DNA of 64,000 bases. Origin: Burkholderiales bacterium. GTDB lineage: Bacteria > Pseudomonadota > Gammaproteobacteria > Burkholderiales > Burkholderiaceae_C. The notes under the pieces are model-generated. The model was given only the letters and a program-made list of their open reading frames with translations, ran no database searches and was not told the origin of the DNA. Shown here piece by piece: positions 1-64,000 of this stretch. Where the stretch lies: NCBI GenBank assembly GCA_003963005.1, contig RXJW01000064.1:1-64000 (forward strand), written 5' to 3'. Both the position numbers and the translations under genes were made by a program. Each line of letters opens with the position of its first letter. Position 1 is the stretch's first letter.

Positions 1-42
1 GGCCTGAGCAGCGCAGGGCAGCCCGAAGGGCCGGGCGGATCG

Positions 43-88
43 GGGGGCGACTTTTGCCTACTTTTGGTCGCTCAAAAGTAGGTCGCCC
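43..88. repeat. Palindromic intergenic repeat
   Basis: The ten-base arms CCTACTTTTG (57-66) and CAAAAGTAGG (73-82) are perfect inverted copies around a 6-nt loop. Outer arms GGGCGAC (45-51) and GTCGCCC (82-88) extend the pairing after a T-rich bulge. It lies upstream of the first gene with no ORF. It resembles the dispersed palindromes common between Burkholderiales genes; the lack of a T-run right after it makes a simple terminator less likely. Confidence 0.6.
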
Positions 89-172
89 GCCGGGGCGACG
101 TCCCGGCACGGTGCCACGAACGCAAAGGCTCCCCGCAAAAGCCCCCAACACCCACAAGGAGCGCAGTCACCC

Positions 173-979
173 ATGACAGCCCCCCTCCTCAACGTCAACG
201 GCATCGAAGTCATCTACAACCACGTCATCCTCGTGCTGAAGGGCGTGTCCCTCCAGGTCCCCGAGGGCGGCGTGGTGGCCCTGCTCGGCGGCAACGGCGC
301 CGGCAAGACGACGACGTTGCGGGCCGTGTCCAACCTGCTCGAGGGCGAGCGCGGTGAAGTGACGAAAGGCAGCATTGAACTGCGCGGCGAGCGCATCGAG
401 AAGCTGTCGACCGCCGGCATGGTCGAGCGCGGCGTCGTGCAGGTCATGGAAGGTCGGCACTGCTTCGCCCACCTGACCATCGAAGAGAACCTGATGACCG
501 GCGCCTACACGCGCAAGGACGGGCGTGCCGCCGTGGCGCAGACGCTGGAGAAGGTCTACGCCTACTTCCCCCGCCTCAAGACGCGGCGCACCAGCCAGGC
601 GGCCTACACCTCGGGCGGCGAACAGCAGATGTGCGCCATCGGCCGGGCGCTGATGGCGAACCCGAAGATGGTGCTGCTGGACGAACCCTCGATGGGCCTG
701 GCGCCACAGATCGTGGAAGAGGTGTTCGAGATCGTGCGCGACCTCAACACCAAGGAGCGCACGACCTTCCTGCTCGCCGAGCAGAACACCAGCATGGCGC
801 TGCGCTATGCCGACTACGGCTACATCCTCGAGAACGGCCGTGTGGTGATGGACGGCTCGGCCGCCGACCTGCGCGAGAACGAGGACGTGAAGGAGTTCTA
901 CCTCGGCGTCGGTGGCGAAGGCCGGCGCAGCTTCAAGGACGTGAAAAGCTACAAGCGCCGCAAGCGCTGGCTGGCATGA
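173..979 (+). CDS. livF: Branched-chain amino acid-type ABC transporter ATP-binding protein (LivF family)
   Basis: Cytoplasmic ATPase of a LivFGHMJ-type importer. The 268-aa product has Walker A GGNGAGKTT (about residues 39-47), a signature region written SGGEQQM in place of the usual LSGGEQQ, and Walker B MVLLDEPSMGLAP followed by an AEQN switch. The start is supported by AAGGAG about 10 nt upstream. The basic C-terminal tail (SYKRRKRW) extends past the usual LivF end. The permease and binding-protein genes would lie upstream of the window. The next two genes follow at +10 nt and then with overlap, so this is the end of an operon. With a PaaK-like gene downstream, the cargo could be an aromatic or other carboxylic acid rather than an amino acid (inference). 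Confidence 0.85.
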   Translation: MTAPLLNVNGIEVIYNHVILVLKGVSLQVPEGGVVALLGGNGAGKTTTLRAVSNLLEGERGEVTKGSIELRGERIEKLSTAGMVERGVVQVMEGRHCFAHLTIEENLMTGAYTRKDGRAAVAQTLEKVYAYFPRLKTRRTSQAAYTSGGEQQMCAIGRALMANPKMVLLDEPSMGLAPQIVEEVFEIVRDLNTKERTTFLLAEQNTSMALRYADYGYILENGRVVMDGSAADLRENEDVKEFYLGVGGEGRRSFKDVKSYKRRKRWLA

Positions 980-989
980 GGACCCTGAC

Positions 990-1289
990 ATGAGTGACGA
1001 CACCTGGGACATCGCCCCACCGCCGTTCAACGCGGAGTCGGCGCTGCAGACGATGAAACGCTTCGCCCGCGACCAGCGCGTGCTGGCTGAGCGCAGTGAG
1101 GGCTGGATGCTCGGCGCCGACGTCGTGCTCAAGCTCGCCGTGGACGGCGCGACCGTCGCCGTGCAACTGGCCAGGCGGCCGGCGCGCACGCCGGAGTGGG
1201 ACCGCTTCACGCTGAGCTCGGCCACCGAGCTGCGCAAGGTGCAGGACGAGATCAAGCGCCGGCTCACACGCTGGAAGGATGACGAGTGA
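990..1289 (+). CDS. Small hypothetical protein between livF and the PaaK-like gene
   Basis: This 99-aa soluble protein has no signal peptide, transmembrane segment or motif I recognise. It contains a hydrophobic central stretch (VVLKLAVDGATVAVQLA) and a charged C-terminal helix (LRKVQDEIKRRLTRWKDDE). It starts 10 nt after livF, and its TGA overlaps the GTG of the next gene, so it is translated as part of the operon and may be an accessory subunit of the downstream adenylate-forming protein (inference only). Confidence 0.6.
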   Translation: MSDDTWDIAPPPFNAESALQTMKRFARDQRVLAERSEGWMLGADVVLKLAVDGATVAVQLARRPARTPEWDRFTLSSATELRKVQDEIKRRLTRWKDDE

Positions 1290-2509
1290 GCGACTTTTTC
1301 GACCCTCTGGAGGCACGCGACCCGGCCGTGCGCGAAGCCGCGCTGATGGCGGCGTTGCCCGCGCAGATCGCTCATGCGCAATCGGCCTGCACCGCCTACA
1401 CCGAGCTGCTGGCGGGCCTCGACCCGCGCGCCATAACCAGCCGTGAGGCGCTCGCCACGCTGCCGTTGACCCGCAAGAGCAGCCTCGCGGCGGCCCAGGC
1501 CGCACGGCGCTCGCTGCGGCTGGGTGGATTCGCGGCCGACGCGCCACGGCGGGTCTTTCAGTCTCCGGGGCCGCTGTACGAGCCCGAGCCCGAGGCCGAG
1601 GGCGGTGACCCCTGGCGCATCGGCCGGGCGCTGCATGCCGCCGGCATCCGCGCGGGGCAGCTCGCACACGTCGGCTTCAGCTACCACCTGACACCCGCCG
1701 GCGCCATGATGGAGTCGGGCCTGCGCGCGATCGGTGCGGCGAGCTTCCCCGGCGGTGTCGGCAACACCGAGCTGCAGGTGCAGGCCATGCTGGACCTGCG
1801 CCCCGAGGCCTATGCCGGCACGCCTAGCCTGCTGCGCATCCTGCTGGAGAAGGCCGTCGAAGGGGGCCACGCGCTGAGCCTGCGGCAGGCGCTGGTGAGC
1901 GGCGAAGCCTGCCCGCCGGCCCTGGTGGCCTGGTTCGCCGAGCACGGGGTCGATGTCTACCAGTGCTACGCCACCGCCGACCTCGGCCTGATCGCCTACC
2001 AGACGCCGGCCCGCGAAGGCCTGGTGGTGGACGAAGGCGTCATCGTCGAGATCGTGCGCCCCGGCACCGGCGACCCGCTGCCGGACGGCGAGGTGGGCGA
2101 GGTCGTCGTGACGACACTGTCGCGCGGCTACCCGCTGATCCGCTTTGCCACGGGTGACCTGTCCGCCGTCATGCCGGGCTTGAGCCCCTGCGGCCGCACC
2201 AACCAGCGCCTGCGCGGCTGGCTCGGCCGGGCCGACCAGTCGGCCAAGGTGCGCGGCATGTTCGTGCATGCCGGGCAGGTGGCGGAGCTGATCAAGCGCC
2301 ACCCCGGCGTCACACGCGCCCGGCTCGTCATCGAGGGGGAAATGGCCAACGACCGCATGACGCTGCACGCCGAGGCCCCCGCCGGCCTGGAGGACGCACT
2401 GGCCGCCACGCTGCGTGACCTCACCAAGCTGCGCGGCGACATCGTGCTCGCCGCCCCCGGCAGCCTCGCCAACGACGGCAAGCTCATCGACGACCGCCGC
2501 GCGCTCTGA
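1286..2509 (+). CDS. Phenylacetate-CoA ligase (PaaK)-like adenylate-forming protein
   Basis: The 407-aa product has PaaK-family length and order: an N-terminal helical region, a central adenylation fold (VSGEACPPALVAWFAEHGVDVYQCYATADLG, given here as the stretch at about residues 205-235, including the YxxTExG-like YATADLG), then RFATGDLS and a C-terminal lid. A PaaK homologue would activate an aryl- or alkyl-carboxylate as its CoA thioester. The usual P-loop (SSGTTGxP) is replaced around residues 93-100 by QSPGPLYEPE, so canonical ATP binding is doubtful. GTG start, overlapping the upstream stop by 4 nt. The transporter neighbour suggests uptake coupled to CoA activation of the same acid. 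Substrate unknown. Confidence 0.7.
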   Translation: MSDFFDPLEARDPAVREAALMAALPAQIAHAQSACTAYTELLAGLDPRAITSREALATLPLTRKSSLAAAQAARRSLRLGGFAADAPRRVFQSPGPLYEPEPEAEGGDPWRIGRALHAAGIRAGQLAHVGFSYHLTPAGAMMESGLRAIGAASFPGGVGNTELQVQAMLDLRPEAYAGTPSLLRILLEKAVEGGHALSLRQALVSGEACPPALVAWFAEHGVDVYQCYATADLGLIAYQTPAREGLVVDEGVIVEIVRPGTGDPLPDGEVGEVVVTTLSRGYPLIRFATGDLSAVMPGLSPCGRTNQRLRGWLGRADQSAKVRGMFVHAGQVAELIKRHPGVTRARLVIEGEMANDRMTLHAEAPAGLEDALAATLRDLTKLRGDIVLAAPGSLANDGKLIDDRRAL

Positions 2510-2670
2510 GCACGCGGCCGAGCGGTGATGGCCCGGGTGCCGCGCCGCGGTGGCATGTCATGACGCGGGGGAGGGTCTTTGATCGGGTATCACCCGGCTG
2601 GGTAGATTCCATGGGGGCGCGGTCGCCCATCCGTCGCGGCGGCCGGCCTCCCCACCACAAGGAGACACCC

Positions 2671-3639
2671 ATGCCAAGGTCCTGGATCGCCGTCGCCACG
2701 GCGCTCGCGTCGATGTCGGCGCTGGCCGACTATCCCGACAAGCCGGTCACCATCGTCGTGCCCTTTTCCGCAGGAGGGCCCACCGACAAGGTGGCGCGCG
2801 ACCTCGCCGAGGCGCTTCGCAAGCCGCTCGGCGGCACGCTGATCATCGACAACGTGGCGGGCGTGGGCGGCACGCTGGGCGCGGCCAAGGTCGCCAAGGC
2901 CTCACCGGACGGCTACACGCTGCTGTTGCATCACATCGGCCTGGCAAGTGCCACGGCGCTGTACCGCAGCCTGCCCTACAAGACGCTGGAGGACTTCGAG
3001 TACCTGGGCATGATCAACGAGGTGCCGATGACGCTGATCGGCCGCCCGACGCTCCCCGCCAGCAACCATGCCGAACTGGCCAAGTGGCTGGAGGCCAACA
3101 AGGCCGGCATCAACCTCGCCCACGCCGGCATCGGCTCGGCCTCGCACCTGTGCGGCCTGATGTACCAGTCCGCCATCAAGATCGACATGACCACCGTGCC
3201 GTACAAGGGCACGGCGCCGGCCATGAACGATCTGCTCGGTGGCCAGGTCGATCTGATGTGCGACCAGACCACCAACACCACGGGCCAGATCGAGGCCGGC
3301 AAGGTGAAGGCGTACGCCGTGATGTCGCCCAAGCGGCTCACGGCGCCGGCGCTGGCCAAGGTGCCCACGGCCGACGAGTCCGGCTTGAAGGGCTTCAACC
3401 TGTCGGTGTGGCACGGGCTTTACGCGCCGAAGGGCACGCCCAAGGCCGTGGTGGAAAAGCTCAACGCGGCGCTGCGTTCAGCCCTGAAAGATGCGGACTT
3501 CCACAAGCGCCAGGAAGCCTTGGGCGCCGTCATCATTGCCGACGCCCGGCTGGCCCCGGCGGAGCACAAGAAGTTCGTCGAGGCCGAGATCGCCAAGCTG
3601 ACCCCCGTCATCAAGGCGGCCGGCCAGTACGCCGACTGA
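2671..3639 (+). CDS. Tripartite tricarboxylate transporter substrate-binding protein (Bug/TctC family)
   Basis: Periplasmic solute receptor of 322 aa. A signal peptide (MPRSWIAVATALASMSALA) is followed by the family hallmarks YPDKPVTIVVPFSAGG, the GG-TLGAAKVAKASPDGYTLL block and a C-terminal APKGTPKAVVEKLNAAL. The ATG is chosen because AAGGAGA sits 6 nt upstream (2659-2665) and the signal peptide begins there; the frame is open further upstream but that part is not protein-like. No TctA/TctB membrane genes are adjacent, which is normal for the many orphan Bug proteins of Burkholderiales. Ligand cannot be told from sequence; carboxylates are usual. Confidence 0.88.
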   Translation: MPRSWIAVATALASMSALADYPDKPVTIVVPFSAGGPTDKVARDLAEALRKPLGGTLIIDNVAGVGGTLGAAKVAKASPDGYTLLLHHIGLASATALYRSLPYKTLEDFEYLGMINEVPMTLIGRPTLPASNHAELAKWLEANKAGINLAHAGIGSASHLCGLMYQSAIKIDMTTVPYKGTAPAMNDLLGGQVDLMCDQTTNTTGQIEAGKVKAYAVMSPKRLTAPALAKVPTADESGLKGFNLSVWHGLYAPKGTPKAVVEKLNAALRSALKDADFHKRQEALGAVIIADARLAPAEHKKFVEAEIAKLTPVIKAAGQYAD

Positions 3640-3657
3640 CGCTGAGCCGCAGGCTCA

Positions 3658-3690
3658 AACGGGGCGACGCCGGTGACGGGTCGCCCCGTT
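3658..3690 (+). terminator. Probable terminator after the Bug gene
   Basis: AACGGGGCGA (3658-3667) pairs perfectly with TCGCCCCGTT (3681-3690) around a 13-nt loop, 19 nt after the stop codon. The following T-tract (GCCTTTG) is weak. Confidence 0.6.
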
Positions 3691-3773
3691 GCCTTTGGGG
3701 CCCGTGACGCGGCCCGGCGCGGCGCCTGGAAGCCGGTGCCGTCTACACCTCCCCACGCCGGGTAAACACGCTG

Positions 3774-3803
3774 TTGACGAATCGGCCACCGCGTGGGAAC
3801 AAT
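3774..3803 (+). promoter_or_regulatory. Predicted sigma-70 promoter of the glucan locus
   Basis: TTGACG (3774-3779) and AACAAT (3798-3803) are separated by 18 nt, and transcription would start inside or just after the palindrome at 3805-3822. The -10 box matches the consensus at four of six positions. Confidence 0.5.
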
Positions 3804-3804
3804 G

Positions 3805-3822
3805 CATGTAAACGTTTACATG
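3805..3822. promoter_or_regulatory. LacI-family operator (18-bp perfect palindrome)
   Basis: CATGTAAACGTTTACATG is its own reverse complement and has the central CG and AAACGTTT core typical of LacI/GalR operators. It abuts the predicted -10 box and lies 36 nt ahead of the GH1 gene. The LacI gene two positions downstream is the obvious candidate ligand-responsive repressor. I saw no second copy in the locus. Confidence 0.8.
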
Positions 3823-3858
3823 AGACGTCGGCGCCTGCAAAGGTGACCGTCCGCACGG

Positions 3859-5202
3859 ATGAGACAACCGTTCCCGCCTGGCTTCCTGTGGGGCTGTGCG
3901 ACTTCCGCCTACCAGATCGAAGGCTCTCCGCTGGTCGATGGCGCCGGCGTGAGCAACTGGCACCGTTTCGTGCGCACGCCGGGCCGCGTGCTGGGCGGCG
4001 ACACGGGCGATGTGGCCTGCGACCACTACCGCCGCATGACGGACGACGTGGCCTTGATGCGCGAACTGGGCCTCACCGCCTACCGCTTCAGCATCGCATG
4101 GCACCGCGTGCAGCCCGAGGGCCGCGGGCGCATCAACGCGGCGGGTCTGGGCTTCTACGAGCGCCTGGTGGACGCGTTGCTGGCTGCCGGCATCCAGCCG
4201 CTGGTCACACTGCATCACTGGGATCTGCCCGCTGCGCTGGACGACCGCGGAGGCTGGCTCAACCCCGACATGCCCGACTGGTTCGCCGACTACGCGCAGG
4301 TGTGCTTCCGCGCGCTGGACGACCGCGTGAAGACCTGGGTCACGATCAACGAGCCCTGGGTCATCGCTGACGGCGGCTTCATGCATGGGACGTTGGCGCC
4401 GGGCCACAAGAGCGCCTTCGAGGCCGCGATCGCTGCGCACCGGCTGTTGCAAGGCCACGCCCGCGCGGTGCAGGCCTACCGCGCCGCGGGGCGCCACGAG
4501 ATCGGCCTGGTCGTCAACATCGAACCCAAGCACGTGCCGGCCGACGCCACCGATGCCGACCGCCACGCCGCCCGCCTGGCCGATGCCTACATGAACCGCC
4601 AGTACCTGGACCCGGCCCTGCTCGGCACCTACCCGGATGAACTCCGCGAGGTGTTCGGCGAGGCCTGGCCCGATTGGCCGGCGTCGGCCGTCGAGGCGCT
4701 GAGGCAGCCCCTCGACTTCCTGGGCCTGAACTACTACACCCGGGCCGTCGTCCGCCACGACCCCAAGGGCTGGCCGGTGCCTGCCGCGCCGCAGCGTCAA
4801 CCCGGCGGGATCTACACCGAGACGGGCTGGGAATCGCATCCGCAAAGCCTGAGCGACACCCTGGTCTGGATGCACGAGCGCTACGGCGGCCTGCCGCTGT
4901 ACGTCACCGAGAACGGAGCGGCCTTCTACGACCCCCCAAGTGCCGTGGACGGCCGTGTGGACGACCCGCTGCGCGTGCACTACCTGCGCACCCACATGGC
5001 CGCGGTGCGCGACGCCATCGACCGCGGCGCTGATGTGCGGGGTTACTGCGCCTGGTCGTTGCTGGACAACCTCGAATGGGCACTGGGCTATGCACGGCGC
5101 TTCGGCCTCGTCCACGTCGATTTCCAGACGCAGAAGCGCACGCCCAAGGCGAGCGCGCACTTCTATGCTGAGGTCATCGCCGCCCACGGCGCCAACCTCT
5201 GA
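3859..5202 (+). CDS. GH1 beta-glucosidase, cytoplasmic
   Basis: The 447-aa product is a complete single-domain family 1 glycosidase. FLWGCATSAYQIEG is the family N-terminal signature, acid/base Glu165 sits in TINEPW, and nucleophile Glu351 in YVTENGA. There is no signal peptide, so it acts in the cytoplasm. In this locus it would cleave sophorose or other short beta-glucosides left by the GH94 phosphorylase (inference). It is the first gene after the operator; the LacI gene follows after 6 nt. GH1 enzymes are broad (glucosidase, galactosidase, fucosidase), so linkage specificity rests on context. Confidence 0.9.
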   Translation: MRQPFPPGFLWGCATSAYQIEGSPLVDGAGVSNWHRFVRTPGRVLGGDTGDVACDHYRRMTDDVALMRELGLTAYRFSIAWHRVQPEGRGRINAAGLGFYERLVDALLAAGIQPLVTLHHWDLPAALDDRGGWLNPDMPDWFADYAQVCFRALDDRVKTWVTINEPWVIADGGFMHGTLAPGHKSAFEAAIAAHRLLQGHARAVQAYRAAGRHEIGLVVNIEPKHVPADATDADRHAARLADAYMNRQYLDPALLGTYPDELREVFGEAWPDWPASAVEALRQPLDFLGLNYYTRAVVRHDPKGWPVPAAPQRQPGGIYTETGWESHPQSLSDTLVWMHERYGGLPLYVTENGAAFYDPPSAVDGRVDDPLRVHYLRTHMAAVRDAIDRGADVRGYCAWSLLDNLEWALGYARRFGLVHVDFQTQKRTPKASAHFYAEVIAAHGANL

Positions 5203-5208
5203 CACGAC

Positions 5209-6231
5209 ATGAGCGCTACCCCCGCCACGATCAAGGACGTTGCCCGCGCTGCCGGTGTGTCTGTGGCCACCGTCTCCCGCGCGCTGAACGGCGCCGAGAA
5301 CGTGCTGCCGCACACGCGCCAGCGCATCCTGGACATCGCCCGCGACCTGCGGTATGCCCCGTCCGGGGCCGCGCGCAGCCTGATCACGCGCAAGACCGAC
5401 ACGGTGGGCGCGCTGCTGCCTGACTTGCACGGCGAGTTCTTCTCGGAACTCATCCGCGGCATCGACCAGGCGGCCCGCGCACGGGGCCTGCATCTGTTGC
5501 TCTCAAGCTCGCACGACGACGCCCTCGAGGCCGCGGCAGCCCTGCGCGCCATGAACGGCCGGGTTGACGGCCTGATCGTCATGTCGCCCCATGCGGATGA
5601 CGACTTCCTGTCCCAGAACCTGCCGCCCAACCTGCCTGCCGTGCTGCTGAACCCGGGGGCCATGGGGCCTGGCCTGCCAGCGTTTTCGGTGGACAACTTT
5701 GGCGGCGCGCGCGCGATGACGGCGCATCTCGTCAAGCAGGGCTACCGCCGCATTGCCTTCCTCGGCGGTCCCCCCGGCAACTTCGAGGCGCGTGAGCGCC
5801 AGCGCGGCTATCAGGCCGGGCTGGGGGCAGGCCAGGCGCCCCGGGTCTATGCCGGCGACTTCACCGAGCAGTCGGGCTACACGACGGGGGCTGCGCTCGC
5901 CACGCTGGCGCCGGCCGAGCGGCCCGACGCCCTGTTCTGCGCGAACGACATGATGGCGGTCGGCGCCTTGCAGGCTCTCGGCAATGCGGGCGTGCGAGTG
6001 CCTGCCGATCTGGCGCTTGCGGGCTTCGACGACATCCCGCTCGCGCGCTACATCCGCCCTGCGCTGAGCACGGTGCGCATCCCGATTGCCGCCATGGGTA
6101 CCCAGGCGCTTGACGCGCTGGCCCTGGCGCTAGGTTCACTCCACGACCCGGCCTCCCACCTGCCGTCCGCGGCAACGCTGATCCCCGTTGAGCTGATCGT
6201 GCGCGAGTCCTGCACGCCCCGACCCCCATGA
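5209..6231 (+). CDS. LacI-family transcriptional regulator of the glucan locus
   Basis: The 340-aa protein has an N-terminal helix-turn-helix (ATIKDVARAAGVSVATVSRAL), the hinge helix region (SGAARSLITRKTDTVG) and a periplasmic-binding-protein-like sugar-sensing domain ending in the DALFCANDMMAVGAL and AGFDDIPLARY motifs. It very probably binds the palindrome at 3805-3822 and autoregulates, since it lies in the same transcript 6 nt behind GH1. The effector would be a glucose oligosaccharide or its breakdown product (inference). Confidence 0.9.
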   Translation: MSATPATIKDVARAAGVSVATVSRALNGAENVLPHTRQRILDIARDLRYAPSGAARSLITRKTDTVGALLPDLHGEFFSELIRGIDQAARARGLHLLLSSSHDDALEAAAALRAMNGRVDGLIVMSPHADDDFLSQNLPPNLPAVLLNPGAMGPGLPAFSVDNFGGARAMTAHLVKQGYRRIAFLGGPPGNFEARERQRGYQAGLGAGQAPRVYAGDFTEQSGYTTGAALATLAPAERPDALFCANDMMAVGALQALGNAGVRVPADLALAGFDDIPLARYIRPALSTVRIPIAAMGTQALDALALALGSLHDPASHLPSAATLIPVELIVRESCTPRPP

Positions 6232-6260
6232 AGCGACTCACATTCAAAACAGGAGACGAC

Positions 6261-9188
6261 ATGAACAGAACCCGAACCCTGCGGCGCACTCGCCAGCATG
6301 CACTGGCTGCCGCCGTCGTGCTGGCACTGGCAGTCCCGGCGGCCTACGCACAGATCACGGGCGCCACGGTCCGCGGCCAGATCACGACCGCTAGCGGCAA
6401 GCCGCCCGAGGGCACCGAGGTGGTGGCCCTCAACAAGGCCAACGGCAACACCTACCGCACCCGAACGCTGGCAGACGGCAGCTATGTCCTGCTGGGCCTG
6501 AACCCCGGCCCCTACGAGATCCGCGTCGGCGGCGCAGCGAAAGGCAGCCCGGTCACCCTGTCCGTCGGCGAGAACGCGACGCTGGACCTGTCAAGCAGCG
6601 GCAACCAGCTCGACACCGTCGTCGTCAGCGGGACGGCGCAGCGCCAGGGCGTGCGGGACACGCAGGTCAGCACGCTCGTTTCCAACAAGATGATCGAGGC
6701 GCTGCCCCAGATCACGCGCAACTTCCTGTCCGCTGTCGATCTGGCACCCGGCGCGCGCTTTGAAACCGGCAGCGACGGCAGCACCCGCATCCGCGGTGGC
6801 GCGCAGAACGAAGACAGCGTCAACGTCTTCATCGATGGCGTCGGCCGCAAGAACAACATCCTGCGCGGCGGCGTCATCGGCCAGCAGGAGAGCCAGGGCA
6901 ACCCCTTCCCGCAGGGCGCCATTGCCGAGTACCGCGTGCTCACGCAGAACTACAAGGCCGAGTTCGACCAGCTCAGTTCGCTGGGAATTGCCGCGGTGAC
7001 AAAGTCCGGCACGAACGAATTCCATGGCGAGGCCTACGCCAACCGAACCGGCTCCAACTGGCGCGCCTACAGCCCCAAGGAGCGTGAACGGGAGCAGGCG
7101 GGCACGCCTCGGCCATCGTTCACCCAGATCGAAGACGGCTTCTCGATCGGTGGCCCGATCATGCTGGACAAGCTGCACTTCTTCCTGGCCTACGACGGCA
7201 AGTCGATCGAGCGGCCGCTGCAGGTGGTGGCCAAGAACATCGACAAATACCCGGGCAAGCCCGGCATCATCGGCCAGCTCGAAGGCCTCGCCGGGCCCTA
7301 CAAGCGCAAGTTCGACGAGCACCTCGTGTTCGGCAAGCTGTCAGCGCAGATCGATGACGAGCAAAAGCTCGACGCGAGTTTTACCGTCCGCGATGAGGAC
7401 TCCACCAACCTTGAGAGTGTCGACGGCATCGCTGCGGCGAGCACCGCCAAGAACTCGAAGAACACCGAGTCCCGACTGGACCTGGCCCATGAGTGGTCGC
7501 GTGGACCCTGGCTGAACGAGGCCAAGTTCGGTGTCGCCAACTCGCGCTTCAACCCGCATTCGAATGCGACGTCACCGCTGTTCCGCTACAAATATTCGCC
7601 GTCCAACGAACTGCGCAACACCCAGGACATCATCTGGGACGGCGGCGCACTGGACAAGCAGGACCGCAAGCAGGGCGAAACCTACCTCAAGGATGACCTG
7701 AGCTACACCGGCGTCACGGGCCACGTCATCAAGGGCGGTGCCCAGCTCAAGTTCATGAAGTACCGGCTTGGCGGCACGCAGTACGGCGTGCCTGCGGTCA
7801 ATGTGGTCGTCGACAAGACCACCGGCCAGCCCTATTACGCCAATGGGGTGTGCACCGGCACCAACCTGTCGTCCGACAAGCTGCAGAGCGACCAGTGCCA
7901 GATCACCCGGTCGGCACAGCCCATCGACGTCAACTTCAACAACAAGCAGCTTGGCCTCTACCTGCAGGACGACTGGGCCGTGACGAAACAGCTCGAAGTC
8001 TCCGTCGGCGCCCGTTGGGACTACGAAGACAACATGCTGAACAACAACTACAGCACGCCCGCAAACATCGTCGCAGCGCTGCGTGGGCCGGATGGACGCA
8101 CGATCGGCGGCATCACCGCGCCGACCGGGCAGACCTATGCCCAGTCCCTCGCCAAGGGCGGCGTGAACATCGACGACTACATCGCCACGGGAAGCTCGCG
8201 CAAGGCCTACAAGGGCGCCCTGGCGCCACGCCTGGGGTTCTCATTCGATGCCATGGGCGATCGCAGCACCGTCATCTACGGCGGCTGGGGGCGCAGTTAC
8301 GACCGCACCATGGCCAACCAGGCGCTGCAGGAACTGCAGCACAACGCGCAGCCCAATGGCGAGATCTGGCTGATCAAGAACAACTACAAGATGCCGTTCG
8401 CCGACCAAGTCAGCCTGGGCGTTCGCCAGGCGGTGGGTGAATGGAACGCCGATATCGCGCTGTCTCAGCAGCACGCCAAGAACCAGTTCATCTGGTTCAG
8501 CGGCAACCGTGACCCGAACGGCGGCTGGGGCACGCAGAGCTCCATCGACCCGCTGTGGGGCGGCCCCAGCGGCTATGGCAATCTGATCCTGGGCGATACC
8601 GTCGGCGAGATCAAGACGACCAGCCTGTTCGTCAAGCTCGACAAGCCGTACACCAGCGCCAGCGGCTGGAGTGCGACGGCCGCGTACACGCACGCCAAGG
8701 GCCGCACGACCAACAAGGACTGGAACACCGACATCTTCGACTGGATCTACGGTCGCAGCACACACGGCTGGAACCCGTCGGTGCTGTCAGCCAAGGACCG
8801 CCTCGTGCTGGCTGGCTTCACTGATCGCCTGCCCTGGGACATCGGCCTGTCCGGCAAGTGGACATGGGACACCGGCAACCCTCGCCGCATCACGAGTTGT
8901 GCCGCGGGTTGGGACAAGTGCGTGAACATCGAAGGCAAGTCCGACAAGTTCAGCCAGTTCGACGTCGGGCTGTCCAAGGATTTCCGGGTCGGCCCGGGTT
9001 CGCTGCGCCTGCGTGCCGATGTGCTGAACCTGTTCAACCGCACCAACTGGGGCTACTACGACGACTGGGGCGGCGGCCCGGGCAACCCGCAGAACTACCT
9101 GGGGGGTGACAACGCCAACCTGGGTGCGCGCAACGACATCCGTGGCGACATGCGCACCTACAAGGTCACACTCTCGTACGCGTTCTGA
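6261..9188 (+). CDS. TonB-dependent receptor with carboxypeptidase-regulatory N-domain (Oar-like)
   Basis: Outer-membrane active transporter of 975 aa. Signal peptide about residues 1-30 (ending VPAAYA), a carboxypeptidase-D-regulatory-like beta-sandwich about 31-110 (VRGQITTASGKPPEGTEVV), a plug domain (LDTVVVSGTAQR onward, with RGGAQNEDSVNVFIDGV), and a beta-barrel ending in aromatic TLSYAF as outer-membrane barrels do. The start at 6261 is chosen because AGGAGA precedes it; an ATG at 6228 overlaps the LacI stop but has no such site. In this locus it would import glucan fragments through the outer membrane. It resembles xanthomonad-type oligosaccharide receptors rather than siderophore receptors. 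Confidence 0.88.
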   Translation: MNRTRTLRRTRQHALAAAVVLALAVPAAYAQITGATVRGQITTASGKPPEGTEVVALNKANGNTYRTRTLADGSYVLLGLNPGPYEIRVGGAAKGSPVTLSVGENATLDLSSSGNQLDTVVVSGTAQRQGVRDTQVSTLVSNKMIEALPQITRNFLSAVDLAPGARFETGSDGSTRIRGGAQNEDSVNVFIDGVGRKNNILRGGVIGQQESQGNPFPQGAIAEYRVLTQNYKAEFDQLSSLGIAAVTKSGTNEFHGEAYANRTGSNWRAYSPKEREREQAGTPRPSFTQIEDGFSIGGPIMLDKLHFFLAYDGKSIERPLQVVAKNIDKYPGKPGIIGQLEGLAGPYKRKFDEHLVFGKLSAQIDDEQKLDASFTVRDEDSTNLESVDGIAAASTAKNSKNTESRLDLAHEWSRGPWLNEAKFGVANSRFNPHSNATSPLFRYKYSPSNELRNTQDIIWDGGALDKQDRKQGETYLKDDLSYTGVTGHVIKGGAQLKFMKYRLGGTQYGVPAVNVVVDKTTGQPYYANGVCTGTNLSSDKLQSDQCQITRSAQPIDVNFNNKQLGLYLQDDWAVTKQLEVSVGARWDYEDNMLNNNYSTPANIVAALRGPDGRTIGGITAPTGQTYAQSLAKGGVNIDDYIATGSSRKAYKGALAPRLGFSFDAMGDRSTVIYGGWGRSYDRTMANQALQELQHNAQPNGEIWLIKNNYKMPFADQVSLGVRQAVGEWNADIALSQQHAKNQFIWFSGNRDPNGGWGTQSSIDPLWGGPSGYGNLILGDTVGEIKTTSLFVKLDKPYTSASGWSATAAYTHAKGRTTNKDWNTDIFDWIYGRSTHGWNPSVLSAKDRLVLAGFTDRLPWDIGLSGKWTWDTGNPRRITSCAAGWDKCVNIEGKSDKFSQFDVGLSKDFRVGPGSLRLRADVLNLFNRTNWGYYDDWGGGPGNPQNYLGGDNANLGARNDIRGDMRTYKVTLSYAF

Positions 9189-9249
9189 TGCCGAACCGGA
9201 GCGCAGCGCGCGACCTGCGCGCTGCGGCTTCGCTCCCATGATGATTGCC

Positions 9250-10650
9250 ATGCACTTCAGCCGCCGGTTTTTGCTGGCCGGCGCCGGCTGCGCCCTGCTC
9301 ACACCGTGGGCCGCCGACGCCGACCCCAACGCCTTTCTCGACGACCTCGAGCGCCGCACCTTCGACTTCTTCTGGGAGACGACCGACGCGCGCACCGGTC
9401 TGGCCCCGGACCGCTGGCCCACGCCGTCGTTCGCCAGCATTGCGGCCGTCGGCTTTGCGCTGACGGCCTACCCGATCGGCGTCACCCGCGGCTACGTCAG
9501 CCGCGCGCAGGCCCGCGAGCGCACGCTGACCACGCTGCGCTTCTTCGCCGGCCTGCCGCAAGGGCCCGGCCGGCGCGGCGTGTCCGGCTACAAGGGCTTT
9601 TACTATCACTTCCTCGACATGAAGGAAGGCCTGCGCTTCGACCGCTGCGAGCTCTCGACGGTCGACACCGCGCTGCTGCTGATGGGTGCGCTGCATGCGC
9701 AGAGCTTCTTCGATGGCGATCACGCCGACGAGGCCCGCATCCGGAGCCTGGTGGACACCCTCTACGGCCGCGTCGACTGGGCCTGGGCCCAGGTGCGCCC
9801 GCCGTCCATCAGCCATGGCTGGCTGCCCGAGAGCGGCTTCATCGCCTCCGACTGGAAGGGCTACAACGAGGCCATGATGGTCTACCTGCTGGCCCTGGGC
9901 TCGCCCACGCGGCCGGTCAAGCCGGAGGCCTGGAACGCCTGGACCAGCACCTACGACCGCGGCAGCTGGGGCGAGAGCTACGGGCAGACGCTGCTGCGTT
10001 TCCCGCCGCTGTTCGGCCACCAGTTCACGCACTGCTGGGTCGACTTCCGCGGCATCCGCGATGCCTACATGCGTGACAAGGGCTTCGACTACTTCGAGAA
10101 CTCCCGCCGCGCCACCTACGCGCAGCAGGCCTATGCCGCCGCCAACCCGCTCGGCTGGCAGGGCTACAGCAACGAGGTGTGGGGCGTGAGTGCGAGCGAC
10201 GGCCCGGCCGACGTCACGCTCCCCTACCGCACCACCCGCGGTCAGGTCGAGCCCCGTCGCTTCATCAGCTATGCGGGCCGCGGCATGGGGCTGTACGACG
10301 ATGGCACGCTGGCGCCCTACGCGGCGGGCAGTTCGATCGCCTTCGCACCGGAGATCGTGATTCCCGCGCTGCAGGCCATCCGGGCCCGCTACCCGCACAC
10401 CTGGGGCCGCTACGGCTTCTGGGACGCCTTCAACCCCAGCTTCACCGACCCGACTGTCAAGCTCACGCACGGCCGCATCGAGGCCGGCCAGGGCTGGGTG
10501 GACACCGACATGCTCGGCATCGACCAAGGCCCGATGCTTGCGATGCTGGGCAACCACCGCGGCGAGCTGGTCTGGCAGATGATGCGCAAGAACGCCCACC
10601 TCGTGCGCGGACTCCGGCGCGCCGGATTCACCGGCGGCTGGCTCGGTTGA
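9250..10650 (+). CDS. Exported GH144-type glucanase (PF10091 glycoamylase family)
   Basis: About 466 aa. The N-terminus MHFSRRFLLAGAG has a twin-arginine motif and a hydrophobic stretch, so Tat export to the periplasm is likely. The body carries family features: FDFFWETTDARTGLAPDRWP, CELSTVDTALLLMGAL, SDWKGYNEAMMVYLLALGSP, the HCWVDFRGIRDAYMRDKG segment and GWQGYSNEVWGVSASDGP. The characterised members of this Pfam family that I know of are GH144 endo-beta-1,2-glucanases, which cut beta-1,2-glucan into sophorooligosaccharides. ATGs at 9238 and 9241 are alternative starts; no strong ribosome site decides between them. It follows the receptor after about 60 nt. Confidence 0.8.
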   Translation: MHFSRRFLLAGAGCALLTPWAADADPNAFLDDLERRTFDFFWETTDARTGLAPDRWPTPSFASIAAVGFALTAYPIGVTRGYVSRAQARERTLTTLRFFAGLPQGPGRRGVSGYKGFYYHFLDMKEGLRFDRCELSTVDTALLLMGALHAQSFFDGDHADEARIRSLVDTLYGRVDWAWAQVRPPSISHGWLPESGFIASDWKGYNEAMMVYLLALGSPTRPVKPEAWNAWTSTYDRGSWGESYGQTLLRFPPLFGHQFTHCWVDFRGIRDAYMRDKGFDYFENSRRATYAQQAYAAANPLGWQGYSNEVWGVSASDGPADVTLPYRTTRGQVEPRRFISYAGRGMGLYDDGTLAPYAAGSSIAFAPEIVIPALQAIRARYPHTWGRYGFWDAFNPSFTDPTVKLTHGRIEAGQGWVDTDMLGIDQGPMLAMLGNHRGELVWQMMRKNAHLVRGLRRAGFTGGWLG

Positions 10651-10695
10651 CGTGAACGCCCGGCACGCACGGCCACAGAGGTCCTGAATGACATC

Positions 10696-10779
10696 CCAAC
10701 ACAGCCACAGAGGCACACAGACACAGAGAGTGCGGGCGGCTGCTCTCTTGGCGCCTCTGTGCCTCTGTGGCTGTGTTGG
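10696..10779. repeat. 21-bp perfect inverted repeat between the glucanase and the ABC operon
   Basis: Arms at 10696-10716 and 10759-10779 are exact reverse complements; each contains CCACAGAGGCAC or its complement. The 42-nt loop holds a further small stem, AGAGAG (10725-10730) with CTCTCT (10743-10748). The transcript would fold into a long hairpin 33 nt ahead of the binding-protein ATG. It lacks a T-run. It could be a dispersed repeat, an mRNA-stabilising or attenuating hairpin, or a partial terminator. Confidence 0.8.
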
Positions 10780-10812
10780 CTGTTTGGGCAGTCTTGCCTT
10801 CGCCGAATCGTC

Positions 10813-12093
10813 ATGCGTCGTCGCGTTCTGCTGACCGCCTCCGCCGCTGCGCTTGCCGGTTGCGCCCGCGACGGCGGCCCGACCGTGCTGCGCTTCTGGG
10901 CCATGGGCCGCGAGAGCGAAGTCGCCGCCGAACTGATGGCCGGCTTCGAGCGCGAGAACCCCGGCGTGCGCGTGAAGGTCGAGCAACTGCCCTGGACGGC
11001 TGCGCACGAAAAGCTCCTGACGGCCTTCGCGGGCGACGCCACGCCCGACCTCGCGCAGGTGGGCAACACCTGGCTGCCGGAGATGCAGGCATTGGGTGCG
11101 CTGGAGCCGCTGGACGGCTGGCTCGCCCGCACCCCGGCCGTCCTGCCTGACGACTACTTCGCCGGCATCTGGGCCACCAATGCACCCGGCGGGGTGCGGG
11201 TGGGTTTGCCCTGGTACGTGGACACGCGGCTGATGTTCGTGCGGCAGGACCTGCTGCAGCGCGCCGGGGTCGCCGACATGCCGCAGGACTGGGCCGCGTG
11301 GGCCCGGGCCCTGGCGCGCCTTCGGCAGGCGGGCATGGCATCCCCGCTGCTGCTGCCGACCAACGAGTTCGAACCCCTGCTGGCCCTGGCGCTGCAGCAA
11401 CCCGGCGAGGTGCTGCGCGAGGGCGGCCGCTTCGGCAACTTTTCCGCGGACGACTTCCGCCGGGCACTGGCCTTCTATGCCGAGCGCTTTCGCGTGGGTG
11501 ATGCCCCAGGCCTGACGAACAACCAGGTCGCCAACGTGTGGCAGGAGTTTGGTCGGGGCACGTTTGCGTTCTACATCTCGGGGCCCTGGAACATTGGCGA
11601 GTTCAAGCGCCGGCTGCCGGGCGATCTCGCAGGCGCGTGGACGACGGCCGAGCTGCCGGGGCCTGTGCCAGGGCAGGGGCCGGGAGCATCCATCGCCGGT
11701 GGCGCAAGCCTTGCGATCTTCCGGCGCTCGCGTCACAAAGCCGAGGCCTGGGCGCTGATGCGCTACCTGAGCCGGCCCGACGTTCAACTCGACTTCTACC
11801 GCCTCACCGGCGATCTGCCGCCCCGGCGCAGCACCTGGACGCTGCCGCTTGGCGGCGGCGCCAGCCTCGCCCAGGACCGCCACGCCGCCGCCTTCCGCCG
11901 TCAGCTCGAGCGCGTGCGCCCCACGCCGGCCGTGCCGGAATGGGAGCGCATCATGCAGGAGATGCAGCTGGCCGCCGCGCGCGTGGTCGGCGGCCGTCAG
12001 AGCGAAGACACTGCCGTGCGAGACCTGGACCGGCGCGTGGACGGCATCCTGGAGAAGCGCCGCTGGATGCTCGACCGGCGGGGCGCAGCATGA
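10813..12093 (+). CDS. Sugar ABC transporter substrate-binding lipoprotein
   Basis: The 426-aa product belongs to extracellular solute-binding family 1. A lipoprotein signal (MRRRVLLTASAAALAGC) places Cys17 as the lipidated residue after the LAG box. VLRFWAMGRESEVAAELMAGFE and the DLAQVGNTWLPEM block are typical of sugar-binding proteins. It would bind imported glucan oligosaccharides in the periplasm. The ATG has no good ribosome site upstream (the inverted repeat ends 33 nt before it). Its stop overlaps the next start by 4 nt, the first of four such overlaps. Confidence 0.88.
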   Translation: MRRRVLLTASAAALAGCARDGGPTVLRFWAMGRESEVAAELMAGFERENPGVRVKVEQLPWTAAHEKLLTAFAGDATPDLAQVGNTWLPEMQALGALEPLDGWLARTPAVLPDDYFAGIWATNAPGGVRVGLPWYVDTRLMFVRQDLLQRAGVADMPQDWAAWARALARLRQAGMASPLLLPTNEFEPLLALALQQPGEVLREGGRFGNFSADDFRRALAFYAERFRVGDAPGLTNNQVANVWQEFGRGTFAFYISGPWNIGEFKRRLPGDLAGAWTTAELPGPVPGQGPGASIAGGASLAIFRRSRHKAEAWALMRYLSRPDVQLDFYRLTGDLPPRRSTWTLPLGGGASLAQDRHAAAFRRQLERVRPTPAVPEWERIMQEMQLAAARVVGGRQSEDTAVRDLDRRVDGILEKRRWMLDRRGAA

Positions 12094-12986
12094 GGCATCT
12101 GCACCGCGAGTCCTGGGCCGCCTGGGCGTTTGCCGCGCCGGCCCTCGTCGTCATTGCGCTGTTCTTCGGCGTGCCCGTCCTGGCCGGCCTGGCGCTGAGC
12201 CTGACCGACTTCGACATCTACGCCCTCGCCGACGCGCGCAACCTGCGCTGGCAGGGCTGGAACAACTACGTCCACGTGCTGAGTCTGCCGTTGTTCTGGC
12301 AGGCGCTGGGCAACACGCTGTACTTCGTCGTGCTCGGCGTGCCGCTGTCCATCGGTTTGTCGCTGGCCGCCGCCGTGCTGCTGCAGAGCAAACTGGTGCG
12401 CTTCAAGCCGCTGCTGCGCACGGCGTTGTTCGCGCCGGTCGTGACGACCCTGGTGGCCGTGGCCGTCATCTGGCGCTACCTCTTCCACGTCAAGTACGGC
12501 CTCGTCAACCACGCGCTGCAGGGCCTCGGGCTGGATCCGATCGACTGGCTCGGCGACCCGCACTGGTCGATGCCGACCATCATCCTGTTCGCCGCCTGGA
12601 AGAACTTCGGCGGCAACATGATCATCTTCATCGCTGCGCTGCAGGCCGTGCCCAATGACCTCTACGAAGCCGCGCGGCTGGACGGTGCGCGGACCTGGGC
12701 GCAGTTCCGGCACATCACGCTGGCGGGCATCGCGCCCACGCTGCTGATGGTCAGCATCCTGACGACGGCCGGCTATTTCCAGCTTTTTGCCGAGCCCTAC
12801 GTCATGACGCAAGGTGGCCCGCTGCAAAGCACCGTGAGCGTCCTCTACCTGATGTACGACGAGGGCTTCAAGTGGTGGAACCTGGGCCTGGCCTCGGCCG
12901 TGGCCTTCGTGCTCTTCCTGATCATCGTGGCCGTCAGCAAGGGGCTGATGGCCTTGCGGCGCCGCCTGGCCGGAGGTGAGGCATGA
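12090..12986 (+). CDS. Sugar ABC transporter permease 1 (MalF/UgpA type)
   Basis: The 298-aa inner-membrane protein has about six transmembrane segments and the permease EAA loop YEAARLDGARTWAQFRHITL. Start ATG overlaps the stop of the binding protein (ATGA). The opening helix FAAPALVVIALFFGVPVLAGL is typical of the first permease of CUT1 importers. With the next gene it would form the channel for oligosaccharide import. Confidence 0.9.
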   Translation: MRHLHRESWAAWAFAAPALVVIALFFGVPVLAGLALSLTDFDIYALADARNLRWQGWNNYVHVLSLPLFWQALGNTLYFVVLGVPLSIGLSLAAAVLLQSKLVRFKPLLRTALFAPVVTTLVAVAVIWRYLFHVKYGLVNHALQGLGLDPIDWLGDPHWSMPTIILFAAWKNFGGNMIIFIAALQAVPNDLYEAARLDGARTWAQFRHITLAGIAPTLLMVSILTTAGYFQLFAEPYVMTQGGPLQSTVSVLYLMYDEGFKWWNLGLASAVAFVLFLIIVAVSKGLMALRRRLAGGEA

Positions 12987-13795
12987 CCGCACGTGCGTGG
13001 CTGGTCAACAGCCTGCTCTGGGCGCTCGCTGCGCTGGCGGTGTTCCCGCTGGTGTGGATGGTCTGCGTGTCGCTGATGCCCACGGGCAGCGCCGCCAGCC
13101 TGCCGCCGCCATTGATCCCGCAGCATCCGACGCTGGAACACTACCGCGTGCTGCTTGGCGACGGCGGCCTCAAGCGTGCCTTCGCCAACAGCCTCGGGGT
13201 GGCCCTCGTCAGCACGGCGGTGTCGGTCAGCTTCAACACGGCGGCAGGCTACGCCTTTGCCAAGCTGCGCTTTCGGCACCGGGAGCGCGTGTTCGGCCTG
13301 TTGATCGCGGCCCTGGTCATCCCGGGCCAGGTGGCGATGCTGCCGCTGTTCCTCATGCTCAAGGGCCTGGGCCTTGTGAACACCTGGATGGGCGTGCTGA
13401 TCCCGGGCATGGCGGGCATCTTCGGCATCTTCCTGGTGCGCCAGTACGCCCGCGGCGTGCCGGATGAGCTGCTCGAAGCTGCCCGGCTGGATGGCGCGGG
13501 CGAGTGGCGGATCTTCTGGAACATCGTGCTGCCCACGCTCAAGCCGGTGCTGGTGACGCTGGCCGTGTTCGCCTTCCTGGGCAGCTGGAACGATTTCATG
13601 TGGCCGCTCATCGTGCTGACCGATGGCGACATGCACACGCTCCCGGTCGCGCTGGCGGCCCTGTCGCGCGAGCACGTGCAGGACAGCGAACTGATGATGG
13701 CTGGCGCTGTCATCACGGTGCTGCCGGTGCTCGCCTTGTTTGTCGCCCTGCAGCGCTACTACATGCAGGGCCTGCTGATGGGAAGTGTGAAATGA
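12983..13795 (+). CDS. Sugar ABC transporter permease 2 (MalG/UgpE type)
   Basis: The 270-aa inner-membrane partner of permease 1 has six predicted helices and the EAA loop LLEAARLDGAGEWRIFWNIVLP. It overlaps both neighbours by 4 nt (ATGA), so the importer genes are translationally coupled to the enzymes behind. No ATPase subunit is encoded anywhere in the locus, so a shared MalK/MsmX-type ATPase from elsewhere must energise it (inference). Confidence 0.9.
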   Translation: MTARAWLVNSLLWALAALAVFPLVWMVCVSLMPTGSAASLPPPLIPQHPTLEHYRVLLGDGGLKRAFANSLGVALVSTAVSVSFNTAAGYAFAKLRFRHRERVFGLLIAALVIPGQVAMLPLFLMLKGLGLVNTWMGVLIPGMAGIFGIFLVRQYARGVPDELLEAARLDGAGEWRIFWNIVLPTLKPVLVTLAVFAFLGSWNDFMWPLIVLTDGDMHTLPVALAALSREHVQDSELMMAGAVITVLPVLALFVALQRYYMQGLLMGSVK

Positions 13796-16755
13796 CGTGG
13801 CGCGCCGTCGTGGCCTGGGTGGGTGTGTGTCTGGCGATGCCGGCACCGGCCGCCGTGCTCGATCCGATGAAGGACCTCGCGGCCTGGCAGGCCAGCGCAT
13901 CCGACCAGGTCCAGGCCCGCCTGCGCCGCGACGCGCGGGACGACAGCCTGTGCCTGGACTACGACTTCGCCGGAGTCTCCGGCTATGCCGTGATGCGCCG
14001 CGCGCTGCCGGTGAACTGGCCGGCGGACTTTGCGCTGACCGTGCCGCTCAAGGGTCAGGGCGCGGGCAACGACGTGCAGATCAAGTTCGTCGACGCCAGT
14101 GGCGACAACGTCTGGTGGGTCAATCGACCGGCGATGGCGTTGCCCGCCACGTTGAACGAGCTGCGCTTCAAGCGTCGCCATGTCGACTTCGCCTGGGGAC
14201 CGGCTGCGGACCGCCAGCTCACGCGGACCCAGGTGCTGGAGTTCGTCGTCGTGGCCGGCCAGCAGGGCGGCGGCGCCGGTTCGCTGTGCGTGGGCGCCGT
14301 GCGGCTGGACGCCCGCGAGCCGGCGCCGGCGGTGTGGCCGGCCCCGCAGCGTCAGACGGGCGCCGGCGAGCTGACGCTCGATTACCGACGCTTGCGCGAG
14401 TTCAACGGGCTGTGGTTTGCCCGGGGCGCTGCCAGCCGCGTGGAGGTGTCTGACGATGGCCGCCGCTGGAAGCTGCTTTCGGCCCAGCCCGCGCGGGCGA
14501 TGTTCCTCGGTGAGCAGGAGTGGCGCTGGCTGCGCCTGCGTCACGACGGCCGCCAGCCGCCGGACGTCGAGCTGCGCGATGCCCGCCAATGGCCCGACCG
14601 CAACGCGGCCGTGTCCGAGCTGGCGCGCGCGCTGCCGCGGGGCGACCTGCCCCGGGCCTTCCTGGGCGAGCAGAACTACTGGACCGTCGTGGGCGTGGAT
14701 GGCGGCGCGCAGCGCTCGGGTCTCGTCAGTGAAGACGGCGCCATCGAGCTGACGCGAGGGGGACCGAGCATCGAGCCGGCCGTGCAGCTCGCCGACGGCC
14801 GCCTCGTCACGTGGGCCCAGGCACGCATCGAGCACTGGCTCGTCGAGCAGGTGATGCCCGTCGTGCAGTGGCGGCATGCCGAGGTCGAGCTGCGCGTGGA
14901 GGCGGGCGCTGATGGGGCACCGACGGCGCCGCACCTGCTGGCCCGCTACCTGCTGCGCAACCCCACCGCCCGTCCGCAGCGTTATGCCCTGTTGCTGGCT
15001 CTGCGGCCCTGGCAGGTCAACCCGCCGCAGCAGTTCCTGTCCACGCAGGGCGGCGTCAGCCCGGTGCCATCGATGCGCTGGTTGGGCGGTCGGCTGGAAG
15101 CCGTCAACCTGCGCCTCACGCCGCGGGAGGCACCGACCGAGGTGCGTGCCGCGCCCTGGCACGCCGGGCCGGGGCTGGCCACGCTGCAGACCGCCCTGCC
15201 GCTGGTGGAGCTGGTCGATCCTGAACAGCTGCCCTCCGCCTTGATGCGCTTCGACGTGACGCTGGCGCCGGGGGAATCGTGCGCGCTCGGCTGGGTGACG
15301 GGAGGCGATGCCGCGGCCCTGGACACTCGGCTGGCCCTCGCGGCCGCGCGCTGGCGCGACCGCCTGGGCCTGCTGGAACTGCAGCTGCCCTCCGCAGCCC
15401 AGCCGGTGGCCGACCGCATGCGCAGTGCGCTGGCGCAGATCCTGATGTCCCGCGAAGGGCCGGCACTGCGGCCGGGCACGCGTTCCTATGCACGGTCCTG
15501 GGTGCGCGACGGCGCCATGATGGTGGCGGGCCTGGTGCGCATGGGCGAGGTGCAGGCGGCGCGCGAGTTCGTCGACTGGTACGCGGGCCACGTCTTCGCG
15601 TCGGGCAAGGTGCCTTGCTGCGTGGACCAGCGTGGTGCCGATCCCGTCGTGGAGAACGACAGCCACGGCCAATACCTCTTCGCCGTGGCCGAGCTCTGGC
15701 GCCACACGCAGGACCGCGCGCTGCTGCAGCGCCACTGGCCCCACGTGCAGCGTGTCCTGGCCTGGATGGAGGCGCTGCGCCAGAGTCAGCGTCGCCCCGG
15801 GGCCGACCCGCGCTTTCATGGGCTCATGCCGCCGTCCATCAGCCATGAAGGCTATTCCGACAAGGCCGCCTACTCGTACTGGGACGACTTCTGGGCCCTG
15901 CGCGGCTACAAGGATGCCGTGCAGATCGCGCAGGCCTTGGGCGACGCTGTGCTGGCGGCTCGCTGGGCGTCGTGGCGCGACGAGTTCGAGGCCGACCTGA
16001 ACGTGTCGGTCCTGGCGACGGTACGGCACTACGGGCTGGACCACATCGCCGGTGCCGCGGACCGTGGCGACTTCGATGCCACGTCCACGACCGTGGCGCT
16101 CAACCCTGCACAGGCCGACCGCCTGCCCGCCGAGCTGCTGCGTGGCACTTTCGATCGCTACGTGAAGGACACGCAGGCCCGCATCGATGGCCGCAAGCCG
16201 TGGCGCGACTACACGCCCTACGAACTGCGCAACGTCAGCGCCCTCGTGCGCCTGGGCCGCGTGGAGGACGCCCACCGCGCGCTGGCCTGGTTCTTCACGC
16301 ACCAGCGCCCGGCGGGCTGGCAGCAATGGGCCGAGGTGGTGTTGCCGGATGCCCGCGAGGTGCGCTTTCTGGGCGACATGCCGCACGCCTGGGTGTCGTC
16401 TGACTACCTGCGCTCGGCGCTCGATCTGGTCGCCTACGAGCGTGAGGCGAGCGGCAGCCTCGTGCTCGCCGCCGGCGTGCCGGCGGCCTGGCGGGCTGCT
16501 GGCGACATCGGCGTGGCCGGCCTGTCCACGGCCTGGGGGCGCCTGGACTACCGCCTGCTTCACCGCGCTGACGGTGGCTGGACTCTGCACATCGACCGCC
16601 GCCCGGAGCGCCTGCCCGGCGAACTGCGACTGTCCTGGCCGGGCGATGATGCGCTGCCGCGTGCCCACACCGCATCCGGGCCTGTCGCCTGGCAGGGCCG
16701 CGAGCTGCCCCTGCCGCCTGACGTCATCACGATACAACTCGACCCGGCACCATGA
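13792..16755 (+). CDS. Large exported six-hairpin glycosidase-like enzyme, family not recognised
   Basis: The 987-aa product begins with a signal peptide (MTWRAVVAWVGVCLAMPAPAA). The N-terminal half looks like two or three beta-sandwich modules; the first reads like a carbohydrate-binding or discoidin-like domain (WWVNRPAMALPATLNELRF). The C-terminal half, from about residue 540, is an alpha/alpha six-hairpin domain with SYARSWVRDGAMMVAGLVRMGE, VVENDSHGQYLFAVAELWRH and a YSYWDDFWALRGYKDA segment. RDGA-type sequences carry acidic catalytic residues in GH15/GH78-like folds. It is likely a periplasmic debranching or end-trimming enzyme on the same glucan (inference). It overlaps permease 2 and the GH94 gene by 4 nt each. 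Confidence 0.6.
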   Translation: MTWRAVVAWVGVCLAMPAPAAVLDPMKDLAAWQASASDQVQARLRRDARDDSLCLDYDFAGVSGYAVMRRALPVNWPADFALTVPLKGQGAGNDVQIKFVDASGDNVWWVNRPAMALPATLNELRFKRRHVDFAWGPAADRQLTRTQVLEFVVVAGQQGGGAGSLCVGAVRLDAREPAPAVWPAPQRQTGAGELTLDYRRLREFNGLWFARGAASRVEVSDDGRRWKLLSAQPARAMFLGEQEWRWLRLRHDGRQPPDVELRDARQWPDRNAAVSELARALPRGDLPRAFLGEQNYWTVVGVDGGAQRSGLVSEDGAIELTRGGPSIEPAVQLADGRLVTWAQARIEHWLVEQVMPVVQWRHAEVELRVEAGADGAPTAPHLLARYLLRNPTARPQRYALLLALRPWQVNPPQQFLSTQGGVSPVPSMRWLGGRLEAVNLRLTPREAPTEVRAAPWHAGPGLATLQTALPLVELVDPEQLPSALMRFDVTLAPGESCALGWVTGGDAAALDTRLALAAARWRDRLGLLELQLPSAAQPVADRMRSALAQILMSREGPALRPGTRSYARSWVRDGAMMVAGLVRMGEVQAAREFVDWYAGHVFASGKVPCCVDQRGADPVVENDSHGQYLFAVAELWRHTQDRALLQRHWPHVQRVLAWMEALRQSQRRPGADPRFHGLMPPSISHEGYSDKAAYSYWDDFWALRGYKDAVQIAQALGDAVLAARWASWRDEFEADLNVSVLATVRHYGLDHIAGAADRGDFDATSTTVALNPAQADRLPAELLRGTFDRYVKDTQARIDGRKPWRDYTPYELRNVSALVRLGRVEDAHRALAWFFTHQRPAGWQQWAEVVLPDAREVRFLGDMPHAWVSSDYLRSALDLVAYEREASGSLVLAAGVPAAWRAAGDIGVAGLSTAWGRLDYRLLHRADGGWTLHIDRRPERLPGELRLSWPGDDALPRAHTASGPVAWQGRELPLPPDVITIQLDPAP

Positions 16756-19700
16756 CCGCGCACCTCCTCCGCAACACCGCCGGTCTCCAGGCCGAGCTGC
16801 TGTCCCACGGCGCCGTGCGCCGGTTGATGGCCGGGCCGGCGTTGATGATCAATCTCTTTCCCGGCAACGAGCTGGAAGGCGGCCCGGCCAATGTGTGGTT
16901 GCGCCGCCGGGTGGACGGTGGGAGCTGGGAGGCTGTGCCGCTGCTGGGGCCGCAGTCCCCTTTGCAGGCCCATGGGGCCGCGCAGGCCTTCGAGATGCGC
17001 GGCCGTTGGCGGGGGCTGGACGTGCAACTGCAATTGCGCCTGGCCGAGGCCGCGCCGGTGCTGTTCTGGCACCTGCGGGTGCACAACGCTGGCAACGTGC
17101 CCTGCGAGATCGAGCCCGTGCTGGTGCAGGACGTGGGCCTCGCGGACTACGGGGCGGCCCGCACCAACGAGTTTTATGTGAGCCATTACCTGGACCTCAC
17201 GCCGCTGCAGCACGCCACGCACGGCGTGCTGCTGGCGGTGCGCCAGAACCAGCCGCAGCGGGGCGAGCATCCCTGGTTGCTGGCCGGGTCTCTCGGGCGT
17301 GCGGCGTCGTTCGCGACCGATGCCGTGCAGGTGTGGGGCCATGCCGCCCGCGAGGGCGCGCTGCCGCCGGGGCTGCTGAACGGCCTGCCCGGACGGCGCC
17401 TGCAGCACGAGCATGCGGTGGTGGCGTTGCAGGACGAGACGGTGCGACTGGCACCCGGCGAGGGCAGGGCGGCCGGCTTCTTCATCGGCGTTCAGGGCCA
17501 CCATGCCGCGGCGAGCGCTGACGCGGATCTGGCCCGGCTGCCCGAGTGGCTGGCCCTGGCGCAGGCGCAACCGGTGCCGATGCAGGACGTGTCGGGTCAT
17601 GCCCCGGCTCGCAGCCTGTTCACGAGCGCGCCGCTGCTCAACGGGGACGAGCTGCCGACCCCCGCCCTGACCGAGTTGTTCCCCGGTGAGCGCCGCCACG
17701 AGGAATGGGCCGACGGTGTGCTGCAGAGTTTCTTCACGGGCGACGCCGCGCACGTGGTGCTGCGGGCGAAGGAGCTGCGCGTGCAGCGCCCGCACGGCCA
17801 CATCCTGCGCAGTGGCCAGCACCTGGTGCCCGACGAGACGGCGCTCACCTCGACTTGCTGGATGGCGGGCGTCTTCCATTCGATGCTGACCCAGGGGCAC
17901 GTCAGCATCAACCGGCTGCTGTCCACGCAGCGCAGCCTGCTGGGCTTGTTCCGCACCGCGGGCCTGCGGCTGTTCGTGCGGCAGCCGGGCGCCGGTTGGC
18001 AGTTGCTGGGCCTGCCCTCGGCCTTCGAGATGGCACCGCAGCGCTGCCGGTGGCTGTACGCGCACGGTGGCGGCCTCATCGAGGTGGTGGCCGAAGCCGG
18101 GGCGCAGCCCGATGCGATGGCCCTGAGCCTGCGGGTGCTCGCCGGCCACGCCCTGGGCCTGCGCGCCACGCTTCACCTGGCACTCGGTGGCGACGATGGT
18201 GCATCACCGCTGGAACCCGTGTGGATGCACCGCGGCGAGGAAGTTCGCGTCACAGCGCCACCGGGCAGCGAGCTGGCGGCGCGTTTCCCCGCAGGCGGGC
18301 TCACGGTCCGTGCGTCGGGCCTCGCGATCGTGGGGGACGACGGCAGGCTGTACGACGACGGCGCGAGCCGCGGTGAGCCCGTGGTATGCCTCGACTTCCA
18401 TCCGGCCAGCGCTTTCACACTGAGCCTGCGTGCTGACCTGGTGCAGGCGCCGGCCGCTCCGCCGCAGCCCCTGGTGTTGCCCACCTGGCCCGCTGCCGCC
18501 ACGGCACTGGCATCGCTGCGCGACATCCTGCCCTGGTACGCCCACAACGCGCTGGTGCACTACCTGTCGCCGCGTGGCCTGGAACAGTACTCCGGAGGCG
18601 GCTGGGGCACGCGGGACGTCTGCCAGGGCCCGCTGGAGATGCTGCTCGCGCTTGGCCAGACCGCGCCGGTGCGCGACCTGCTGCTGCGGGTGTTCAGCGC
18701 GCAGAACCCGGATGGTGACTGGCCGCAGTGGTTCATGTTCTTCGAACGCGAGTCGACGATCCGGGCCGGGGATTCGCACGGTGACATCGTCTTCTGGCCG
18801 CTGCTGGGTCTGGCGCAGTACCTCATCGCATCGGGCGACACCACGTTGCTGGCGGAGGTTCTGCCTTTCCACGCCGAGCCGCCGGCGCCGCTGGCGGCCC
18901 ACGTGGATCGCGCGCTGGGGCTGATCCGCCGCCGCGTTGTGCCCGGCACGGGGCTGGCAGCCTACTGGCATGGCGACTGGAACGACTCGCTCCAGCCTGC
19001 CGACCCCGCCTTGCGTGAACGTCTGTGCAGTGCCTGGACCGTGACCCTGCACCACCAGATGCTGCACACGCTGTCGACCGCCTACGGTCGGTTGGGCCGG
19101 CATGCCGACGCGGCCCGGCTGGCGGCCGAAGCGATGGGTGTGCGGGCGGAGTTCCAGCGCCTGCTCGTCCAGGACGACGTCGTTGCCGGCTACGTGCTGT
19201 TCCCCGAAGCTGGCGAGCGCGAACTCTGGATCCACCCGCGGGACGCCCGAACCGGCCTGCGCTTCAGCCTGCTGCCGATGATGCATGGGGTGCTCGACAG
19301 CCTCTTCACGCCCCGGCAGGCCGCGCTTCAGGCCGACCTCATCGAGCGCCACCTGAAGGGTCCAGACGGCGCCCGCCTGTTCGACGCGCCCCTGCCCTAC
19401 CGAGGTGGCCCATCACGCCTGTTCCAGCGGGCCGAGACGAGCAGCTTCTTCGGCCGCGAGATCGGCATCATGTACGTGCATGCCCACCTGCGGTATGCGC
19501 AGATGCTGGCGCACCTGGGGCGTGCAGAAGCCTTCCTGGAGGCGCTGTCGCTGGCGCACCCGGTAGCGCTGCGCGAGCGGGTGCCCACGGCCAGCCCGCG
19601 CCAGGCCAACTGCTACTACTCCAGCTCCGACGCTGCCTTCGCCGACCGCTACGAAGCCCAGGCGCACTACGGCCGTGTGCTGGCCGGCGAAGTGGCGCTG

Positions 19701-20039
19701 GACGGCGGCTGGCGCATCTACTCCAGCGGCCCGGGGATCGCGCTCGGCCTGGTCATCGGGTCGCTGCTGGGGCTGCGTCTGGAAGCGGATGCATTGGTGG
19801 TGGATCCGGTGATGCCATCGCGGCTCGACGGGCTGACGGTCGACTTGCTGCTGGCAGACCTGCGTTTCGAGTTGACCTACCGGGTCGGGCCTCTGGGCCA
19901 TGGCGTGGTGCGGGTGGTTGACGAGCGCGGTCAGGGCCTGCCGGCCATGCGCCGCCCGCATGCCTATCGTCTGGGCGCACTGGCGCTGGCCAGGCCTCCC
20001 GCCGGCACGGTGCACCGCTGGACCATCGAACTCGGCTGA
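16752..20039 (+). CDS. GH94 phosphorylase, probable 1,2-beta-oligoglucan phosphorylase
   Basis: The 1095-aa cytoplasmic protein (no signal peptide) has an N-terminal beta-sandwich, a helical linker and a six-hairpin catalytic domain. GDWND at residues 741-745 (18972-18986) includes the general-acid Asp conserved in GH94. EQYSGGGWGTRDVCQGPLEML, FFERESTIRAGDSHGD and AETSSFFGREIGIMYVHAHLRY are further domain landmarks. The length matches characterised 1,2-beta-oligoglucan phosphorylases (about 1,100 aa, as in Listeria innocua) rather than cellobiose phosphorylases (about 820 aa). It would split sophorooligosaccharides with phosphate into glucose-1-phosphate and a shorter chain. Last gene of the operon. 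Cellodextrin or another beta-glucan linkage is the main alternative. Confidence 0.8.
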   Translation: MTAHLLRNTAGLQAELLSHGAVRRLMAGPALMINLFPGNELEGGPANVWLRRRVDGGSWEAVPLLGPQSPLQAHGAAQAFEMRGRWRGLDVQLQLRLAEAAPVLFWHLRVHNAGNVPCEIEPVLVQDVGLADYGAARTNEFYVSHYLDLTPLQHATHGVLLAVRQNQPQRGEHPWLLAGSLGRAASFATDAVQVWGHAAREGALPPGLLNGLPGRRLQHEHAVVALQDETVRLAPGEGRAAGFFIGVQGHHAAASADADLARLPEWLALAQAQPVPMQDVSGHAPARSLFTSAPLLNGDELPTPALTELFPGERRHEEWADGVLQSFFTGDAAHVVLRAKELRVQRPHGHILRSGQHLVPDETALTSTCWMAGVFHSMLTQGHVSINRLLSTQRSLLGLFRTAGLRLFVRQPGAGWQLLGLPSAFEMAPQRCRWLYAHGGGLIEVVAEAGAQPDAMALSLRVLAGHALGLRATLHLALGGDDGASPLEPVWMHRGEEVRVTAPPGSELAARFPAGGLTVRASGLAIVGDDGRLYDDGASRGEPVVCLDFHPASAFTLSLRADLVQAPAAPPQPLVLPTWPAAATALASLRDILPWYAHNALVHYLSPRGLEQYSGGGWGTRDVCQGPLEMLLALGQTAPVRDLLLRVFSAQNPDGDWPQWFMFFERESTIRAGDSHGDIVFWPLLGLAQYLIASGDTTLLAEVLPFHAEPPAPLAAHVDRALGLIRRRVVPGTGLAAYWHGDWNDSLQPADPALRERLCSAWTVTLHHQMLHTLSTAYGRLGRHADAARLAAEAMGVRAEFQRLLVQDDVVAGYVLFPEAGERELWIHPRDARTGLRFSLLPMMHGVLDSLFTPRQAALQADLIERHLKGPDGARLFDAPLPYRGGPSRLFQRAETSSFFGREIGIMYVHAHLRYAQMLAHLGRAEAFLEALSLAHPVALRERVPTASPRQANCYYSSSDAAFADRYEAQAHYGRVLAGEVALDGGWRIYSSGPGIALGLVIGSLLGLRLEADALVVDPVMPSRLDGLTVDLLLADLRFELTYRVGPLGHGVVRVVDERGQGLPAMRRPHAYRLGALALARPPAGTVHRWTIELG

Positions 20040-20263
20040 GCCTCGCCAGCGTTTGCCCCCTCGGGGCGTAGCAGCCCCGCGCCATGCGAGCTGCGTGGTT
20101 TGCCTTGCGAGCGACCATGTGATGTACCGCTCGCCAGGTGGCTCAGGCCTGCGTCGGTCCGCGGGTGCAAAGGGGCGCGAGGAGTGTCGGTAGGCTTGAC
20201 AGTTCAGCGGTCCTGGCGAGAAACCTGCGCCCAGATCCATTTGTAATCAACAGCTTGCACTTA

Positions 20264-20280
20264 TGGCACGGGCTTTGCTT
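20264..20280 (+). promoter_or_regulatory. Sigma-54 promoter upstream of a PEP-CTERM gene
   Basis: TGGCACGGGCTTTGCTT fits the -24/-12 consensus (TGGCACG-N4-TTGCW) at every conserved position, with GG (20265-20266) and GC (20277-20278) exactly 12 nt apart. Transcription would begin near 20289, about 25 nt before the ATG at 20314. Confidence 0.85.
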
Positions 20281-20313
20281 GTTGCTACTCGCAACATCTT
20301 TTCAGGAGTCGTC

Positions 20314-20937
20314 ATGATTCGCAAAACCCTTACCGCCATCGCTCTTGCAGCAGTTGCGGCCACCTCGCAAGCCGGTGTCGTCTACAACAATGGTTCCACC
20401 ATTGGCGGCGGCGTTTCCAACAACATGGTCGCTTGGCTCCAGGCCGACAACTTCACGCTGACGACTGCAGCCACGATCACGGGCGGTCGCCTCTGGATCG
20501 AAGGCCAGGGTGGTGCGCTGAACTGGAACGGTGCTTTGCAGTACTGGATCTTCGCTGGCGGCGCGACCCCGGGCGCTGTGCTGCAGACCGGTTCGCTGAC
20601 GATCGATTCGGTCACTGACTCGGGCGTTCTCGCGCAAGGCGGCCGCGACAACATCCGCCAAGTTGACTTCGATCTGGACATCAACTTCTCGGCACTGGCG
20701 AACACCCAGTACTACTTCGGCGTGCGTGCCGGCGGCGGAGACGTGGCATGGTCGGGCTTCACCCCGGGCAATGGCACCGAGTCGTTCAACGCTACCCTGA
20801 ACAACTGGTTCAACAACGGCCGTGAGCGTGCCTTCCTCCTGAACGGCAATGCCGGCACCCTGCCGGAGCCGGCCACGCTGGCTCTGGTCGGCCTGACGCT
20901 GGCGGGCGCGGCCGTGGCTCGCCGCCGCAAGGCCTGA
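20314..20937 (+). CDS. PEP-CTERM surface protein
   Basis: The 207-aa exported protein has a signal peptide (MIRKTLTAIALAAVAATSQA), an all-beta central domain rich in Asn, Gly and Thr, and a C-terminal sorting tag: LPEPATLAL, a hydrophobic helix and a basic RRRKA end. Exosortase recognises such tags in exopolysaccharide-producing Gram-negatives. The start is fixed by CAGGAG 9 nt upstream. It stands alone behind a sigma-54 promoter and ahead of a strong terminator. No exosortase gene is in the window. Function of the central domain unknown. Confidence 0.9.
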   Translation: MIRKTLTAIALAAVAATSQAGVVYNNGSTIGGGVSNNMVAWLQADNFTLTTAATITGGRLWIEGQGGALNWNGALQYWIFAGGATPGAVLQTGSLTIDSVTDSGVLAQGGRDNIRQVDFDLDINFSALANTQYYFGVRAGGGDVAWSGFTPGNGTESFNATLNNWFNNGRERAFLLNGNAGTLPEPATLALVGLTLAGAAVARRRKA

Positions 20938-20960
20938 GCGCTCCTTCGAACTGCGCACTC

Positions 20961-20986
20961 AGGGGGCTTCGGCCCCCTTTGTTTTG
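20961..20986 (+). terminator. Rho-independent terminator of the PEP-CTERM gene
   Basis: AGGGGGC (20961-20967), TTCG tetraloop, GCCCCCT (20972-20978), then TTTGTTTT-type tract. Confidence 0.9.
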
Positions 20987-21036
20987 TCCGCTAGCGGAAG
21001 CGCAGGGCCGCACGGGCGCCTGCGTCAGTGGCGTCG

Positions 21037-21396
21037 TCAGCCCGCCACGTCGACAAGTACAAACTGCTTGCGAACAGGTTCGAGCACTTCGAACTCGCCC
21101 TCGAAGCCCGGCGGGATGACACCGCCCTGGCCTGGGCCGATGTCCACCGCCCCAGCCGGCCCGTGAAGGCGCACGCGGCCTTCGAGCACGTGGAAGTACT
21201 CCTGTCGACCGGGCGGGAAGACGATGCGCCAGCGGCCCACCTCGCACGTCCAGACGCCTACGCTCATCGGGCCGGCCTCGTGCAACGTCCAGGTCCGGCG
21301 GTTCGGTGCACCGCTGACCCGGCGATCTTCGCGGGGCTGGTCGTGCACCGGTGTCAGTTCCTCGGTGCGGTCGATCAACACGGGGGCTGGGTTCAT
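21037..21396 (-). CDS. Small cupin-domain protein (Cupin_3/DUF861)
   Basis: A 119-aa soluble single-cupin protein. The segment GVWTCEVGRWRIVFPPGRQEYFHVLEGRVRL holds the first cupin motif (described at about residues 47-77), followed by GQGGVIPPGFEGEFEVLEPVRKQFV. (S)-ureidoglycine aminohydrolase-like and EutQ-like proteins share this fold, but nothing here fixes a substrate. Its ATG overlaps the stop of dtd by 4 nt, making it the third gene of a minus-strand operon CDF transporter-dtd-cupin. Confidence 0.8.
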   Translation of the reverse strand: MNPAPVLIDRTEELTPVHDQPREDRRVSGAPNRRTWTLHEAGPMSVGVWTCEVGRWRIVFPPGRQEYFHVLEGRVRLHGPAGAVDIGPGQGGVIPPGFEGEFEVLEPVRKQFVLVDVAG

Positions 21397-21836
21397 GCGT
21401 TGACCCGCATCGGGATGGTCACCGGGCCATCGTTGATCAGATGCACCTGCATGTCAGCGCCGAACTGGCCGCTGGCGACGACCGGGTGCAGCCGGCGCGC
21501 GATCGCCAGCGTGTGCTCGTACAGATGGCGCCCCAACTCGGCCGGCGCGGCACCCGAGAAGCTCGGCCGGTTGCCGCCCGACGTGTCGGCGGCCAGCGTG
21601 AACTGGCTGACGATGAGCAGGCCGCCCGCCACGTCCTGCAGGCTGCGGTTCATCTTGCCGGCGTCGTCGCTGAAGACGCGCAGCTTGAGCACCTTCGCGA
21701 TCAGCTTCTCGGCGACGGCGTCGGTGTCGGTCGGCTCGGCGCAGACCAGCATCAGGAAGCCAGCCCCGATCTGGCCGACCACGGTCCCGCCCACGTCCAC
21801 GCGGGCTTCGCGGACGCGCTGCAGCACCGCAATCAC
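21393..21836 (-). CDS. dtd: D-aminoacyl-tRNA deacylase
   Basis: The 147-aa enzyme removes D-amino acids (and glycine from tRNA-Ala) mischarged on t[18 protein letters not shown], the catalytic [21 protein letters not shown] loop and the C-terminal NDGPVTIPM motif identify DTD1. The start is GTG at 21836, overlapping the stop of the upstream transporter by 4 nt. Length matches the family (about 145-150 aa). Confidence 0.95.
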
Positions 21837-22726
21837 AGCAGGTCCTTCGGGTCGTCGAAATGCGCCTCGACGTCCATCGGCAGCAGCTGGATGCTGGCGC
21901 GCAGCCCCGGCACGGCGCTCATCAGCGCCTGCTCCACCGAGGCGCGCAGGGCCGCGGCACGGCCGAGTGTCCAGGTGGCGGGCATGTGCATGTGCAGGTC
22001 CAGAAAGCGCCGCTGGCCGGCCACGCGGCTCACGAGATGGTCGAAGCGCAAGGTGTGCGGGTGGCGGAATTCGTCGAGCACGGCCTCGACCTTGGCCAGG
22101 CTGTCGGGGTCCAGGGCTTCGTCCATCAGGCCGCTGGTGGACTCGCGCAGCAGGTGCACGCCCTCTCGCAGGATGTTCAGCGCCACGACGATGGCCAGCA
22201 GCGGGTCGAGCCACATCCAGCCCGTGGCCATGACGCCCAGCAAGCCGGCCACGACACCGGCCGAGGTCCAGACGTCGGTGATCAGGTGGCGCGCATCGCC
22301 TTCCAGCGCCACGGAGCGCACCTCCCGCGCCTTGCGCAGCATCGCCCAGGCCATCGCGCCGTTCAGCGCGGAGCTGACCACCGCCAGCACAACGCCCAGG
22401 CCGACCGACTCCAGCGGCTCCGGATGCCGCCAGCGGTCCACCGCGCCCCACAGGATGCCCAGGGCCGCCGCGATGATCAGGATGCCCTCGAAGCCGCTCG
22501 AGAAATACTCGGCCTTGTGGTGTCCATACGGGTGTTCGGCGTCCGGCGGTTGGGCCGCCCAGGTGATCATGGCCAGCGCGAACATCGCACCGGCCAGGTT
22601 GACGAGGGACTCCAGGGCGTCGGCCGCCAGGCTGACCGATCCGGTCCACCACCACGCGGCGGTCTTCAGGACGATGGTGACCACGGCGGTCGCCACGGAA
22701 AGCTTCAGGTACGCACTGGGTTGCAT
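21833..22726 (-). CDS. Cation diffusion facilitator (zinc/iron efflux) transporter
   Basis: The 297-aa inner-membrane protein has about six helices and a cytoplasmic C-terminal domain, as CDF proteins do. [22 protein letters not shown] carries a variant of the metal-site motif (usually HxxxD or DxxxD; here DxLES), and [17 protein letters not shown] is the family loop. The second site is [15 protein letters not shown] (HxxxD). The C-terminus has the HLHxHMP-like [12 protein letters not shown]. Metal is likely zinc or iron (FieF-like). Divergent from argB with a 63-nt gap. Confidence 0.88.
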
Positions 22727-22789
22727 CCCGTCATTCTCGCCAATGGCGGAGTTCCTAGAATGCCGGCCATCGTTCCCGGAGCCCGCCGC

Positions 22790-23692
22790 ATGACCACCGC
22801 CATCACCGACGTCTCGCACATCGCCCCGCGCGAGAAGGCCGAGATCCTGTCCCAGGCCCTGCCCTACATCCGCAAGTTCCATGGCAAGACCATCGTCATC
22901 AAGTACGGCGGCAACGCCATGACCGACCCTGAGCTGCAGCAGGACTTCGCCGAAGACGTGGTGCTTCTCAAGCTCGTCGGGCTCAACCCGGTCGTGGTCC
23001 ACGGTGGCGGACCGCAGATCGAGGACGCGCTCAGCAAGCTCGGCAAGAAGGGCCAGTTCATCCAAGGCATGCGGGTGACCGACGAGGAGACGATGAGCGT
23101 CGTCGAGTGGGTGCTCGGCGGTGAAGTGCAGCAGGACATCGTCGGCCTGATCAATGCCGCAGGCGGCAAGGCCGTGGGCTTGACCGGGCGTGACGGCGGC
23201 ATGATCCGCGCCAAGAAGCTCAAGATGCTCGACAAGGATGACCCGGCCAAGGAACACGACATCGGCCAGGTCGGCGACATCGTCTCCATCGACCCGTCCG
23301 TCGTGAAGGCGCTGCAGGACGACCAGTTCATCCCCGTCGTCAGCCCGATCGGCTTCGGCGAGAAGAACGAAAGCTACAACATCAATGCAGACGTCGTGGC
23401 CGCCAAGCTGGCCACGGTGCTGCAGGCCGAGAAGCTGCTCATGCTGACCAACATCCGCGGCGTGCTCGACAAGCAGGGCGAACTGCTCACCGAACTGACC
23501 CCCCGGCGCATTGACGAGCTGGTGGCCGACGGCACGATCAGCGGCGGCATGATCCCGAAGATCGCCGGCGCCATCGACGCGGCCAAGAGCGGCGTCAATG
23601 CCGTGCACATCATCGACGGCCGGGTGCCGCACGCCATGCTGCTGGAAGTGCTGACCGACCAGGCCTACGGCACCATGATCTCGTCCCGGTGA
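22790..23692 (+). CDS. argB: Acetylglutamate kinase
   Basis: The 300-aa amino-acid kinase phosphorylates N-acetyl-L-glutamate, the second step of arginine synthesis. Motifs: [10 protein letters not shown] (nucleotide binding), [37 protein letters not shown] and GGMIPKI. Complete, cytoplasmic. The ATG at 22790 gives the usual length; the ORF is open far upstream but in non-coding composition. argJ of the same pathway lies at 52498. It starts a plus-strand run with a HAD nucleotidase 7 nt behind. Confidence 0.97.
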
Positions 23693-23699
23693 TCACCCG

Positions 23700-24380
23700 G
23701 TGAAGCCCCGCGACCGGATCTGGCTCTTCGACCTCGACGACACCCTGCACAACGCGTCGCATCGCGCGTTCCGCGAGCTGAACGCGTCGATGACCGCCTA
23801 CATCGAGACGCACCTCGGACTGTCGACCGAGGCCGCGGTGGCCTTGCGCCACAGCTACTGGCTGCGATACGGCGCGACCCTCACGGGTCTGCAGCGCCAT
23901 CATGGCGTCAAGGCGGCGCACTTCCTGCACGAGACCCACCGACTCCCCGGCCTGGACGAGCATCTGCACGGGCATGCGCACGACCTTGCGGCCTTGCGCC
24001 GCCTGCCCGGACGCAAGTTCCTGATGACGAATGCGCCGCGGGCCTATGCCGAGCGCGTGCTCGCTGCCGTCGGTCTGCTGGGTGTTTTCGAGGGTCTGAT
24101 CTGCATCGAAGACATGCATTGCTTCGGGCAGTCCCGCCCCAAGCCGGATGCGCGCATGTTCCGGGTGGTGCTGGCCAAGCTGCGGCTGCCACGCGCGCGC
24201 TGCGTGCTGGTGGAAGACACGTTGGAGCACCAGAAAACCGCTCGCCGGCTCGGCATGGACACCGTCTGGATGCAACGCTGGCTGCATGCGGCAGGCCGCG
24301 AGCGCCTCCATCGGCGCCCCGTCTACGTGGGGCGGCGTGTGCGCTCGCTCGTCGCTTTGGTGCGATCTCCCCACGGATGA
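23700..24380 (+). CDS. HAD-family pyrimidine 5'-nucleotidase
   Basis: The 226-aa cytoplasmic phosphatase has HAD motif I WLFDLDDTLHNASH with nucleophile Asp, motif II LMTNAPR and motif III-IV KPDARMF...VLVEDTLEHQKTARRLGMDTVW (positions about 155-190). It belongs to the SDT1-like pyrimidine 5'-nucleotidase group that commonly follows argB in Burkholderiales. GTG start 7 nt behind argB. Substrate would be UMP/CMP (family knowledge). Confidence 0.85.
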   Translation: MKPRDRIWLFDLDDTLHNASHRAFRELNASMTAYIETHLGLSTEAAVALRHSYWLRYGATLTGLQRHHGVKAAHFLHETHRLPGLDEHLHGHAHDLAALRRLPGRKFLMTNAPRAYAERVLAAVGLLGVFEGLICIEDMHCFGQSRPKPDARMFRVVLAKLRLPRARCVLVEDTLEHQKTARRLGMDTVWMQRWLHAAGRERLHRRPVYVGRRVRSLVALVRSPHG

Positions 24381-24469
24381 AGGGCGCAGCGCATGGCTCA
24401 GGCGGTATCCTGGGCCGACAATTCGCGCAGCCGTCACATTTCTTCACGCCCTTTGAGCCCCGCCCGTCA

Positions 24470-25156
24470 ATGACCCCGTTTTCGGTCCTCATCGTCGAAG
24501 ACCAAGCCCGTTTCCGCGAGGCCTTCACGCACGCCCTCGGCAGCCTCCCCGACATCGAGTTGCTGGGGATCGCGCCTGACCTGCCGCAGGGCCGGCGCAT
24601 GTTTGACCAGCTCCAGCCGGACGTGCTGCTGGTCGATCTGGACCTGCCCGGCGGCAGCGGCATCGAGCTGATCCGCCATGCAGCGCAGACCCGCCCGCAG
24701 TGCGAGGTCATGGTGATCTCGGTGTTCGGTGACGAGCAGCACGTGGTGGCGAGCATCGAGGCCGGTGCCACCGGCTATCTGCTCAAGGACAGCCTCGCGC
24801 TGGACCTGCCCGGCCAGCTGCGCTCCCTGCGCGCCGGCGGCAGCCCGATCAGCCCGGTCATCGCCCGGCGCCTGCTGGTGCGCCTGGCACCAGGTACCCA
24901 AGGGCAGACCGGGCCCTCGCCCGAAGCCATGGCCGCGGCGATGGCAGACGAGGAGGTCGTGGCCCTGTCCGAGCAGGAGTCGCGCGTGCTGCACCTGGCG
25001 GCCAAGGGCTTCACCTTCGACGAGATTGCTCAGTTCATGCAGGTCTCGCCGCACACCGTCATGACCTACGTGAAGCGCGTCTACCGCAAGCTGCATGTGC
25101 GCTCCAAGGTGGAGGCCATCTACGAAGCGCGCCGTCTGGGCTGGCTGCGGGATTAG
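24470..25156 (+). CDS. NarL/FixJ-family response regulator
   Basis: The 228-aa protein has an N-terminal receiver (LIVEDQARFREAF; phosphoacceptor Asp in LLVDLDLPGGSG; conserved Lys in YLLKDSLAL) and a C-terminal LuxR-type helix-turn-helix (LSEQESRVLHLAAKGFTFDEIA, then VSPHTVMTYVKRVYRKL). No kinase is adjacent, so it is an orphan. The ATG at 24470 begins directly at the receiver; the ORF is open 350 nt upstream without protein-like sequence. Target genes unknown. Confidence 0.9.
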   Translation: MTPFSVLIVEDQARFREAFTHALGSLPDIELLGIAPDLPQGRRMFDQLQPDVLLVDLDLPGGSGIELIRHAAQTRPQCEVMVISVFGDEQHVVASIEAGATGYLLKDSLALDLPGQLRSLRAGGSPISPVIARRLLVRLAPGTQGQTGPSPEAMAAAMADEEVVALSEQESRVLHLAAKGFTFDEIAQFMQVSPHTVMTYVKRVYRKLHVRSKVEAIYEARRLGWLRD

Positions 25157-25197
25157 CGCGGCTTGCACCGCCTCGAATAGGCCCTAGCATCGAGGGC

Positions 25198-25833
25198 ATG
25201 GATGCCGACCTGCCCGATGCTGCCACGCCACCTGCCGCCCCGGCGCCCAAGAAGCGCCTGAAGCCCGGCGAGCGCCGTCACCAGATCCTGCAGGTGCTGG
25301 CCGGCATGCTGGAGCAGCCCGGCGCCGAGCGCATCACCACGGCGGCACTGGCCGCGCGGTTGGACGTGAGCGAAGCGGCGCTGTACCGGCACTTCGCCAG
25401 CAAGGCCCAGATGTTCGAGGCGCTCATCGAGTTCATCGAAAGCAGCGTGTTCGCACTCGTGAACCAGATCGTCGAGCACCCCCAACCGCTGCCACCGCCG
25501 GGCAAGGCCGGGCGCATTGCCAGCGTCATCCTGCAGTTCGGCGAGAAGAACCCCGGCATGACCCGCGTGATGGTCGGCGATGCCCTGGTCTATGAAAACG
25601 AGCGGCTCACGGCCCGCATCAACCAGTTCTTCGACCGCATCGAGTCCTCGCTGCGCCAGGTGCTGCGCGCGGCTGCTGAGCTGCAAGGCTCGGCAACCCC
25701 CACGGTCCAGGCCAGCGCGCAAGCTTCGGTCTGGGTCAGCTTCATCCTCGGCCGGCTGCAGCGCTACGCCCGCACCGGGTTCAAGCGGCTGCCGACCGAG
25801 CAACTGGACGCCTCGCTGCGCAGCATTGGCTAA
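25198..25833 (+). CDS. slmA: Nucleoid occlusion factor SlmA (TetR family)
   Basis: The 211-aa protein has a TetR-type helix-turn-helix (RITTAALAARLDVSEAALYRHFASKAQMFEALI) and the SlmA-type C-terminal domain (FGEKNPGMTRVMVGDALVYENERL; SVWVSFILGRLQRYARTGFKRLP). SlmA binds specific chromosomal sites and inhibits FtsZ over the nucleoid. The N-terminus is proline/alanine-rich, a common extension in this order. It lies in the argB-HAD-slmA neighbourhood where Burkholderiales usually have it. Confidence 0.93.
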   Translation: MDADLPDAATPPAAPAPKKRLKPGERRHQILQVLAGMLEQPGAERITTAALAARLDVSEAALYRHFASKAQMFEALIEFIESSVFALVNQIVEHPQPLPPPGKAGRIASVILQFGEKNPGMTRVMVGDALVYENERLTARINQFFDRIESSLRQVLRAAAELQGSATPTVQASAQASVWVSFILGRLQRYARTGFKRLPTEQLDASLRSIG

Positions 25834-25846
25834 CTACACTGGCGGC

Positions 25847-26710
25847 ATGTCTGCCGTGCTTGACTCCCTGATCGCCCGTGCCGAGGGCCTGCTGACCCGC
25901 CTGGAGGCCGTGCTGCCCCATGCGCCCACACCGCCCGACTGGTCGGCGTCCACCGCCTTCCGTGCCCGTCGCCGCCACGGTGTGCTGTGCCTGGAGCCGG
26001 TGCGCGCCGTGAGCCGCATCACCCTGGCCGACCTGAAGGAGGTGGAGCCCCAGAAGGAGAAACTGTTGCGCAACACGGCGCAGTTCGTGGCCGGCCGCCC
26101 AGCCAACAACGTGCTGCTGACCGGCGCCAAGGGCACGGGCAAGAGCTCGCTGATCAAGGCCGTGCTGAACGAATTCGCCGGCCAGGGCCTGCGGCTCATC
26201 GAGGTCGACAAGGCCGACCTCGTGGACCTGCCCGACCTCGTCGAGCAGGTGCAGGCCCGCCCGGAACGCTTCGTGGTGTTCTGCGACGACTTGAGCTTCG
26301 ACGAAGGCGAGGCGAGCTACAAGGCCCTCAAGAGCGTGCTCGACGGCTCGGTCGCCGCCGCGACCGACAACCTGCTGATCTACGCCACCAGCAACCGCCG
26401 CCACCTGCTGCCCGAGAAGATGGCCGACAACCTCGGCGGCACCCACGGCGAGCATGGCGAGATCCACCCCGGCGAGGCGGTGGAGGAAAAGATCTCGCTG
26501 TCCGAGCGCTTCGGCCTGTGGATCAGCTTCTACCCGTTCAGCCAGAACGAGTACCTGGCCATCGTCGCCCAGTGGCTGCGGCATTTCGGGCTCGACGAGG
26601 CGGCCATCGAGGCAGCGCGGCAACCCGCACTCGTCTGGGCGCTGGAGCGGGGCTCTCGGTCAGGCCGCGTGGCGTTCCAGTTCGCGCGTGACCTCGCGGG
26701 GCGCCTGTGA
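25847..26710 (+). CDS. DUF815 AAA-type ATPase
   Basis: The 287-aa protein has Walker A LLTGAKGTGKSSL, Walker B VVFCDDLSFDEGE and a sensor YATSNRRHLLPE, all typical of the DUF815 group of AAA+ ATPases. Biochemical role unsettled. The start at 25847 is 13 nt behind slmA, and the stop overlaps the GTG of mutT by 4 nt. In relatives this pair often follows argJ; here it is about 26 kb from argJ. Confidence 0.88.
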   Translation: MSAVLDSLIARAEGLLTRLEAVLPHAPTPPDWSASTAFRARRRHGVLCLEPVRAVSRITLADLKEVEPQKEKLLRNTAQFVAGRPANNVLLTGAKGTGKSSLIKAVLNEFAGQGLRLIEVDKADLVDLPDLVEQVQARPERFVVFCDDLSFDEGEASYKALKSVLDGSVAAATDNLLIYATSNRRHLLPEKMADNLGGTHGEHGEIHPGEAVEEKISLSERFGLWISFYPFSQNEYLAIVAQWLRHFGLDEAAIEAARQPALVWALERGSRSGRVAFQFARDLAGRL

Positions 26711-27132
26711 GCGAACGCCCCGTCACCGAGGTCGCCGTCGGCGTGCTGGTGCGGCCAGACGGCCAGTTCCTGCTGACCTCCCGCCCGGAGGGCAAGGTCT
26801 ACGCCGGCTACTGGGAGTTCCCGGGCGGCAAGGTCGAGCCCGGCGAGACGATCGAGCAGGCCCTGGCCCGCGAGCTGCGCGAGGAACTCGGCATCCAGAT
26901 CGGCGCGGCCCACCCCTGGAAGGTCGAGATGTTCGACTACCCCCATGCCCTCGTGCGCCTGAACTTCTGCAAGGTGTTTGACTGGACGGGCGAGTTCCAG
27001 ATGCTCGAAGGGCAGCAGATGGCCTGGGCGGACCTGCCGGTGCAGGTGAAGCCGGTGCTGCCCGGCACCTTTCCGGTGCTCGCCTGGTTTGCCCAGGAAC
27101 GCGGCCATGTCGGCCCCACTCACCTAGACTGA
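26707..27132 (+). CDS. mutT: Nudix hydrolase, MutT-like (8-oxo-dGTP diphosphatase)
   Basis: The 141-aa enzyme has a full Nudix box, [24 protein letters not shown] being the 24-residue region whose key residues are G...E(7)REL-EEL-G (about residues 39-62). [20 protein letters not shown] and WEFPGGK match MutT. It would hydrolyse oxidised guanine nucleotides. GTG start overlapping the DUF815 stop; hisI follows after 4 nt. Confidence 0.85.
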
Positions 27133-27136
27133 AGGC

Positions 27137-27532
27137 ATGAGCAGGAGCTGGTTGGATGACGTGAAGTGGGACGACAAGGGCCTCGTGCCCGTGATCGCCC
27201 AGGAGCAGGGCACGGGCGACGTGCTGATGTTCGCGTGGATGAACCGCGAGGCCCTCGCGCTGACCGCCGAGCGTGGCCAGGCCGTGTACTGGAGCCGCTC
27301 GCGCCAGAAGCTCTGGCACAAGGGCGAGGAGAGCGGCCATTTCCAGCAGGTCCATGCCATCCGCCTGGACTGCGACAACGACGTGGTGCTGCTGACCATC
27401 ACCCAGCTCGGCCACGACCCCGGCATCGCCTGCCACACCGGCCGGCACAGCTGCTTCTTCCAGAAACTGGAGAACGGTGCTTGGCAGACCATCACCCCGG
27501 TGCTGAAAGACCCGCACAAGATCTATGAGTGA
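27137..27532 (+). CDS. hisI: Phosphoribosyl-AMP cyclohydrolase
   Basis: The 131-aa enzyme opens the adenine ring of phosphoribosyl-AMP in histidine synthesis. Family blocks: [33 protein letters not shown], and the zinc-binding DCDNDVVLL ... [13 protein letters not shown] region with its cysteines. Stand-alone HisI, with HisE separate and overlapping by 8 nt. The rest of the his operon is not seen in this window. Confidence 0.96.
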
Positions 27533-27848
27533 CGACATCCTCGCGCGCGTCGGCGCGGTTATCGAGTCCCGCAAGGGCGCGGACCCCAGCACCAGCTACG
27601 TGGCCAAGCTGCTGGACAAGGGCCTGGACAGCATCCTGAAGAAGATCGGCGAGGAAGCCACCGAAACCGTCATGGCGGCCAAGGACGGCGACCCGAAGAA
27701 GGTCGTCTACGAAGTGGCCGACCTGTGGTTTCACAGCATGGTGGCCCTGGCCCATTTCGGCTTGAAGCCTGAAGACGTGCTGGCCGAACTGGCCCGCCGC
27801 GAGGGCCTGTCCGGGCTGGCCGAATTCGCCGCCCGCCCCAAGACCTGA
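27525..27848 (+). CDS. hisE: Phosphoribosyl-ATP diphosphatase
   Basis: The 107-aa MazG-like enzyme removes pyrophosphate from phosphoribosyl-ATP, the step before His[34 protein letters not shown] and [15 protein letters not shown] carry the acidic metal-binding helices (given as positions about 24-70). The ATG overlaps the hisI stop, so the two are translationally coupled. Confidence 0.96.
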
Positions 27849-27859
27849 AGGGAGTCTCG

Positions 27860-28219
27860 ATGCAAGAAGCCGGTTTCCACACGATGGCGCCCGAGGCGCA
27901 ACGCCTGCAGAGCCTTCGCCAACTGACCCTGGTGATCTACCTGCTGTACGGCCTGGGCGTGTTCACGGGGCTCACGGCCGTCATTGCGGTCATCATCAAC
28001 CACGTCAAGTACGGCGACACCGTCGACACGCTCTACGCGAGCCACTTCCGCTGGCAGATGCGCAGCTTCTGGTGGGGCCTGGTCTGGGGGCTTCTCGGCG
28101 CCTGCACGGTCTGGATCGGCGTGGGCTTCGTCATCCTCGGTGCGAACTGGTTCTGGCTGGTCTATCGCCTGGTGCGCGGCTTCCTGAACTGGAACGACGG
28201 CCGGCCGATGCCGGTCTGA
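27860..28219 (+). CDS. Small DUF4870-like membrane protein
   Basis: The 119-aa protein has two clear hydrophobic segments, LTLVIYLLYGLGVFTGLTAV and a tryptophan-rich one around WWGLVWGLLGACTVWIGVGF, with the DUF4870-type HFRWQMRSFW between them. It is usual in this spot between hisE and the HIT gene in Burkholderiales. Function unknown. GGGAG lies 6 nt upstream of the ATG. Confidence 0.8.
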   Translation: MQEAGFHTMAPEAQRLQSLRQLTLVIYLLYGLGVFTGLTAVIAVIINHVKYGDTVDTLYASHFRWQMRSFWWGLVWGLLGACTVWIGVGFVILGANWFWLVYRLVRGFLNWNDGRPMPV

Positions 28220-28231
28220 CGGAGATTGCCC

Positions 28232-28579
28232 ATGTCACACGACCCCCACTGCATCTTCTGCAAGATCGTCGCGGGCCAGATCCCGAGCAAGAAGGTCCAC
28301 GAGGACGACGACATCCTCGCCTTCCACGACATCCACCCCTGGGCGCCCGTCCACATCCTCATCATCCCCAAGCGCCACATCGCCTCGATGGCGGACGTGA
28401 CCGAGGCCGAGGCCGGCCTGCTGGGCAAGATGGTGGCGCTCGGCCCCAAGCTCATGAAGGAGCTCGGCGTGACGAATGGCTTCCGGCATGTGATCAACAC
28501 CGGGCCCGACGGCGGCCAGGAGGTGTATCACCTGCATCTGCATGTCATGGGCGGCCCGAGACCCTGGTTGAAGGGTTAG
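28232..28579 (+). CDS. hinT: HIT-family purine nucleoside phosphoramidase (HinT-like)
   Basis: The 115-aa protein has CIFCKIVAGQIPSKKV at the start and the histidine triad YHLHLHVMGG near the end. HinT enzymes hydrolyse adenosine phosphoramidates and AMP-lysine. The ATG at 28232 is preceded by GGAG 7 nt upstream; an in-frame TTG at 28226 is less likely. It sits between the his and tat genes. Confidence 0.9.
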   Translation: MSHDPHCIFCKIVAGQIPSKKVHEDDDILAFHDIHPWAPVHILIIPKRHIASMADVTEAEAGLLGKMVALGPKLMKELGVTNGFRHVINTGPDGGQEVYHLHLHVMGGPRPWLKG

Positions 28580-28599
28580 TCACAGCCCTCACCTAGAAT

Positions 28600-28615
28600 T
28601 TGAGGCAGTCCTCAA
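28600..28615 (+). other. Small hairpin next to the tatA ribosome-binding site
   Basis: TTGAGG (28600-28605) and CCTCAA (28610-28615) form a 6-bp stem with loop CAGT, and its 3' arm runs into the AAGGAG site (28614-28619) of tatA. TAGAAT (28594-28599) just upstream could be a -10 box, though no good -35 box was found. Pairing could limit ribosome access (inference). Confidence 0.4.
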
Positions 28616-28627
28616 GGAGTCAACATC

Positions 28628-28870
28628 ATGGGTTCATTCAGCATCTGGCACTGGCTGATCGTGCTGGTCGTCGTCATTGCCATCTTCGGCACCAAGAAGC
28701 TGCGCAACGTCGGCTCCGACCTCGGCGCCGCCGTCAAGGGTTTCAAGGACGGCATGAAGGACGGTACCAGCGGTTCGGCTGATGCGCCGGCCACACCGCC
28801 CCAGCAGGTCGCCAACAGCAAGGTCAACGACCCCAACACGGTGGACGTCGACGCCAAGACCAAGTCCTAA
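28628..28870 (+). CDS. tatA: Sec-independent translocase subunit TatA
   Basis: The 80-aa protein has one N-terminal helix ([17 protein letters not shown]), the hinge [14 protein letters not shown] and the amphipathic helix [12 protein letters not shown], then a disordered acidic tail. It forms the pore of the twin-arginine pathway. First gene of tatABC; its stop abuts the GTG of tatB. Likely clients in this window are the Rieske protein and the glucanase at 9250. Confidence 0.96.
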
Positions 28871-29344
28871 GTGCTCGACTTCGGCTTCGACAAGATCGCG
28901 CTGATCGGCGCGGTGGCGCTCATCGTCATCGGCCCCGAGAAGCTGCCGCGTGTCGCCCGCACGGTGGGAACCCTGCTGGGCAAGGCGCAGCGCTACGTGG
29001 CGGACGTCAAGGCCGAGGTGAACCGGTCCATCGAGCTGGAGGAGCTTCAAAAGATGAAGTCCCAGTTCGAGACCGCGGCGCGCGACGTCGAGCAGACGGT
29101 GCGCTCGGAGGTCGACTCCGCCACCCAGGCGTTGAACCAGACCTGGAGCGACGTCACCAGCGACACCGCCTACGAGTCCGGCATCGGCTACACGCCACCG
29201 CCGCCCGCGTACCGGCATCCGAAGAAGAACTGGCGCCTCAAGCGTGGCGCCACGCCGATGTGGTTCAAGCAGAAGGCGGGCGTGCGCCGCCACACCCAGT
29301 CTGGCGCGGCTCGCGTGGCGCGCTTCCGTCCGCCGCAGCGTTGA
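28871..29344 (+). CDS. tatB: Sec-independent translocase subunit TatB
   Basis: The 157-aa protein has one short N-terminal helix ([20 protein letters not shown], with the family GPEKLP hinge), an amphipathic helix with [12 protein letters not shown], and a basic proline-rich C-terminus. It receives twin-arginine signal peptides together with TatC. GTG start directly at the tatA stop. Confidence 0.94.
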
Positions 29345-29399
29345 TGCCCCCCGTCCAAGGCCTCGCTGGGCCCGACCAACTTCCCGTGGGCACCTTGCC

Positions 29400-30187
29400 A
29401 TGAGCAGCTTCCAGAACCCCGATCACGACGAACTGGCCGGCACCGAGCAGCCCTTCGTCGCCCATCTGATGGAGCTGCGCGACCGGCTGCTGCGCGCCAT
29501 CATCGCGATCGCGGTGTGCTTCGGGGCCTTGTGCCTCTACCCCGGGCCAGGTCACCTGTACGACGTGCTGGCCGCACCGCTGGTCTCACACCTGCCCGAG
29601 GGCACGAAGATGATCGCGACGAACGTCATCGCGCCGTTCTTCGTGCCGCTGAAGATCACGATGCTCGCGGGCTTCCTGCTGGCGCTGCCGGTGGTGCTCT
29701 ACCAGGCCTGGGCCTTTGTCGCGCCGGGGTTGTATTCGCACGAGAAGCGGCTGGTGCTGCCGCTGGTGGTGTCCAGCACGCTGCTGTTCTTTGCGGGCGT
29801 GGCCTTCTGCTACTTCTTCGTGTTCGGGCAGGTGTTCAAGTTCATCCAGAGCTTCGCGCCCAAGAGCATCACGGCGGCGCCGGACATCGAGGCCTACCTC
29901 GGTTTCGTGATGAACATGTTCATCGCCTTCGGTGCGGCCTTCGAGGTGCCGGTCATCGTGGTCGTGCTGGCGCGCATCGGCGTGGTGTCGGTCGACAAGC
30001 TGCGCGAATGGCGCGGGTATTTCATCGTCGTGGCCTTCATCGTCGCAGCGGTCATCACGCCGCCGGACATCGTCTCGCAGCTGGCGCTGGCCATTCCGAT
30101 GTGTCTGCTCTACGAGCTCGGGCTGCTGGCGGCCAGCTATTTCGTCAAGCACACGCAGGCGCCAGACGACAACCCGCCGCCGCCGGG

Positions 30188-30200
<13 letters not shown>
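29400..30200 (+). CDS. tatC: Sec-independent translocase subunit TatC
   Basis: The 266-aa inner-membrane protein has six helices. Hallmarks are FVAHLMELRDRLLRAI in the N-terminal cytoplasmic region, VLYQAWAFVAPGLYSHEKR, the FxFxFG-like YFFVFGQVFKF and the ITPPDIVSQLALAIPMCLLYE segment. It binds the twin-arginine motif. The ATG is chosen over the longer open frame because MSSFQNPDHDELAG fits the family N-terminus. Its 3' end overlaps the convergent htrA gene by 13 nt. Confidence 0.95.
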
Positions 30201-31360
<1,160 letters not shown>

Positions 31361-31380
31361 CCCAACATCCTTCCCGAGCC

Positions 31381-32127
31381 ATGACCGACCGCGCGACGCT
31401 GGAACTGCACCTGAACCGGCTGCTGGAGCCTGCGCGATTCAAGGATTATGGGCCGAACGGCCTGCAGGTCGAGGGCCGCGCGACGGTGAACCATCTCGTT
31501 TGCGGGGTGACTGCGAGCCTCGCGCTGATCGATGCCGCCATCGAGGCCGGGGCCGATGCCATCCTGGTCCATCACGGCCTGTTCTGGCGTGGCCAGGACG
31601 GTCGCGTCACGGGCTGGATGAAGCAGCGGCTGGCGAAGTTGATCCGGCAGGACATCAACCTGTTTGCCTACCACCTGCCGCTGGACGCACACCCGGCGCT
31701 GGGCAACAACGCGCAACTTGGCGCGCGCCTGGGCTGGACGGCCGATGGCCGCTTTGGCGAGCAGGAGCTCGGCTTCACGGCGGCCATCGAGCCCACCGAC
31801 CTGGCTGAACTCAGCGCCCGCGTGCAGTCGACTCTCGGGCGGCCCGTCACGGCGGTTCCCGGGGACGGGCGTCCGCTTCGCCGTGTGGCCTGGTGCAGCG
31901 GCGGCGCACAGGGCTATTTCGAACCCGCCATTGGCGCCGGTGCCGACGTCTTCCTGACCGGCGAGATCTCCGAACCCCAGGCTCACTACGCCCGCGAAAC
32001 CGGCGTGGCCTTCATCGCCGCTGGCCACCATGCCACCGAACGCTACGGCGTGCAGGGCGTGGGGGCGCACGTGGCTCAGGAACTGGGCATGACCTGGCAG
32101 TTCATCGACGTGGACAACCCGGCGTGA
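31381..32127 (+). CDS. Nif3-like dinuclear metal centre protein
   Basis: The 248-aa protein has the family's metal ligands: ILVHHGLFWRG, AYHLPLDAHP and the C-terminal GHHATERYGV. It is often annotated as GTP cyclohydrolase I type 2 or YbgI. The family forms hexameric rings; the true reaction is unsettled. It is divergent from htrA, 20 nt away, an arrangement usual in Burkholderiales. Confidence 0.9.
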   Translation: MTDRATLELHLNRLLEPARFKDYGPNGLQVEGRATVNHLVCGVTASLALIDAAIEAGADAILVHHGLFWRGQDGRVTGWMKQRLAKLIRQDINLFAYHLPLDAHPALGNNAQLGARLGWTADGRFGEQELGFTAAIEPTDLAELSARVQSTLGRPVTAVPGDGRPLRRVAWCSGGAQGYFEPAIGAGADVFLTGEISEPQAHYARETGVAFIAAGHHATERYGVQGVGAHVAQELGMTWQFIDVDNPA

Positions 32128-32312
32128 GCTGACGCACGGGCTCGCGCGCCGGGCGTCAACGAGATTGGCCGGCCAAAACCGACAAGCGGCCGCCCGCCCG
32201 TTTGGGGATGGACTGCCCGCGATGGCCACCCATACTTGGCCTCGACGGCCGAGTGACGCCCGTGCGCTGCCGCACCCGGCAGCCGGTCCCGACGGCGTCG
32301 AAGGAGTCATTC

Positions 32313-32369
32313 ATGCACGCGCCAGCAAGCACCGATTCCCACGGCAGGAGGGGTCGCCCGTGGTGTTGA
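32313..32369 (+). CDS. Possible 18-residue leader peptide
   Basis: ATG at 32313 follows a perfect AAGGAG (32301-32306) at a 6-nt spacing and reads MHAPASTDSHGRRGRPWC to a TGA at 32367-32369. It overlaps the GTG start of the next gene (32360) by 10 nt in another frame. The peptide is too short to judge by composition; it could couple or regulate translation of the downstream gene. Confidence 0.4.
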   Translation: MHAPASTDSHGRRGRPWC

Positions 32370-33073
32370 CCCTGCAGCCCGACGCTCAGGCAGAGGCCCC
32401 GCGGACGGCCTCGGGCGAGCGGCATCAGGCGTTCGCGTTCGACGGGGTCAAGGCCCTGCGCGAGCTGGCTCGCACCGTCGACGCGGCCGGGCCCGATGTC
32501 GAGGCGGCACTCGCGTGGGAGGCCCGCCGGGTCATCGAGCGAGCGAGCGAGCCGACGGTGCGTGTGCTCGGTGACCTCCGTGTCGCGTCGGGCTGGCTGA
32601 CGGAAGGTCAGGACCGGCGGGTCGGGCGGCTGCTGTTGGTGTTGCTCGCAGAGCAATTCGAGCCCATCCCGGGCCTCGGTGGGGACGAGGCGCACTCGGG
32701 GCGGGTGTTGGAGCGGCTGGCGTTGCGGTCTGCGGCGGCCGGCTCAACGCTGCGAAGGTTGGTCCGCGGCGATCCGCTGCGTGCGCTCCCGGCTGCGCTG
32801 CGACGGCCTGACCTCGAGCCGCTGTTCGACGACGCGCACGATCTGGGCGGTGTCCTCGTGGCGCCGGAGCCCGCCATGCTGGCCCTGTCGCTGAGCCGGA
32901 TGGAAGACCTTTTTCGCGGTTCGACAACCGCCGAGGCGGGCGCCTTCGCGGACTGGGCTCCCACCCGAACCCCGCAACTTCTGGCCCGGGCCAAGGCACG
33001 TGCCTTCGCCGACGCGCGCCAGATGCTGAACGCAGCGGGCGGGCGATCACTCTTCCTGCGCTTCGAGCCCTAG
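32360..33073 (+). CDS. Hypothetical protein, 237 aa
   Basis: I recognise no domain. The protein is rich in Ala, Leu and Arg, mostly helical, soluble and without a signal peptide. The GTG at 32360 is chosen because AGGAGG (32346-32351) lies 8 nt upstream; the upstream open frame is Pro/Arg-rich and unlike protein. Features visible are FDGVKALRELARTVDAAGPD, SGWLTEGQDRRVGRLLLVLL and the C-terminal RAKARAFADARQMLNAAGGRSLF. It stands alone between the Nif3 gene and convergent M14 peptidase. Confidence 0.55.
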   Translation: MVLTLQPDAQAEAPRTASGERHQAFAFDGVKALRELARTVDAAGPDVEAALAWEARRVIERASEPTVRVLGDLRVASGWLTEGQDRRVGRLLLVLLAEQFEPIPGLGGDEAHSGRVLERLALRSAAAGSTLRRLVRGDPLRALPAALRRPDLEPLFDDAHDLGGVLVAPEPAMLALSLSRMEDLFRGSTTAEAGAFADWAPTRTPQLLARAKARAFADARQMLNAAGGRSLFLRFEP

Positions 33074-33124
33074 GCGCTGGTGCGGCGGCGCGTTGCACCC
33101 GCGCCCCTGTGCCGGCGCCGCGCC

Positions 33125-34036
33125 TCAGCCGAGTGCGAACGCCACGGCCGCGCGGATGGCCACCACCTGGGCTGCGACGCACTGCGCCGGCGTTGTGCGC
33201 GGGCTGTCGGGGTAGACCTCGGTGGTCGTCGCGAAGCGTGCGCCGGTGATGGCTGCGCACAGCGCCCAGCGGCTCACTGGAAATTCGATGACGCCCGGTG
33301 ACTGCAGCGGCGAGTCGATGATCTGGCCCTTGGCATCCGGCTCGGCAATATGCGTGACGCGGGCGACTGCCTCGATGACCGCGCGCTGGAAGGCCGGCTG
33401 CGGATGGTCCACGTCGTCCACGAGGTAGAAGCCATCTTGGATCTCGCCGGGCTCGAAAGGCTCGCCATCTCGCGCGGCCTTGGCACGGCGGAACTCGGAC
33501 TCGTCGGTGTCGGTGGTCTCGTGCAGGTCGATGTGCATCAGCACCCGCCCGCGCAGCGGTGCCAGCAGCGCCACAAGGGCGGCAGACTCGCCGGCGGGGC
33601 TGCCCTCGCGAAAATTGCGGTTGGGGTCGAGGGCGTCGAAGTTCCAGCGCTGGATGCGTTCATAGGCCCAGGGGCTCACGCAGGGCACGGCCAGCAGGTT
33701 GGCGCGCCCGGCGGTCTCGGTGCCGTGGTCCCGCAGGTACTGCAGGGCGCCGTGCACGCCGCTGGTTTCGTAGCCATGCACGCCGCCGGTCACCACGAGG
33801 GTGGGCAGGTCATCGCGCCAGTCGCGGCTGCGCACGGCCAGCAGCGGGAAGCGCTCGCCGTCGTACACCACGGCGCCGTATTCGCTGATGTCGAAACGGT
33901 CCCGCAGGGCGTCCAGCGCGGCCAGCACGTCATCGGCGTAGCGGCGCTCACGCACCAGGCTGGCGCGCCAGACCCGCACCTCGGCGTCGCCCCAGGGCAC
34001 ACCTGGGGTGCCGATCGGATAGAAGGCCGTGTTCAT
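33125..34036 (-). CDS. M14-family zinc carboxypeptidase-like protein
   Basis: The 303-aa protein has zinc ligands in TGGVHGYETSG (HxxE) and a later His in LMHIDLHETTDTDESEF, with NRNFREGSPAGES between. This pattern fits short bacterial M14 metallocarboxypeptidases (DUF2817/AspA-like group). No signal peptide, so cytoplasmic. ATG at 34036; the longer frame upstream overlaps the DUF885 gene and is rejected. The DUF885 peptidase lies 40 nt upstream on the same strand, suggesting an operon of two peptidases. Confidence 0.85.
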   Translation of the reverse strand: MNTAFYPIGTPGVPWGDAEVRVWRASLVRERRYADDVLAALDALRDRFDISEYGAVVYDGERFPLLAVRSRDWRDDLPTLVVTGGVHGYETSGVHGALQYLRDHGTETAGRANLLAVPCVSPWAYERIQRWNFDALDPNRNFREGSPAGESAALVALLAPLRGRVLMHIDLHETTDTDESEFRRAKAARDGEPFEPGEIQDGFYLVDDVDHPQPAFQRAVIEAVARVTHIAEPDAKGQIIDSPLQSPGVIEFPVSRWALCAAITGARFATTTEVYPDSPRTTPAQCVAAQVVAIRAAVAFALG

Positions 34037-34076
34037 TGGTGCACCCTTCGCGCTCCGCGCTGTCCCGGCGCGGCGC

Positions 34077-35900
34077 TCATGAGCGTCCCCGTTCGCTGGC
34101 GATCCAGCTGTTGATGCGCTGGTCCAACAGCGGCAGCGGCATGGCGCCCTGGTCGATGAGGGCGTTGTGGAAGCGGCGCGGGTCGAACTTCGGGCCGAGC
34201 ATGGCTTCCGCCCGGGCGCGCAGTTCACGCATCTTGATCGCGCCCATCATGTAGCTCAGCGCCTGCCCCGGCTGGGCGTAGTAGCGGTCGACCTCGGCGG
34301 TCATGAAGGCCGGGTCGTGGCCCGTCTGCTCGATCATGTAGGCGATGGCCTTCTCCCGGTTCCAGCCGAGCGCGTGGATGCCGGTGTCCACCACCAGCCG
34401 CGCTGCCCGGAACATCTGGGCCTGCAGGTGGCCGAAGCGCGTGTAGGGGTCGCGGAACAGGCCGAGCTGCGGGCCGAGCGATTCGGCATACAGCGCCCAG
34501 CCCTCGCTGAAGACGGAGTACTGCGACTGGCGCCGGAAGTTCGGCAGCTCGCCGAGCTCCACCTGGCGCGAGATCTGCAAGTGGTGGCCCGGCACCGTCT
34601 CATGGGCCACCAGCGTTTCCATCGCCCACTTCGGGCGGCGCTTGAACGCGAGTGTGTTGGCGTTGAACCAGCCCGGCGTGGCACCGTCCATCGACGGGCC
34701 GTTGTAGTTGTCCGCCGCGCCCTCGCCGGTGTAGGCCGGCATGCCGCGGATGCCATAGGGTGCGCGCGGCAGTTGGGCGAAGAGCTTGGGCAGTTCGGGG
34801 TCGATGCGCTTGGCGATGGCGCGGTAGCCGTCCAGCAGTTCGTCACCGCTCTGGTTGAAGAACTTCGGGTCGCTGTAGAGGAACTTCTTGAAGGCGGCGA
34901 GGTCGCCGTCGAAGCCGGCTTCCTTCTTGACCTTCTCCATCTCGGCACGGATGCGCGCCGCCTCGCGAAGGCCGGTGGTGTGGATGTCGCCCGCGGCCAG
35001 TTTGAGCGTGACATGGCGCAGGATCAGCGCCTCGTAGACCTTGTCGCCGCCGGGGTACCCGGCCAGGGCGCCGCTCTCCGGCGCCTTCGGTGCGAGCTCG
35101 TCCTTCAGCACCGCCAGGAGCTTGCGCTGGGCCGGATAGAAATGCTCGCGCAGCGCGGCCTGACCGAGCGATTGGTAGTGGGCCCGCACGCTGGCGTCCA
35201 CGCCCATGCGATTGAAGGGTTCGTAAAGAGGGCTGGCCGTGACGTCGTCCGGCAGTTGCCCCTCGACCTGGGCGATGGCCCGGGCCAGCACGGGCTTGGA
35301 CGTCACCCAACCCAGGGCCAGGCCCTGTCGCAGGATGGCGATCTCCTGGTCGACCCGCGCCGGGTAGGCGGCCAGCCGGGCGAGCCACTGCTTGACCTGG
35401 GTCTCGTTGCCGACCGGCACGTTGCGCGCCAGGCCTGCCAGGGCCGAGTGCGCGCCGCTGATCGTGCCCAGCGTCAGGGTGCGCCAGCCGGCGAAGGCCT
35501 GCATCGCGACCTCTTCCTGGTAGCGGTAGAGGAAGAGCACGAGCGAGACACGGTCGGTCTCGTTGAGCAGGGTCCCGTCGATCTGCTGTGCGCGGGCCAG
35601 CAGGTCGCGGGCGAGGGCGTCGCGCGCGGCCAGGCCGGCGGCGGATCGGTCGGCGAGCTTGTCGTTGAAGCGCAGATCGCCGCGCAAGGTGGCCCATTCG
35701 GGCGCCGCAGCGGCTTCGGCATCCCAGGCGGCATCGAACAGCGCATGCAGCGCCTGGCGCTCCTGCGCGGCGCGGTCGACGGCAGGCGCGGCGGTCTTGG
35801 CGGGGCTCTTGGGGGAACTCTTGGCGGCTGGGGGCGGATTGCTGGCCAGTGCGGCCAGATGCAGCCCTGCGATGAGGGCGGCGACGATCGTCTTTTGCAA
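34077..35900 (-). CDS. DUF885 family exported peptidase-like protein
   Basis: The 607-aa protein starts with a signal peptide (MQKTIVAALIAGLHLAALA) if the TTG at 35900 is used; GGAGAC lies just upstream of it. A Pro/Lys/Ala linker follows, then the DUF885 body with the metalloprotease-like VAHETVPGHHLQISRQ motif and the family C-terminus QALSYMMGAIKMRELRARAE. Members are thought to be zinc-dependent peptidases. The TTG start is inferred; an upstream ATG at 35954 would hide the signal peptide. Confidence 0.85.
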   Translation of the reverse strand: MQKTIVAALIAGLHLAALASNPPPAAKSSPKSPAKTAAPAVDRAAQERQALHALFDAAWDAEAAAAPEWATLRGDLRFNDKLADRSAAGLAARDALARDLLARAQQIDGTLLNETDRVSLVLFLYRYQEEVAMQAFAGWRTLTLGTISGAHSALAGLARNVPVGNETQVKQWLARLAAYPARVDQEIAILRQGLALGWVTSKPVLARAIAQVEGQLPDDVTASPLYEPFNRMGVDASVRAHYQSLGQAALREHFYPAQRKLLAVLKDELAPKAPESGALAGYPGGDKVYEALILRHVTLKLAAGDIHTTGLREAARIRAEMEKVKKEAGFDGDLAAFKKFLYSDPKFFNQSGDELLDGYRAIAKRIDPELPKLFAQLPRAPYGIRGMPAYTGEGAADNYNGPSMDGATPGWFNANTLAFKRRPKWAMETLVAHETVPGHHLQISRQVELGELPNFRRQSQYSVFSEGWALYAESLGPQLGLFRDPYTRFGHLQAQMFRAARLVVDTGIHALGWNREKAIAYMIEQTGHDPAFMTAEVDRYYAQPGQALSYMMGAIKMRELRARAEAMLGPKFDPRRFHNALIDQGAMPLPLLDQRINSWIASERGRS

Positions 35901-35975
35901 AGGGGTCTCCGGGGGGGCGGGTCGAGCCGGCCGGCAGTCTGCCAGCCTGGGCAAGCCATGATGAAAGAATGGGGC

Positions 35976-36980
35976 ATGACCCCGGAAAACTCCCTAGACG
36001 CGCCCTTGCTGGTCACCATGGGTGATGCCTGTGGCATCGGCCCTGAAATCATCGCCCGGCTGTGGCATCAGCAGGCGCCGCGTGACGCGGTGGTCGTGGG
36101 GGACCTCGCCGTCATGCGCCGCGCCGTGGCGTTGACCGACGCCGGGCTGGCCCTGGCGGTGCTCAGCGATCTCGGCGACCTGGCGCGCCTGCCGCCGCGC
36201 TGCCTGCCGCTGTGGCAGCCCGAGGACCTGCCTGTGGGGCTCGCGGACGCGCCGCTCGGCCGGGTGGATGCCCGTGCGGGCGCAGCGGCGGCGCGCTGCA
36301 TCGAGGCCGCCGTGGCGCTGGTGCTGGCCGGCCGCGCACGAGGTGTCGTCACGGCACCCATCCACAAGGAGGCGCTGCACGCCGCGGGCTCGCCCTACCC
36401 GGGTCATACCGAGATGCTGCAGGCGCTGGCGGGCGGCGTGCCGGTGCGCATGATGCTGGCCAACGAGGAACTGCGCACGGTGCTCGTCACCATCCACTGC
36501 TCGCTGCGCGAAGCCATCGACCGCGTCACCCGCGATGCGGTGCTGCAGACGCTGCAGATCACAGACGCCGCGCTGCGCCGCATGGGCCACTCACGCCCCC
36601 GCGTGGCCGTGGCTGGCTTGAATCCGCACGCCGGGGAAGGGGGGCTGTTTGGTGACGAGGAGCGCGTGCACATCGCTCCGGCCATCGCCGCTGCGCGTGC
36701 GCTGGGCATCGATGCCACCGGCCCCTTTGCGCCGGACACGATCTTCATGCGGGCCCGCCGCGGCGAGTTCGATGTGGTGGTGGCCATGACGCACGACCAC
36801 GGCCTGATCCCGGTGAAGTACCTGGGCGTGGAGCAGGGCGTGAACGTGACGCTCGGCCTGCCTTTCGTGCGCACGAGCCCGGATCACGGGACGGCGTTCG
36901 ACATCGCCGGCCGCGGCGTGGCGGACCCGTCCAGCCTTGGCGCCGCACTCGCGATGGCCCGGCGGCTGACGGCGGCGTAG
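35976..36980 (+). CDS. pdxA: PdxA-family 4-hydroxythreonine-4-phosphate dehydrogenase
   Basis: The 334-aa protein has the PdxA fold markers: TMGDACGIGPEIIARLW, VVTAPIHKEALHAAG, PYPGHTEML with a metal-binding His, VAVAGLNPHAGEGGLFG and FVRTSPDHGTAFDIAG. In PdxA the opening motif is usually G-E/D-P-A-G-I-G-P; here the P-A is C... reading DACGIGPE, so it may be a paralogue (PdxA2-like D-threonate/erythronate phosphate dehydrogenase) rather than the vitamin B6 enzyme. ATGs at 35958 and 35961 are alternative starts. Divergent from the DUF885 gene; no ksgA or surA neighbour. Confidence 0.82.
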   Translation: MTPENSLDAPLLVTMGDACGIGPEIIARLWHQQAPRDAVVVGDLAVMRRAVALTDAGLALAVLSDLGDLARLPPRCLPLWQPEDLPVGLADAPLGRVDARAGAAAARCIEAAVALVLAGRARGVVTAPIHKEALHAAGSPYPGHTEMLQALAGGVPVRMMLANEELRTVLVTIHCSLREAIDRVTRDAVLQTLQITDAALRRMGHSRPRVAVAGLNPHAGEGGLFGDEERVHIAPAIAAARALGIDATGPFAPDTIFMRARRGEFDVVVAMTHDHGLIPVKYLGVEQGVNVTLGLPFVRTSPDHGTAFDIAGRGVADPSSLGAALAMARRLTAA

Positions 36981-37039
36981 GCGTCAGCGCCGCAGAACCT
37001 GCCGCCCGCGTCGGGCCTGGCTTCGCGGTTCGCTCCGGG

Positions 37040-39463
37040 TCAGCGTCCGCCGCCCAACGCTGCGAGCTGCGCCCGCGCCCGCGCGGTGGCGCGCTCCAGC
37101 AGGTGGGCGTGCTCGTAGGCGCGCATGCGGCCCGACTCGCACAGCTTGCGCAGCATGCGGGCCGTCATCGTGACGGTTTCCTGGTGCCGGTTGCCGTGCG
37201 TGAAGATGAAGAAGCTGCGCCCGCCACTGATGTGCGCCAGGCGCACCTTCTGCCACTGCTCGCCGGTGTGCATCTGGTAAGCGAAGCCGAGCTGCATGTT
37301 GTCCACGAGCAGCGCGCCGCTGGCCGGCTCGGCGGCACTCTCCGCGGGAGGCAGGCCGTCGATGGAGATGTCCACGGCCTGCAGCGGTTCGGCCGCCGCG
37401 GCGGCGTCGTTGCCAGACAGATCCAGATCCAGCTCGCCATTCCAGTCGACGGTGGAGTCCTCGACCAGGCCCAGGCTCTTGGCTTCCGCCGGCGTCAGGC
37501 GCTGGCTGGCATCGAGCTCGCCCGGTGACGATTCACCCGGGATCGGTCGCGCGAGGTCGGCCTCGGACGGTGGAGCGGCGCCGAAGATCGTGTCGAGCTG
37601 CTTGATCAGCAAGTTGGTGTCGAGCGCGCTCGGGGCCTGCCCCTTCAGCGATTCGGCGTGCGCAGGCAGCAGCGCGCCGAAGAAGTCCTTGCGCGGCGCA
37701 TCGGGCCAGCGGATCAGGTCCAGGCCCTCGTTGAGCGTGCGCATCAGCGTGGGCAGCTCGCGCAGGAAGTCGGCGCGGGCGGCGGTACCGCCCTTGGGCT
37801 GCACGCTCATCACGAGGCTGCGGCCGAGCTGGCGCAGCCGCAGCGCGCGTTCGGGCGCGCCCTCGCGTGAGGCCAGCACGATGGCCTGGCTCCACACCTG
37901 CGCGAGGAAGTTGCGCAGGAACTCCTGCATCGGCACCTTGGCGAGCTGCTGCTGCAGTTGCAGGGCGTAGCGCTGCTGCAGGCGCAGGTCGGTCTCGCGA
38001 CGCTCCACCACGGCAGCCGCGTCGCCCGCGGCCTTCAACGTGTTGCGCGTCTGCTCGCTGATGAAGGCTTCGAGGTCGTCCAGCTTGGCCGTGTAGACGT
38101 CCATGCGGTCGAAGTCGCCCTGGGCCACGTCCTGCACCAGGTCCCGCACGTGGGACAGGAAGGAGCGGCCGGGGTCGTCGCTGAAGTCGTCGAACGCGCA
38201 GGCGAGCGAGGCCATGCGGTTGACGAACTGCCGCACCGGGTGGCGGCGCGACGAGAAGAAGGTCTCGTCGCCCAGCGCCACGCGCAGCACCGGCAGCTGC
38301 AGGCGTGCCAGCAGTCGCGCCATCTGCGGCGGCACCTTGGGGTCGGACAGGATCTGGTCGAACAGGCTGCCGACGACGTCGATGACCATGTGGTCCAGCC
38401 GGCCGGTGGCAAGCTGGCGCAGCTCGTCGCGGTGCTGGTGGATCAGGTTGGTCGGCACCGGGATCTGGCCCCAGGCGCTGGTCTCGGCACCGGCCAGGGT
38501 GTCCAGCCCCATCCGGCCTGAATTGCCGCTGTCGTAGGCGCCTGCGTCTGCGGTGACGGGCGTCTGGGCGAGGCGGCGCAGCAGGTCCATCATCTGCGGC
38601 TCGACCCGGCCGAGCCCGCCCGGCCCGCCGCCGCGGCCGCCGTAGCCGCTGAAGCCGCCACCCGTGCCGCCCGGCATGCCGCCACCAAACCCGCCGCGCG
38701 GGCCGAGGCCACCATGGCCGGACCCGCCGTAGCCGCCGTAACCGCTGCCGCGGGTGGAGAGGCTGCCCTGGCTCGTGTCCAGGTCGCCGTGCTGCGTGGC
38801 GCCCAGACCGCCATAGCGGGAGGGGCCGGTGTCCGGCGTGGCGCGCACCCGCAGGTCCTGCGGGCGCAGACCCCGCGAGCGCAACAGCTCGGCAATGTCG
38901 GCGTAGCAGGCGCGCATTTCCTGCGCGAGTGCCCGGGTCAGCTCGTCGGTGAGCGTCTGGCGCGTCAGCGGGTCGTCGGTGATGGTCTGGATGGCGTCCA
39001 GCAGGCCCTGCGCCACGAGTTCGGGGCGCAGCGGATTGCGCTCGCCCACCTGGATGCTGGCGACGTAGGACTCGACCTCGCGCAGTTCCCATTCGCAGTG
39101 GTGGCCGATGGCCAGACCGATGCGGTCAGCCGCGACGAGGTTGTTGACCTGGTCGTCGTCCATCAGGGAAAGCTCGCCCCAGTTTTTCTTCCCCGTCGGG
39201 GCGGCCTGTGGCTTGGTTTCGCTCTGTTCCGCGGACACGAGCCGGCGCAGGCTCTGCACAAAGCGTTGCGAAAAGACGCCCTGCTGCTGCCGGAACACGA
39301 ACTGGGCCGCCAGCAGCGCGTCACGCCGCTTGATCTGGCCGGCTGACAGCGCTGACAGTCCCAACCCTTCCGCGCAGCGCTCGGCCGCCTGCTCGCCCGC
39401 CAGTCGGATGCGGGTCAGCGAAGCTTCGAGGTGCGGGTTCAGGCGTATCTCAGGCGCGTTCAT
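37040..39463 (-). CDS. DUF1631 protein with glycine-rich insert
   Basis: The 807-aa cytoplasmic protein matches DUF1631 in length and in blocks such as DDQVNNLVAADRIG, NPLRPELVAQGLL, DPKVPPQMARLLARLQLPVLRVAL, FFSSRRHPVRQFVNRMASL and the C-terminal WQKVRLAHISGGRSFFIFTH. A glycine/tyrosine-rich low-complexity stretch lies at about residues 235-290. The C-terminal beta-rich part resembles PilZ-like domains by eye (low confidence). Older annotations as thymidine phosphorylase are not supported by anything here. Function unknown. ATG at 39463; the TTG one codon upstream is rejected. Confidence 0.82.
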   Translation of the reverse strand: MNAPEIRLNPHLEASLTRIRLAGEQAAERCAEGLGLSALSAGQIKRRDALLAAQFVFRQQQGVFSQRFVQSLRRLVSAEQSETKPQAAPTGKKNWGELSLMDDDQVNNLVAADRIGLAIGHHCEWELREVESYVASIQVGERNPLRPELVAQGLLDAIQTITDDPLTRQTLTDELTRALAQEMRACYADIAELLRSRGLRPQDLRVRATPDTGPSRYGGLGATQHGDLDTSQGSLSTRGSGYGGYGGSGHGGLGPRGGFGGGMPGGTGGGFSGYGGRGGGPGGLGRVEPQMMDLLRRLAQTPVTADAGAYDSGNSGRMGLDTLAGAETSAWGQIPVPTNLIHQHRDELRQLATGRLDHMVIDVVGSLFDQILSDPKVPPQMARLLARLQLPVLRVALGDETFFSSRRHPVRQFVNRMASLACAFDDFSDDPGRSFLSHVRDLVQDVAQGDFDRMDVYTAKLDDLEAFISEQTRNTLKAAGDAAAVVERRETDLRLQQRYALQLQQQLAKVPMQEFLRNFLAQVWSQAIVLASREGAPERALRLRQLGRSLVMSVQPKGGTAARADFLRELPTLMRTLNEGLDLIRWPDAPRKDFFGALLPAHAESLKGQAPSALDTNLLIKQLDTIFGAAPPSEADLARPIPGESSPGELDASQRLTPAEAKSLGLVEDSTVDWNGELDLDLSGNDAAAAAEPLQAVDISIDGLPPAESAAEPASGALLVDNMQLGFAYQMHTGEQWQKVRLAHISGGRSFFIFTHGNRHQETVTMTARMLRKLCESGRMRAYEHAHLLERATARARAQLAALGGGR

Positions 39464-39543
39464 CAAGAAGGTGGCACGAGCAGCGCTGAAAGTATCGCGC
39501 GTGCAACAGGTGTGGGTTTCAGGCGGGCTGCCAACTTGGTGGC

Positions 39544-39576
39544 AAAAAAAAGCCCGGTAACCATTCCTTACCGGGC
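39544..39576 (-). terminator. Rho-independent terminator of mscL
   Basis: On the minus strand GCCCGGTAA (39576-39568) pairs with TTACCGGGC (39560-39552) around a 7-nt loop, followed by eight T (39551-39544). It lies 19 nt after the mscL stop. Confidence 0.92.
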
Positions 39577-39595
39577 GGTTGGGAGGAGGGAGAGC

Positions 39596-40018
39596 TTAGC
39601 GCTTGAGCGAATCCCGGATCTCGCGAAGCAGTTGGATGTCCTCCGGCGTCGGTGGCGGCTCGGCGGGCGCCGGTGCAGCCTCGGGCTCGCGCTTGAGGCG
39701 GTTGATCTGCTTGATCATGAGGAAGATCACGAAGGCCAGGATGATGAAATTCAGCGAGACCGTGATGAAGCTGCCGTAGGCCAGCACAGCGCCGGCCTTC
39801 TTGGCGTCAGCCAGGGTGGTGGCCGTCTGGCCAGCCAGCGGGATGAAATAGTTGCTGAAGTCAAGGCCGCCGAACACCTTGCTGACGATCGGCATGATCA
39901 CGTCGCCCACGAGCGAGTCGACGATCTTGCCGAAGGCGCCGCCGATGATGACGCCGACCGCAAGATCGACCACGTTGCCCTTGACGGCGAACTCCTTGAA
40001 CTCGGAAAAGAAACTCAT
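39596..40018 (-). CDS. mscL: Large-conductance mechanosensitive channel
   Basis: The 140-aa inner-membrane protein has the family N-terminus [20 protein letters not shown], two transmembrane segments (the first with [15 protein letters not shown], the second [21 protein letters not shown]) and an acidic proline-rich linker to a C-terminal helix. It releases solutes on hypo-osmotic shock. Divergent from petA with a 178-nt gap; terminator directly behind. Confidence 0.96.
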
Positions 40019-40196
40019 GCGGGCTCCTGGATAGCGGTATCAGTCGTGAAACGGGCGGAATGTTGGGGCCATCGAGCCCGGGCTTGAAGGCGGGTAAACC
40101 TGTGGTCTTCGACATCCCGAGCAACCTGGGGGGTCCTTGGGCGTCCGCTAGAATCGCGAGTTGCCCCCTGATCAGAAGTCTCTTTAGAGGACCCTC

Positions 40197-40793
40197 ATGA
40201 GTGACCAGCAAGTGGACCAAGGCAAACGCACCTGGTTGATCGCAACCGGTTGCGCCGGCGCCGTGGGCGTAGGCGCGACGGCCGTGCCCTTCGTCAGCAC
40301 TTTTGCGCCGAGCGAGCGCGCCAAAGCCGCCGGCGCCCCTGTCGAGGTCGACATCTCCGGCATCAAGCCCGGCGAGAAGCTGACCGTCGAATGGCGCGGC
40401 AAGCCGGTCTGGATCGTGCGCCGCACGCCCGAGCAGGTCGAGGCCCTCAAGAAGAACGACAGCCTGCTCGCTGACCCGAACTCGGATCGCAAGGCCTACC
40501 CCATTCCCGACTACGCCAAGAACGAGGCCCGCTCCATCAAGCCGGAGTACCTCGTGGTCGTGGGCATCTGCTCGCACCTGGGCTGCTCCCCGAGCGACAA
40601 GTTCGCCGCCGGCCCGCAGCCTTCGCTGCCGGACGACTGGAACGGCGGCTTCCTGTGCCCCTGCCACGGCTCGACCTTCGACATGGCCGGCCGGGTATTC
40701 AAGAACAAGCCGGCGCCGGACAACCTCGAAGTGCCGCCCCACATGTACCTGTCGGACAGCAAGCTGCTGATCGGCGAGGACAAGAAGGCTTAA
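40197..40793 (+). CDS. petA: Rieske iron-sulfur subunit of cytochrome bc1
   Basis: The 198-aa protein carries the [2Fe-2S] ligand boxes CSHLGC (the more usual form is CTHLGC) and CPCHGSTFD. An uncleaved N-terminal signal-anchor (TWLIATGCAGAVGVGATAVPF) would be exported by Tat, yet the motif reads GKRTWLIAT, with Lys-Arg where twin Arg is expected. It passes electrons from ubiquinol to cytochrome c1. AGAGGA precedes the ATG. TAGAAT at 40149-40154 is a candidate -10 box. Confidence 0.95.
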   Translation: MSDQQVDQGKRTWLIATGCAGAVGVGATAVPFVSTFAPSERAKAAGAPVEVDISGIKPGEKLTVEWRGKPVWIVRRTPEQVEALKKNDSLLADPNSDRKAYPIPDYAKNEARSIKPEYLVVVGICSHLGCSPSDKFAAGPQPSLPDDWNGGFLCPCHGSTFDMAGRVFKNKPAPDNLEVPPHMYLSDSKLLIGEDKKA

Positions 40794-40814
40794 CGCGAAA
40801 TCACGGGACGAGAC

Positions 40815-42221
40815 ATGGCTGAATTCAAGGAAGCGCCCGCAGGCGCCTCGGTTGGCGTGAAGACCATGACCTGGCTGGAGAACCGGTTCCCGACCGCGTT
40901 CGACGCCTACAAGGTCCACATGGCCGAGTACTACGCGCCCAAGAACTTCAACTGGTGGTACATCTTCGGTTCGCTGGCGCTGCTGGTGCTGGTCATCCAG
41001 ATCGTCACCGGCATCTTCCTGGTGATGCACTACAAGCCCGACGCCAACCTCGCGTTTGCCTCGGTCGAGTACATCATGCGAGATGTGCCCTGGGGCTGGC
41101 TGATCCGCTACATGCACAGCACCGGCGCCTCGGCCTTCTTCGTCGTGGTCTACCTGCACATGTTCCGGGGCCTGATCTACGGCAGCTACCGCAAGCCGCG
41201 TGAGCTGGTCTGGATCTTCGGTTGCGCGATCTTCCTGTGCCTGATGGCAGAAGCCTTCATGGGCTACCTGCTGCCCTGGGGCCAAATGTCCTACTGGGGC
41301 GCCCAGGTCATCGTGAACCTGTTCGCCGCCGTCCCCTTCGTCGGCAACGACCTGGCCCTGATGATCCGCGGCGACTACGTCGTCGGTGACGCCACGCTGA
41401 ACCGCTTCTTCAGCTTCCACGTCATCGCCGTGCCGCTGGTGCTGCTGGGCCTGGTGGTGGCTCACCTGCTGGCGCTGCACGACGTGGGCTCGAACAACCC
41501 GGACGGTGTCGAGGTCAAGAAGGGCCCGAAGGACACCCTGGGCCGCCCGCTGGATGCCGTGCCCTTCCATCCGTACTACACGGTGCACGACATCTACGCG
41601 GCCTGCCTGTTCCTGATCGTGTTCACGTCCATCGTGTTCTTCGCGCCGGAACTGGGCGGGTACTTCCTCGAGTACAACAACTTCATCCCGGCCGACCCGC
41701 TCAAGACCCCGGCGCACATCGCCCCGGTCTGGTACTTCACGCCGTTCTACTCGATGCTGCGCGCCACGACGGACGTGATGGTCAACGTGCTGTGCGGCGT
41801 CATCGGCGTGGCAGCCGTGGTGAGTTTCCTGAAGGGCAAGTTCGGCGGCGCTGCCAAGGTGGCGCTGCTGGTGGCCGCCGCGGTGCTGGTCTTCCTGCTC
41901 AAGGTCTTCGATGCGAAGTTCTGGGGCGTGGTCGTGATGGGTGGCGCGGTCGTCATCCTGTTCTTCCTGCCCTGGCTGGACCACAGCCCGGTCAAGTCGA
42001 TCCGCTACCGGCCGAGCTGGCACAAGGTCGTGTACGCCGTGTTCGTCGTGTTCTTCCTGTGGCTGGGCTATCTCGGCATCCAGCCGCCCAGCGACATGGG
42101 TACGCTGGTGGCCCAGGCCGGCACGCTGTTCTACTTCGGCTTCTTCCTGCTGATGCCGTGGTGGAGCCGTCTCGGCACGCCCAAGGCCGTGCCTGACCGT
42201 GTGACCTTCCACGCCCACTGA
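40815..42221 (+). CDS. petB: Cytochrome b subunit of cytochrome bc1
   Basis: The 468-aa inner-membrane protein has about nine helices and two haem b His pairs, seen around RYMHSTGASAFFVVVYLHMFRG (paired His spaced by 13-14, positions about 95-117) and FFSFHVIAVPLVLLGLVVAH. The ubiquinol-oxidation loop reads PADPLKTPAHIAPVWYF (PEW replaced by PVW in this reading). Full-length fused b6/subunit-IV type. The ATG follows petA after 21 nt. Confidence 0.96.
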   Translation: MAEFKEAPAGASVGVKTMTWLENRFPTAFDAYKVHMAEYYAPKNFNWWYIFGSLALLVLVIQIVTGIFLVMHYKPDANLAFASVEYIMRDVPWGWLIRYMHSTGASAFFVVVYLHMFRGLIYGSYRKPRELVWIFGCAIFLCLMAEAFMGYLLPWGQMSYWGAQVIVNLFAAVPFVGNDLALMIRGDYVVGDATLNRFFSFHVIAVPLVLLGLVVAHLLALHDVGSNNPDGVEVKKGPKDTLGRPLDAVPFHPYYTVHDIYAACLFLIVFTSIVFFAPELGGYFLEYNNFIPADPLKTPAHIAPVWYFTPFYSMLRATTDVMVNVLCGVIGVAAVVSFLKGKFGGAAKVALLVAAAVLVFLLKVFDAKFWGVVVMGGAVVILFFLPWLDHSPVKSIRYRPSWHKVVYAVFVVFFLWLGYLGIQPPSDMGTLVAQAGTLFYFGFFLLMPWWSRLGTPKAVPDRVTFHAH

Positions 42222-42241
42222 GCCGCGGAGCAACGACACCA

Positions 42242-43012
42242 ATGAAAAAGCTGATCGCCATCCTGCTGGCCTCGTTGAGCCTGGCTGGTGCCGCCCACGC
42301 CTCCGGCGGCGGCATCGAATGGGACAAGTTCCCCAAGGAAAAGATGTCGGACAAGGCCGCGCTGCAGCATGGCGCCAAGCTGTTCGTCAACTACTGCCTG
42401 AACTGCCACTCGGCGGCCTACATGCGCTACAACCGTCTGCGCGACATCGGCCTGTCGGAAGCGGACGTCAAGAACAACCTGCTGTTCGCGGCCGAGAAGG
42501 TCGGCGAAACGATGAAGGTCAGCCTTGACGCGAAGGACGCCAAGGCCTGGTTCGGTGCCAATCCGCCGGACCTGACCGTCATCGCCCGCTCGCGCGCCGA
42601 TGGTGCCAAGGGTTCGGGTGCCGACTACCTCTACACCTACATGCGGAACTTCTACCGCGACGACACGACGGCGACGGGCTGGAACAACCTCGCCTTCCCG
42701 CGCGCCGCGATGCCGCACGTGCTGTGGGAACTGCAGGGCCAGCGTGCCGCCAAGTTCAATGAAGTGGCAGACCCGCACGACCACGACAAGAAGATCCACG
42801 TCTTTGCCGGCTATGAGCAACTCACGCCCGGCACGCTGACCGAGCGCCAGTACGACGACACCATCGCCGATCTGGTCGCCTACCTGCAGTGGATGGGCGA
42901 GCCGGCCCAGGGCCAGCGCTTCCAGCTGGGCGTCATCGTGCTGATGTTCCTCGGCTTCCTGACCGTGTTCGCCTGGCGCCTGAATGCGTCGTACTGGAAG
43001 GACGTGAAGTAA
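42242..43012 (+). CDS. petC: Cytochrome c1 subunit of cytochrome bc1
   Basis: The 256-aa protein has a signal peptide (MKKLIAILLASLSLAGAAHA), the haem c box CLNCH in NYCLNCHSAAYMRYNR, an axial Met region in the RAAMPHVLWELQG segment, and a C-terminal membrane anchor (LGVIVLMFLGFLTVFAW). It accepts electrons from the Rieske protein. Third gene of petABC; terminator at 43055-43095. Confidence 0.96.
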   Translation: MKKLIAILLASLSLAGAAHASGGGIEWDKFPKEKMSDKAALQHGAKLFVNYCLNCHSAAYMRYNRLRDIGLSEADVKNNLLFAAEKVGETMKVSLDAKDAKAWFGANPPDLTVIARSRADGAKGSGADYLYTYMRNFYRDDTTATGWNNLAFPRAAMPHVLWELQGQRAAKFNEVADPHDHDKKIHVFAGYEQLTPGTLTERQYDDTIADLVAYLQWMGEPAQGQRFQLGVIVLMFLGFLTVFAWRLNASYWKDVK

Positions 43013-43054
43013 TTCTGCGAGTCCCGACGCCGCCAGCCAGGCGGTGTCGAACCA

Positions 43055-43095
43055 CGCAGTGGGGAGCGTCGAGCGACCCACTGCGTTTGCTTTTT
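43055..43095 (+). terminator. Terminator of petABC
   Basis: CGCAGTGGG (43055-43063) pairs with CCCACTGCG (43077-43085), loop of 13 nt, followed by TTTGCTTTTT. Confidence 0.88.
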
Positions 43096-43153
43096 CGGCG
43101 CAGCCTCGGCCCGCGCCTGTGTTTGATTGACTGACCCCTCGGGAGCCCAAGCC

Positions 43154-43771
43154 ATGATGGTCCTCTACTCCGGTACCACCGACCCCTACTCGCACCGCTG
43201 CCGCTTCGTGCTGTTCGAGAAAGGCATGGACTTCGAAATCCGTGACGTCGACCTGTTTGCCAAGCCGGAAGACATCGCGCTGATGAACCCGTACAACGAG
43301 GTGCCCATCCTGGTGGAGCGCGACCTCATCCTGTACGAATCGCACATCATCAACGAGTACATCGACGAGCGTTTCCCGCATCCGCAGCTGATGCCCGGCG
43401 ACCCGGTCGCCCGTGCCCGCGTGCGCCTGTTCCTGCTGAATTTCGAGAAGGAGCTGTTCGCCCACGTGAACGTGCTCGAAGGCCGCGGGGCCACGACCAA
43501 GGCGACCGACAAGCAGCTCGAAAAGGCCCGCTCGCAGATCCGCGATCGCCTGACCCAGCTCGCGCCGATCTTCCTGAAGAACAAGTACATGCTCGGCGAC
43601 GACTTCTCGATGCTCGACGTGGCCATCGCTCCGCTGCTGTGGCGCCTGGACTACTACGGCATCGACATGTCCAAGAACGCGCTGCCGCTGCTGAAGTACG
43701 CCGAACGCATCTTCAGCCGCCCGGCGTACATCGAGGCGCTGACGCCGTCCGAAAAGGTCATGCGCCGATAA
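43154..43771 (+). CDS. sspA: Stringent starvation protein A (glutathione S-transferase fold)
   Basis: The 205-aa protein is a GST-like, RNA-polymerase-associated regulator. MVLYSGTTDPYSHRCRFVLFEKGMDF gives the thioredoxin-like start (described at residues 2-27), then NPYNEVPILVERDLILYESHIINEYIDERF-type region at about 47-76, with the SspA PHP motif here reading FPHPQLMPGDPVARAR. It usually pairs with sspB, which follows after 121 nt. ATG at 43154 or 43157. Confidence 0.92.
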   Translation: MMVLYSGTTDPYSHRCRFVLFEKGMDFEIRDVDLFAKPEDIALMNPYNEVPILVERDLILYESHIINEYIDERFPHPQLMPGDPVARARVRLFLLNFEKELFAHVNVLEGRGATTKATDKQLEKARSQIRDRLTQLAPIFLKNKYMLGDDFSMLDVAIAPLLWRLDYYGIDMSKNALPLLKYAERIFSRPAYIEALTPSEKVMRR

Positions 43772-43798
43772 AAGGCCCTCCCCGTACGCGCTTCGCGC

Positions 43799-43851
43799 GC
43801 CCCCTCAAGGGGGCACTCCCGGCCGACCGGCGGAGCCGGATCGGCGGGAGT
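43799..43851. repeat. Compound palindromic intergenic repeat between sspA and sspB
   Basis: GCCCCC (43799-43804) and GGGGGC (43809-43814) form a short hairpin with TCAA loop. A second imperfect inverted repeat runs from ACTCCCGGCCGACCGG (43815-43830) to CCGGATCGGCGGGAGT (43836-43851). This CCCCCTCAAGGGGG-type element looks like a dispersed Burkholderiales repeat; it could also act as a weak terminator. Confidence 0.65.
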
Positions 43852-43892
43852 TGCTGGGTTTAGCGTGTGTTTTGGCCAAGAGGCTGTAGTAC

Positions 43893-44399
43893 ATGGACAA
43901 ATCGCAAGGCCAAGACGGTGGGGCAGGGGGCACGTCCACCCGCCCGTACCTGATCCGCGCGCTGCACGACTGGTGCACGGACAACGGCTTCACGCCCTAC
44001 ATCGCGGTGCACGTCGACCGCTCGGTGCAGGTGCCGATGGAGTACGTGTCCAACAACGAGATCGTGCTGAACATCGGTTTCGATGCGACCAGCGGCCTCG
44101 ATCTGGGCAATGACTTCATCCAGTTCAAGGCTCGCTTCGGGGGTGTGGCCCGCGAGATCATCGTGCCGGTGGACCACGTCGTGGCCATCTACGCCCGTGA
44201 AAACGGCCAGGGCATGGCCTTCCCCGCACCCGAGCCACTCGCCGACGGGGCGCCCGTGGCCCCCGTGCCGGCCAAGCCCGAAGCGCCCCGGCGCAGCGGC
44301 CTGCGGCTGGCCAGCGAGACACCGGAAGACGACGGCGACGACACGCCGCCGGAGTCACCGAGCGGCGGGCCGCGGCCTTCGCTCAAGCGGGTGAAGTGA
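43893..44399 (+). CDS. sspB: ClpXP protease specificity-enhancing factor SspB
   Basis: The 168-aa protein has the SspB core: STRPYLIRALHDWCTDNGFTPYIAV, VPMEYVSNNEIVLNIGFDATSGL, NDFIQFKARFGGVAREIIVPVDHVVAIYARENGQG as the peptide-binding beta-sheet, and a long disordered tail ending in a short hydrophobic/basic ClpX-binding segment (PSLKRVK). It tethers ssrA-tagged proteins to ClpXP. Pairs with sspA upstream. Confidence 0.93.
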   Translation: MDKSQGQDGGAGGTSTRPYLIRALHDWCTDNGFTPYIAVHVDRSVQVPMEYVSNNEIVLNIGFDATSGLDLGNDFIQFKARFGGVAREIIVPVDHVVAIYARENGQGMAFPAPEPLADGAPVAPVPAKPEAPRRSGLRLASETPEDDGDDTPPESPSGGPRPSLKRVK

Positions 44400-44427
44400 G
44401 CGCCTAGAATCACGCCTTCAGTTCTTC

Positions 44428-44503
44428 GCCGGCTTAGCTCAGTTGGTAGAGCAACCGCCTTGTAAGCGGTAGGTCATCAGTTCGAATCCGATAGCCGGCA
44501 CCA
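44428..44503 (+). tRNA. thrT: tRNA-Thr(TGT)
   Basis: A 76-nt cloverleaf. Acceptor arms GCCGGCT and AGCCGGC pair fully, the D-loop has AGCTCAGTTGGTAGAGC, the anticodon arm ACCGC-CTTGTAA-GCGGT gives anticodon TGT, the T-arm has GTTCGAATC, and CCA is encoded. TAGAAT at 44405-44410 may be the -10 box. Confidence 0.97.
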
Positions 44504-44540
44504 GTTCAGGACCCCACCGCCCCGCGGCGCTGGGGTCCTG

Positions 44541-44879
44541 TCATTTCTGGATCAGCCGGATGCGGATGCGGCCGGGCAGGCCTGCCTGGGCCAGCAGGGC
44601 TTCCAGGCGCGGCAGCAGCTGGCGCAGTTTGGCGGCGACCGCGGCGTTGGCGGCCAGCAGGCTCCAGCCGTCTTCGTCGAGCGGCCCGGGCTGCAGGCTG
44701 TCGGCGAGGCTGCCGGGCAGGGCCGGCGTGATCAGCCGCAGCCGGCGGCGCGACCCCTCCAGCCGCTCGCTCAGGCGCGCCAGCGCGGCGTGCTCGCGCA
44801 GGGCCTCGCCCACCGGCGTGGGTGCCGGGATGCTGGCGCGAGGCACTTTGGGCGGCAGGTAGCGCGGTGGCGACGACAT
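44541..44879 (-). CDS. DUF721 (DciA-like) protein
   Basis: The 112-aa basic protein, divergent from secA, has the DUF721 core: [36 protein letters not shown] (residues about 19-54), [27 protein letters not shown] and a final beta segment RIRIRLIQK. DciA proteins load replicative helicase in bacteria lacking DnaC; small secA-adjacent DUF721 proteins are common. The ATG at 44879 is preferred; the frame is open to 44978. Confidence 0.7.
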
Positions 44880-45071
44880 GCCGGCAGTGTATGCAGCCCC
44901 AGCGGCCCGGGGGATGGGCGGCGGATGTCCGCTGCTAAACTGCGCCGTTTTGCGCGACCGGGCAAGTTCGTCTTGCAATGCTTGGCCGCGCCCTCAGATT
45001 CGCGCCCTCAGTCACGCGTCACTGCCGGTCGGATTGTCCGCCGGCGTCAGCGCAGCACCCAGACCTGCAGC

Positions 45072-47816
<2,745 letters not shown>

Positions 47817-47836
47817 GCCTGGCCCCAACGCGCTGA

Positions 47837-47862
47837 CGGGCCGGTCTGACCGGCCCGTTTTT
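47837..47862 (+). terminator. Terminator of secA
   Basis: CGGGCCGG (47837-47844) pairs with CCGGCCCG (47850-47857), extended by T/A inside, followed by TTTTT; it lies 20 nt after the stop. Confidence 0.93.
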
Positions 47863-47924
47863 CTTGGGCCGCCGCCCGCCGCACCCCACCCATCTGGGGG
47901 GAAGACCGTGTGTTTGAGCACAAG

Positions 47925-47990
47925 CTGTACCCCGCTCCACATGCCTGGGGGGTGCTCGTGCGTCAAGGACCCCCCTAGAGTGGAGTACAG
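47925..47990. promoter_or_regulatory. Long imperfect inverted repeat upstream of a PEP-CTERM gene
   Basis: CTGTAC (47925-47930), CTCCAC (47935-47940) and GGGGGGT (47947-47953) face ACCCCCC (47969-47975), GTGGAG (47980-47985) and GTACAG (47985-47990). A perfect 6-bp hairpin CCCTGG/CCAGGG follows (47992-48009). The start codon is 32 nt further on. The element may be an operator, an attenuating structure, or part of the promoter region; no clear sigma-70 or sigma-54 boxes were found. Confidence 0.5.
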
Positions 47991-48040
47991 GCCCTGGAAA
48001 AAGCCAGGGTAATGACTGATAGAGAACCAGAAAGCCCGTG

Positions 48041-48589
48041 ATGAAAACCTTGTCCGCTGCCCTCGCCGCCCTCAGCCTGGTCGTTGCCAGCGCCGCGTCG
48101 GCGGCTCCCGTGACCATCAGCGTGCAGCAAAGCGCGGTGGATGGTTATGCGGCAGACCTCTTCTCTGGCGACTCGACGCCCTTCAGCGATCAGCACACGT
48201 TCAGCGTCGGCAGCCCGACGACGCTGTCCGGCCAGATCCGCACGGTCATCGTCGACGGTGACCCGACGGCCACGACGCCTTACCTGGACATCACGTCCGT
48301 CTACCTGGAATCGACCACCGGCACGCGCATCGACTTCTTCGAGACGGTCGGCTTCAACTGGGCGCGAGGCCAAAGCGGTGTCGAGGTCTGGGACCTGTCC
48401 ACCGTGCAGCTCGCTGCCGGCCAGTGGACGCTGTTCGTCAACGGCTTCGGCATCAACGACAAGGGTGCCGACGGCTACGCCGGCCGCCTGACGGGCACTG
48501 CCGCTGACCTGCCGGAACCGGCTGCCCTGGCCCTGGTGGCAGCGGCGCTGGCGGCCGTCGGCCTGAGCCGCCGCCGTCGCAACGCCTGA
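48041..48589 (+). CDS. PEP-CTERM protein (182 aa)
   Basis: Exported protein with signal peptide (MKTLSAALAALSLVVASAASA), a beta-rich central domain and a sorting tag LPEPAALAL followed by a hydrophobic helix and RRRRNA. The GTG one codon upstream is an alternative start. It forms a pair with the next gene 30 nt downstream. Function of the central domain (with TRIDFFETVGFNWARGQSGVEVWDLS) unknown; anchoring or export to exopolysaccharide is inferred from the tag. Confidence 0.88.
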   Translation: MKTLSAALAALSLVVASAASAAPVTISVQQSAVDGYAADLFSGDSTPFSDQHTFSVGSPTTLSGQIRTVIVDGDPTATTPYLDITSVYLESTTGTRIDFFETVGFNWARGQSGVEVWDLSTVQLAAGQWTLFVNGFGINDKGADGYAGRLTGTAADLPEPAALALVAAALAAVGLSRRRRNA

Positions 48590-48619
48590 GCCCCACACTG
48601 GTCCCTTTTCGGAAGCGTC

Positions 48620-49291
48620 ATGCACAAGCACATCTCCCTGATCGCGCTCGCCACGGCCGGCCTTGCTGCCCAGGCTGCGACGGTCGACATCACCTACCTG
48701 GGCAAGGACACCAGCTCCCCGGTCATCCGCACCTCGGAGACCGGTCAGGTTGCCGCCGGCGTGCTGAACTACACCGACGCTGCGTCGGGCAGCTTCCTGG
48801 CCTTCTGCATCGAGCCGGCCCAGCCGAATGCGCCCAAGTCGTTCGGCGCCCAGACCTATGCGGTCGGCAGCTTCACGGGTTCGCAGGAGACGCTGCTGCA
48901 AGGCCTGTTCTCCAGCACCTACGGTTCGCTGCAGACGGCCAACGACAAGGCCGCCTTCCAGCTGGCGGTGTGGGAAATCACCCGCGAGACCTCCGGTACG
49001 CTGGACGTCTCGCTCAACGCAGGCAGCTTCTACCTGCAGCCGGCCAACAGCACGGCTTCCGCGCAAGCCACCGCCGCCACGCTGGCCAGCCTGGCGAACG
49101 GCTACCTGGGTGCGGCACAGTCGTACCAGGGCGCTGCCCTGTACACGCTCACACGGCTGAGCAATGCGACCTACCAGGATCTGGTCGTCGCGGCGCCGGT
49201 GACGGCCGTCCCGGAGCCGCAGAGCTACGCCCTGCTGCTGGGCGGGCTGGGCCTCGTCGGCGTGATGGCACGCCGCCGCCTGCCACGCTGA
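48620..49291 (+). CDS. PEP-CTERM protein with thioester-domain signature
   Basis: The 223-aa exported protein has a signal peptide (MHKHISLIALATAGLAAQA) and tag VPEPQSYAL plus hydrophobic helix and ARRRLPR. Cys63 in FLAFCIEP and Gln114 in FQLAVWEI, with Trp118, match the FC(I) and hydrophobic-Q-x-hydrophobic-hydrophobic-W pattern of thioester domains, in which Cys and Gln side chains form an internal thioester. Such domains let surface proteins bind covalently to partners. AGCGTC-type spacing upstream gives no strong ribosome site, but the gene is 30 nt behind its partner. Confidence 0.85.
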   Translation: MHKHISLIALATAGLAAQAATVDITYLGKDTSSPVIRTSETGQVAAGVLNYTDAASGSFLAFCIEPAQPNAPKSFGAQTYAVGSFTGSQETLLQGLFSSTYGSLQTANDKAAFQLAVWEITRETSGTLDVSLNAGSFYLQPANSTASAQATAATLASLANGYLGAAQSYQGAALYTLTRLSNATYQDLVVAAPVTAVPEPQSYALLLGGLGLVGVMARRRLPR

Positions 49292-49323
49292 CCGGTTGCA
49301 CCGCGCACAGCGCGAGCATTGCG

Positions 49324-49349
49324 GGGCTCCTTCGGGAGCCCATTTTCTT
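49324..49349 (+). terminator. Terminator of the PEP-CTERM pair
   Basis: GGGCTCC (49324-49330), TTCG loop, GGAGCCC (49335-49341), then ATTTTCTT. Confidence 0.9.
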
Positions 49350-49464
49350 GGGGCTGCTGCGTCATGCCCGACAGTCACTGAGGGGGCCGAAGCGCGATGG
49401 GTGACGCCACTGGCGCGGCAGAGGGCCATGCATGCCCTTGAGGCCACCCACAGCGCATGGGCGG

Positions 49465-52059
49465 CTACGCCCCCAGCGGCAGGGTCGGCGTGTGCGCCTG
49501 ATCCGGCGCCAGCGTCGGCCCGAGCTCCGCTGGAGCGTGGAGCAACTGCCGAACCAATGCTGCCAGCTTCCGGGGCGCCAGCGGCTTGTGTGCGACGTAC
49601 ACCCCGGCCAGCGCGGCCTGGCCCGTGACAGTCCCGTCCAGATCGCCCGTCACCAGCAACGCCGGCAGCGCAGGCGACGCCAAGCCGTCGCGCAGCCGCG
49701 CAACTTCGGTCAAGCCGTCGGTGTTGTCCAGGTGCAGGTCGGTGATGATGAGATGCGGCTGCAGGGACTGTTCAGCGGCGCTGGCGAGCACCGCCTGGGC
49801 CTCAGGGCCTGCGCAGACCCGGTAGCCCCAGCTCTGCAGCAGCGCTGCCATCGCGTCGCGCACGTCGGCGTCGTTCTCCAGGACTGCCACGACAGCGCCA
49901 TCGGCCGCGGCTGATTGCTCCTCGGTGGCGGCAGTGGGTGCAGGCGCTGCTGTGCTCAGCGGCAGTGTCAGGCTCACGCAGGTGCCGTGGCCCGGCGCGG
50001 ACTTGAGTGTCAGCTCGTGCCCGAGCAGCTCTGCCGCGCGCCGCACAATGGACAAGCCAATGCCCAGGCCCTCAGCGGCCTTCGTCGGGTTCAGCCGCAC
50101 GTAGTCGCGGAACACCTCGTCGATCTTGTCGGGCGGGATGCCTGGCCCGCTGTCCTGCACGCTCAGGCGCACCTGCTCGCCCACAGTCTCGATGCCCACC
50201 CGAACGTCACCCCGGTCGGTGTACTTGATCGCGTTGGAGACTACGTTGAACAGCATGCGGCGCAGCAGGTGGCGGTCCGACGTGATGTGCACTTCCACGG
50301 GCGCGGCTTGCAGCGTCAAGCCCTTGCGGTGGGCCAGCGGGCCGAAGTGCAGCATCACCTCCTGCATCAGCTCGCCCAGGGGCACCTCGCCGAGCTGCGG
50401 CGTGTAGTGCCCGCCGTCCAGGCGACCCAGGTCCATCAGCTCGTCCAGCATGTCGCTGAGCGACGCCGTGCTGCGCCGCACGCTTTGGAGCCACGCGGAA
50501 AAGCGCGCGGGCTCCTGCTGTGCGGTGCCGCCGAGTTCGGCCAGCATGCCCAGGGCATGTGCCGGTTGGCGCAGGTCGTGGCAGGCGGCGGCCAGCAGCC
50601 GGATGCGGGTGGCACTGCGCTGCTCCAGCTCGCTGTTGCGCTGTGCCAGCTGGGCAGAGACGCGAGCAAGCCGACGGCTCTGGCGCATGGCGAGGGCCAT
50701 CGCCGTGCCGGCGGCGGCCACGCCGGCAGCCGCCATCGCAAACGCCAGGATCCAGCCGCGCTGGCGCTCGGCCTGAAGTTCGGCGTCCGCTCTGAGCTGG
50801 GCATTCTCCTTGTCCTTGAGGGCGACGTTGAGCTGTTCTTGGGTCTGCACGCGTGCACTCTCGTTGGCCCGAAGCGCTGCGTCCTGTATTGCCGCGATCA
50901 TTTGCTTGCTCGCACGCAGTGCCAGATCGAGTCGGCCATAGCTCTCGTAGAACTCGGCAATGGCCTCGATGGTCTGGGGGCGCCTCACGGCACGGTCGGG
51001 GGCGGATGTGAACAGCTCGGTGATGCGCTGCACTTCCCGCTCGCCCGCGGCGAAGGCCTCGGCGCTATTCACGCGGGCGTAGCCCTTCAAGAGCCAGGTG
51101 CTGCGGCTGATGATGGCGGTGGGCTCCGTCAAGGTGTAATTTCTGCTTTCTTCCATCAGCGCGACCGCCTGCCGTATCTTGTTCAATGCCAGCAAGTACT
51201 TGGCAAACGACAGAAGATTCATCGCCGTCTGGTCGGGCGGCATCACCCCCATGCGAAGCCTGATCAGGGCTTTTTCCATGTGCTTCATGGCTTCTGCGTG
51301 GGCGCCGGCACGGAAGGCAACGATCGCTTGGTTTGAGAAAAGATCCGCAGCCAAATTGGGGAAATCGTCGATCTCGAACTCGCGCTCGGCCCGGTCGAGC
51401 CACCTCTTGGGTGCCGTGGCGTTGGGATCTGCAATGAGCTCCAGGTCTGACATTCGCAGCAGCCTGTGCGCGCGTTGAAAACCAGCGATCGCGTAGTCGA
51501 ACTGCTTTGACATGAGGGCCGCGGCCTCGGCCCGACGGTCGGACACCCATGGGGCCACGACCTGCTTCTCCAGCACGTAAAAGAGTCGTCCTTGGTCTCC
51601 GAGTTCATTCGCCAAGGCCTCCAACTCTGAGGCCGGAATCTCGCTTGGGCAGGTTGAGTCGATCCAGGCCCAAGTCGTTGACACGCCCAAGTCGAACAAC
51701 TCCCGTCGATAGGCTTTCCCTCCCGATCGGGCCAATTCCACGTATCGCGTGAACAACGGGCAATCGTCAGGGCTTCGCGATGGTTTCGTGGCGAAGTAGC
51801 GAGCAGCAGCTTGCAGTTGCGCTCGTGTGTCTGCCTGGGCCGACGTCAATTCGAGAGCTCGTTTTGCCTTGGCGAAGGCTTCATTGATGTTCCGGTACTG
51901 ATCGGCGTCCCACCCCATGACGAAACGCTCGCGCCATTCGCTGTCAACAGCCGGCGGTCTCGCGTCCCCCACTGCCATGGCTGCGGGTAGCGGGACGAGC
52001 ATGGCAGCTATGACATGCCACCGAACGCGGTCGAGTGCATCACGAACCCAAGTCGTCAT
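49465..52059 (-). CDS. Hybrid sensor histidine kinase with large periplasmic helical sensor
   Basis: The 864-aa membrane protein starts with a signal/anchor (WHVIAAMLVPLPAAMAVG) and a roughly 400-residue helical sensor region that looks TPR-like (AIVAFRAGAHAEAMKHMEKALIRLR). A coiled coil and transmembrane helix (about 433-456) precede HisKA with His494 in ACHDLRQP, an HATPase domain (NVVSNAIKYTDRGD; DSGPGIPPDK; GLGIGLSIV) and a C-terminal receiver with Asp774 in LIITDLHL. HDLRQP-type kinases often work with c-di-GMP or stress regulators. It converges on the PEP-CTERM pair; no other regulator is adjacent. Confidence 0.88.
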   Translation of the reverse strand: MTTWVRDALDRVRWHVIAAMLVPLPAAMAVGDARPPAVDSEWRERFVMGWDADQYRNINEAFAKAKRALELTSAQADTRAQLQAAARYFATKPSRSPDDCPLFTRYVELARSGGKAYRRELFDLGVSTTWAWIDSTCPSEIPASELEALANELGDQGRLFYVLEKQVVAPWVSDRRAEAAALMSKQFDYAIAGFQRAHRLLRMSDLELIADPNATAPKRWLDRAEREFEIDDFPNLAADLFSNQAIVAFRAGAHAEAMKHMEKALIRLRMGVMPPDQTAMNLLSFAKYLLALNKIRQAVALMEESRNYTLTEPTAIISRSTWLLKGYARVNSAEAFAAGEREVQRITELFTSAPDRAVRRPQTIEAIAEFYESYGRLDLALRASKQMIAAIQDAALRANESARVQTQEQLNVALKDKENAQLRADAELQAERQRGWILAFAMAAAGVAAAGTAMALAMRQSRRLARVSAQLAQRNSELEQRSATRIRLLAAACHDLRQPAHALGMLAELGGTAQQEPARFSAWLQSVRRSTASLSDMLDELMDLGRLDGGHYTPQLGEVPLGELMQEVMLHFGPLAHRKGLTLQAAPVEVHITSDRHLLRRMLFNVVSNAIKYTDRGDVRVGIETVGEQVRLSVQDSGPGIPPDKIDEVFRDYVRLNPTKAAEGLGIGLSIVRRAAELLGHELTLKSAPGHGTCVSLTLPLSTAAPAPTAATEEQSAAADGAVVAVLENDADVRDAMAALLQSWGYRVCAGPEAQAVLASAAEQSLQPHLIITDLHLDNTDGLTEVARLRDGLASPALPALLVTGDLDGTVTGQAALAGVYVAHKPLAPRKLAALVRQLLHAPAELGPTLAPDQAHTPTLPLGA

Positions 52060-52497
52060 GTCTTGCCCCCAGCGCCTGCAGGACGCGCCATCCCAGACGC
52101 AGCAACATCCAGCGTGAGCCTTGCGAAGTCGTGCTTCAGGCTGACATGGCAGACACGAATTGCCATCCCGCGAAGCGAGGGTGGGGATTCATTGACAGAG
52201 GTGGATCGAATATTGGCGTTACGTCCGGCGCGGTAGAGCACACGGCAAAGCCCGGTGACGCTGCCTGCGCGTTCGGTCGATGCGTTGGCATTGATCAAGT
52301 TCAGCAGCCAGGATGGCCTGCGTTGGACGGACTGCGGTGGGTTCAGACCCACCCTGGGCAGGCGCACGACCGGCCAGGGCGGCGATGACGAGGCCATTGC
52401 ACCGGCAGCTTGCGCCCTGAATGTTCCTCAACTGGGCACCCGCTGCCGACGCGCTTCCTACAATCCGCCCGCTGTTCCCAACTCCGCAAAGCCCGCC
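52060..52497. other. 438-nt intergenic region between divergent hybrid kinase and argJ
   Basis: No protein-like ORF or RNA gene is visible. A TTGACA hexamer at 52192-52197 lacks a matching -10 box. The region should hold promoters for both the minus-strand kinase and argJ. Base composition looks less GC-biased than the flanking genes by eye. Confidence 0.5.
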
Positions 52498-53727
52498 ATG
52501 CCCGTCAACCTTTCCGCCCCCGATTCCGCCACCCTCCTGCCCGTGCCGGGTGTGCGCCTCGGCGTGACGATGGCGGGTGTGCGCAAGGCCAACCGCCGCG
52601 ACCTGAGCGTCATTGCGCTGGACGAGGGCGCCGCGGTGGCTGGCGTGTTCACCACCAATCGCTTCTGCGCCGCGCCCGTGCAGGTCTGCCGCGAGCATCT
52701 GGCGGGCGGCTCGGCGGTCCGTGCGCTCGTCATCAACACCGGCAATGCCAACGCCGGCACCGGGGCCGACGGCCTGGCCCGCGCACGCCAGACCTGTCAG
52801 GCACTGGCCGACCTGCTCGGCTGCGCGCCGGCGCAGATCCTGCCGTTCTCCACCGGCGTGATCATGGAGACCCTGCCGGTCGATCGCATCACCGCCGGCC
52901 TGCCTGCGGCCCTGGCTGCACTGCGCGACGATGGCTGGGCCGAAGCCGCTGCCGGCATCATGACCACCGACACGCTGCCCAAGGCGGCTTCGCGCCGCAT
53001 CACCATCGGCGGCGTGCCCGTCACCGTGACCGGCATCTCGAAGGGCGCCGGCATGATCCGGCCCAACATGGCCACGATGCTGGGCTTCGTCGCGACCGAC
53101 GCGAACCTTGCCCCCGCCCTGCTGCAGCCGCTCGTAAAGGAGGCCGCTGATGCGTCGTTCAACCGCATCACCATCGACGGCGACACCTCCACGAACGACT
53201 GCTTCATGCTGATCGCCAGCCGTCGCGCGGCCCATGCCGAGATCACGTCGCTGGACAGCGCCGAGGCCCAGGCCCTGCGCGCCGCGTTGATCGCGGTGGC
53301 GCAGGAACTGGCCCAGGCCATCGTGCGCGACGGCGAAGGCGCCACCAAGTTCATCACCATCACCGTGGACGGCGGCTGCGACGAGGCCGAGTGCAAGCTG
53401 GCGGCCTATGCCATCGCCCACTCGCCGCTGGTCAAGACGGCCTTCTTCGCCAGCGACCCGAACCTGGGTCGCATCCTGGCCGCCGTGGGCTACGCGGGCA
53501 TCGGCGATCTCGACCAGGGCCTGATCGACCTCGACCTGGACGACGTCGCCGTCGTGCGCCAGGGCGGCCGGCTGCCGACCTACCGCGAGGAAGACGGCCA
53601 GCGCGTCATGAAGCAGGCCGAGATCACGATCCGCATCGGCCTGAACCGCGGCAGCGCGAGTGCCACGGTCTGGACCTGCGACCTGAGCCACGACTACGTC
53701 AGCATCAACGCCGACTACCGCAGCTGA
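52498..53727 (+). CDS. argJ: Bifunctional glutamate N-acetyltransferase/ornithine acetyltransferase
   Basis: The 409-aa enzyme recycles the acetyl group in arginine synthesis. It is a self-cleaving Ntn hydrolase: [14 protein letters not shown] holds the cleavage site and nucleophilic Thr. Other blocks: [47 protein letters not shown]-like [14 protein letters not shown] and the C-terminal [12 protein letters not shown]. Start at 52498 gives the usual MPVNLSAP opening. Works with ArgB encoded at 22790. Confidence 0.97.
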
Positions 53728-53752
53728 GCGGGGCGGCGCCTGCGGCCGCGCC

Positions 53753-56182
53753 TCAAGGCGGCGGCTTCGCCACCAGCCGTCGCATGACCTCCTGCAGCCG
53801 GGCCAGGCGGACGGGCTTGGACACGATGTCATTCATGCCGGCTCGCTGGGCGGCGTGGAGTTCGTCCGAGATCACCGAACCGGTCAAGGCCACGACAGGC
53901 AGCTGCCCGGCGGGACCGAGCGCGCGGACTTCGCGGACCACCGCGATGCCGTCCTTGTGCCGGAGGTGGATGTCCAGGAAGACGATGTCGAAGGGCTGGC
54001 CGCGTTCGAAGGCCCCGCGGATCGCCTGCAGCGCAGCGTCGCCATCGCTGACCCCGACGGGCGTCGCGCCCTGGCGTGCCAGCAGGTCGACCAGCACCTG
54101 CCGGGAGCGGTCGTCATCTTCCACGATCAGGATGCGGCTGCCCTCGAAGGCCGAGCGGTTCGTCACCGGCCTCGGCGGCGCCGCGGTCGCCCGGTCGGCG
54201 GGCGGCAGGGGCAGTTCCAGCCAGAAGCAACTCCCCTGGCCGTGGAGGCTGCTCACGCCCACGTCACCGCCCATCAGGTGGGCGAGGTCACGCGAGATCG
54301 CCAGGCCAAGGCCCGTGCCGCGGGCCTTGGTGAACTTGTCTTCGCCGGCCTGGGCGTAGGCCTGGAACAGCCGTGCCTGCTCCGGCGCCGTCAGGCCGCG
54401 GCCGGTGTCGTGCACCTCGAAGCGCAGGCGCTGCTCGCCGGACCGGCGCACGACGAGCCGCACACTCCCCGCCGCCGTGAACTTGAAGGCATTCGACAGG
54501 TAGTTGTTGAGGATCTGGAGGATCCGCAGCGAATCCCCACGCACCATGCCCGCGGCCTCGACCTCGCCCTGGACCTCCACCGAGAAACTCAGCCCCTGCC
54601 GCTGGGCCAGCGCCGCGTACGTGGTTTGCAGGGAGGTCGTCAGATCGGCCAGGCTGAAGTCGACCGGCTCGATGGCGAGCTTGCCGGCCTCCATCTTGGA
54701 CATGTCCAGCACATCCGACACCACCAGGGTCAGCGAGCCGGCGCTCTCGACCAGCATGTCCAGGTACTGCTTGCGCTCGTCCGGCGAGATCTGGTGTGAA
54801 TTGGCCAGTTCCGCCAGGCCGACGACCACATTGAGCGGGGTGCGAATCTCGTGGCTGATGTAGGCCAGGAAATCGGATTTCGCCTGTGCCTGCGCCACGG
54901 CAGCGGCGCGATCGCGCTCCAGTGCCAAGGCCTCCTGCTTCAGGCGCGCCTTGCCCCGGGCCTCGATCAGCGACATGCGAAAGGCGATCAGCATCGCCAT
55001 CGCCATCGCATTGAGGTTGAGGGGAATCATGGCCGCGAAATAGAGGAAATCAAATCCCTCCGGCCGCAAACTGGCCCACGGACCGAGGAAGAACAGGGTA
55101 TAGGTGGCGCTGGCGGCAATCTGGGCGCGCAAGATCCGGACCGTGAATCGGTCGAATTGCGTGGAGCACACGAGCAGCGTGAACGACCACATCGACAACC
55201 CGACCGCGGCCGTCGTCACGACGATCATGGCCATCTGCGGCAGATTCATCAGGTAGAGCAGCAGCCCGACCAATGGCACGACCCTCGACAGCCGATAGCC
55301 ATGCTGCACCCACGGCGGGGCCTGCAGGATCAGGGCGATATGTGCCATCAGGTTCGCCACGGCGAACAAGAGCAATGCGCCGGACGGGACATGCAGGCCA
55401 CTCAACAGGTGTTCCGCGCCGGGCGCAAAGTAGGCGGCGGCAAGTCCGCTCGTGAGAGAAACATGGACGATCGCTGCAAAGTCATAGGCTGCGGTGGTCA
55501 GCCATAAGGTTTGCCGCGTGATCATGTAGGCCAGCAGCGATACCGATATCGCCAAGATCACCAAACCGAGATACGTCGAGTAGATGATGCTGAAGCCGAG
55601 TTCCGTGGCCATCGCCCGACCCAGCGGCACGACCGCCAGTTTCACGGTCGCCACATTGGCCTGCAGTCGCAGATAGACCGTGGTGGCCCGGTCCTGCTGC
55701 AATTGCAAAGGAAACGCCGGCCCGAGGTTCGGGGCGAGTTTGACGCGGTGGTCGTCGTTGAGGCCCAGCGGCGTGGGTCGCCAGACACCCTGGGCGTCTT
55801 TCTGGAACAGCACGGCCGACTCGATGAACGCCGGCCACAACCACAGCCAATGGTCCGAGCCCGCCGACGTGGGCTTCAGGCGCAGCTTGAACCAGACCGG
55901 GTGCTTCGGGTAGCCCACGAAGGCATTGACGCCCTTCACCGGCGAAAAGGTCTGGTGCTCGGCCTCGTCGATGGTGACGCGGTCGCTGACATCGACCCAC
56001 ATGCCACGTTCGACCACCACGTCCGGCGATGCCTCGGGGGCCGCGGTGCTGGCCGTTTCGACGGGCGAGCCGACGGGCGCCTGTTGTGCGGCCGCCGGCA
56101 TGCAGCATGCGGCGACCAGCATCGCCCCACAAGCGATGGCGCTGCGGGATGCCCGCAGCCAAGCTCTGCCGAATGGGTCCAC
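53753..56182 (-). CDS. 7TMR-DISM hybrid sensor histidine kinase
   Basis: About 809 aa. A signal peptide (ACGAMLVAACCMPAAAQQ) is followed by a periplasmic carbohydrate-binding-like 7TMR-DISMED2 domain (GYPKHPVWFKLRL; WLWLWPAFIESAVLF), seven helices, HisKA with His444 in YISHEIRTPLN, HATPase (NNYLSNAFKFTAAG; DTGRGL; GTGLGLAISRDLAHLMGG) and a receiver with Asp737 in VFLDIHLRHKDG. The sensor type is known to bind carbohydrates or small ligands. GTG at 56182 puts the signal peptide at the N-terminus; a GTG at 56287 is an alternative. Converges with argJ. Confidence 0.88.
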   Translation of the reverse strand: MDPFGRAWLRASRSAIACGAMLVAACCMPAAAQQAPVGSPVETASTAAPEASPDVVVERGMWVDVSDRVTIDEAEHQTFSPVKGVNAFVGYPKHPVWFKLRLKPTSAGSDHWLWLWPAFIESAVLFQKDAQGVWRPTPLGLNDDHRVKLAPNLGPAFPLQLQQDRATTVYLRLQANVATVKLAVVPLGRAMATELGFSIIYSTYLGLVILAISVSLLAYMITRQTLWLTTAAYDFAAIVHVSLTSGLAAAYFAPGAEHLLSGLHVPSGALLLFAVANLMAHIALILQAPPWVQHGYRLSRVVPLVGLLLYLMNLPQMAMIVVTTAAVGLSMWSFTLLVCSTQFDRFTVRILRAQIAASATYTLFFLGPWASLRPEGFDFLYFAAMIPLNLNAMAMAMLIAFRMSLIEARGKARLKQEALALERDRAAAVAQAQAKSDFLAYISHEIRTPLNVVVGLAELANSHQISPDERKQYLDMLVESAGSLTLVVSDVLDMSKMEAGKLAIEPVDFSLADLTTSLQTTYAALAQRQGLSFSVEVQGEVEAAGMVRGDSLRILQILNNYLSNAFKFTAAGSVRLVVRRSGEQRLRFEVHDTGRGLTAPEQARLFQAYAQAGEDKFTKARGTGLGLAISRDLAHLMGGDVGVSSLHGQGSCFWLELPLPPADRATAAPPRPVTNRSAFEGSRILIVEDDDRSRQVLVDLLARQGATPVGVSDGDAALQAIRGAFERGQPFDIVFLDIHLRHKDGIAVVREVRALGPAGQLPVVALTGSVISDELHAAQRAGMNDIVSKPVRLARLQEVMRRLVAKPPP

Positions 56183-56335
56183 CGTCAGCGCCCCCTGCGG
56201 TTGGGTGTCGCCGGCGTCGTACGGCAACGCCGGCCCCGGTGGACCGGCCCCCTGACGGCCGATTCGGGTCGGCAGGTCTGAATCCACGTACTGCGGGATG
56301 GTATCGGGGGTTCGGCTCGGCGCCGATTCCGATCA

Positions 56336-56359
56336 GCGCACAGGCCATTGCCTGTGCGC
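56336..56359. promoter_or_regulatory. Perfect 10-bp inverted repeat in a divergent promoter region
   Basis: GCGCACAGGC (56336-56345) and GCCTGTGCGC (56350-56359) with a CATT centre lie between the 7TM kinase (minus) and the prolyl oligopeptidase (plus). No T-run follows on either strand, so an operator is more likely than a terminator. Confidence 0.55.
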
Positions 56360-56455
56360 ATGGCGGCGTGGGCAGGCTAAACCCTGCGTGACCATCGGCC
56401 CATTCGGGCGCTGCGAAGAGAATCGCGGCTGTTGCTCAACCACGGACATCGCCCG

Positions 56456-58585
56456 ATGAAGCTCACCCTGTCAGCCCTTACCCTCGCCGCCGTCGTCGCC
56501 ACGAGCGCCCAGGCGCAAGGTCTCAGCTACCCGGTCACCCGCAAGGTCGACCAGGTCGATACCTACCACGGCAGCACCGTCGCTGACCCCTACCGCTGGC
56601 TGGAAGACGACAACAGCGCCGACACCAAGGCCTGGGTCGTCCAGCAGAACGAAGTCACCGAGAAGTTCCTGGCCGCCATGCCTCAGCGCCTGCCGGCGCG
56701 CCGCATCTACACCGAGCTGTACAACTTCGAACGCTTCGGCATCCCGTTCCACGAGGGCGGCCGCTACTTCTGGAGCCGCAACGACGGCCTGCAGCAGCAG
56801 AACGTGCTGTACACGGCCAAGTCGCTGAAGGACGCGCCGCAGGTCGCGCTCGACCCCAACACGATGAGCAAGGACGGCACCGTCGCGCTCAGCGGCTTCG
56901 TGCCCTCGCGCGACGGCAAGCTCGTGGCCTACGGTGTGGCGGGTGCCGGCTCCGACTGGCAGACCTGGAAGGTGCGCAACCTGGCCACCGGCCAGGATCT
57001 CCCCGACCAGATCGACTGGGTCAAGTTCAGCAGCGCCTCCTGGACGGCCGACGGCAAGGGCTTCTTCTATGCCCGCTACGACGCGCCGAAGGACGGCGAG
57101 AAGCTCAAGGGGGCCAACTACTTCCAGAAGCTCTACTACCACCGCCTGGGCACGCCGCAGTCCGAGGACGTGCTGGTCGCCGAGAACCGCGACGACAAGG
57201 AATGGGGCTTCGGCACCGAGGTGAGCGACGACGGCCAGCTGCTGCTGATCAGCGTCTGGAAGAGCGCCGGCAGCAAGAACGGCTTGATGGTGCTGCCCCT
57301 GCCCAAGGGCAAGTTCGCCGGCGGCAAGCCGCAGCCGGTCACGTTGGCGTTCGATGCGCAGTATTCGCCGGTCGCTGCGGTGGGCGGCAAGCTCATCGTC
57401 AAGACCGACAAGGATGCGCCGCGCGGCAAGCTGGTCGCCATCGACCTGAAGAACCCCGCCCCGACGGCCTGGAAGACGCTCGTGGCCGAGGGCCCGGACG
57501 CCATGACCGCGGCGTCGGCCGTGGGTAGCCGCTACCTGCTGAGCTACCTGCACGATGCCGCCACGCTCGTGCGCGTGCACGGTGCCGACGGCAAGCTGCT
57601 GTCCGACGTGACCCTGCCGGGCATCGGCACGGCCAGCGGCTTTGGCGGCCGCTGGGGCGACCGCGAGACCTTCTTCAGCTACACCAGCCTCACGACGCCG
57701 GCGTCCATCTACCGCTACGACGTGAAGAGCGGCAAGACCGAGCTGTTCAAGGCGCCCAAGACGGCCTTCAACAGCGATGAGTACGAGACCCGCCGCGAGT
57801 TCGTCACCAGCAAGGACGGCACCCGCTTCCCGATCTTCATCGCCGCCAGGAAGGGCCTGAAGCTCGACGGCACGAACCCCACGCTGCTCTACGGCTACGG
57901 CGGCTTCGACATCCCGATCACGCCGGGCTACGGCGTGACCGCCGCCACCTGGCTCAAGATGGGCGGTGTCTACGTGATCGCCTCCATCCGGGGCGGCGGC
58001 GAGTACGGCTCGGCCTGGCATGACGCCGGCACCAAGCTGAAGAAGCAGAACGTGTTCGACGACTTCATCGCCGCTGGCGAATGGCTCGTCGCCAACAAGG
58101 TGGCCAGCCCCGCCACGCTGGCGATCAACGGCGGCTCCAACGGCGGCCTGCTGGTCGGTGCGGTCACGAACCAGCGCCCCGACCTGTTCGCGGCCGCGGT
58201 GCCGCAGGTCGGCGTGATGGACATGCTGCGCTACCAGAACTTCACGATCGGCTGGGCCTGGGCGACCGACTACGGGACCTCCAAGGACAGCCCCGAGATG
58301 TTCAAGGCGCTGCTGGCCTACTCGCCGCTGCACAACATCAAGAGCGGCGTGAACTACCCGGCCGTGCTCGTCACCACGGGCGACCATGACGACCGCGTCG
58401 TGCCGGCGCACAGCTTCAAGTACACCGCCGCACTGCAGGCGGCCGAGACGGGCGCTGCGCCGAAGCTGATCCGCATCGAGACCAATGCCGGCCACGGCGC
58501 GGGCAAGCCCACCTCCAAGATCATCGAGGAGCGCAGCGACGTGCTGGCCTTCATCGCGAACACGATGAAGCTGGACGTGAAGTGA
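56456..58585 (+). CDS. Prolyl oligopeptidase family serine peptidase (S9A), exported
   Basis: The 709-aa protein has a signal peptide (MKLTLSALTLAAVVATSAQA), a seven-bladed propeller and an alpha/beta-hydrolase domain. Catalytic residues: Ser561 in NGGSNGGLL, an Asp in GDHDDRVVP and His in NAGHGAGKP. WLEDDNSADTKAWVVQQN and FSRNDGLQQQNVLY-like FWSRNDGLQQQNVLY are family N-terminal blocks. It cleaves after proline in peptides, probably in the periplasm. ATG at 56456 precedes the signal peptide. A GNAT gene overlaps its stop. Confidence 0.94.
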   Translation: MKLTLSALTLAAVVATSAQAQGLSYPVTRKVDQVDTYHGSTVADPYRWLEDDNSADTKAWVVQQNEVTEKFLAAMPQRLPARRIYTELYNFERFGIPFHEGGRYFWSRNDGLQQQNVLYTAKSLKDAPQVALDPNTMSKDGTVALSGFVPSRDGKLVAYGVAGAGSDWQTWKVRNLATGQDLPDQIDWVKFSSASWTADGKGFFYARYDAPKDGEKLKGANYFQKLYYHRLGTPQSEDVLVAENRDDKEWGFGTEVSDDGQLLLISVWKSAGSKNGLMVLPLPKGKFAGGKPQPVTLAFDAQYSPVAAVGGKLIVKTDKDAPRGKLVAIDLKNPAPTAWKTLVAEGPDAMTAASAVGSRYLLSYLHDAATLVRVHGADGKLLSDVTLPGIGTASGFGGRWGDRETFFSYTSLTTPASIYRYDVKSGKTELFKAPKTAFNSDEYETRREFVTSKDGTRFPIFIAARKGLKLDGTNPTLLYGYGGFDIPITPGYGVTAATWLKMGGVYVIASIRGGGEYGSAWHDAGTKLKKQNVFDDFIAAGEWLVANKVASPATLAINGGSNGGLLVGAVTNQRPDLFAAAVPQVGVMDMLRYQNFTIGWAWATDYGTSKDSPEMFKALLAYSPLHNIKSGVNYPAVLVTTGDHDDRVVPAHSFKYTAALQAAETGAAPKLIRIETNAGHGAGKPTSKIIEERSDVLAFIANTMKLDVK

Positions 58586-59028
58586 TGGCCGAGGTCGCCC
58601 TGCGCGACCTGGGCCTGTCGGACGTCGAGGCGCTGGTGGCCCTCTACCAGCACCTCAACGCCGGCGACGCGCCACCCACCGCCGAGGCGGTGCAGGCGGT
58701 CTTCGCCCACCCGGGGCTGCGGCATGTCGGCGCCTTCCGGGGCGGCGAGCTGATCGCGAGCTGCAACCTCGCGGTCATTCCCAACCTCACGCGCGGCGGG
58801 CGGTCGTATGGCGTCATCGAGAACGTGGTGACGCATGCCGCGCATCGCGGCCAGGGGCACGGGCAGGCGGTGGTGCGCCACGCGCTGTCGCAAGCCTGGG
58901 CCGCCGGCTGCTACAAGGTCGTGCTGACCACCAGCCGCAAGGACCCGGCCGTCTGGGCGTTCTACGAGCGCTGCGGCTTCGACAGCGGCGACAAGCGCGC
59001 CTTCGTCATCCGCGCGCCGCTCGGCTGA
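58585..59028 (+). CDS. GNAT-family N-acetyltransferase
   Basis: The 147-aa protein has the acetyl-CoA-binding motif A in ENVVTHAAHRGQGHGQAVVRHAL (RGQGHG being Q/R-x-x-G-x-G/A) and the C-terminal VWAFYERCGF block. Substrate unknown. Its ATG overlaps the TGA of the prolyl oligopeptidase by 1 nt, so the two are co-transcribed. Confidence 0.88.
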   Translation: MAEVALRDLGLSDVEALVALYQHLNAGDAPPTAEAVQAVFAHPGLRHVGAFRGGELIASCNLAVIPNLTRGGRSYGVIENVVTHAAHRGQGHGQAVVRHALSQAWAAGCYKVVLTTSRKDPAVWAFYERCGFDSGDKRAFVIRAPLG

Positions 59029-59032
59029 GGCC

Positions 59033-60307
59033 TCAGAAGTTCACCGCCTTGGTCTTGAAGCCGCGCGCCACCAGCGTGGCATTGATCAGTTGTGCCTGCT
59101 CGCGGCTCGCGAACGGCCACACCGCGGCCCGCCAGCCTTCGGGCGTCTGGATGACGTCGGCCTGCAGGCCGTCCGGGTCGCCATGCACGCCGTCGAGGCC
59201 GGCCTGCATCTTCTTGAGCAGGGCCTCGGCTTCGGCCTTGGTGCCCGGCGGACCGACCAGGGCGACGACGACCTTGTTCGGTGACTTGGCCATGCGCACC
59301 AGGCGCGGGTCCGCCGGCTCGGCCTTGGACTCGCCGGCCTTCGCCGGCCTGGCCTCGCCCTTGGCCTCCGCCGGGGCCGTCTTGTCGGCGGCGCTTTCAC
59401 CGGCCTCGGCTGGCTGGCTGCGCAGCAGCGGTGGGCGCTTGATGCCGTCCGCGCGTTCCACCAGGCGTGGGCGGATGTCGGGCGGGGGCGCATCGGGGTC
59501 GGGTTCGCTGGCCGGCGGCATCGGCGCAGCCGCGGCGCTGGCGGCCTCCGCCGACGAGGCGGGTGCTGAAGCCGCCCCGTCGGCCTCCGATGCGGCGGAC
59601 GCCGGTGCCGACACTGGTGCAGGCGCGCTGGCGGGCACCGAGACGGCAGGGACCGCTTCGGGCGCCACGGGCACGACCGCCGCCGGCCGCAGCCACCACG
59701 CCGCACCGCCCGCGAGCAGCACCAGCACGGCCGCTGCCGCGCCGACCCGCACCGGGTCCCACAGCCGGCGCCCGATGATTTCCGACGGAATGCCCCGCCC
59801 GGCCAGCACGCGCGTGCGCTTGCTGCCGCGGTCGATGCCGGCCGTCATCAGGTAGATCTCGAACGGCCAGCCGCTGTGGCGGCTCGCCAGCGCCTCGTCG
59901 ATGACGATGACGCGCCAGGGCCGGGTCTCCGGCGTGGCGGGCGGCTCCGTGAAGCCGTGCGCGAGCGCGAAGCCCTCCACCCGCCGCGGGCTCAGCCCCG
60001 GCAGGAAGCGTTCGCTGAAGGCCCGCCATTGCGTCCGCGGCTTGAGGCCCGGCAGCCGGACACGGCCGGCCAGGCCACGCAGACGCTGCACGAACGAGGC
60101 CAGGGCCGACGGCCGCGGCGCTGCCGCCAGCTCGTCGAATCCGACGGCGTCGGTGAGCACGGGCTCGACCAGCCCGCCCGCCTCGGCCGAGGCGCGCACG
60201 AAGGGCAGGGCCACCACGCCCACGGTGTGCACGTCGTCCACGGCGATACGACGCGCCAGCGGGTGGCGGTTGTGCCAGGCGACGATCTGTTCGGCAAGAC
60301 GCTCCAT
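59033..60307 (-). CDS. Single-pass membrane protein with SPOR-like C-terminal domain
   Basis: The 424-aa protein has an N-terminal cytoplasmic domain of about 190 residues that I do not recognise (ends LAGRGIPSEIIGRRLWDP), one helix (VGAAAAVLVLLAGGAAWWL), a long Ala/Pro/Ser/Glu linker with low complexity, and a C-terminal domain VVVALVGPPGTKAEAEALLKK ... WRAAVWPFASREQAQLINATLVARGFKTKAVNF typical in pattern of SPOR peptidoglycan-binding domains (positions about 345-424). Possibly an envelope or cell-division factor (inference). Convergent with the GNAT gene, 4-nt gap. Confidence 0.65.
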   Translation of the reverse strand: MERLAEQIVAWHNRHPLARRIAVDDVHTVGVVALPFVRASAEAGGLVEPVLTDAVGFDELAAAPRPSALASFVQRLRGLAGRVRLPGLKPRTQWRAFSERFLPGLSPRRVEGFALAHGFTEPPATPETRPWRVIVIDEALASRHSGWPFEIYLMTAGIDRGSKRTRVLAGRGIPSEIIGRRLWDPVRVGAAAAVLVLLAGGAAWWLRPAAVVPVAPEAVPAVSVPASAPAPVSAPASAASEADGAASAPASSAEAASAAAAPMPPASEPDPDAPPPDIRPRLVERADGIKRPPLLRSQPAEAGESAADKTAPAEAKGEARPAKAGESKAEPADPRLVRMAKSPNKVVVALVGPPGTKAEAEALLKKMQAGLDGVHGDPDGLQADVIQTPEGWRAAVWPFASREQAQLINATLVARGFKTKAVNF

Positions 60308-60365
60308 GACGGATGGATCATCCCCCGGCCGGCACGGCGCCGGCGCGGGGATCAGGCTGGTGAAG

Positions 60366-61025
60366 TCAGCCCAGTTGCTTCAGCAGCCAGGCGTTCAGGT
60401 CCCGGATCTCTTCCAGGCAGACCGAATGCGGCATCGGGTAGTCATGCCATTCGACGTCGTGACCCAGGGCCACGAGCGCGTCGCGGCTGGCGGTGCCGCG
60501 GGCGGGCACGACGATGTCGTCGTGTGTGCCGTGCGCCAGGAAGATCGGCAGGTCGGCGTTGGCCGGGGCGCGCTCGGCGGCCGTCGTGGCGGCCAGCGGC
60601 AGATAACCCGACAGGCCCACGGCACCGGCCAGCCGCTCGGGGTAGCGCAGGGCCGTCATCAGCGCCATCGCGCAGCCCTGCGAGAAGCCCGCGATCACGA
60701 TACGGTTCGCCGGCACGCCGCGGGCACGCTCCTGGTCGACCAGCGCGGCGATGGCCGCCTGCGACGCGCGTAGGCCGGCTTCGTCCTCGCGGCGGACGAG
60801 GTCGGTGCCGAGGATGTCGTACCAGGCGCGCATCACGTAGCCGCCGTTGATCGTGACGGGGCGTTCGGGCGCATGCGGGAAGATGAACCGCACGGCGCCG
60901 AGTGCGCGCAGGTCCAGCTCGCCGCAGATCGGCACGAAGTCATGCCCGTCGGCGCCCAGGCCGTGCAGCACGATGAGCGTGGTGCCCGGGTTCGGGCCGG
61001 TGTCGATGACGTGGGTCTCAAGCAT
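60366..61025 (-). CDS. Phospholipase/carboxylesterase family hydrolase
   Basis: The 219-aa alpha/beta hydrolase has the nucleophile elbow GFSQG, Asp in AHGTHDDIVVP and His in YPMPHSVCLEE, and LIVLHGLGADGHDF at the oxyanion side. It matches the small abhydrolase_2 carboxylesterases. Cytoplasmic. It overlaps the upstream GNAT gene by 8 nt. Confidence 0.9.
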   Translation of the reverse strand: MLETHVIDTGPNPGTTLIVLHGLGADGHDFVPICGELDLRALGAVRFIFPHAPERPVTINGGYVMRAWYDILGTDLVRREDEAGLRASQAAIAALVDQERARGVPANRIVIAGFSQGCAMALMTALRYPERLAGAVGLSGYLPLAATTAAERAPANADLPIFLAHGTHDDIVVPARGTASRDALVALGHDVEWHDYPMPHSVCLEEIRDLNAWLLKQLG

Positions 61026-61464
61026 GGCGGGGCCAGTCCTTGCGGTGCAGTTCAAACGGAAGATCGCCCCAGCGGTCCAGGCCGTCGCCGGTGGGCTGCC
61101 AGCCGGCGCGGCGGTAGAAGGCCTCGGCGCGCGAGTTCGGGGCGGTGGCCAGGTCCAGCCGCGTGTGGCCCTGGTCGAACAGCCAGTTCACCATCACGTC
61201 GTGCAGCACGCGGCCGTAGCCCCGGCCGTGCAGGGCGGGGTCGACGAACATCGCCCAGATGTGGCCGTTGCGGGCATCCCCGATCGAGAACCCGGCGATG
61301 CGGCCAGGCGCCAGCTCGACGACCCAGCCGCGGCCGTGGTCTTCGAGGTAGGCATGCAGCTCGGCATCCGAGATGCGGCCGGGGGTGAGGGTGTTCTCGG
61401 TGACGGCGTAGCGCACGCGCCAGAGTTCGGCGGTGTCGTCGCGGGTGGCGATGCGAAGGGTCAT
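61018..61464 (-). CDS. GNAT-family N-acetyltransferase
   Basis: The 148-aa protein has an acetyl-CoA-binding motif in MFVDPALHGRGYGRVLHDVMV and the C-terminal AEAFYRRAGWQPTG. Substrate unknown. ATG at 61464; its 3' end overlaps the esterase start, so the two form an operon, divergent from the phosphatase gene. Confidence 0.9.
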   Translation of the reverse strand: MTLRIATRDDTAELWRVRYAVTENTLTPGRISDAELHAYLEDHGRGWVVELAPGRIAGFSIGDARNGHIWAMFVDPALHGRGYGRVLHDVMVNWLFDQGHTRLDLATAPNSRAEAFYRRAGWQPTGDGLDRWGDLPFELHRKDWPRHA

Positions 61465-61516
61465 GACGTCATTGTCGCGACAGGCGGGCCGCCGGCGCGC
61501 GGTCATGATGCCGGCC

Positions 61517-62188
61517 ATGGGAAGCCTCTACCTCGTCCGCCACGGCCAGGCCAGTTTCGGCGCGGCCGACTACGACCAGCTCAGCCCCCGCGGCCACGAG
61601 CAATGCCGGTTGCTCGGCGCCTACTGGCGGGAGCGCGACCAGCGCTTCGACGCCGTCTTCACGGGCACGCTGCGCCGGCATGCCCAGTCGCTCGCCGGCA
61701 TCGCCGAGGGCCTGGGGCACGACCTGCCCGCCGTGGCCGTGCCCGGCCTGAACGAGTACGACAGCGAGGCCGTGGTGCGCGCCATCCACCCCGGGCCGCT
61801 GGCGCCGCCGCGCGACCCCGAGGCCGTCAAGCAGCACTTCCGCCTGCTGCGCCAGGGCCTGCTCGCCTGGATGGCCGGCGAGACGGTGCCGGCGGGCATG
61901 CCCTCGCACGCCGACTTCGCGGCCGGCGTGGCCGGCGCGCTCGACCGCGTGCGCGAGGTGGGCGTCGGGCGTCAGGTGCTGATCGTCTCCAGCGGCGGCC
62001 CGATCGCAACTGCCGTGGCGCAGGTGCTGTCCACGCCGCCGCAGACCTTCGTCGAGCTGAACCTGCGCATCCGCAACTCGGCCGTGACCGAGTTCGCCTT
62101 CAACCCCAAGCGCCATCACCTCGTCACCTTCAACACGCTGCCGCACCTGGACACGGCCGAGACGCGGGTGCATATCACCCACGCCTGA
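61517..62188 (+). CDS. Histidine phosphatase family protein
   Basis: The 223-aa protein opens with the phosphohistidine motif LYLVRHGQASFG (RHG) and has the second His region in VLIVSSGGPIATAV, where the usual SHG is SGG. So the standard second catalytic His may be missing or lie elsewhere (as written, Ser-Gly-Gly). Length and DYDQLSPRGHEQCRLLG fit the family. Start at 61517 preferred to 61505/61508. Substrate unknown. Confidence 0.85.
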   Translation: MGSLYLVRHGQASFGAADYDQLSPRGHEQCRLLGAYWRERDQRFDAVFTGTLRRHAQSLAGIAEGLGHDLPAVAVPGLNEYDSEAVVRAIHPGPLAPPRDPEAVKQHFRLLRQGLLAWMAGETVPAGMPSHADFAAGVAGALDRVREVGVGRQVLIVSSGGPIATAVAQVLSTPPQTFVELNLRIRNSAVTEFAFNPKRHHLVTFNTLPHLDTAETRVHITHA

Positions 62189-62263
62189 CGCGTCTGCGCG
62201 ACAGCCGCGCCCTCGCAGTCAGGGCAGGATGGTGCCCGCCGGGGGCCGGCGGGAGAAACAGGC

Positions 62264-63006
<743 letters not shown>

Positions 63007-63010
<4 letters not shown>

Positions 63011-64000
63011 CAAGCGCTGTGGCCGCGCCACCCCGCGCCGTGCCGGGCGCCCTGGCCATGTTCTGGCTGCTGACCCGGCTGCGGCTGCGCCGGCTGGTGA
63101 ATCTGACGGGTGCCATGAGCCGGCTGTCCTTCGGTCGAAAGAAGGCGGCTGCCGCCCGCACGGGCACGGCGCGCAAGGGTGGCACGGGCTGGCTGCTGGC
63201 GATGGTCATGGGCCTGCTGATGCTGGGCGCCTTCGGCAGTGTCGCCGTGGGGAGCTTCGAGAAACTGCACCAGGTGCTGGACGTGCAGCCCCAGGATGAA
63301 GCCGATCGCGAGGCCAACGGAGAGGTCTCGAAAGAGGGGGAGAAGTTCTCCTCGCCAGGCCCGGTGAGCCAGGCCTTCAGTCCGCCACTGCTGGCGGGTA
63401 CGGCCGGGCTGCTGACGCTGCTGGTGCTGATGGCCGTGTGCAACGACCTCGGGACCCGCGAATTGGCGCGTCCCGAATGGGACCTGGAATGGCTGCTGAC
63501 CCTGCCCGTCGGCTTGACTGCGCTGCTGTGGGCGCGGCTCGTGGAGCGCAGTGTCACCAGCGTGTTCGCCTGGTTGGCCCTGCTGCCACTGTGCACCGTG
63601 CTGGCATGGAAGTCAGGCGTTCCGTGGTGGGCGTCACCCGGGCTGGGGCTGGTGGCCTGCCTGCCGTTGTGCCTGTTGGCGGCGCTGCTGCGCTCGCTGG
63701 TGGATATCGGCTTGCGGCTGCACCTGTCGCCGCCCCGGCTGCGCAATCTGCAGGCCTTGATGTCGGTGGTGGGCTTGCTGGGCATGTACCTGGCGCTGTC
63801 CATCGGCACCTCGCGGGGCGGCAGCTATGGCGTCGAGCTCGTCAGTGCGCTGCCGGGCTGGGCGCTGTGGACGCCGCCGGGCCTCGTCGTGCGCGCCCTC
63901 AACGCCGCCCAGCCGGGTGCCGGGCTGCTGCTGTTGGTGTTCGCGGCGGCCCAGGTGGTCGTTCTGTCGGCGCTCGGCGTGGCCTGGATGCGCCACCAAC
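63007..64000 (+). CDS. ABC transporter permease, cut by the window end
   Basis: The frame runs without a stop from the ATG at 63007 to the last base, giving at least 331 residues. It has a short cytoplasmic start and many hydrophobic stretches (WLLAMVMGLLMLGAFGSVAV; AGTAGLLTLLVLMAVCNDLG; LLLLVFAAAQVVVLSALGVA). It is the membrane partner of the ATPase it overlaps. Cargo unknown. Confidence 0.85.

Follow-up and report, generated by a model that had tools for sequence, protein, structure and literature searches.

A predicted beta-1,2-glucan utilisation operon in a Roseateles-related bacterium and its conserved unclassified glycosidase

Genetic composition and predicted function of the locus

A run of genes on the plus strand of a Roseateles-related bacterium, located at positions 3774-20039 of the window (the whole 64,000-nt stretch of DNA that was analysed), very probably constitutes, as a whole, a LacI-controlled system for the utilisation of beta-1,2-glucan. 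The promoter/operator region is followed in this order by genes for a GH1 enzyme, a LacI-family regulator, a TonB-receptor-like protein, a GH144 glucanase, a solute-binding protein (SBP), two CUT1 permeases, an unclassified protein termed UNK and a GH94 enzyme. Gene content and order were as described in the first-pass annotation, since every gene listed there was found on the plus strand, and the ATGA overlaps mentioned there were seen at five junctions (positions 6228, 12090, 12983, 13792 and 16752). The same annotation had named the protein at 13792, which is UNK, for checking and yet had given it no role. Since the block recurs in related bacteria, the locus is more than a chance arrangement.

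According to the proposed mechanism, beta-1,2-glucan, which may be linear, cyclic or alpha-1,6-cyclised, or large fragments of it would enter via the TonB-receptor-like barrel, and the exported GH144 enzyme would cut the glucan endolytically to sophoro-oligosaccharides, while the exported UNK protein would take off a linkage beyond the reach of GH144, GH94 and GH1. The oligosaccharides would be imported by the lipoprotein SBP and the MalFG permeases with an ATPase from elsewhere. In the cytoplasm, the GH94 enzyme would phosphorolyse chains with a degree of polymerisation of at least 3 to glucose 1-phosphate, and GH1 would split sophorose to glucose. Symbionts and pathogens produce beta-1,2-glucans, whose consumption by other bacteria is sparsely charted. 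In the present locus, one run of genes unites a receptor-like barrel with an exported glucanase, an SBP of lipoprotein type and a phosphorylase. The locus is present in genera including plant pathogens, and it singles out the conserved UNK protein as a possible dedicated enzyme for an alpha-1,6 ring closure.

Promoter, operator and presumed LacI control

A sigma-70-like promoter on the plus strand at 3774-3803 (TTGACG, 18-nt spacer, AACAAT) scored 9 of 12 matches, compared with a mean of 0.0 in 50 shuffles. It is followed directly 3' of the -10 element by the palindrome TGTAAACGTTTACA at 3807-3820 (no strand assigned), which has the features of a LacI-family operator and occurs only once in the 6.24-Mb assembly when up to one mismatch is allowed. 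The operator and promoter claimed in the first-pass annotation are thus present ahead of the run. Of the 63 related loci that could be tested, 51 have a similar operator site 5' of lacI, with 0.01 expected. Many LacI-family regulators share operators of this palindromic type. The regulator gene (5209-6231, plus strand) specifies a protein of 340 amino acids that matched the family profile, and we infer that it represses the operon and responds to an inducer. A search of the own genome with a degenerate operator pattern yielded two more one-mismatch sites, compared with four in the forward and three in the reverse controls, and these sites were attributed to chance.

Enzymes that indicate the substrate

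The glucanase gene on the plus strand (9250-10650, with possible starts at 9238, 9241 or 9250) encodes a PF10091 protein with a Tat-like SRRFLLAG motif that was recognised by eye. Its closest PDB match is 8xul (E 3.6e-168), the Xanthomonas campestris GH144 enzyme XcSGL or XCC2207, which is reported to act on beta-1,2-glucan and to have a narrow specificity, and another characterised GH144 enzyme, CpSGL (5gzk), matched with an E-value of 3.1e-29 (PMC12102758). The SGL-clan residues E239, F286 and Y367 of XcSGL are all kept as E207, F255 and Y341 in the window protein; the numbering takes into account that the solved protein is an E239Q mutant and uses a 14-residue chain offset derived in this analysis. 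Membership in GH192-194 was rejected, as the nearest relative is XcSGL and the GH194 chain 8xuk matched only with an E-value of 3.5e-5. Profile match and near-homology to XcSGL support the predicted assignment as a GH144 endo-beta-1,2-glucanase.

The last gene of the run (16752-20039, plus strand) encodes a GH94 protein in which the domains SOGP_N (PF21958, 202 bits) and SOGP_2nd (PF21250, 137 bits) exceeded the cut-offs, as did PF06165 (28.9 vs 23 bits), whereas PF17167 remained below (22.3 vs 27 bits). The protein matched LpSOGP (5h3z) with an E-value of 2.5e-159, compared with 1.7e-8 for the best cellobiose phosphorylase chain, and an assignment as cellodextrin, laminaribiose or cellobiose phosphorylase was therefore rejected. 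All 12 checked subsite and catalytic-acid residues given in the available extract on LpSOGP are identical (Y141, Q621, R630, D631, W758, D760, R907, E917, Y922, H924, Y1004 and S1005), as judged by eye from an alignment in which the chain number equals the paper number plus one. These data support the prediction of a 1,2-beta-oligoglucan phosphorylase (SOGP).

The GH1 gene (3859-5202, plus strand) encodes a putative beta-glucosidase of 447 amino acids with matches to PF00232 and TIGR03356 above the cut-offs and the motifs TINEPW (residues 162-167) and YVTENGA (residues 348-354). No signal peptide was seen at its N-terminus when inspected by eye. Available extracts on SGR_2426, a GH1 beta-1,2-glucosidase, name W291, Q229 and M171 as subsite +1 residues. 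The window enzyme may act on sophorose. Nearly all of the 60 solved GH1 relatives listed bear the name beta-glucosidase or beta-glycosidase, with no linkage given. This naming, along with the breadth of the GH1 and CUT1 SBP families, would be compatible with a general scavenging locus for beta-1,3- or beta-1,4-glucans in which beta-1,2 specificity has been over-read. Such a reading is very improbable in view of the SOGP residues, the similarity of the glucanase to XcSGL and of the SBP to Lin1841, and the occurrence of a CGS phosphorylase domain in sister loci, each of which indicates beta-1,2 linkages; a CGS-type GH94 gene is part of four Duganella loci and lies nearby on the opposite strand in three others. 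Accordingly, the substrate class claimed in the first-pass annotation gained strong support, and its GH144-type glucanase and 1,2-beta-oligoglucan-type GH94 enzyme were supported as well. The combination that it had named as speaking against its view, a 9250 protein outside GH144 and a GH94 enzyme grouping with cellodextrin or laminaribiose phosphorylases, was not observed at the sequence level.

The own genome yielded no match to OpgG/OpgD (PF04349), and PF10091 matched only inside the window; the substrate is therefore probably foreign to the host. These absences argue against a recycling of the cell's own osmoregulated periplasmic glucans, as does the outer-membrane receptor, which suggests external uptake. 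Recycling would fit the presence of the block in Xanthomonas species and the alpha-1,6-cyclised beta-1,2-glucan that Xanthomonas makes according to the available extract of PMC11228985, as well as PF10091 matches in synthase-size ORFs of two genomes of the window's genus, and is considered rather unlikely here.

Predicted uptake functions

The outer-membrane component is an Oar-like, TonB-receptor-type protein of 986 amino acids (6228-9188, plus strand), in which profile searches matched the barrel and CarboxypepD_reg domains (PF25183, PF13620 and PF00593). The plug domain PF07715 was not matched at 0.001, and no PDB relatives were found at E-values up to 0.01; the TonB dependence of the barrel, like the localisation of the proteins, is presumed from sequence features. 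The X. campestris protein XCC2208 is listed among receptors without a canonical plug in the available part of PMC1790865, and it was the only one mentioned in a literature search on XCC2202, 2203, 2205, 2206, 2208 and 2209. X. citri XAC2312 is described as a membrane protein or TonB receptor in the extracts available, and is a candidate for the receptor of the block.

The SBP (10813-12093, plus strand; PF01547) carries a lipobox-like LAGC motif. Its nearest solved relative is the Xanthomonas protein 3uor (E 3.6e-139), followed by Lin1841 (5ysb; E 1.4e-52) and a third match at 1.2e-30. Lin1841 is a sophoro-oligosaccharide binder according to the extracts of PMC12369401 and PMC8861115. The locus also suggests sophoro-oligosaccharides as possible ligands of 3uor, whose structure was determined as that of a sugar-binding protein. 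The MalF-type (12090-12986; PF00528, in a profile scan begun at 12126) and MalG-type (12983-13795; PF00528) permeases are both encoded on the plus strand. No gene for an importer ATPase is present within the operon. Three OB_MalK matches above the cut-off were found elsewhere in the genome, beside what by eye are apparent other ABC genes, and the importer presumably shares an ATPase encoded elsewhere. Among the 35 MalK-type ATPase genes considered, an operator-type site precedes 22, of which 11 run divergently from a GH1 gene, and is absent from the other 13.

Comparison with known systems

Several known systems resemble the window in part. According to the extracts available (PMC12369401, PMC8861115), the Listeria innocua genes lin1839-1841 likewise specify an SOGP-type GH94 enzyme, a sophoro-oligosaccharide SBP of an ABC importer and a beta-glucosidase, but this Gram-positive species has GH3 in place of GH1, and the extracts mention neither an outer-membrane receptor nor a UNK-type protein. 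The SGL cluster of Ignavibacterium album shares with the window GH144, an SOGP homologue, a Sop-binding SBP and a proposed TonB plus ABC uptake, and its CGS-C-terminal-like protein was counted as a further likeness; the species belongs to another phylum and has a GH35 glycosyltransferring enzyme, while a putative GH3 is listed and yet a beta-glucosidase homologue is said to be absent, and no UNK-type protein is mentioned in the available extracts (PMC8861115). Streptomyces griseus SGR_2423-2427 combines a sophoro-oligosaccharide GH1 gene with ABC genes, and the GH1 gene adjoins one for a GH193 protein; unlike the window it has GH193 instead of GH144 and no outer membrane, and GH94 is not mentioned in the part available (PMC12369401). 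The first-pass annotation had regarded the use of a TonB receptor, an ABC importer and GH1 as a distinct route. This claim is partly anticipated: uptake of fragments of beta-1,2-glucan by TonB and ABC functions together was already proposed for I. album in 2022 (PMC8861115, in part) and a GH1 beta-1,2-glucosidase, SGR_2426, was shown in Streptomyces in 2025 (PMC12369401, in part). A search for literature on Roseateles or Pelomonas together with beta-1,2-glucan gave no title on its use among the matches listed.

Conservation of the block and of UNK

The block LacI-TBDR-GH144-SBP-MalF-MalG-UNK, with UNK last, recurs in beta-, gamma- and alphaproteobacteria, and the genera with the recurring gene set include Xanthomonas, Stenotrophomonas, Lysobacter and Brevundimonas. 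Neither this wide distribution, Xanthomonas included, nor the recurrent unclassified glycosidase within the locus had been recognised in the first-pass annotation. Among 80 named loci, which were retrieved via the UNK gene so that the frequency of blocks lacking it is invisible, and several of which end at contig edges, 68 contain GH144, 71 SBP, 72 MalF, 73 MalG, 67 TBDR and 64 LacI genes. Five other Xanthomonas loci have the complete block but no GH94 or GH1 gene within the fetched flanks; X. campestris itself, the source of XCC2207, is outside the locus set.

A stand-alone GH144 gene was present in 11 of 13 UNK genomes from a sample of 200 genomes of the family, and absent from two, and it was present in all 12 UNK genomes from a sample of 398 genomes of the phylum. 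A strong UNK match was absent from 6 of the 17 and 24 of the 36 GH144 genomes, respectively. Weak UNK matches (G168 in the family sample; G319, G460, G560 and G226 in the phylum sample) and PF10091 matches with E-values above 1e-50, most of which lay in ORFs of synthase size, were left out of these counts. A more distant UNK group with 33-36% identity occurs in other gene neighbourhoods, and one of the twelve phylum-sample genomes (G477) contains this distant type only.

Relationships and proposed function of UNK

The UNK gene (13792-16755, plus strand) encodes a protein of 987 amino acids, predicted from distant profile similarity to be an unclassified six-hairpin-type glycosidase, with a signal-like N-terminus, beta-sandwich or CBM32-like domains and a catalytic half. 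The profile check of the proteins at 9250, 13792 and 16752 suggested in the first-pass annotation thus placed the first and the last in GH144 and GH94, but the window UNK passed no Pfam cut-off. Profile comparison indicates a distant relationship of its catalytic half to GH15, GH133 and GH78. Among 26 UNK members, Pfam and NCBIfam matches of the catalytic part were solely to alpha-glycosidase families. The GH15-type model TIGR01577 matched 19 members weakly (best 2.3e-7), with the window protein far below the cut-off, and PF00723 (GH15) matched none at E-values up to 0.1. PF06202 (GH133/GDE_C) matched ten at this threshold (best 1.3e-5) and reached 27.6 bits in a relative from genome G287 and 14.1 bits, versus a cut-off of 21, in the window protein. 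The hhalign comparison of the UNK profile yielded 69% for GH15 over 364 columns, 19% for GH94 and 1.3% for GH144, with inputs of 18 of 30 loci, 18 of 23 sequences and 85 of 87, respectively. The comparisons with GDE and with E. coli treA (3.6%) and ygjK (1.4%), the latter two of which we take to be representatives of GH37 and GH63, used single sequences each, and UNK was rejected as a member of GH37 or GH63. Enzymes of the families GH15, GH133 and GH78 cut alpha bonds.

It is very likely that UNK is an exported inverting glycosidase of some kind. A possible, tentatively favoured function is that of an inverting alpha-glucosidase cutting the single alpha-1,6 bond of alpha-1,6-cyclised beta-1,2-glucans of the Xanthomonas/Ralstonia type, and it is somewhat more doubtful that UNK founds a new GH family of exported inverting alpha-1,6-glucosidases dedicated to opening such rings (Xanthomonas glucohexadecaose type). 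If so, UNK would belong to the first described route for eating these rings, and in Xanthomonas itself it would be a candidate for a turnover enzyme. Alternatively, UNK might work in an exo mode as an inverting beta-1,2-glucosidase or sophorohydrolase and shorten sophoro-oligosaccharides in the periplasm prior to import, with no alpha bond involved. Such an enzyme would suit the operon shared with GH144 and the loci without adjacent GH94 or GH1, in which an extra depolymeriser would be useful, and the (alpha/alpha)6 fold class includes the beta-specific families GH94 and GH144; moreover, the UNK profile matched one chain of a chitobiose phosphorylase, a beta-acting GH94 enzyme, at an E-value of 1. 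Nevertheless, this function appears unlikely, as the catalytic part matched alpha-glycosidase families, no GH94 or PF10091 model matched the 26 members at E-values up to 0.1, and the hhalign results for GH94 and GH144 were weaker than that for GH15. Equally unlikely is a mixed-substrate locus in which UNK takes off some other decoration or acts on a different glucan, for instance an alpha-glucan resembling starch or dextran. This reading would accord with the kinship to GH15, GH133 and GH78 and with the UNK genes of Roseateles oligotrophus and R. koreensis that have no GH144 gene beside them, but the operon is otherwise devoid of alpha-glucan genes and all 12 UNK genomes of the phylum sample possess GH144.

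Alignment A2 comprised 54 of 78 UNK locus proteins and the window UNK. E848 is invariant and aligned to the glutamate of the GH15 LAEEY motif at the base position. Inverting phosphorylases need no base glutamate, and UNK was therefore rejected as a phosphorylase. The spacing from E686 to E848 is 162 residues, versus 165-167 in GH15, and that from R572 to E686 is 114 versus 125-128, and hhalign did not align E686 with the GH15 acid. For D698, the distance of 126 to R572 fits GH15, but the acid-base distance of 150 does not. We propose E848 as the candidate base and either E686 or D698 as the candidate acid of UNK.

Genetic and functional composition of the locus

The putative beta-1,2-glucan utilisation locus that the first-pass annotation had described at window positions 3774-20039 was confirmed with respect to its genes, the protein families and the reading of the sequence. 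It encodes on the plus strand, in this order, a GH1 enzyme, a LacI-type regulator, a TonB-receptor-like protein (TBDR), a GH144 protein, a substrate-binding protein (SBP), MalF, MalG, an unclassified protein of 987 aa (UNK, 13792-16755) and a GH94 phosphorylase. Neighbouring gene pairs are coupled by five ATGA overlaps (6228, 12090, 12983, 13792 and 16752). A promoter-like pair at 3774-3803 is followed by the palindrome TGTAAACGTTTACA at 3807-3820, which occurs only once in the 6.24-Mb assembly when up to one mismatch is allowed. The 162-nt gap between the GH144 and SBP genes contains an inverted repeat (10696-10779) with 38-nt arms that are 84% complementary. Open reading frames elsewhere in this genome (stretches L151 and L152) have similar peptide readings, which suggests a dispersed repeat, but no further copy was found within the window. 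A PEP-CTERM protein gene (20263-20937) lies directly 3' of the GH94 gene.

Judged by UNK, the host is closest, among named bacteria, to strains of Roseateles and Pelomonas, with Roseateles puraquae at 84%. The contamination score of the assembly is 5.76%; contamination can nevertheless be dismissed as the source of the locus, since two same-genus genomes of the sample contain all nine genes.

The proposed family assignments of both glucan-processing enzymes were borne out. The PF10091 protein encoded at 9250 is of the GH144 type, as it matched the solved Xanthomonas chain 8xul (XcSGL) over residues 29-465 (E 3.6e-168) and retains E207, F255 and Y341, by a numbering offset derived here, as counterparts of the clan residues E239, F286 and Y367 reported in the available portion of PMC12102758. 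The protein encoded at 16752 is a GH94 enzyme of the 1,2-beta-oligoglucan phosphorylase (SOGP) type: both SOGP-specific domains were detected, chain 5h3z (LpSOGP) was matched with E 2.5e-159, and all 12 residues that the accessible text of PMC5309861 ties to LpSOGP subsites, phosphate or catalysis are identical, including R907 and Y141, which according to the same text obstruct acceptors of the cellobiose and chitobiose type.

The best matches of the SBP were PDB 3uor (E 3.6e-139), the sophoro-oligosaccharide-binding Lin1841 (1.4e-52) and a third protein (1.2e-30). Since 3uor, a solved sugar-binding ABC protein from Xanthomonas, groups by sequence with this SBP, sophoro-oligosaccharides are a candidate ligand of 3uor.

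The first-pass annotation had suggested that the use of a TonB receptor together with an ABC importer and a GH1 would be a distinct route. For other bacteria, both the concept of TonB-plus-ABC uptake and a role of GH1 have already been published, so that the locus represents a variation on a known system. No description of this proteobacterial locus or of UNK was found in the main texts of the open-access papers listed.

Sequence relations and proposed role of UNK

UNK matched neither a Pfam family at a threshold of 0.001 nor a credible relative in the PDB. A profile of 55 UNK sequences detected domains of the CBM32 type at roughly profile positions 190-310, gave weak matches to CBM11 chains towards its N-terminus and reached a chitobiose phosphorylase at E 1. 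Among 26 members scanned singly, F5/8-type-C (20), GH78-type (13), GDE_C (10) and GH95-type (1) matches were obtained, and the NCBIfam oligosaccharide amylase of the GH15 type matched 19. Profile comparison of the C-terminal two thirds yielded GH15 (69%, 364 columns), GH94 (19%, 118 columns), GDE, represented by one sequence (9%, 359 columns), and GH144 (1.3%).

Acidic residues invariant in all 55 sequences include E621, D623, E686, D698, D760, D762, E811 and E848. E848 is paired in the alignment with the first glutamate of the GH15 motif LAEEY, which we take to be the general base. In the 6 of 18 GH15 sequences with every motif located, the acid-base and RD-to-acid spacings are 165-167 and 125-128, compared with 162 and 114 for E686 and 150 and 126 for D698. 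E686 is the preferred candidate for the catalytic acid; D698 is the alternative, because the GH15 acid was not matched to E686 in the hhalign alignment.

The alpha-1,6 closure is, to our knowledge, the alpha bond known in natural beta-1,2-glucans. GH144, GH94 and beta-glucosidase are not expected to cleave it, which would leave a role for an alpha-type glycosidase encoded in the operon; UNK, if it is such an enzyme, may act on this bond. Closure of this kind is described for Xanthomonas, Ralstonia and Cereibacter in the available parts of PMC11842490 and PMC11228985. Against this role stand the modest UNK profile score and two genomes that encode UNK without a stand-alone GH144. In R. koreensis, a lone UNK gene lies between genes for DNA polymerase I and those on the H+-pyrophosphatase side, and the lone gene of R. 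oligotrophus is located near that of a protein 89% identical to the R. koreensis H+-pyrophosphatase.

Distribution of the gene block

Strong UNK matches were present in 13 of 200 family genomes and 12 of 398 phylum genomes, two samples that share one genome (G000), and a stand-alone GH144 (E <1e-50) in 17 and 36, respectively. The latter accompanied UNK in 11/13 and 12/12 genomes and occurred without a strong UNK in 6 and 24; this co-occurrence gave Fisher p values of 2e-12 (family) and 4e-14 (phylum), calculated irrespective of genome kinship. Genome G477, one of the twelve, encodes only the distant UNK type, at a site separate from that of its GH144.

The first 26 stretches contained GH144, SBP, MalF, MalG and UNK together in 19 cases, a distant UNK type alone in four and UNK by itself in three (L039, L040 and L052, the last at a contig end). 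The distant UNK group (L057-L060; 33-36% identity) lies outside any beta-1,2-glucan locus.

The 80 named loci ranked highest among at least 585 relatives; having been retrieved via UNK, they are uninformative on blocks devoid of it. In this set, the block LacI-TBDR-GH144-SBP-MalF-MalG-UNK was found in Roseateles, Ideonella, Duganella, Luteimonas, Lysobacter, Stenotrophomonas, Pseudoxanthomonas, Xanthomonas and Brevundimonas. Several of these loci end at contig edges; the gene counts were GH144 68, SBP 71, MalF 72, MalG 73, TBDR 67, LacI 64, GH1 33 and SOGP-type GH94 16.

Predicted regulation, localisation and cytoplasmic step

Palindromic operators of this type are generic to LacI-family proteins. 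Of the 63 testable loci, 51 have a site with at most two mismatches to TGTAAACGTTTACA upstream of lacI, against an expectation of 0.01 from order-1 resampling. The other 12 include 9 in which a GH1 gene precedes lacI. A MalK-type ATPase gene flanks 35 of the 80 loci, with a palindrome-like site upstream of it in 22; in 11 of these 22, a GH1 gene and the ATPase gene diverge from the site. Neighbouring genes encode glucokinase and 6-phosphogluconolactonase (L141), glucokinase (L121), KDPG aldolase and a dehydratase (L142), and zwf-like proteins named from sequence in this analysis. The shared sites and flanking genes suggest that the operator-bearing genes form one regulon and that, in genera with such flanks, the MalK-type ATPase serves the importer.

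Inspection by eye of 78 UNK relatives showed a signal-like N-terminus in many and a lipobox-like one in some Luteimonas; UNK is therefore probably active outside the cytoplasm. By a loose pattern, 65 of the 67 SBPs with a located mature start (of 89) carry a lipobox-like motif, only one with a +2 aspartate. By the Lol rule, most of these SBPs would then be sorted to the outer membrane, an unusual place for the SBP of an ABC importer. Equally loose patterns found a lipobox-like motif in 61 and an RR-type motif in 25 of the 80 located GH144 N-termini (of 87), the former by eye common in xanthomonads and the latter in Burkholderiales.

Within the flanks of the five Xanthomonas loci, no GH1, GH3 or 1.27-kaa-type protein was detected. 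The 1.27-kaa protein, a GH94 of the CGS type, follows UNK and GH1 in four Duganella loci, where the remaining three copies are 79-87% identical to the first, and relatives (55-59%) are encoded nearby on the opposite strand in L128, L046 and L044. A CGS-type protein was noted earlier in an Ignavibacterium cluster, according to the accessible part of PMC8861115. In L142 and L105, a GH3 gene is located downstream of UNK.
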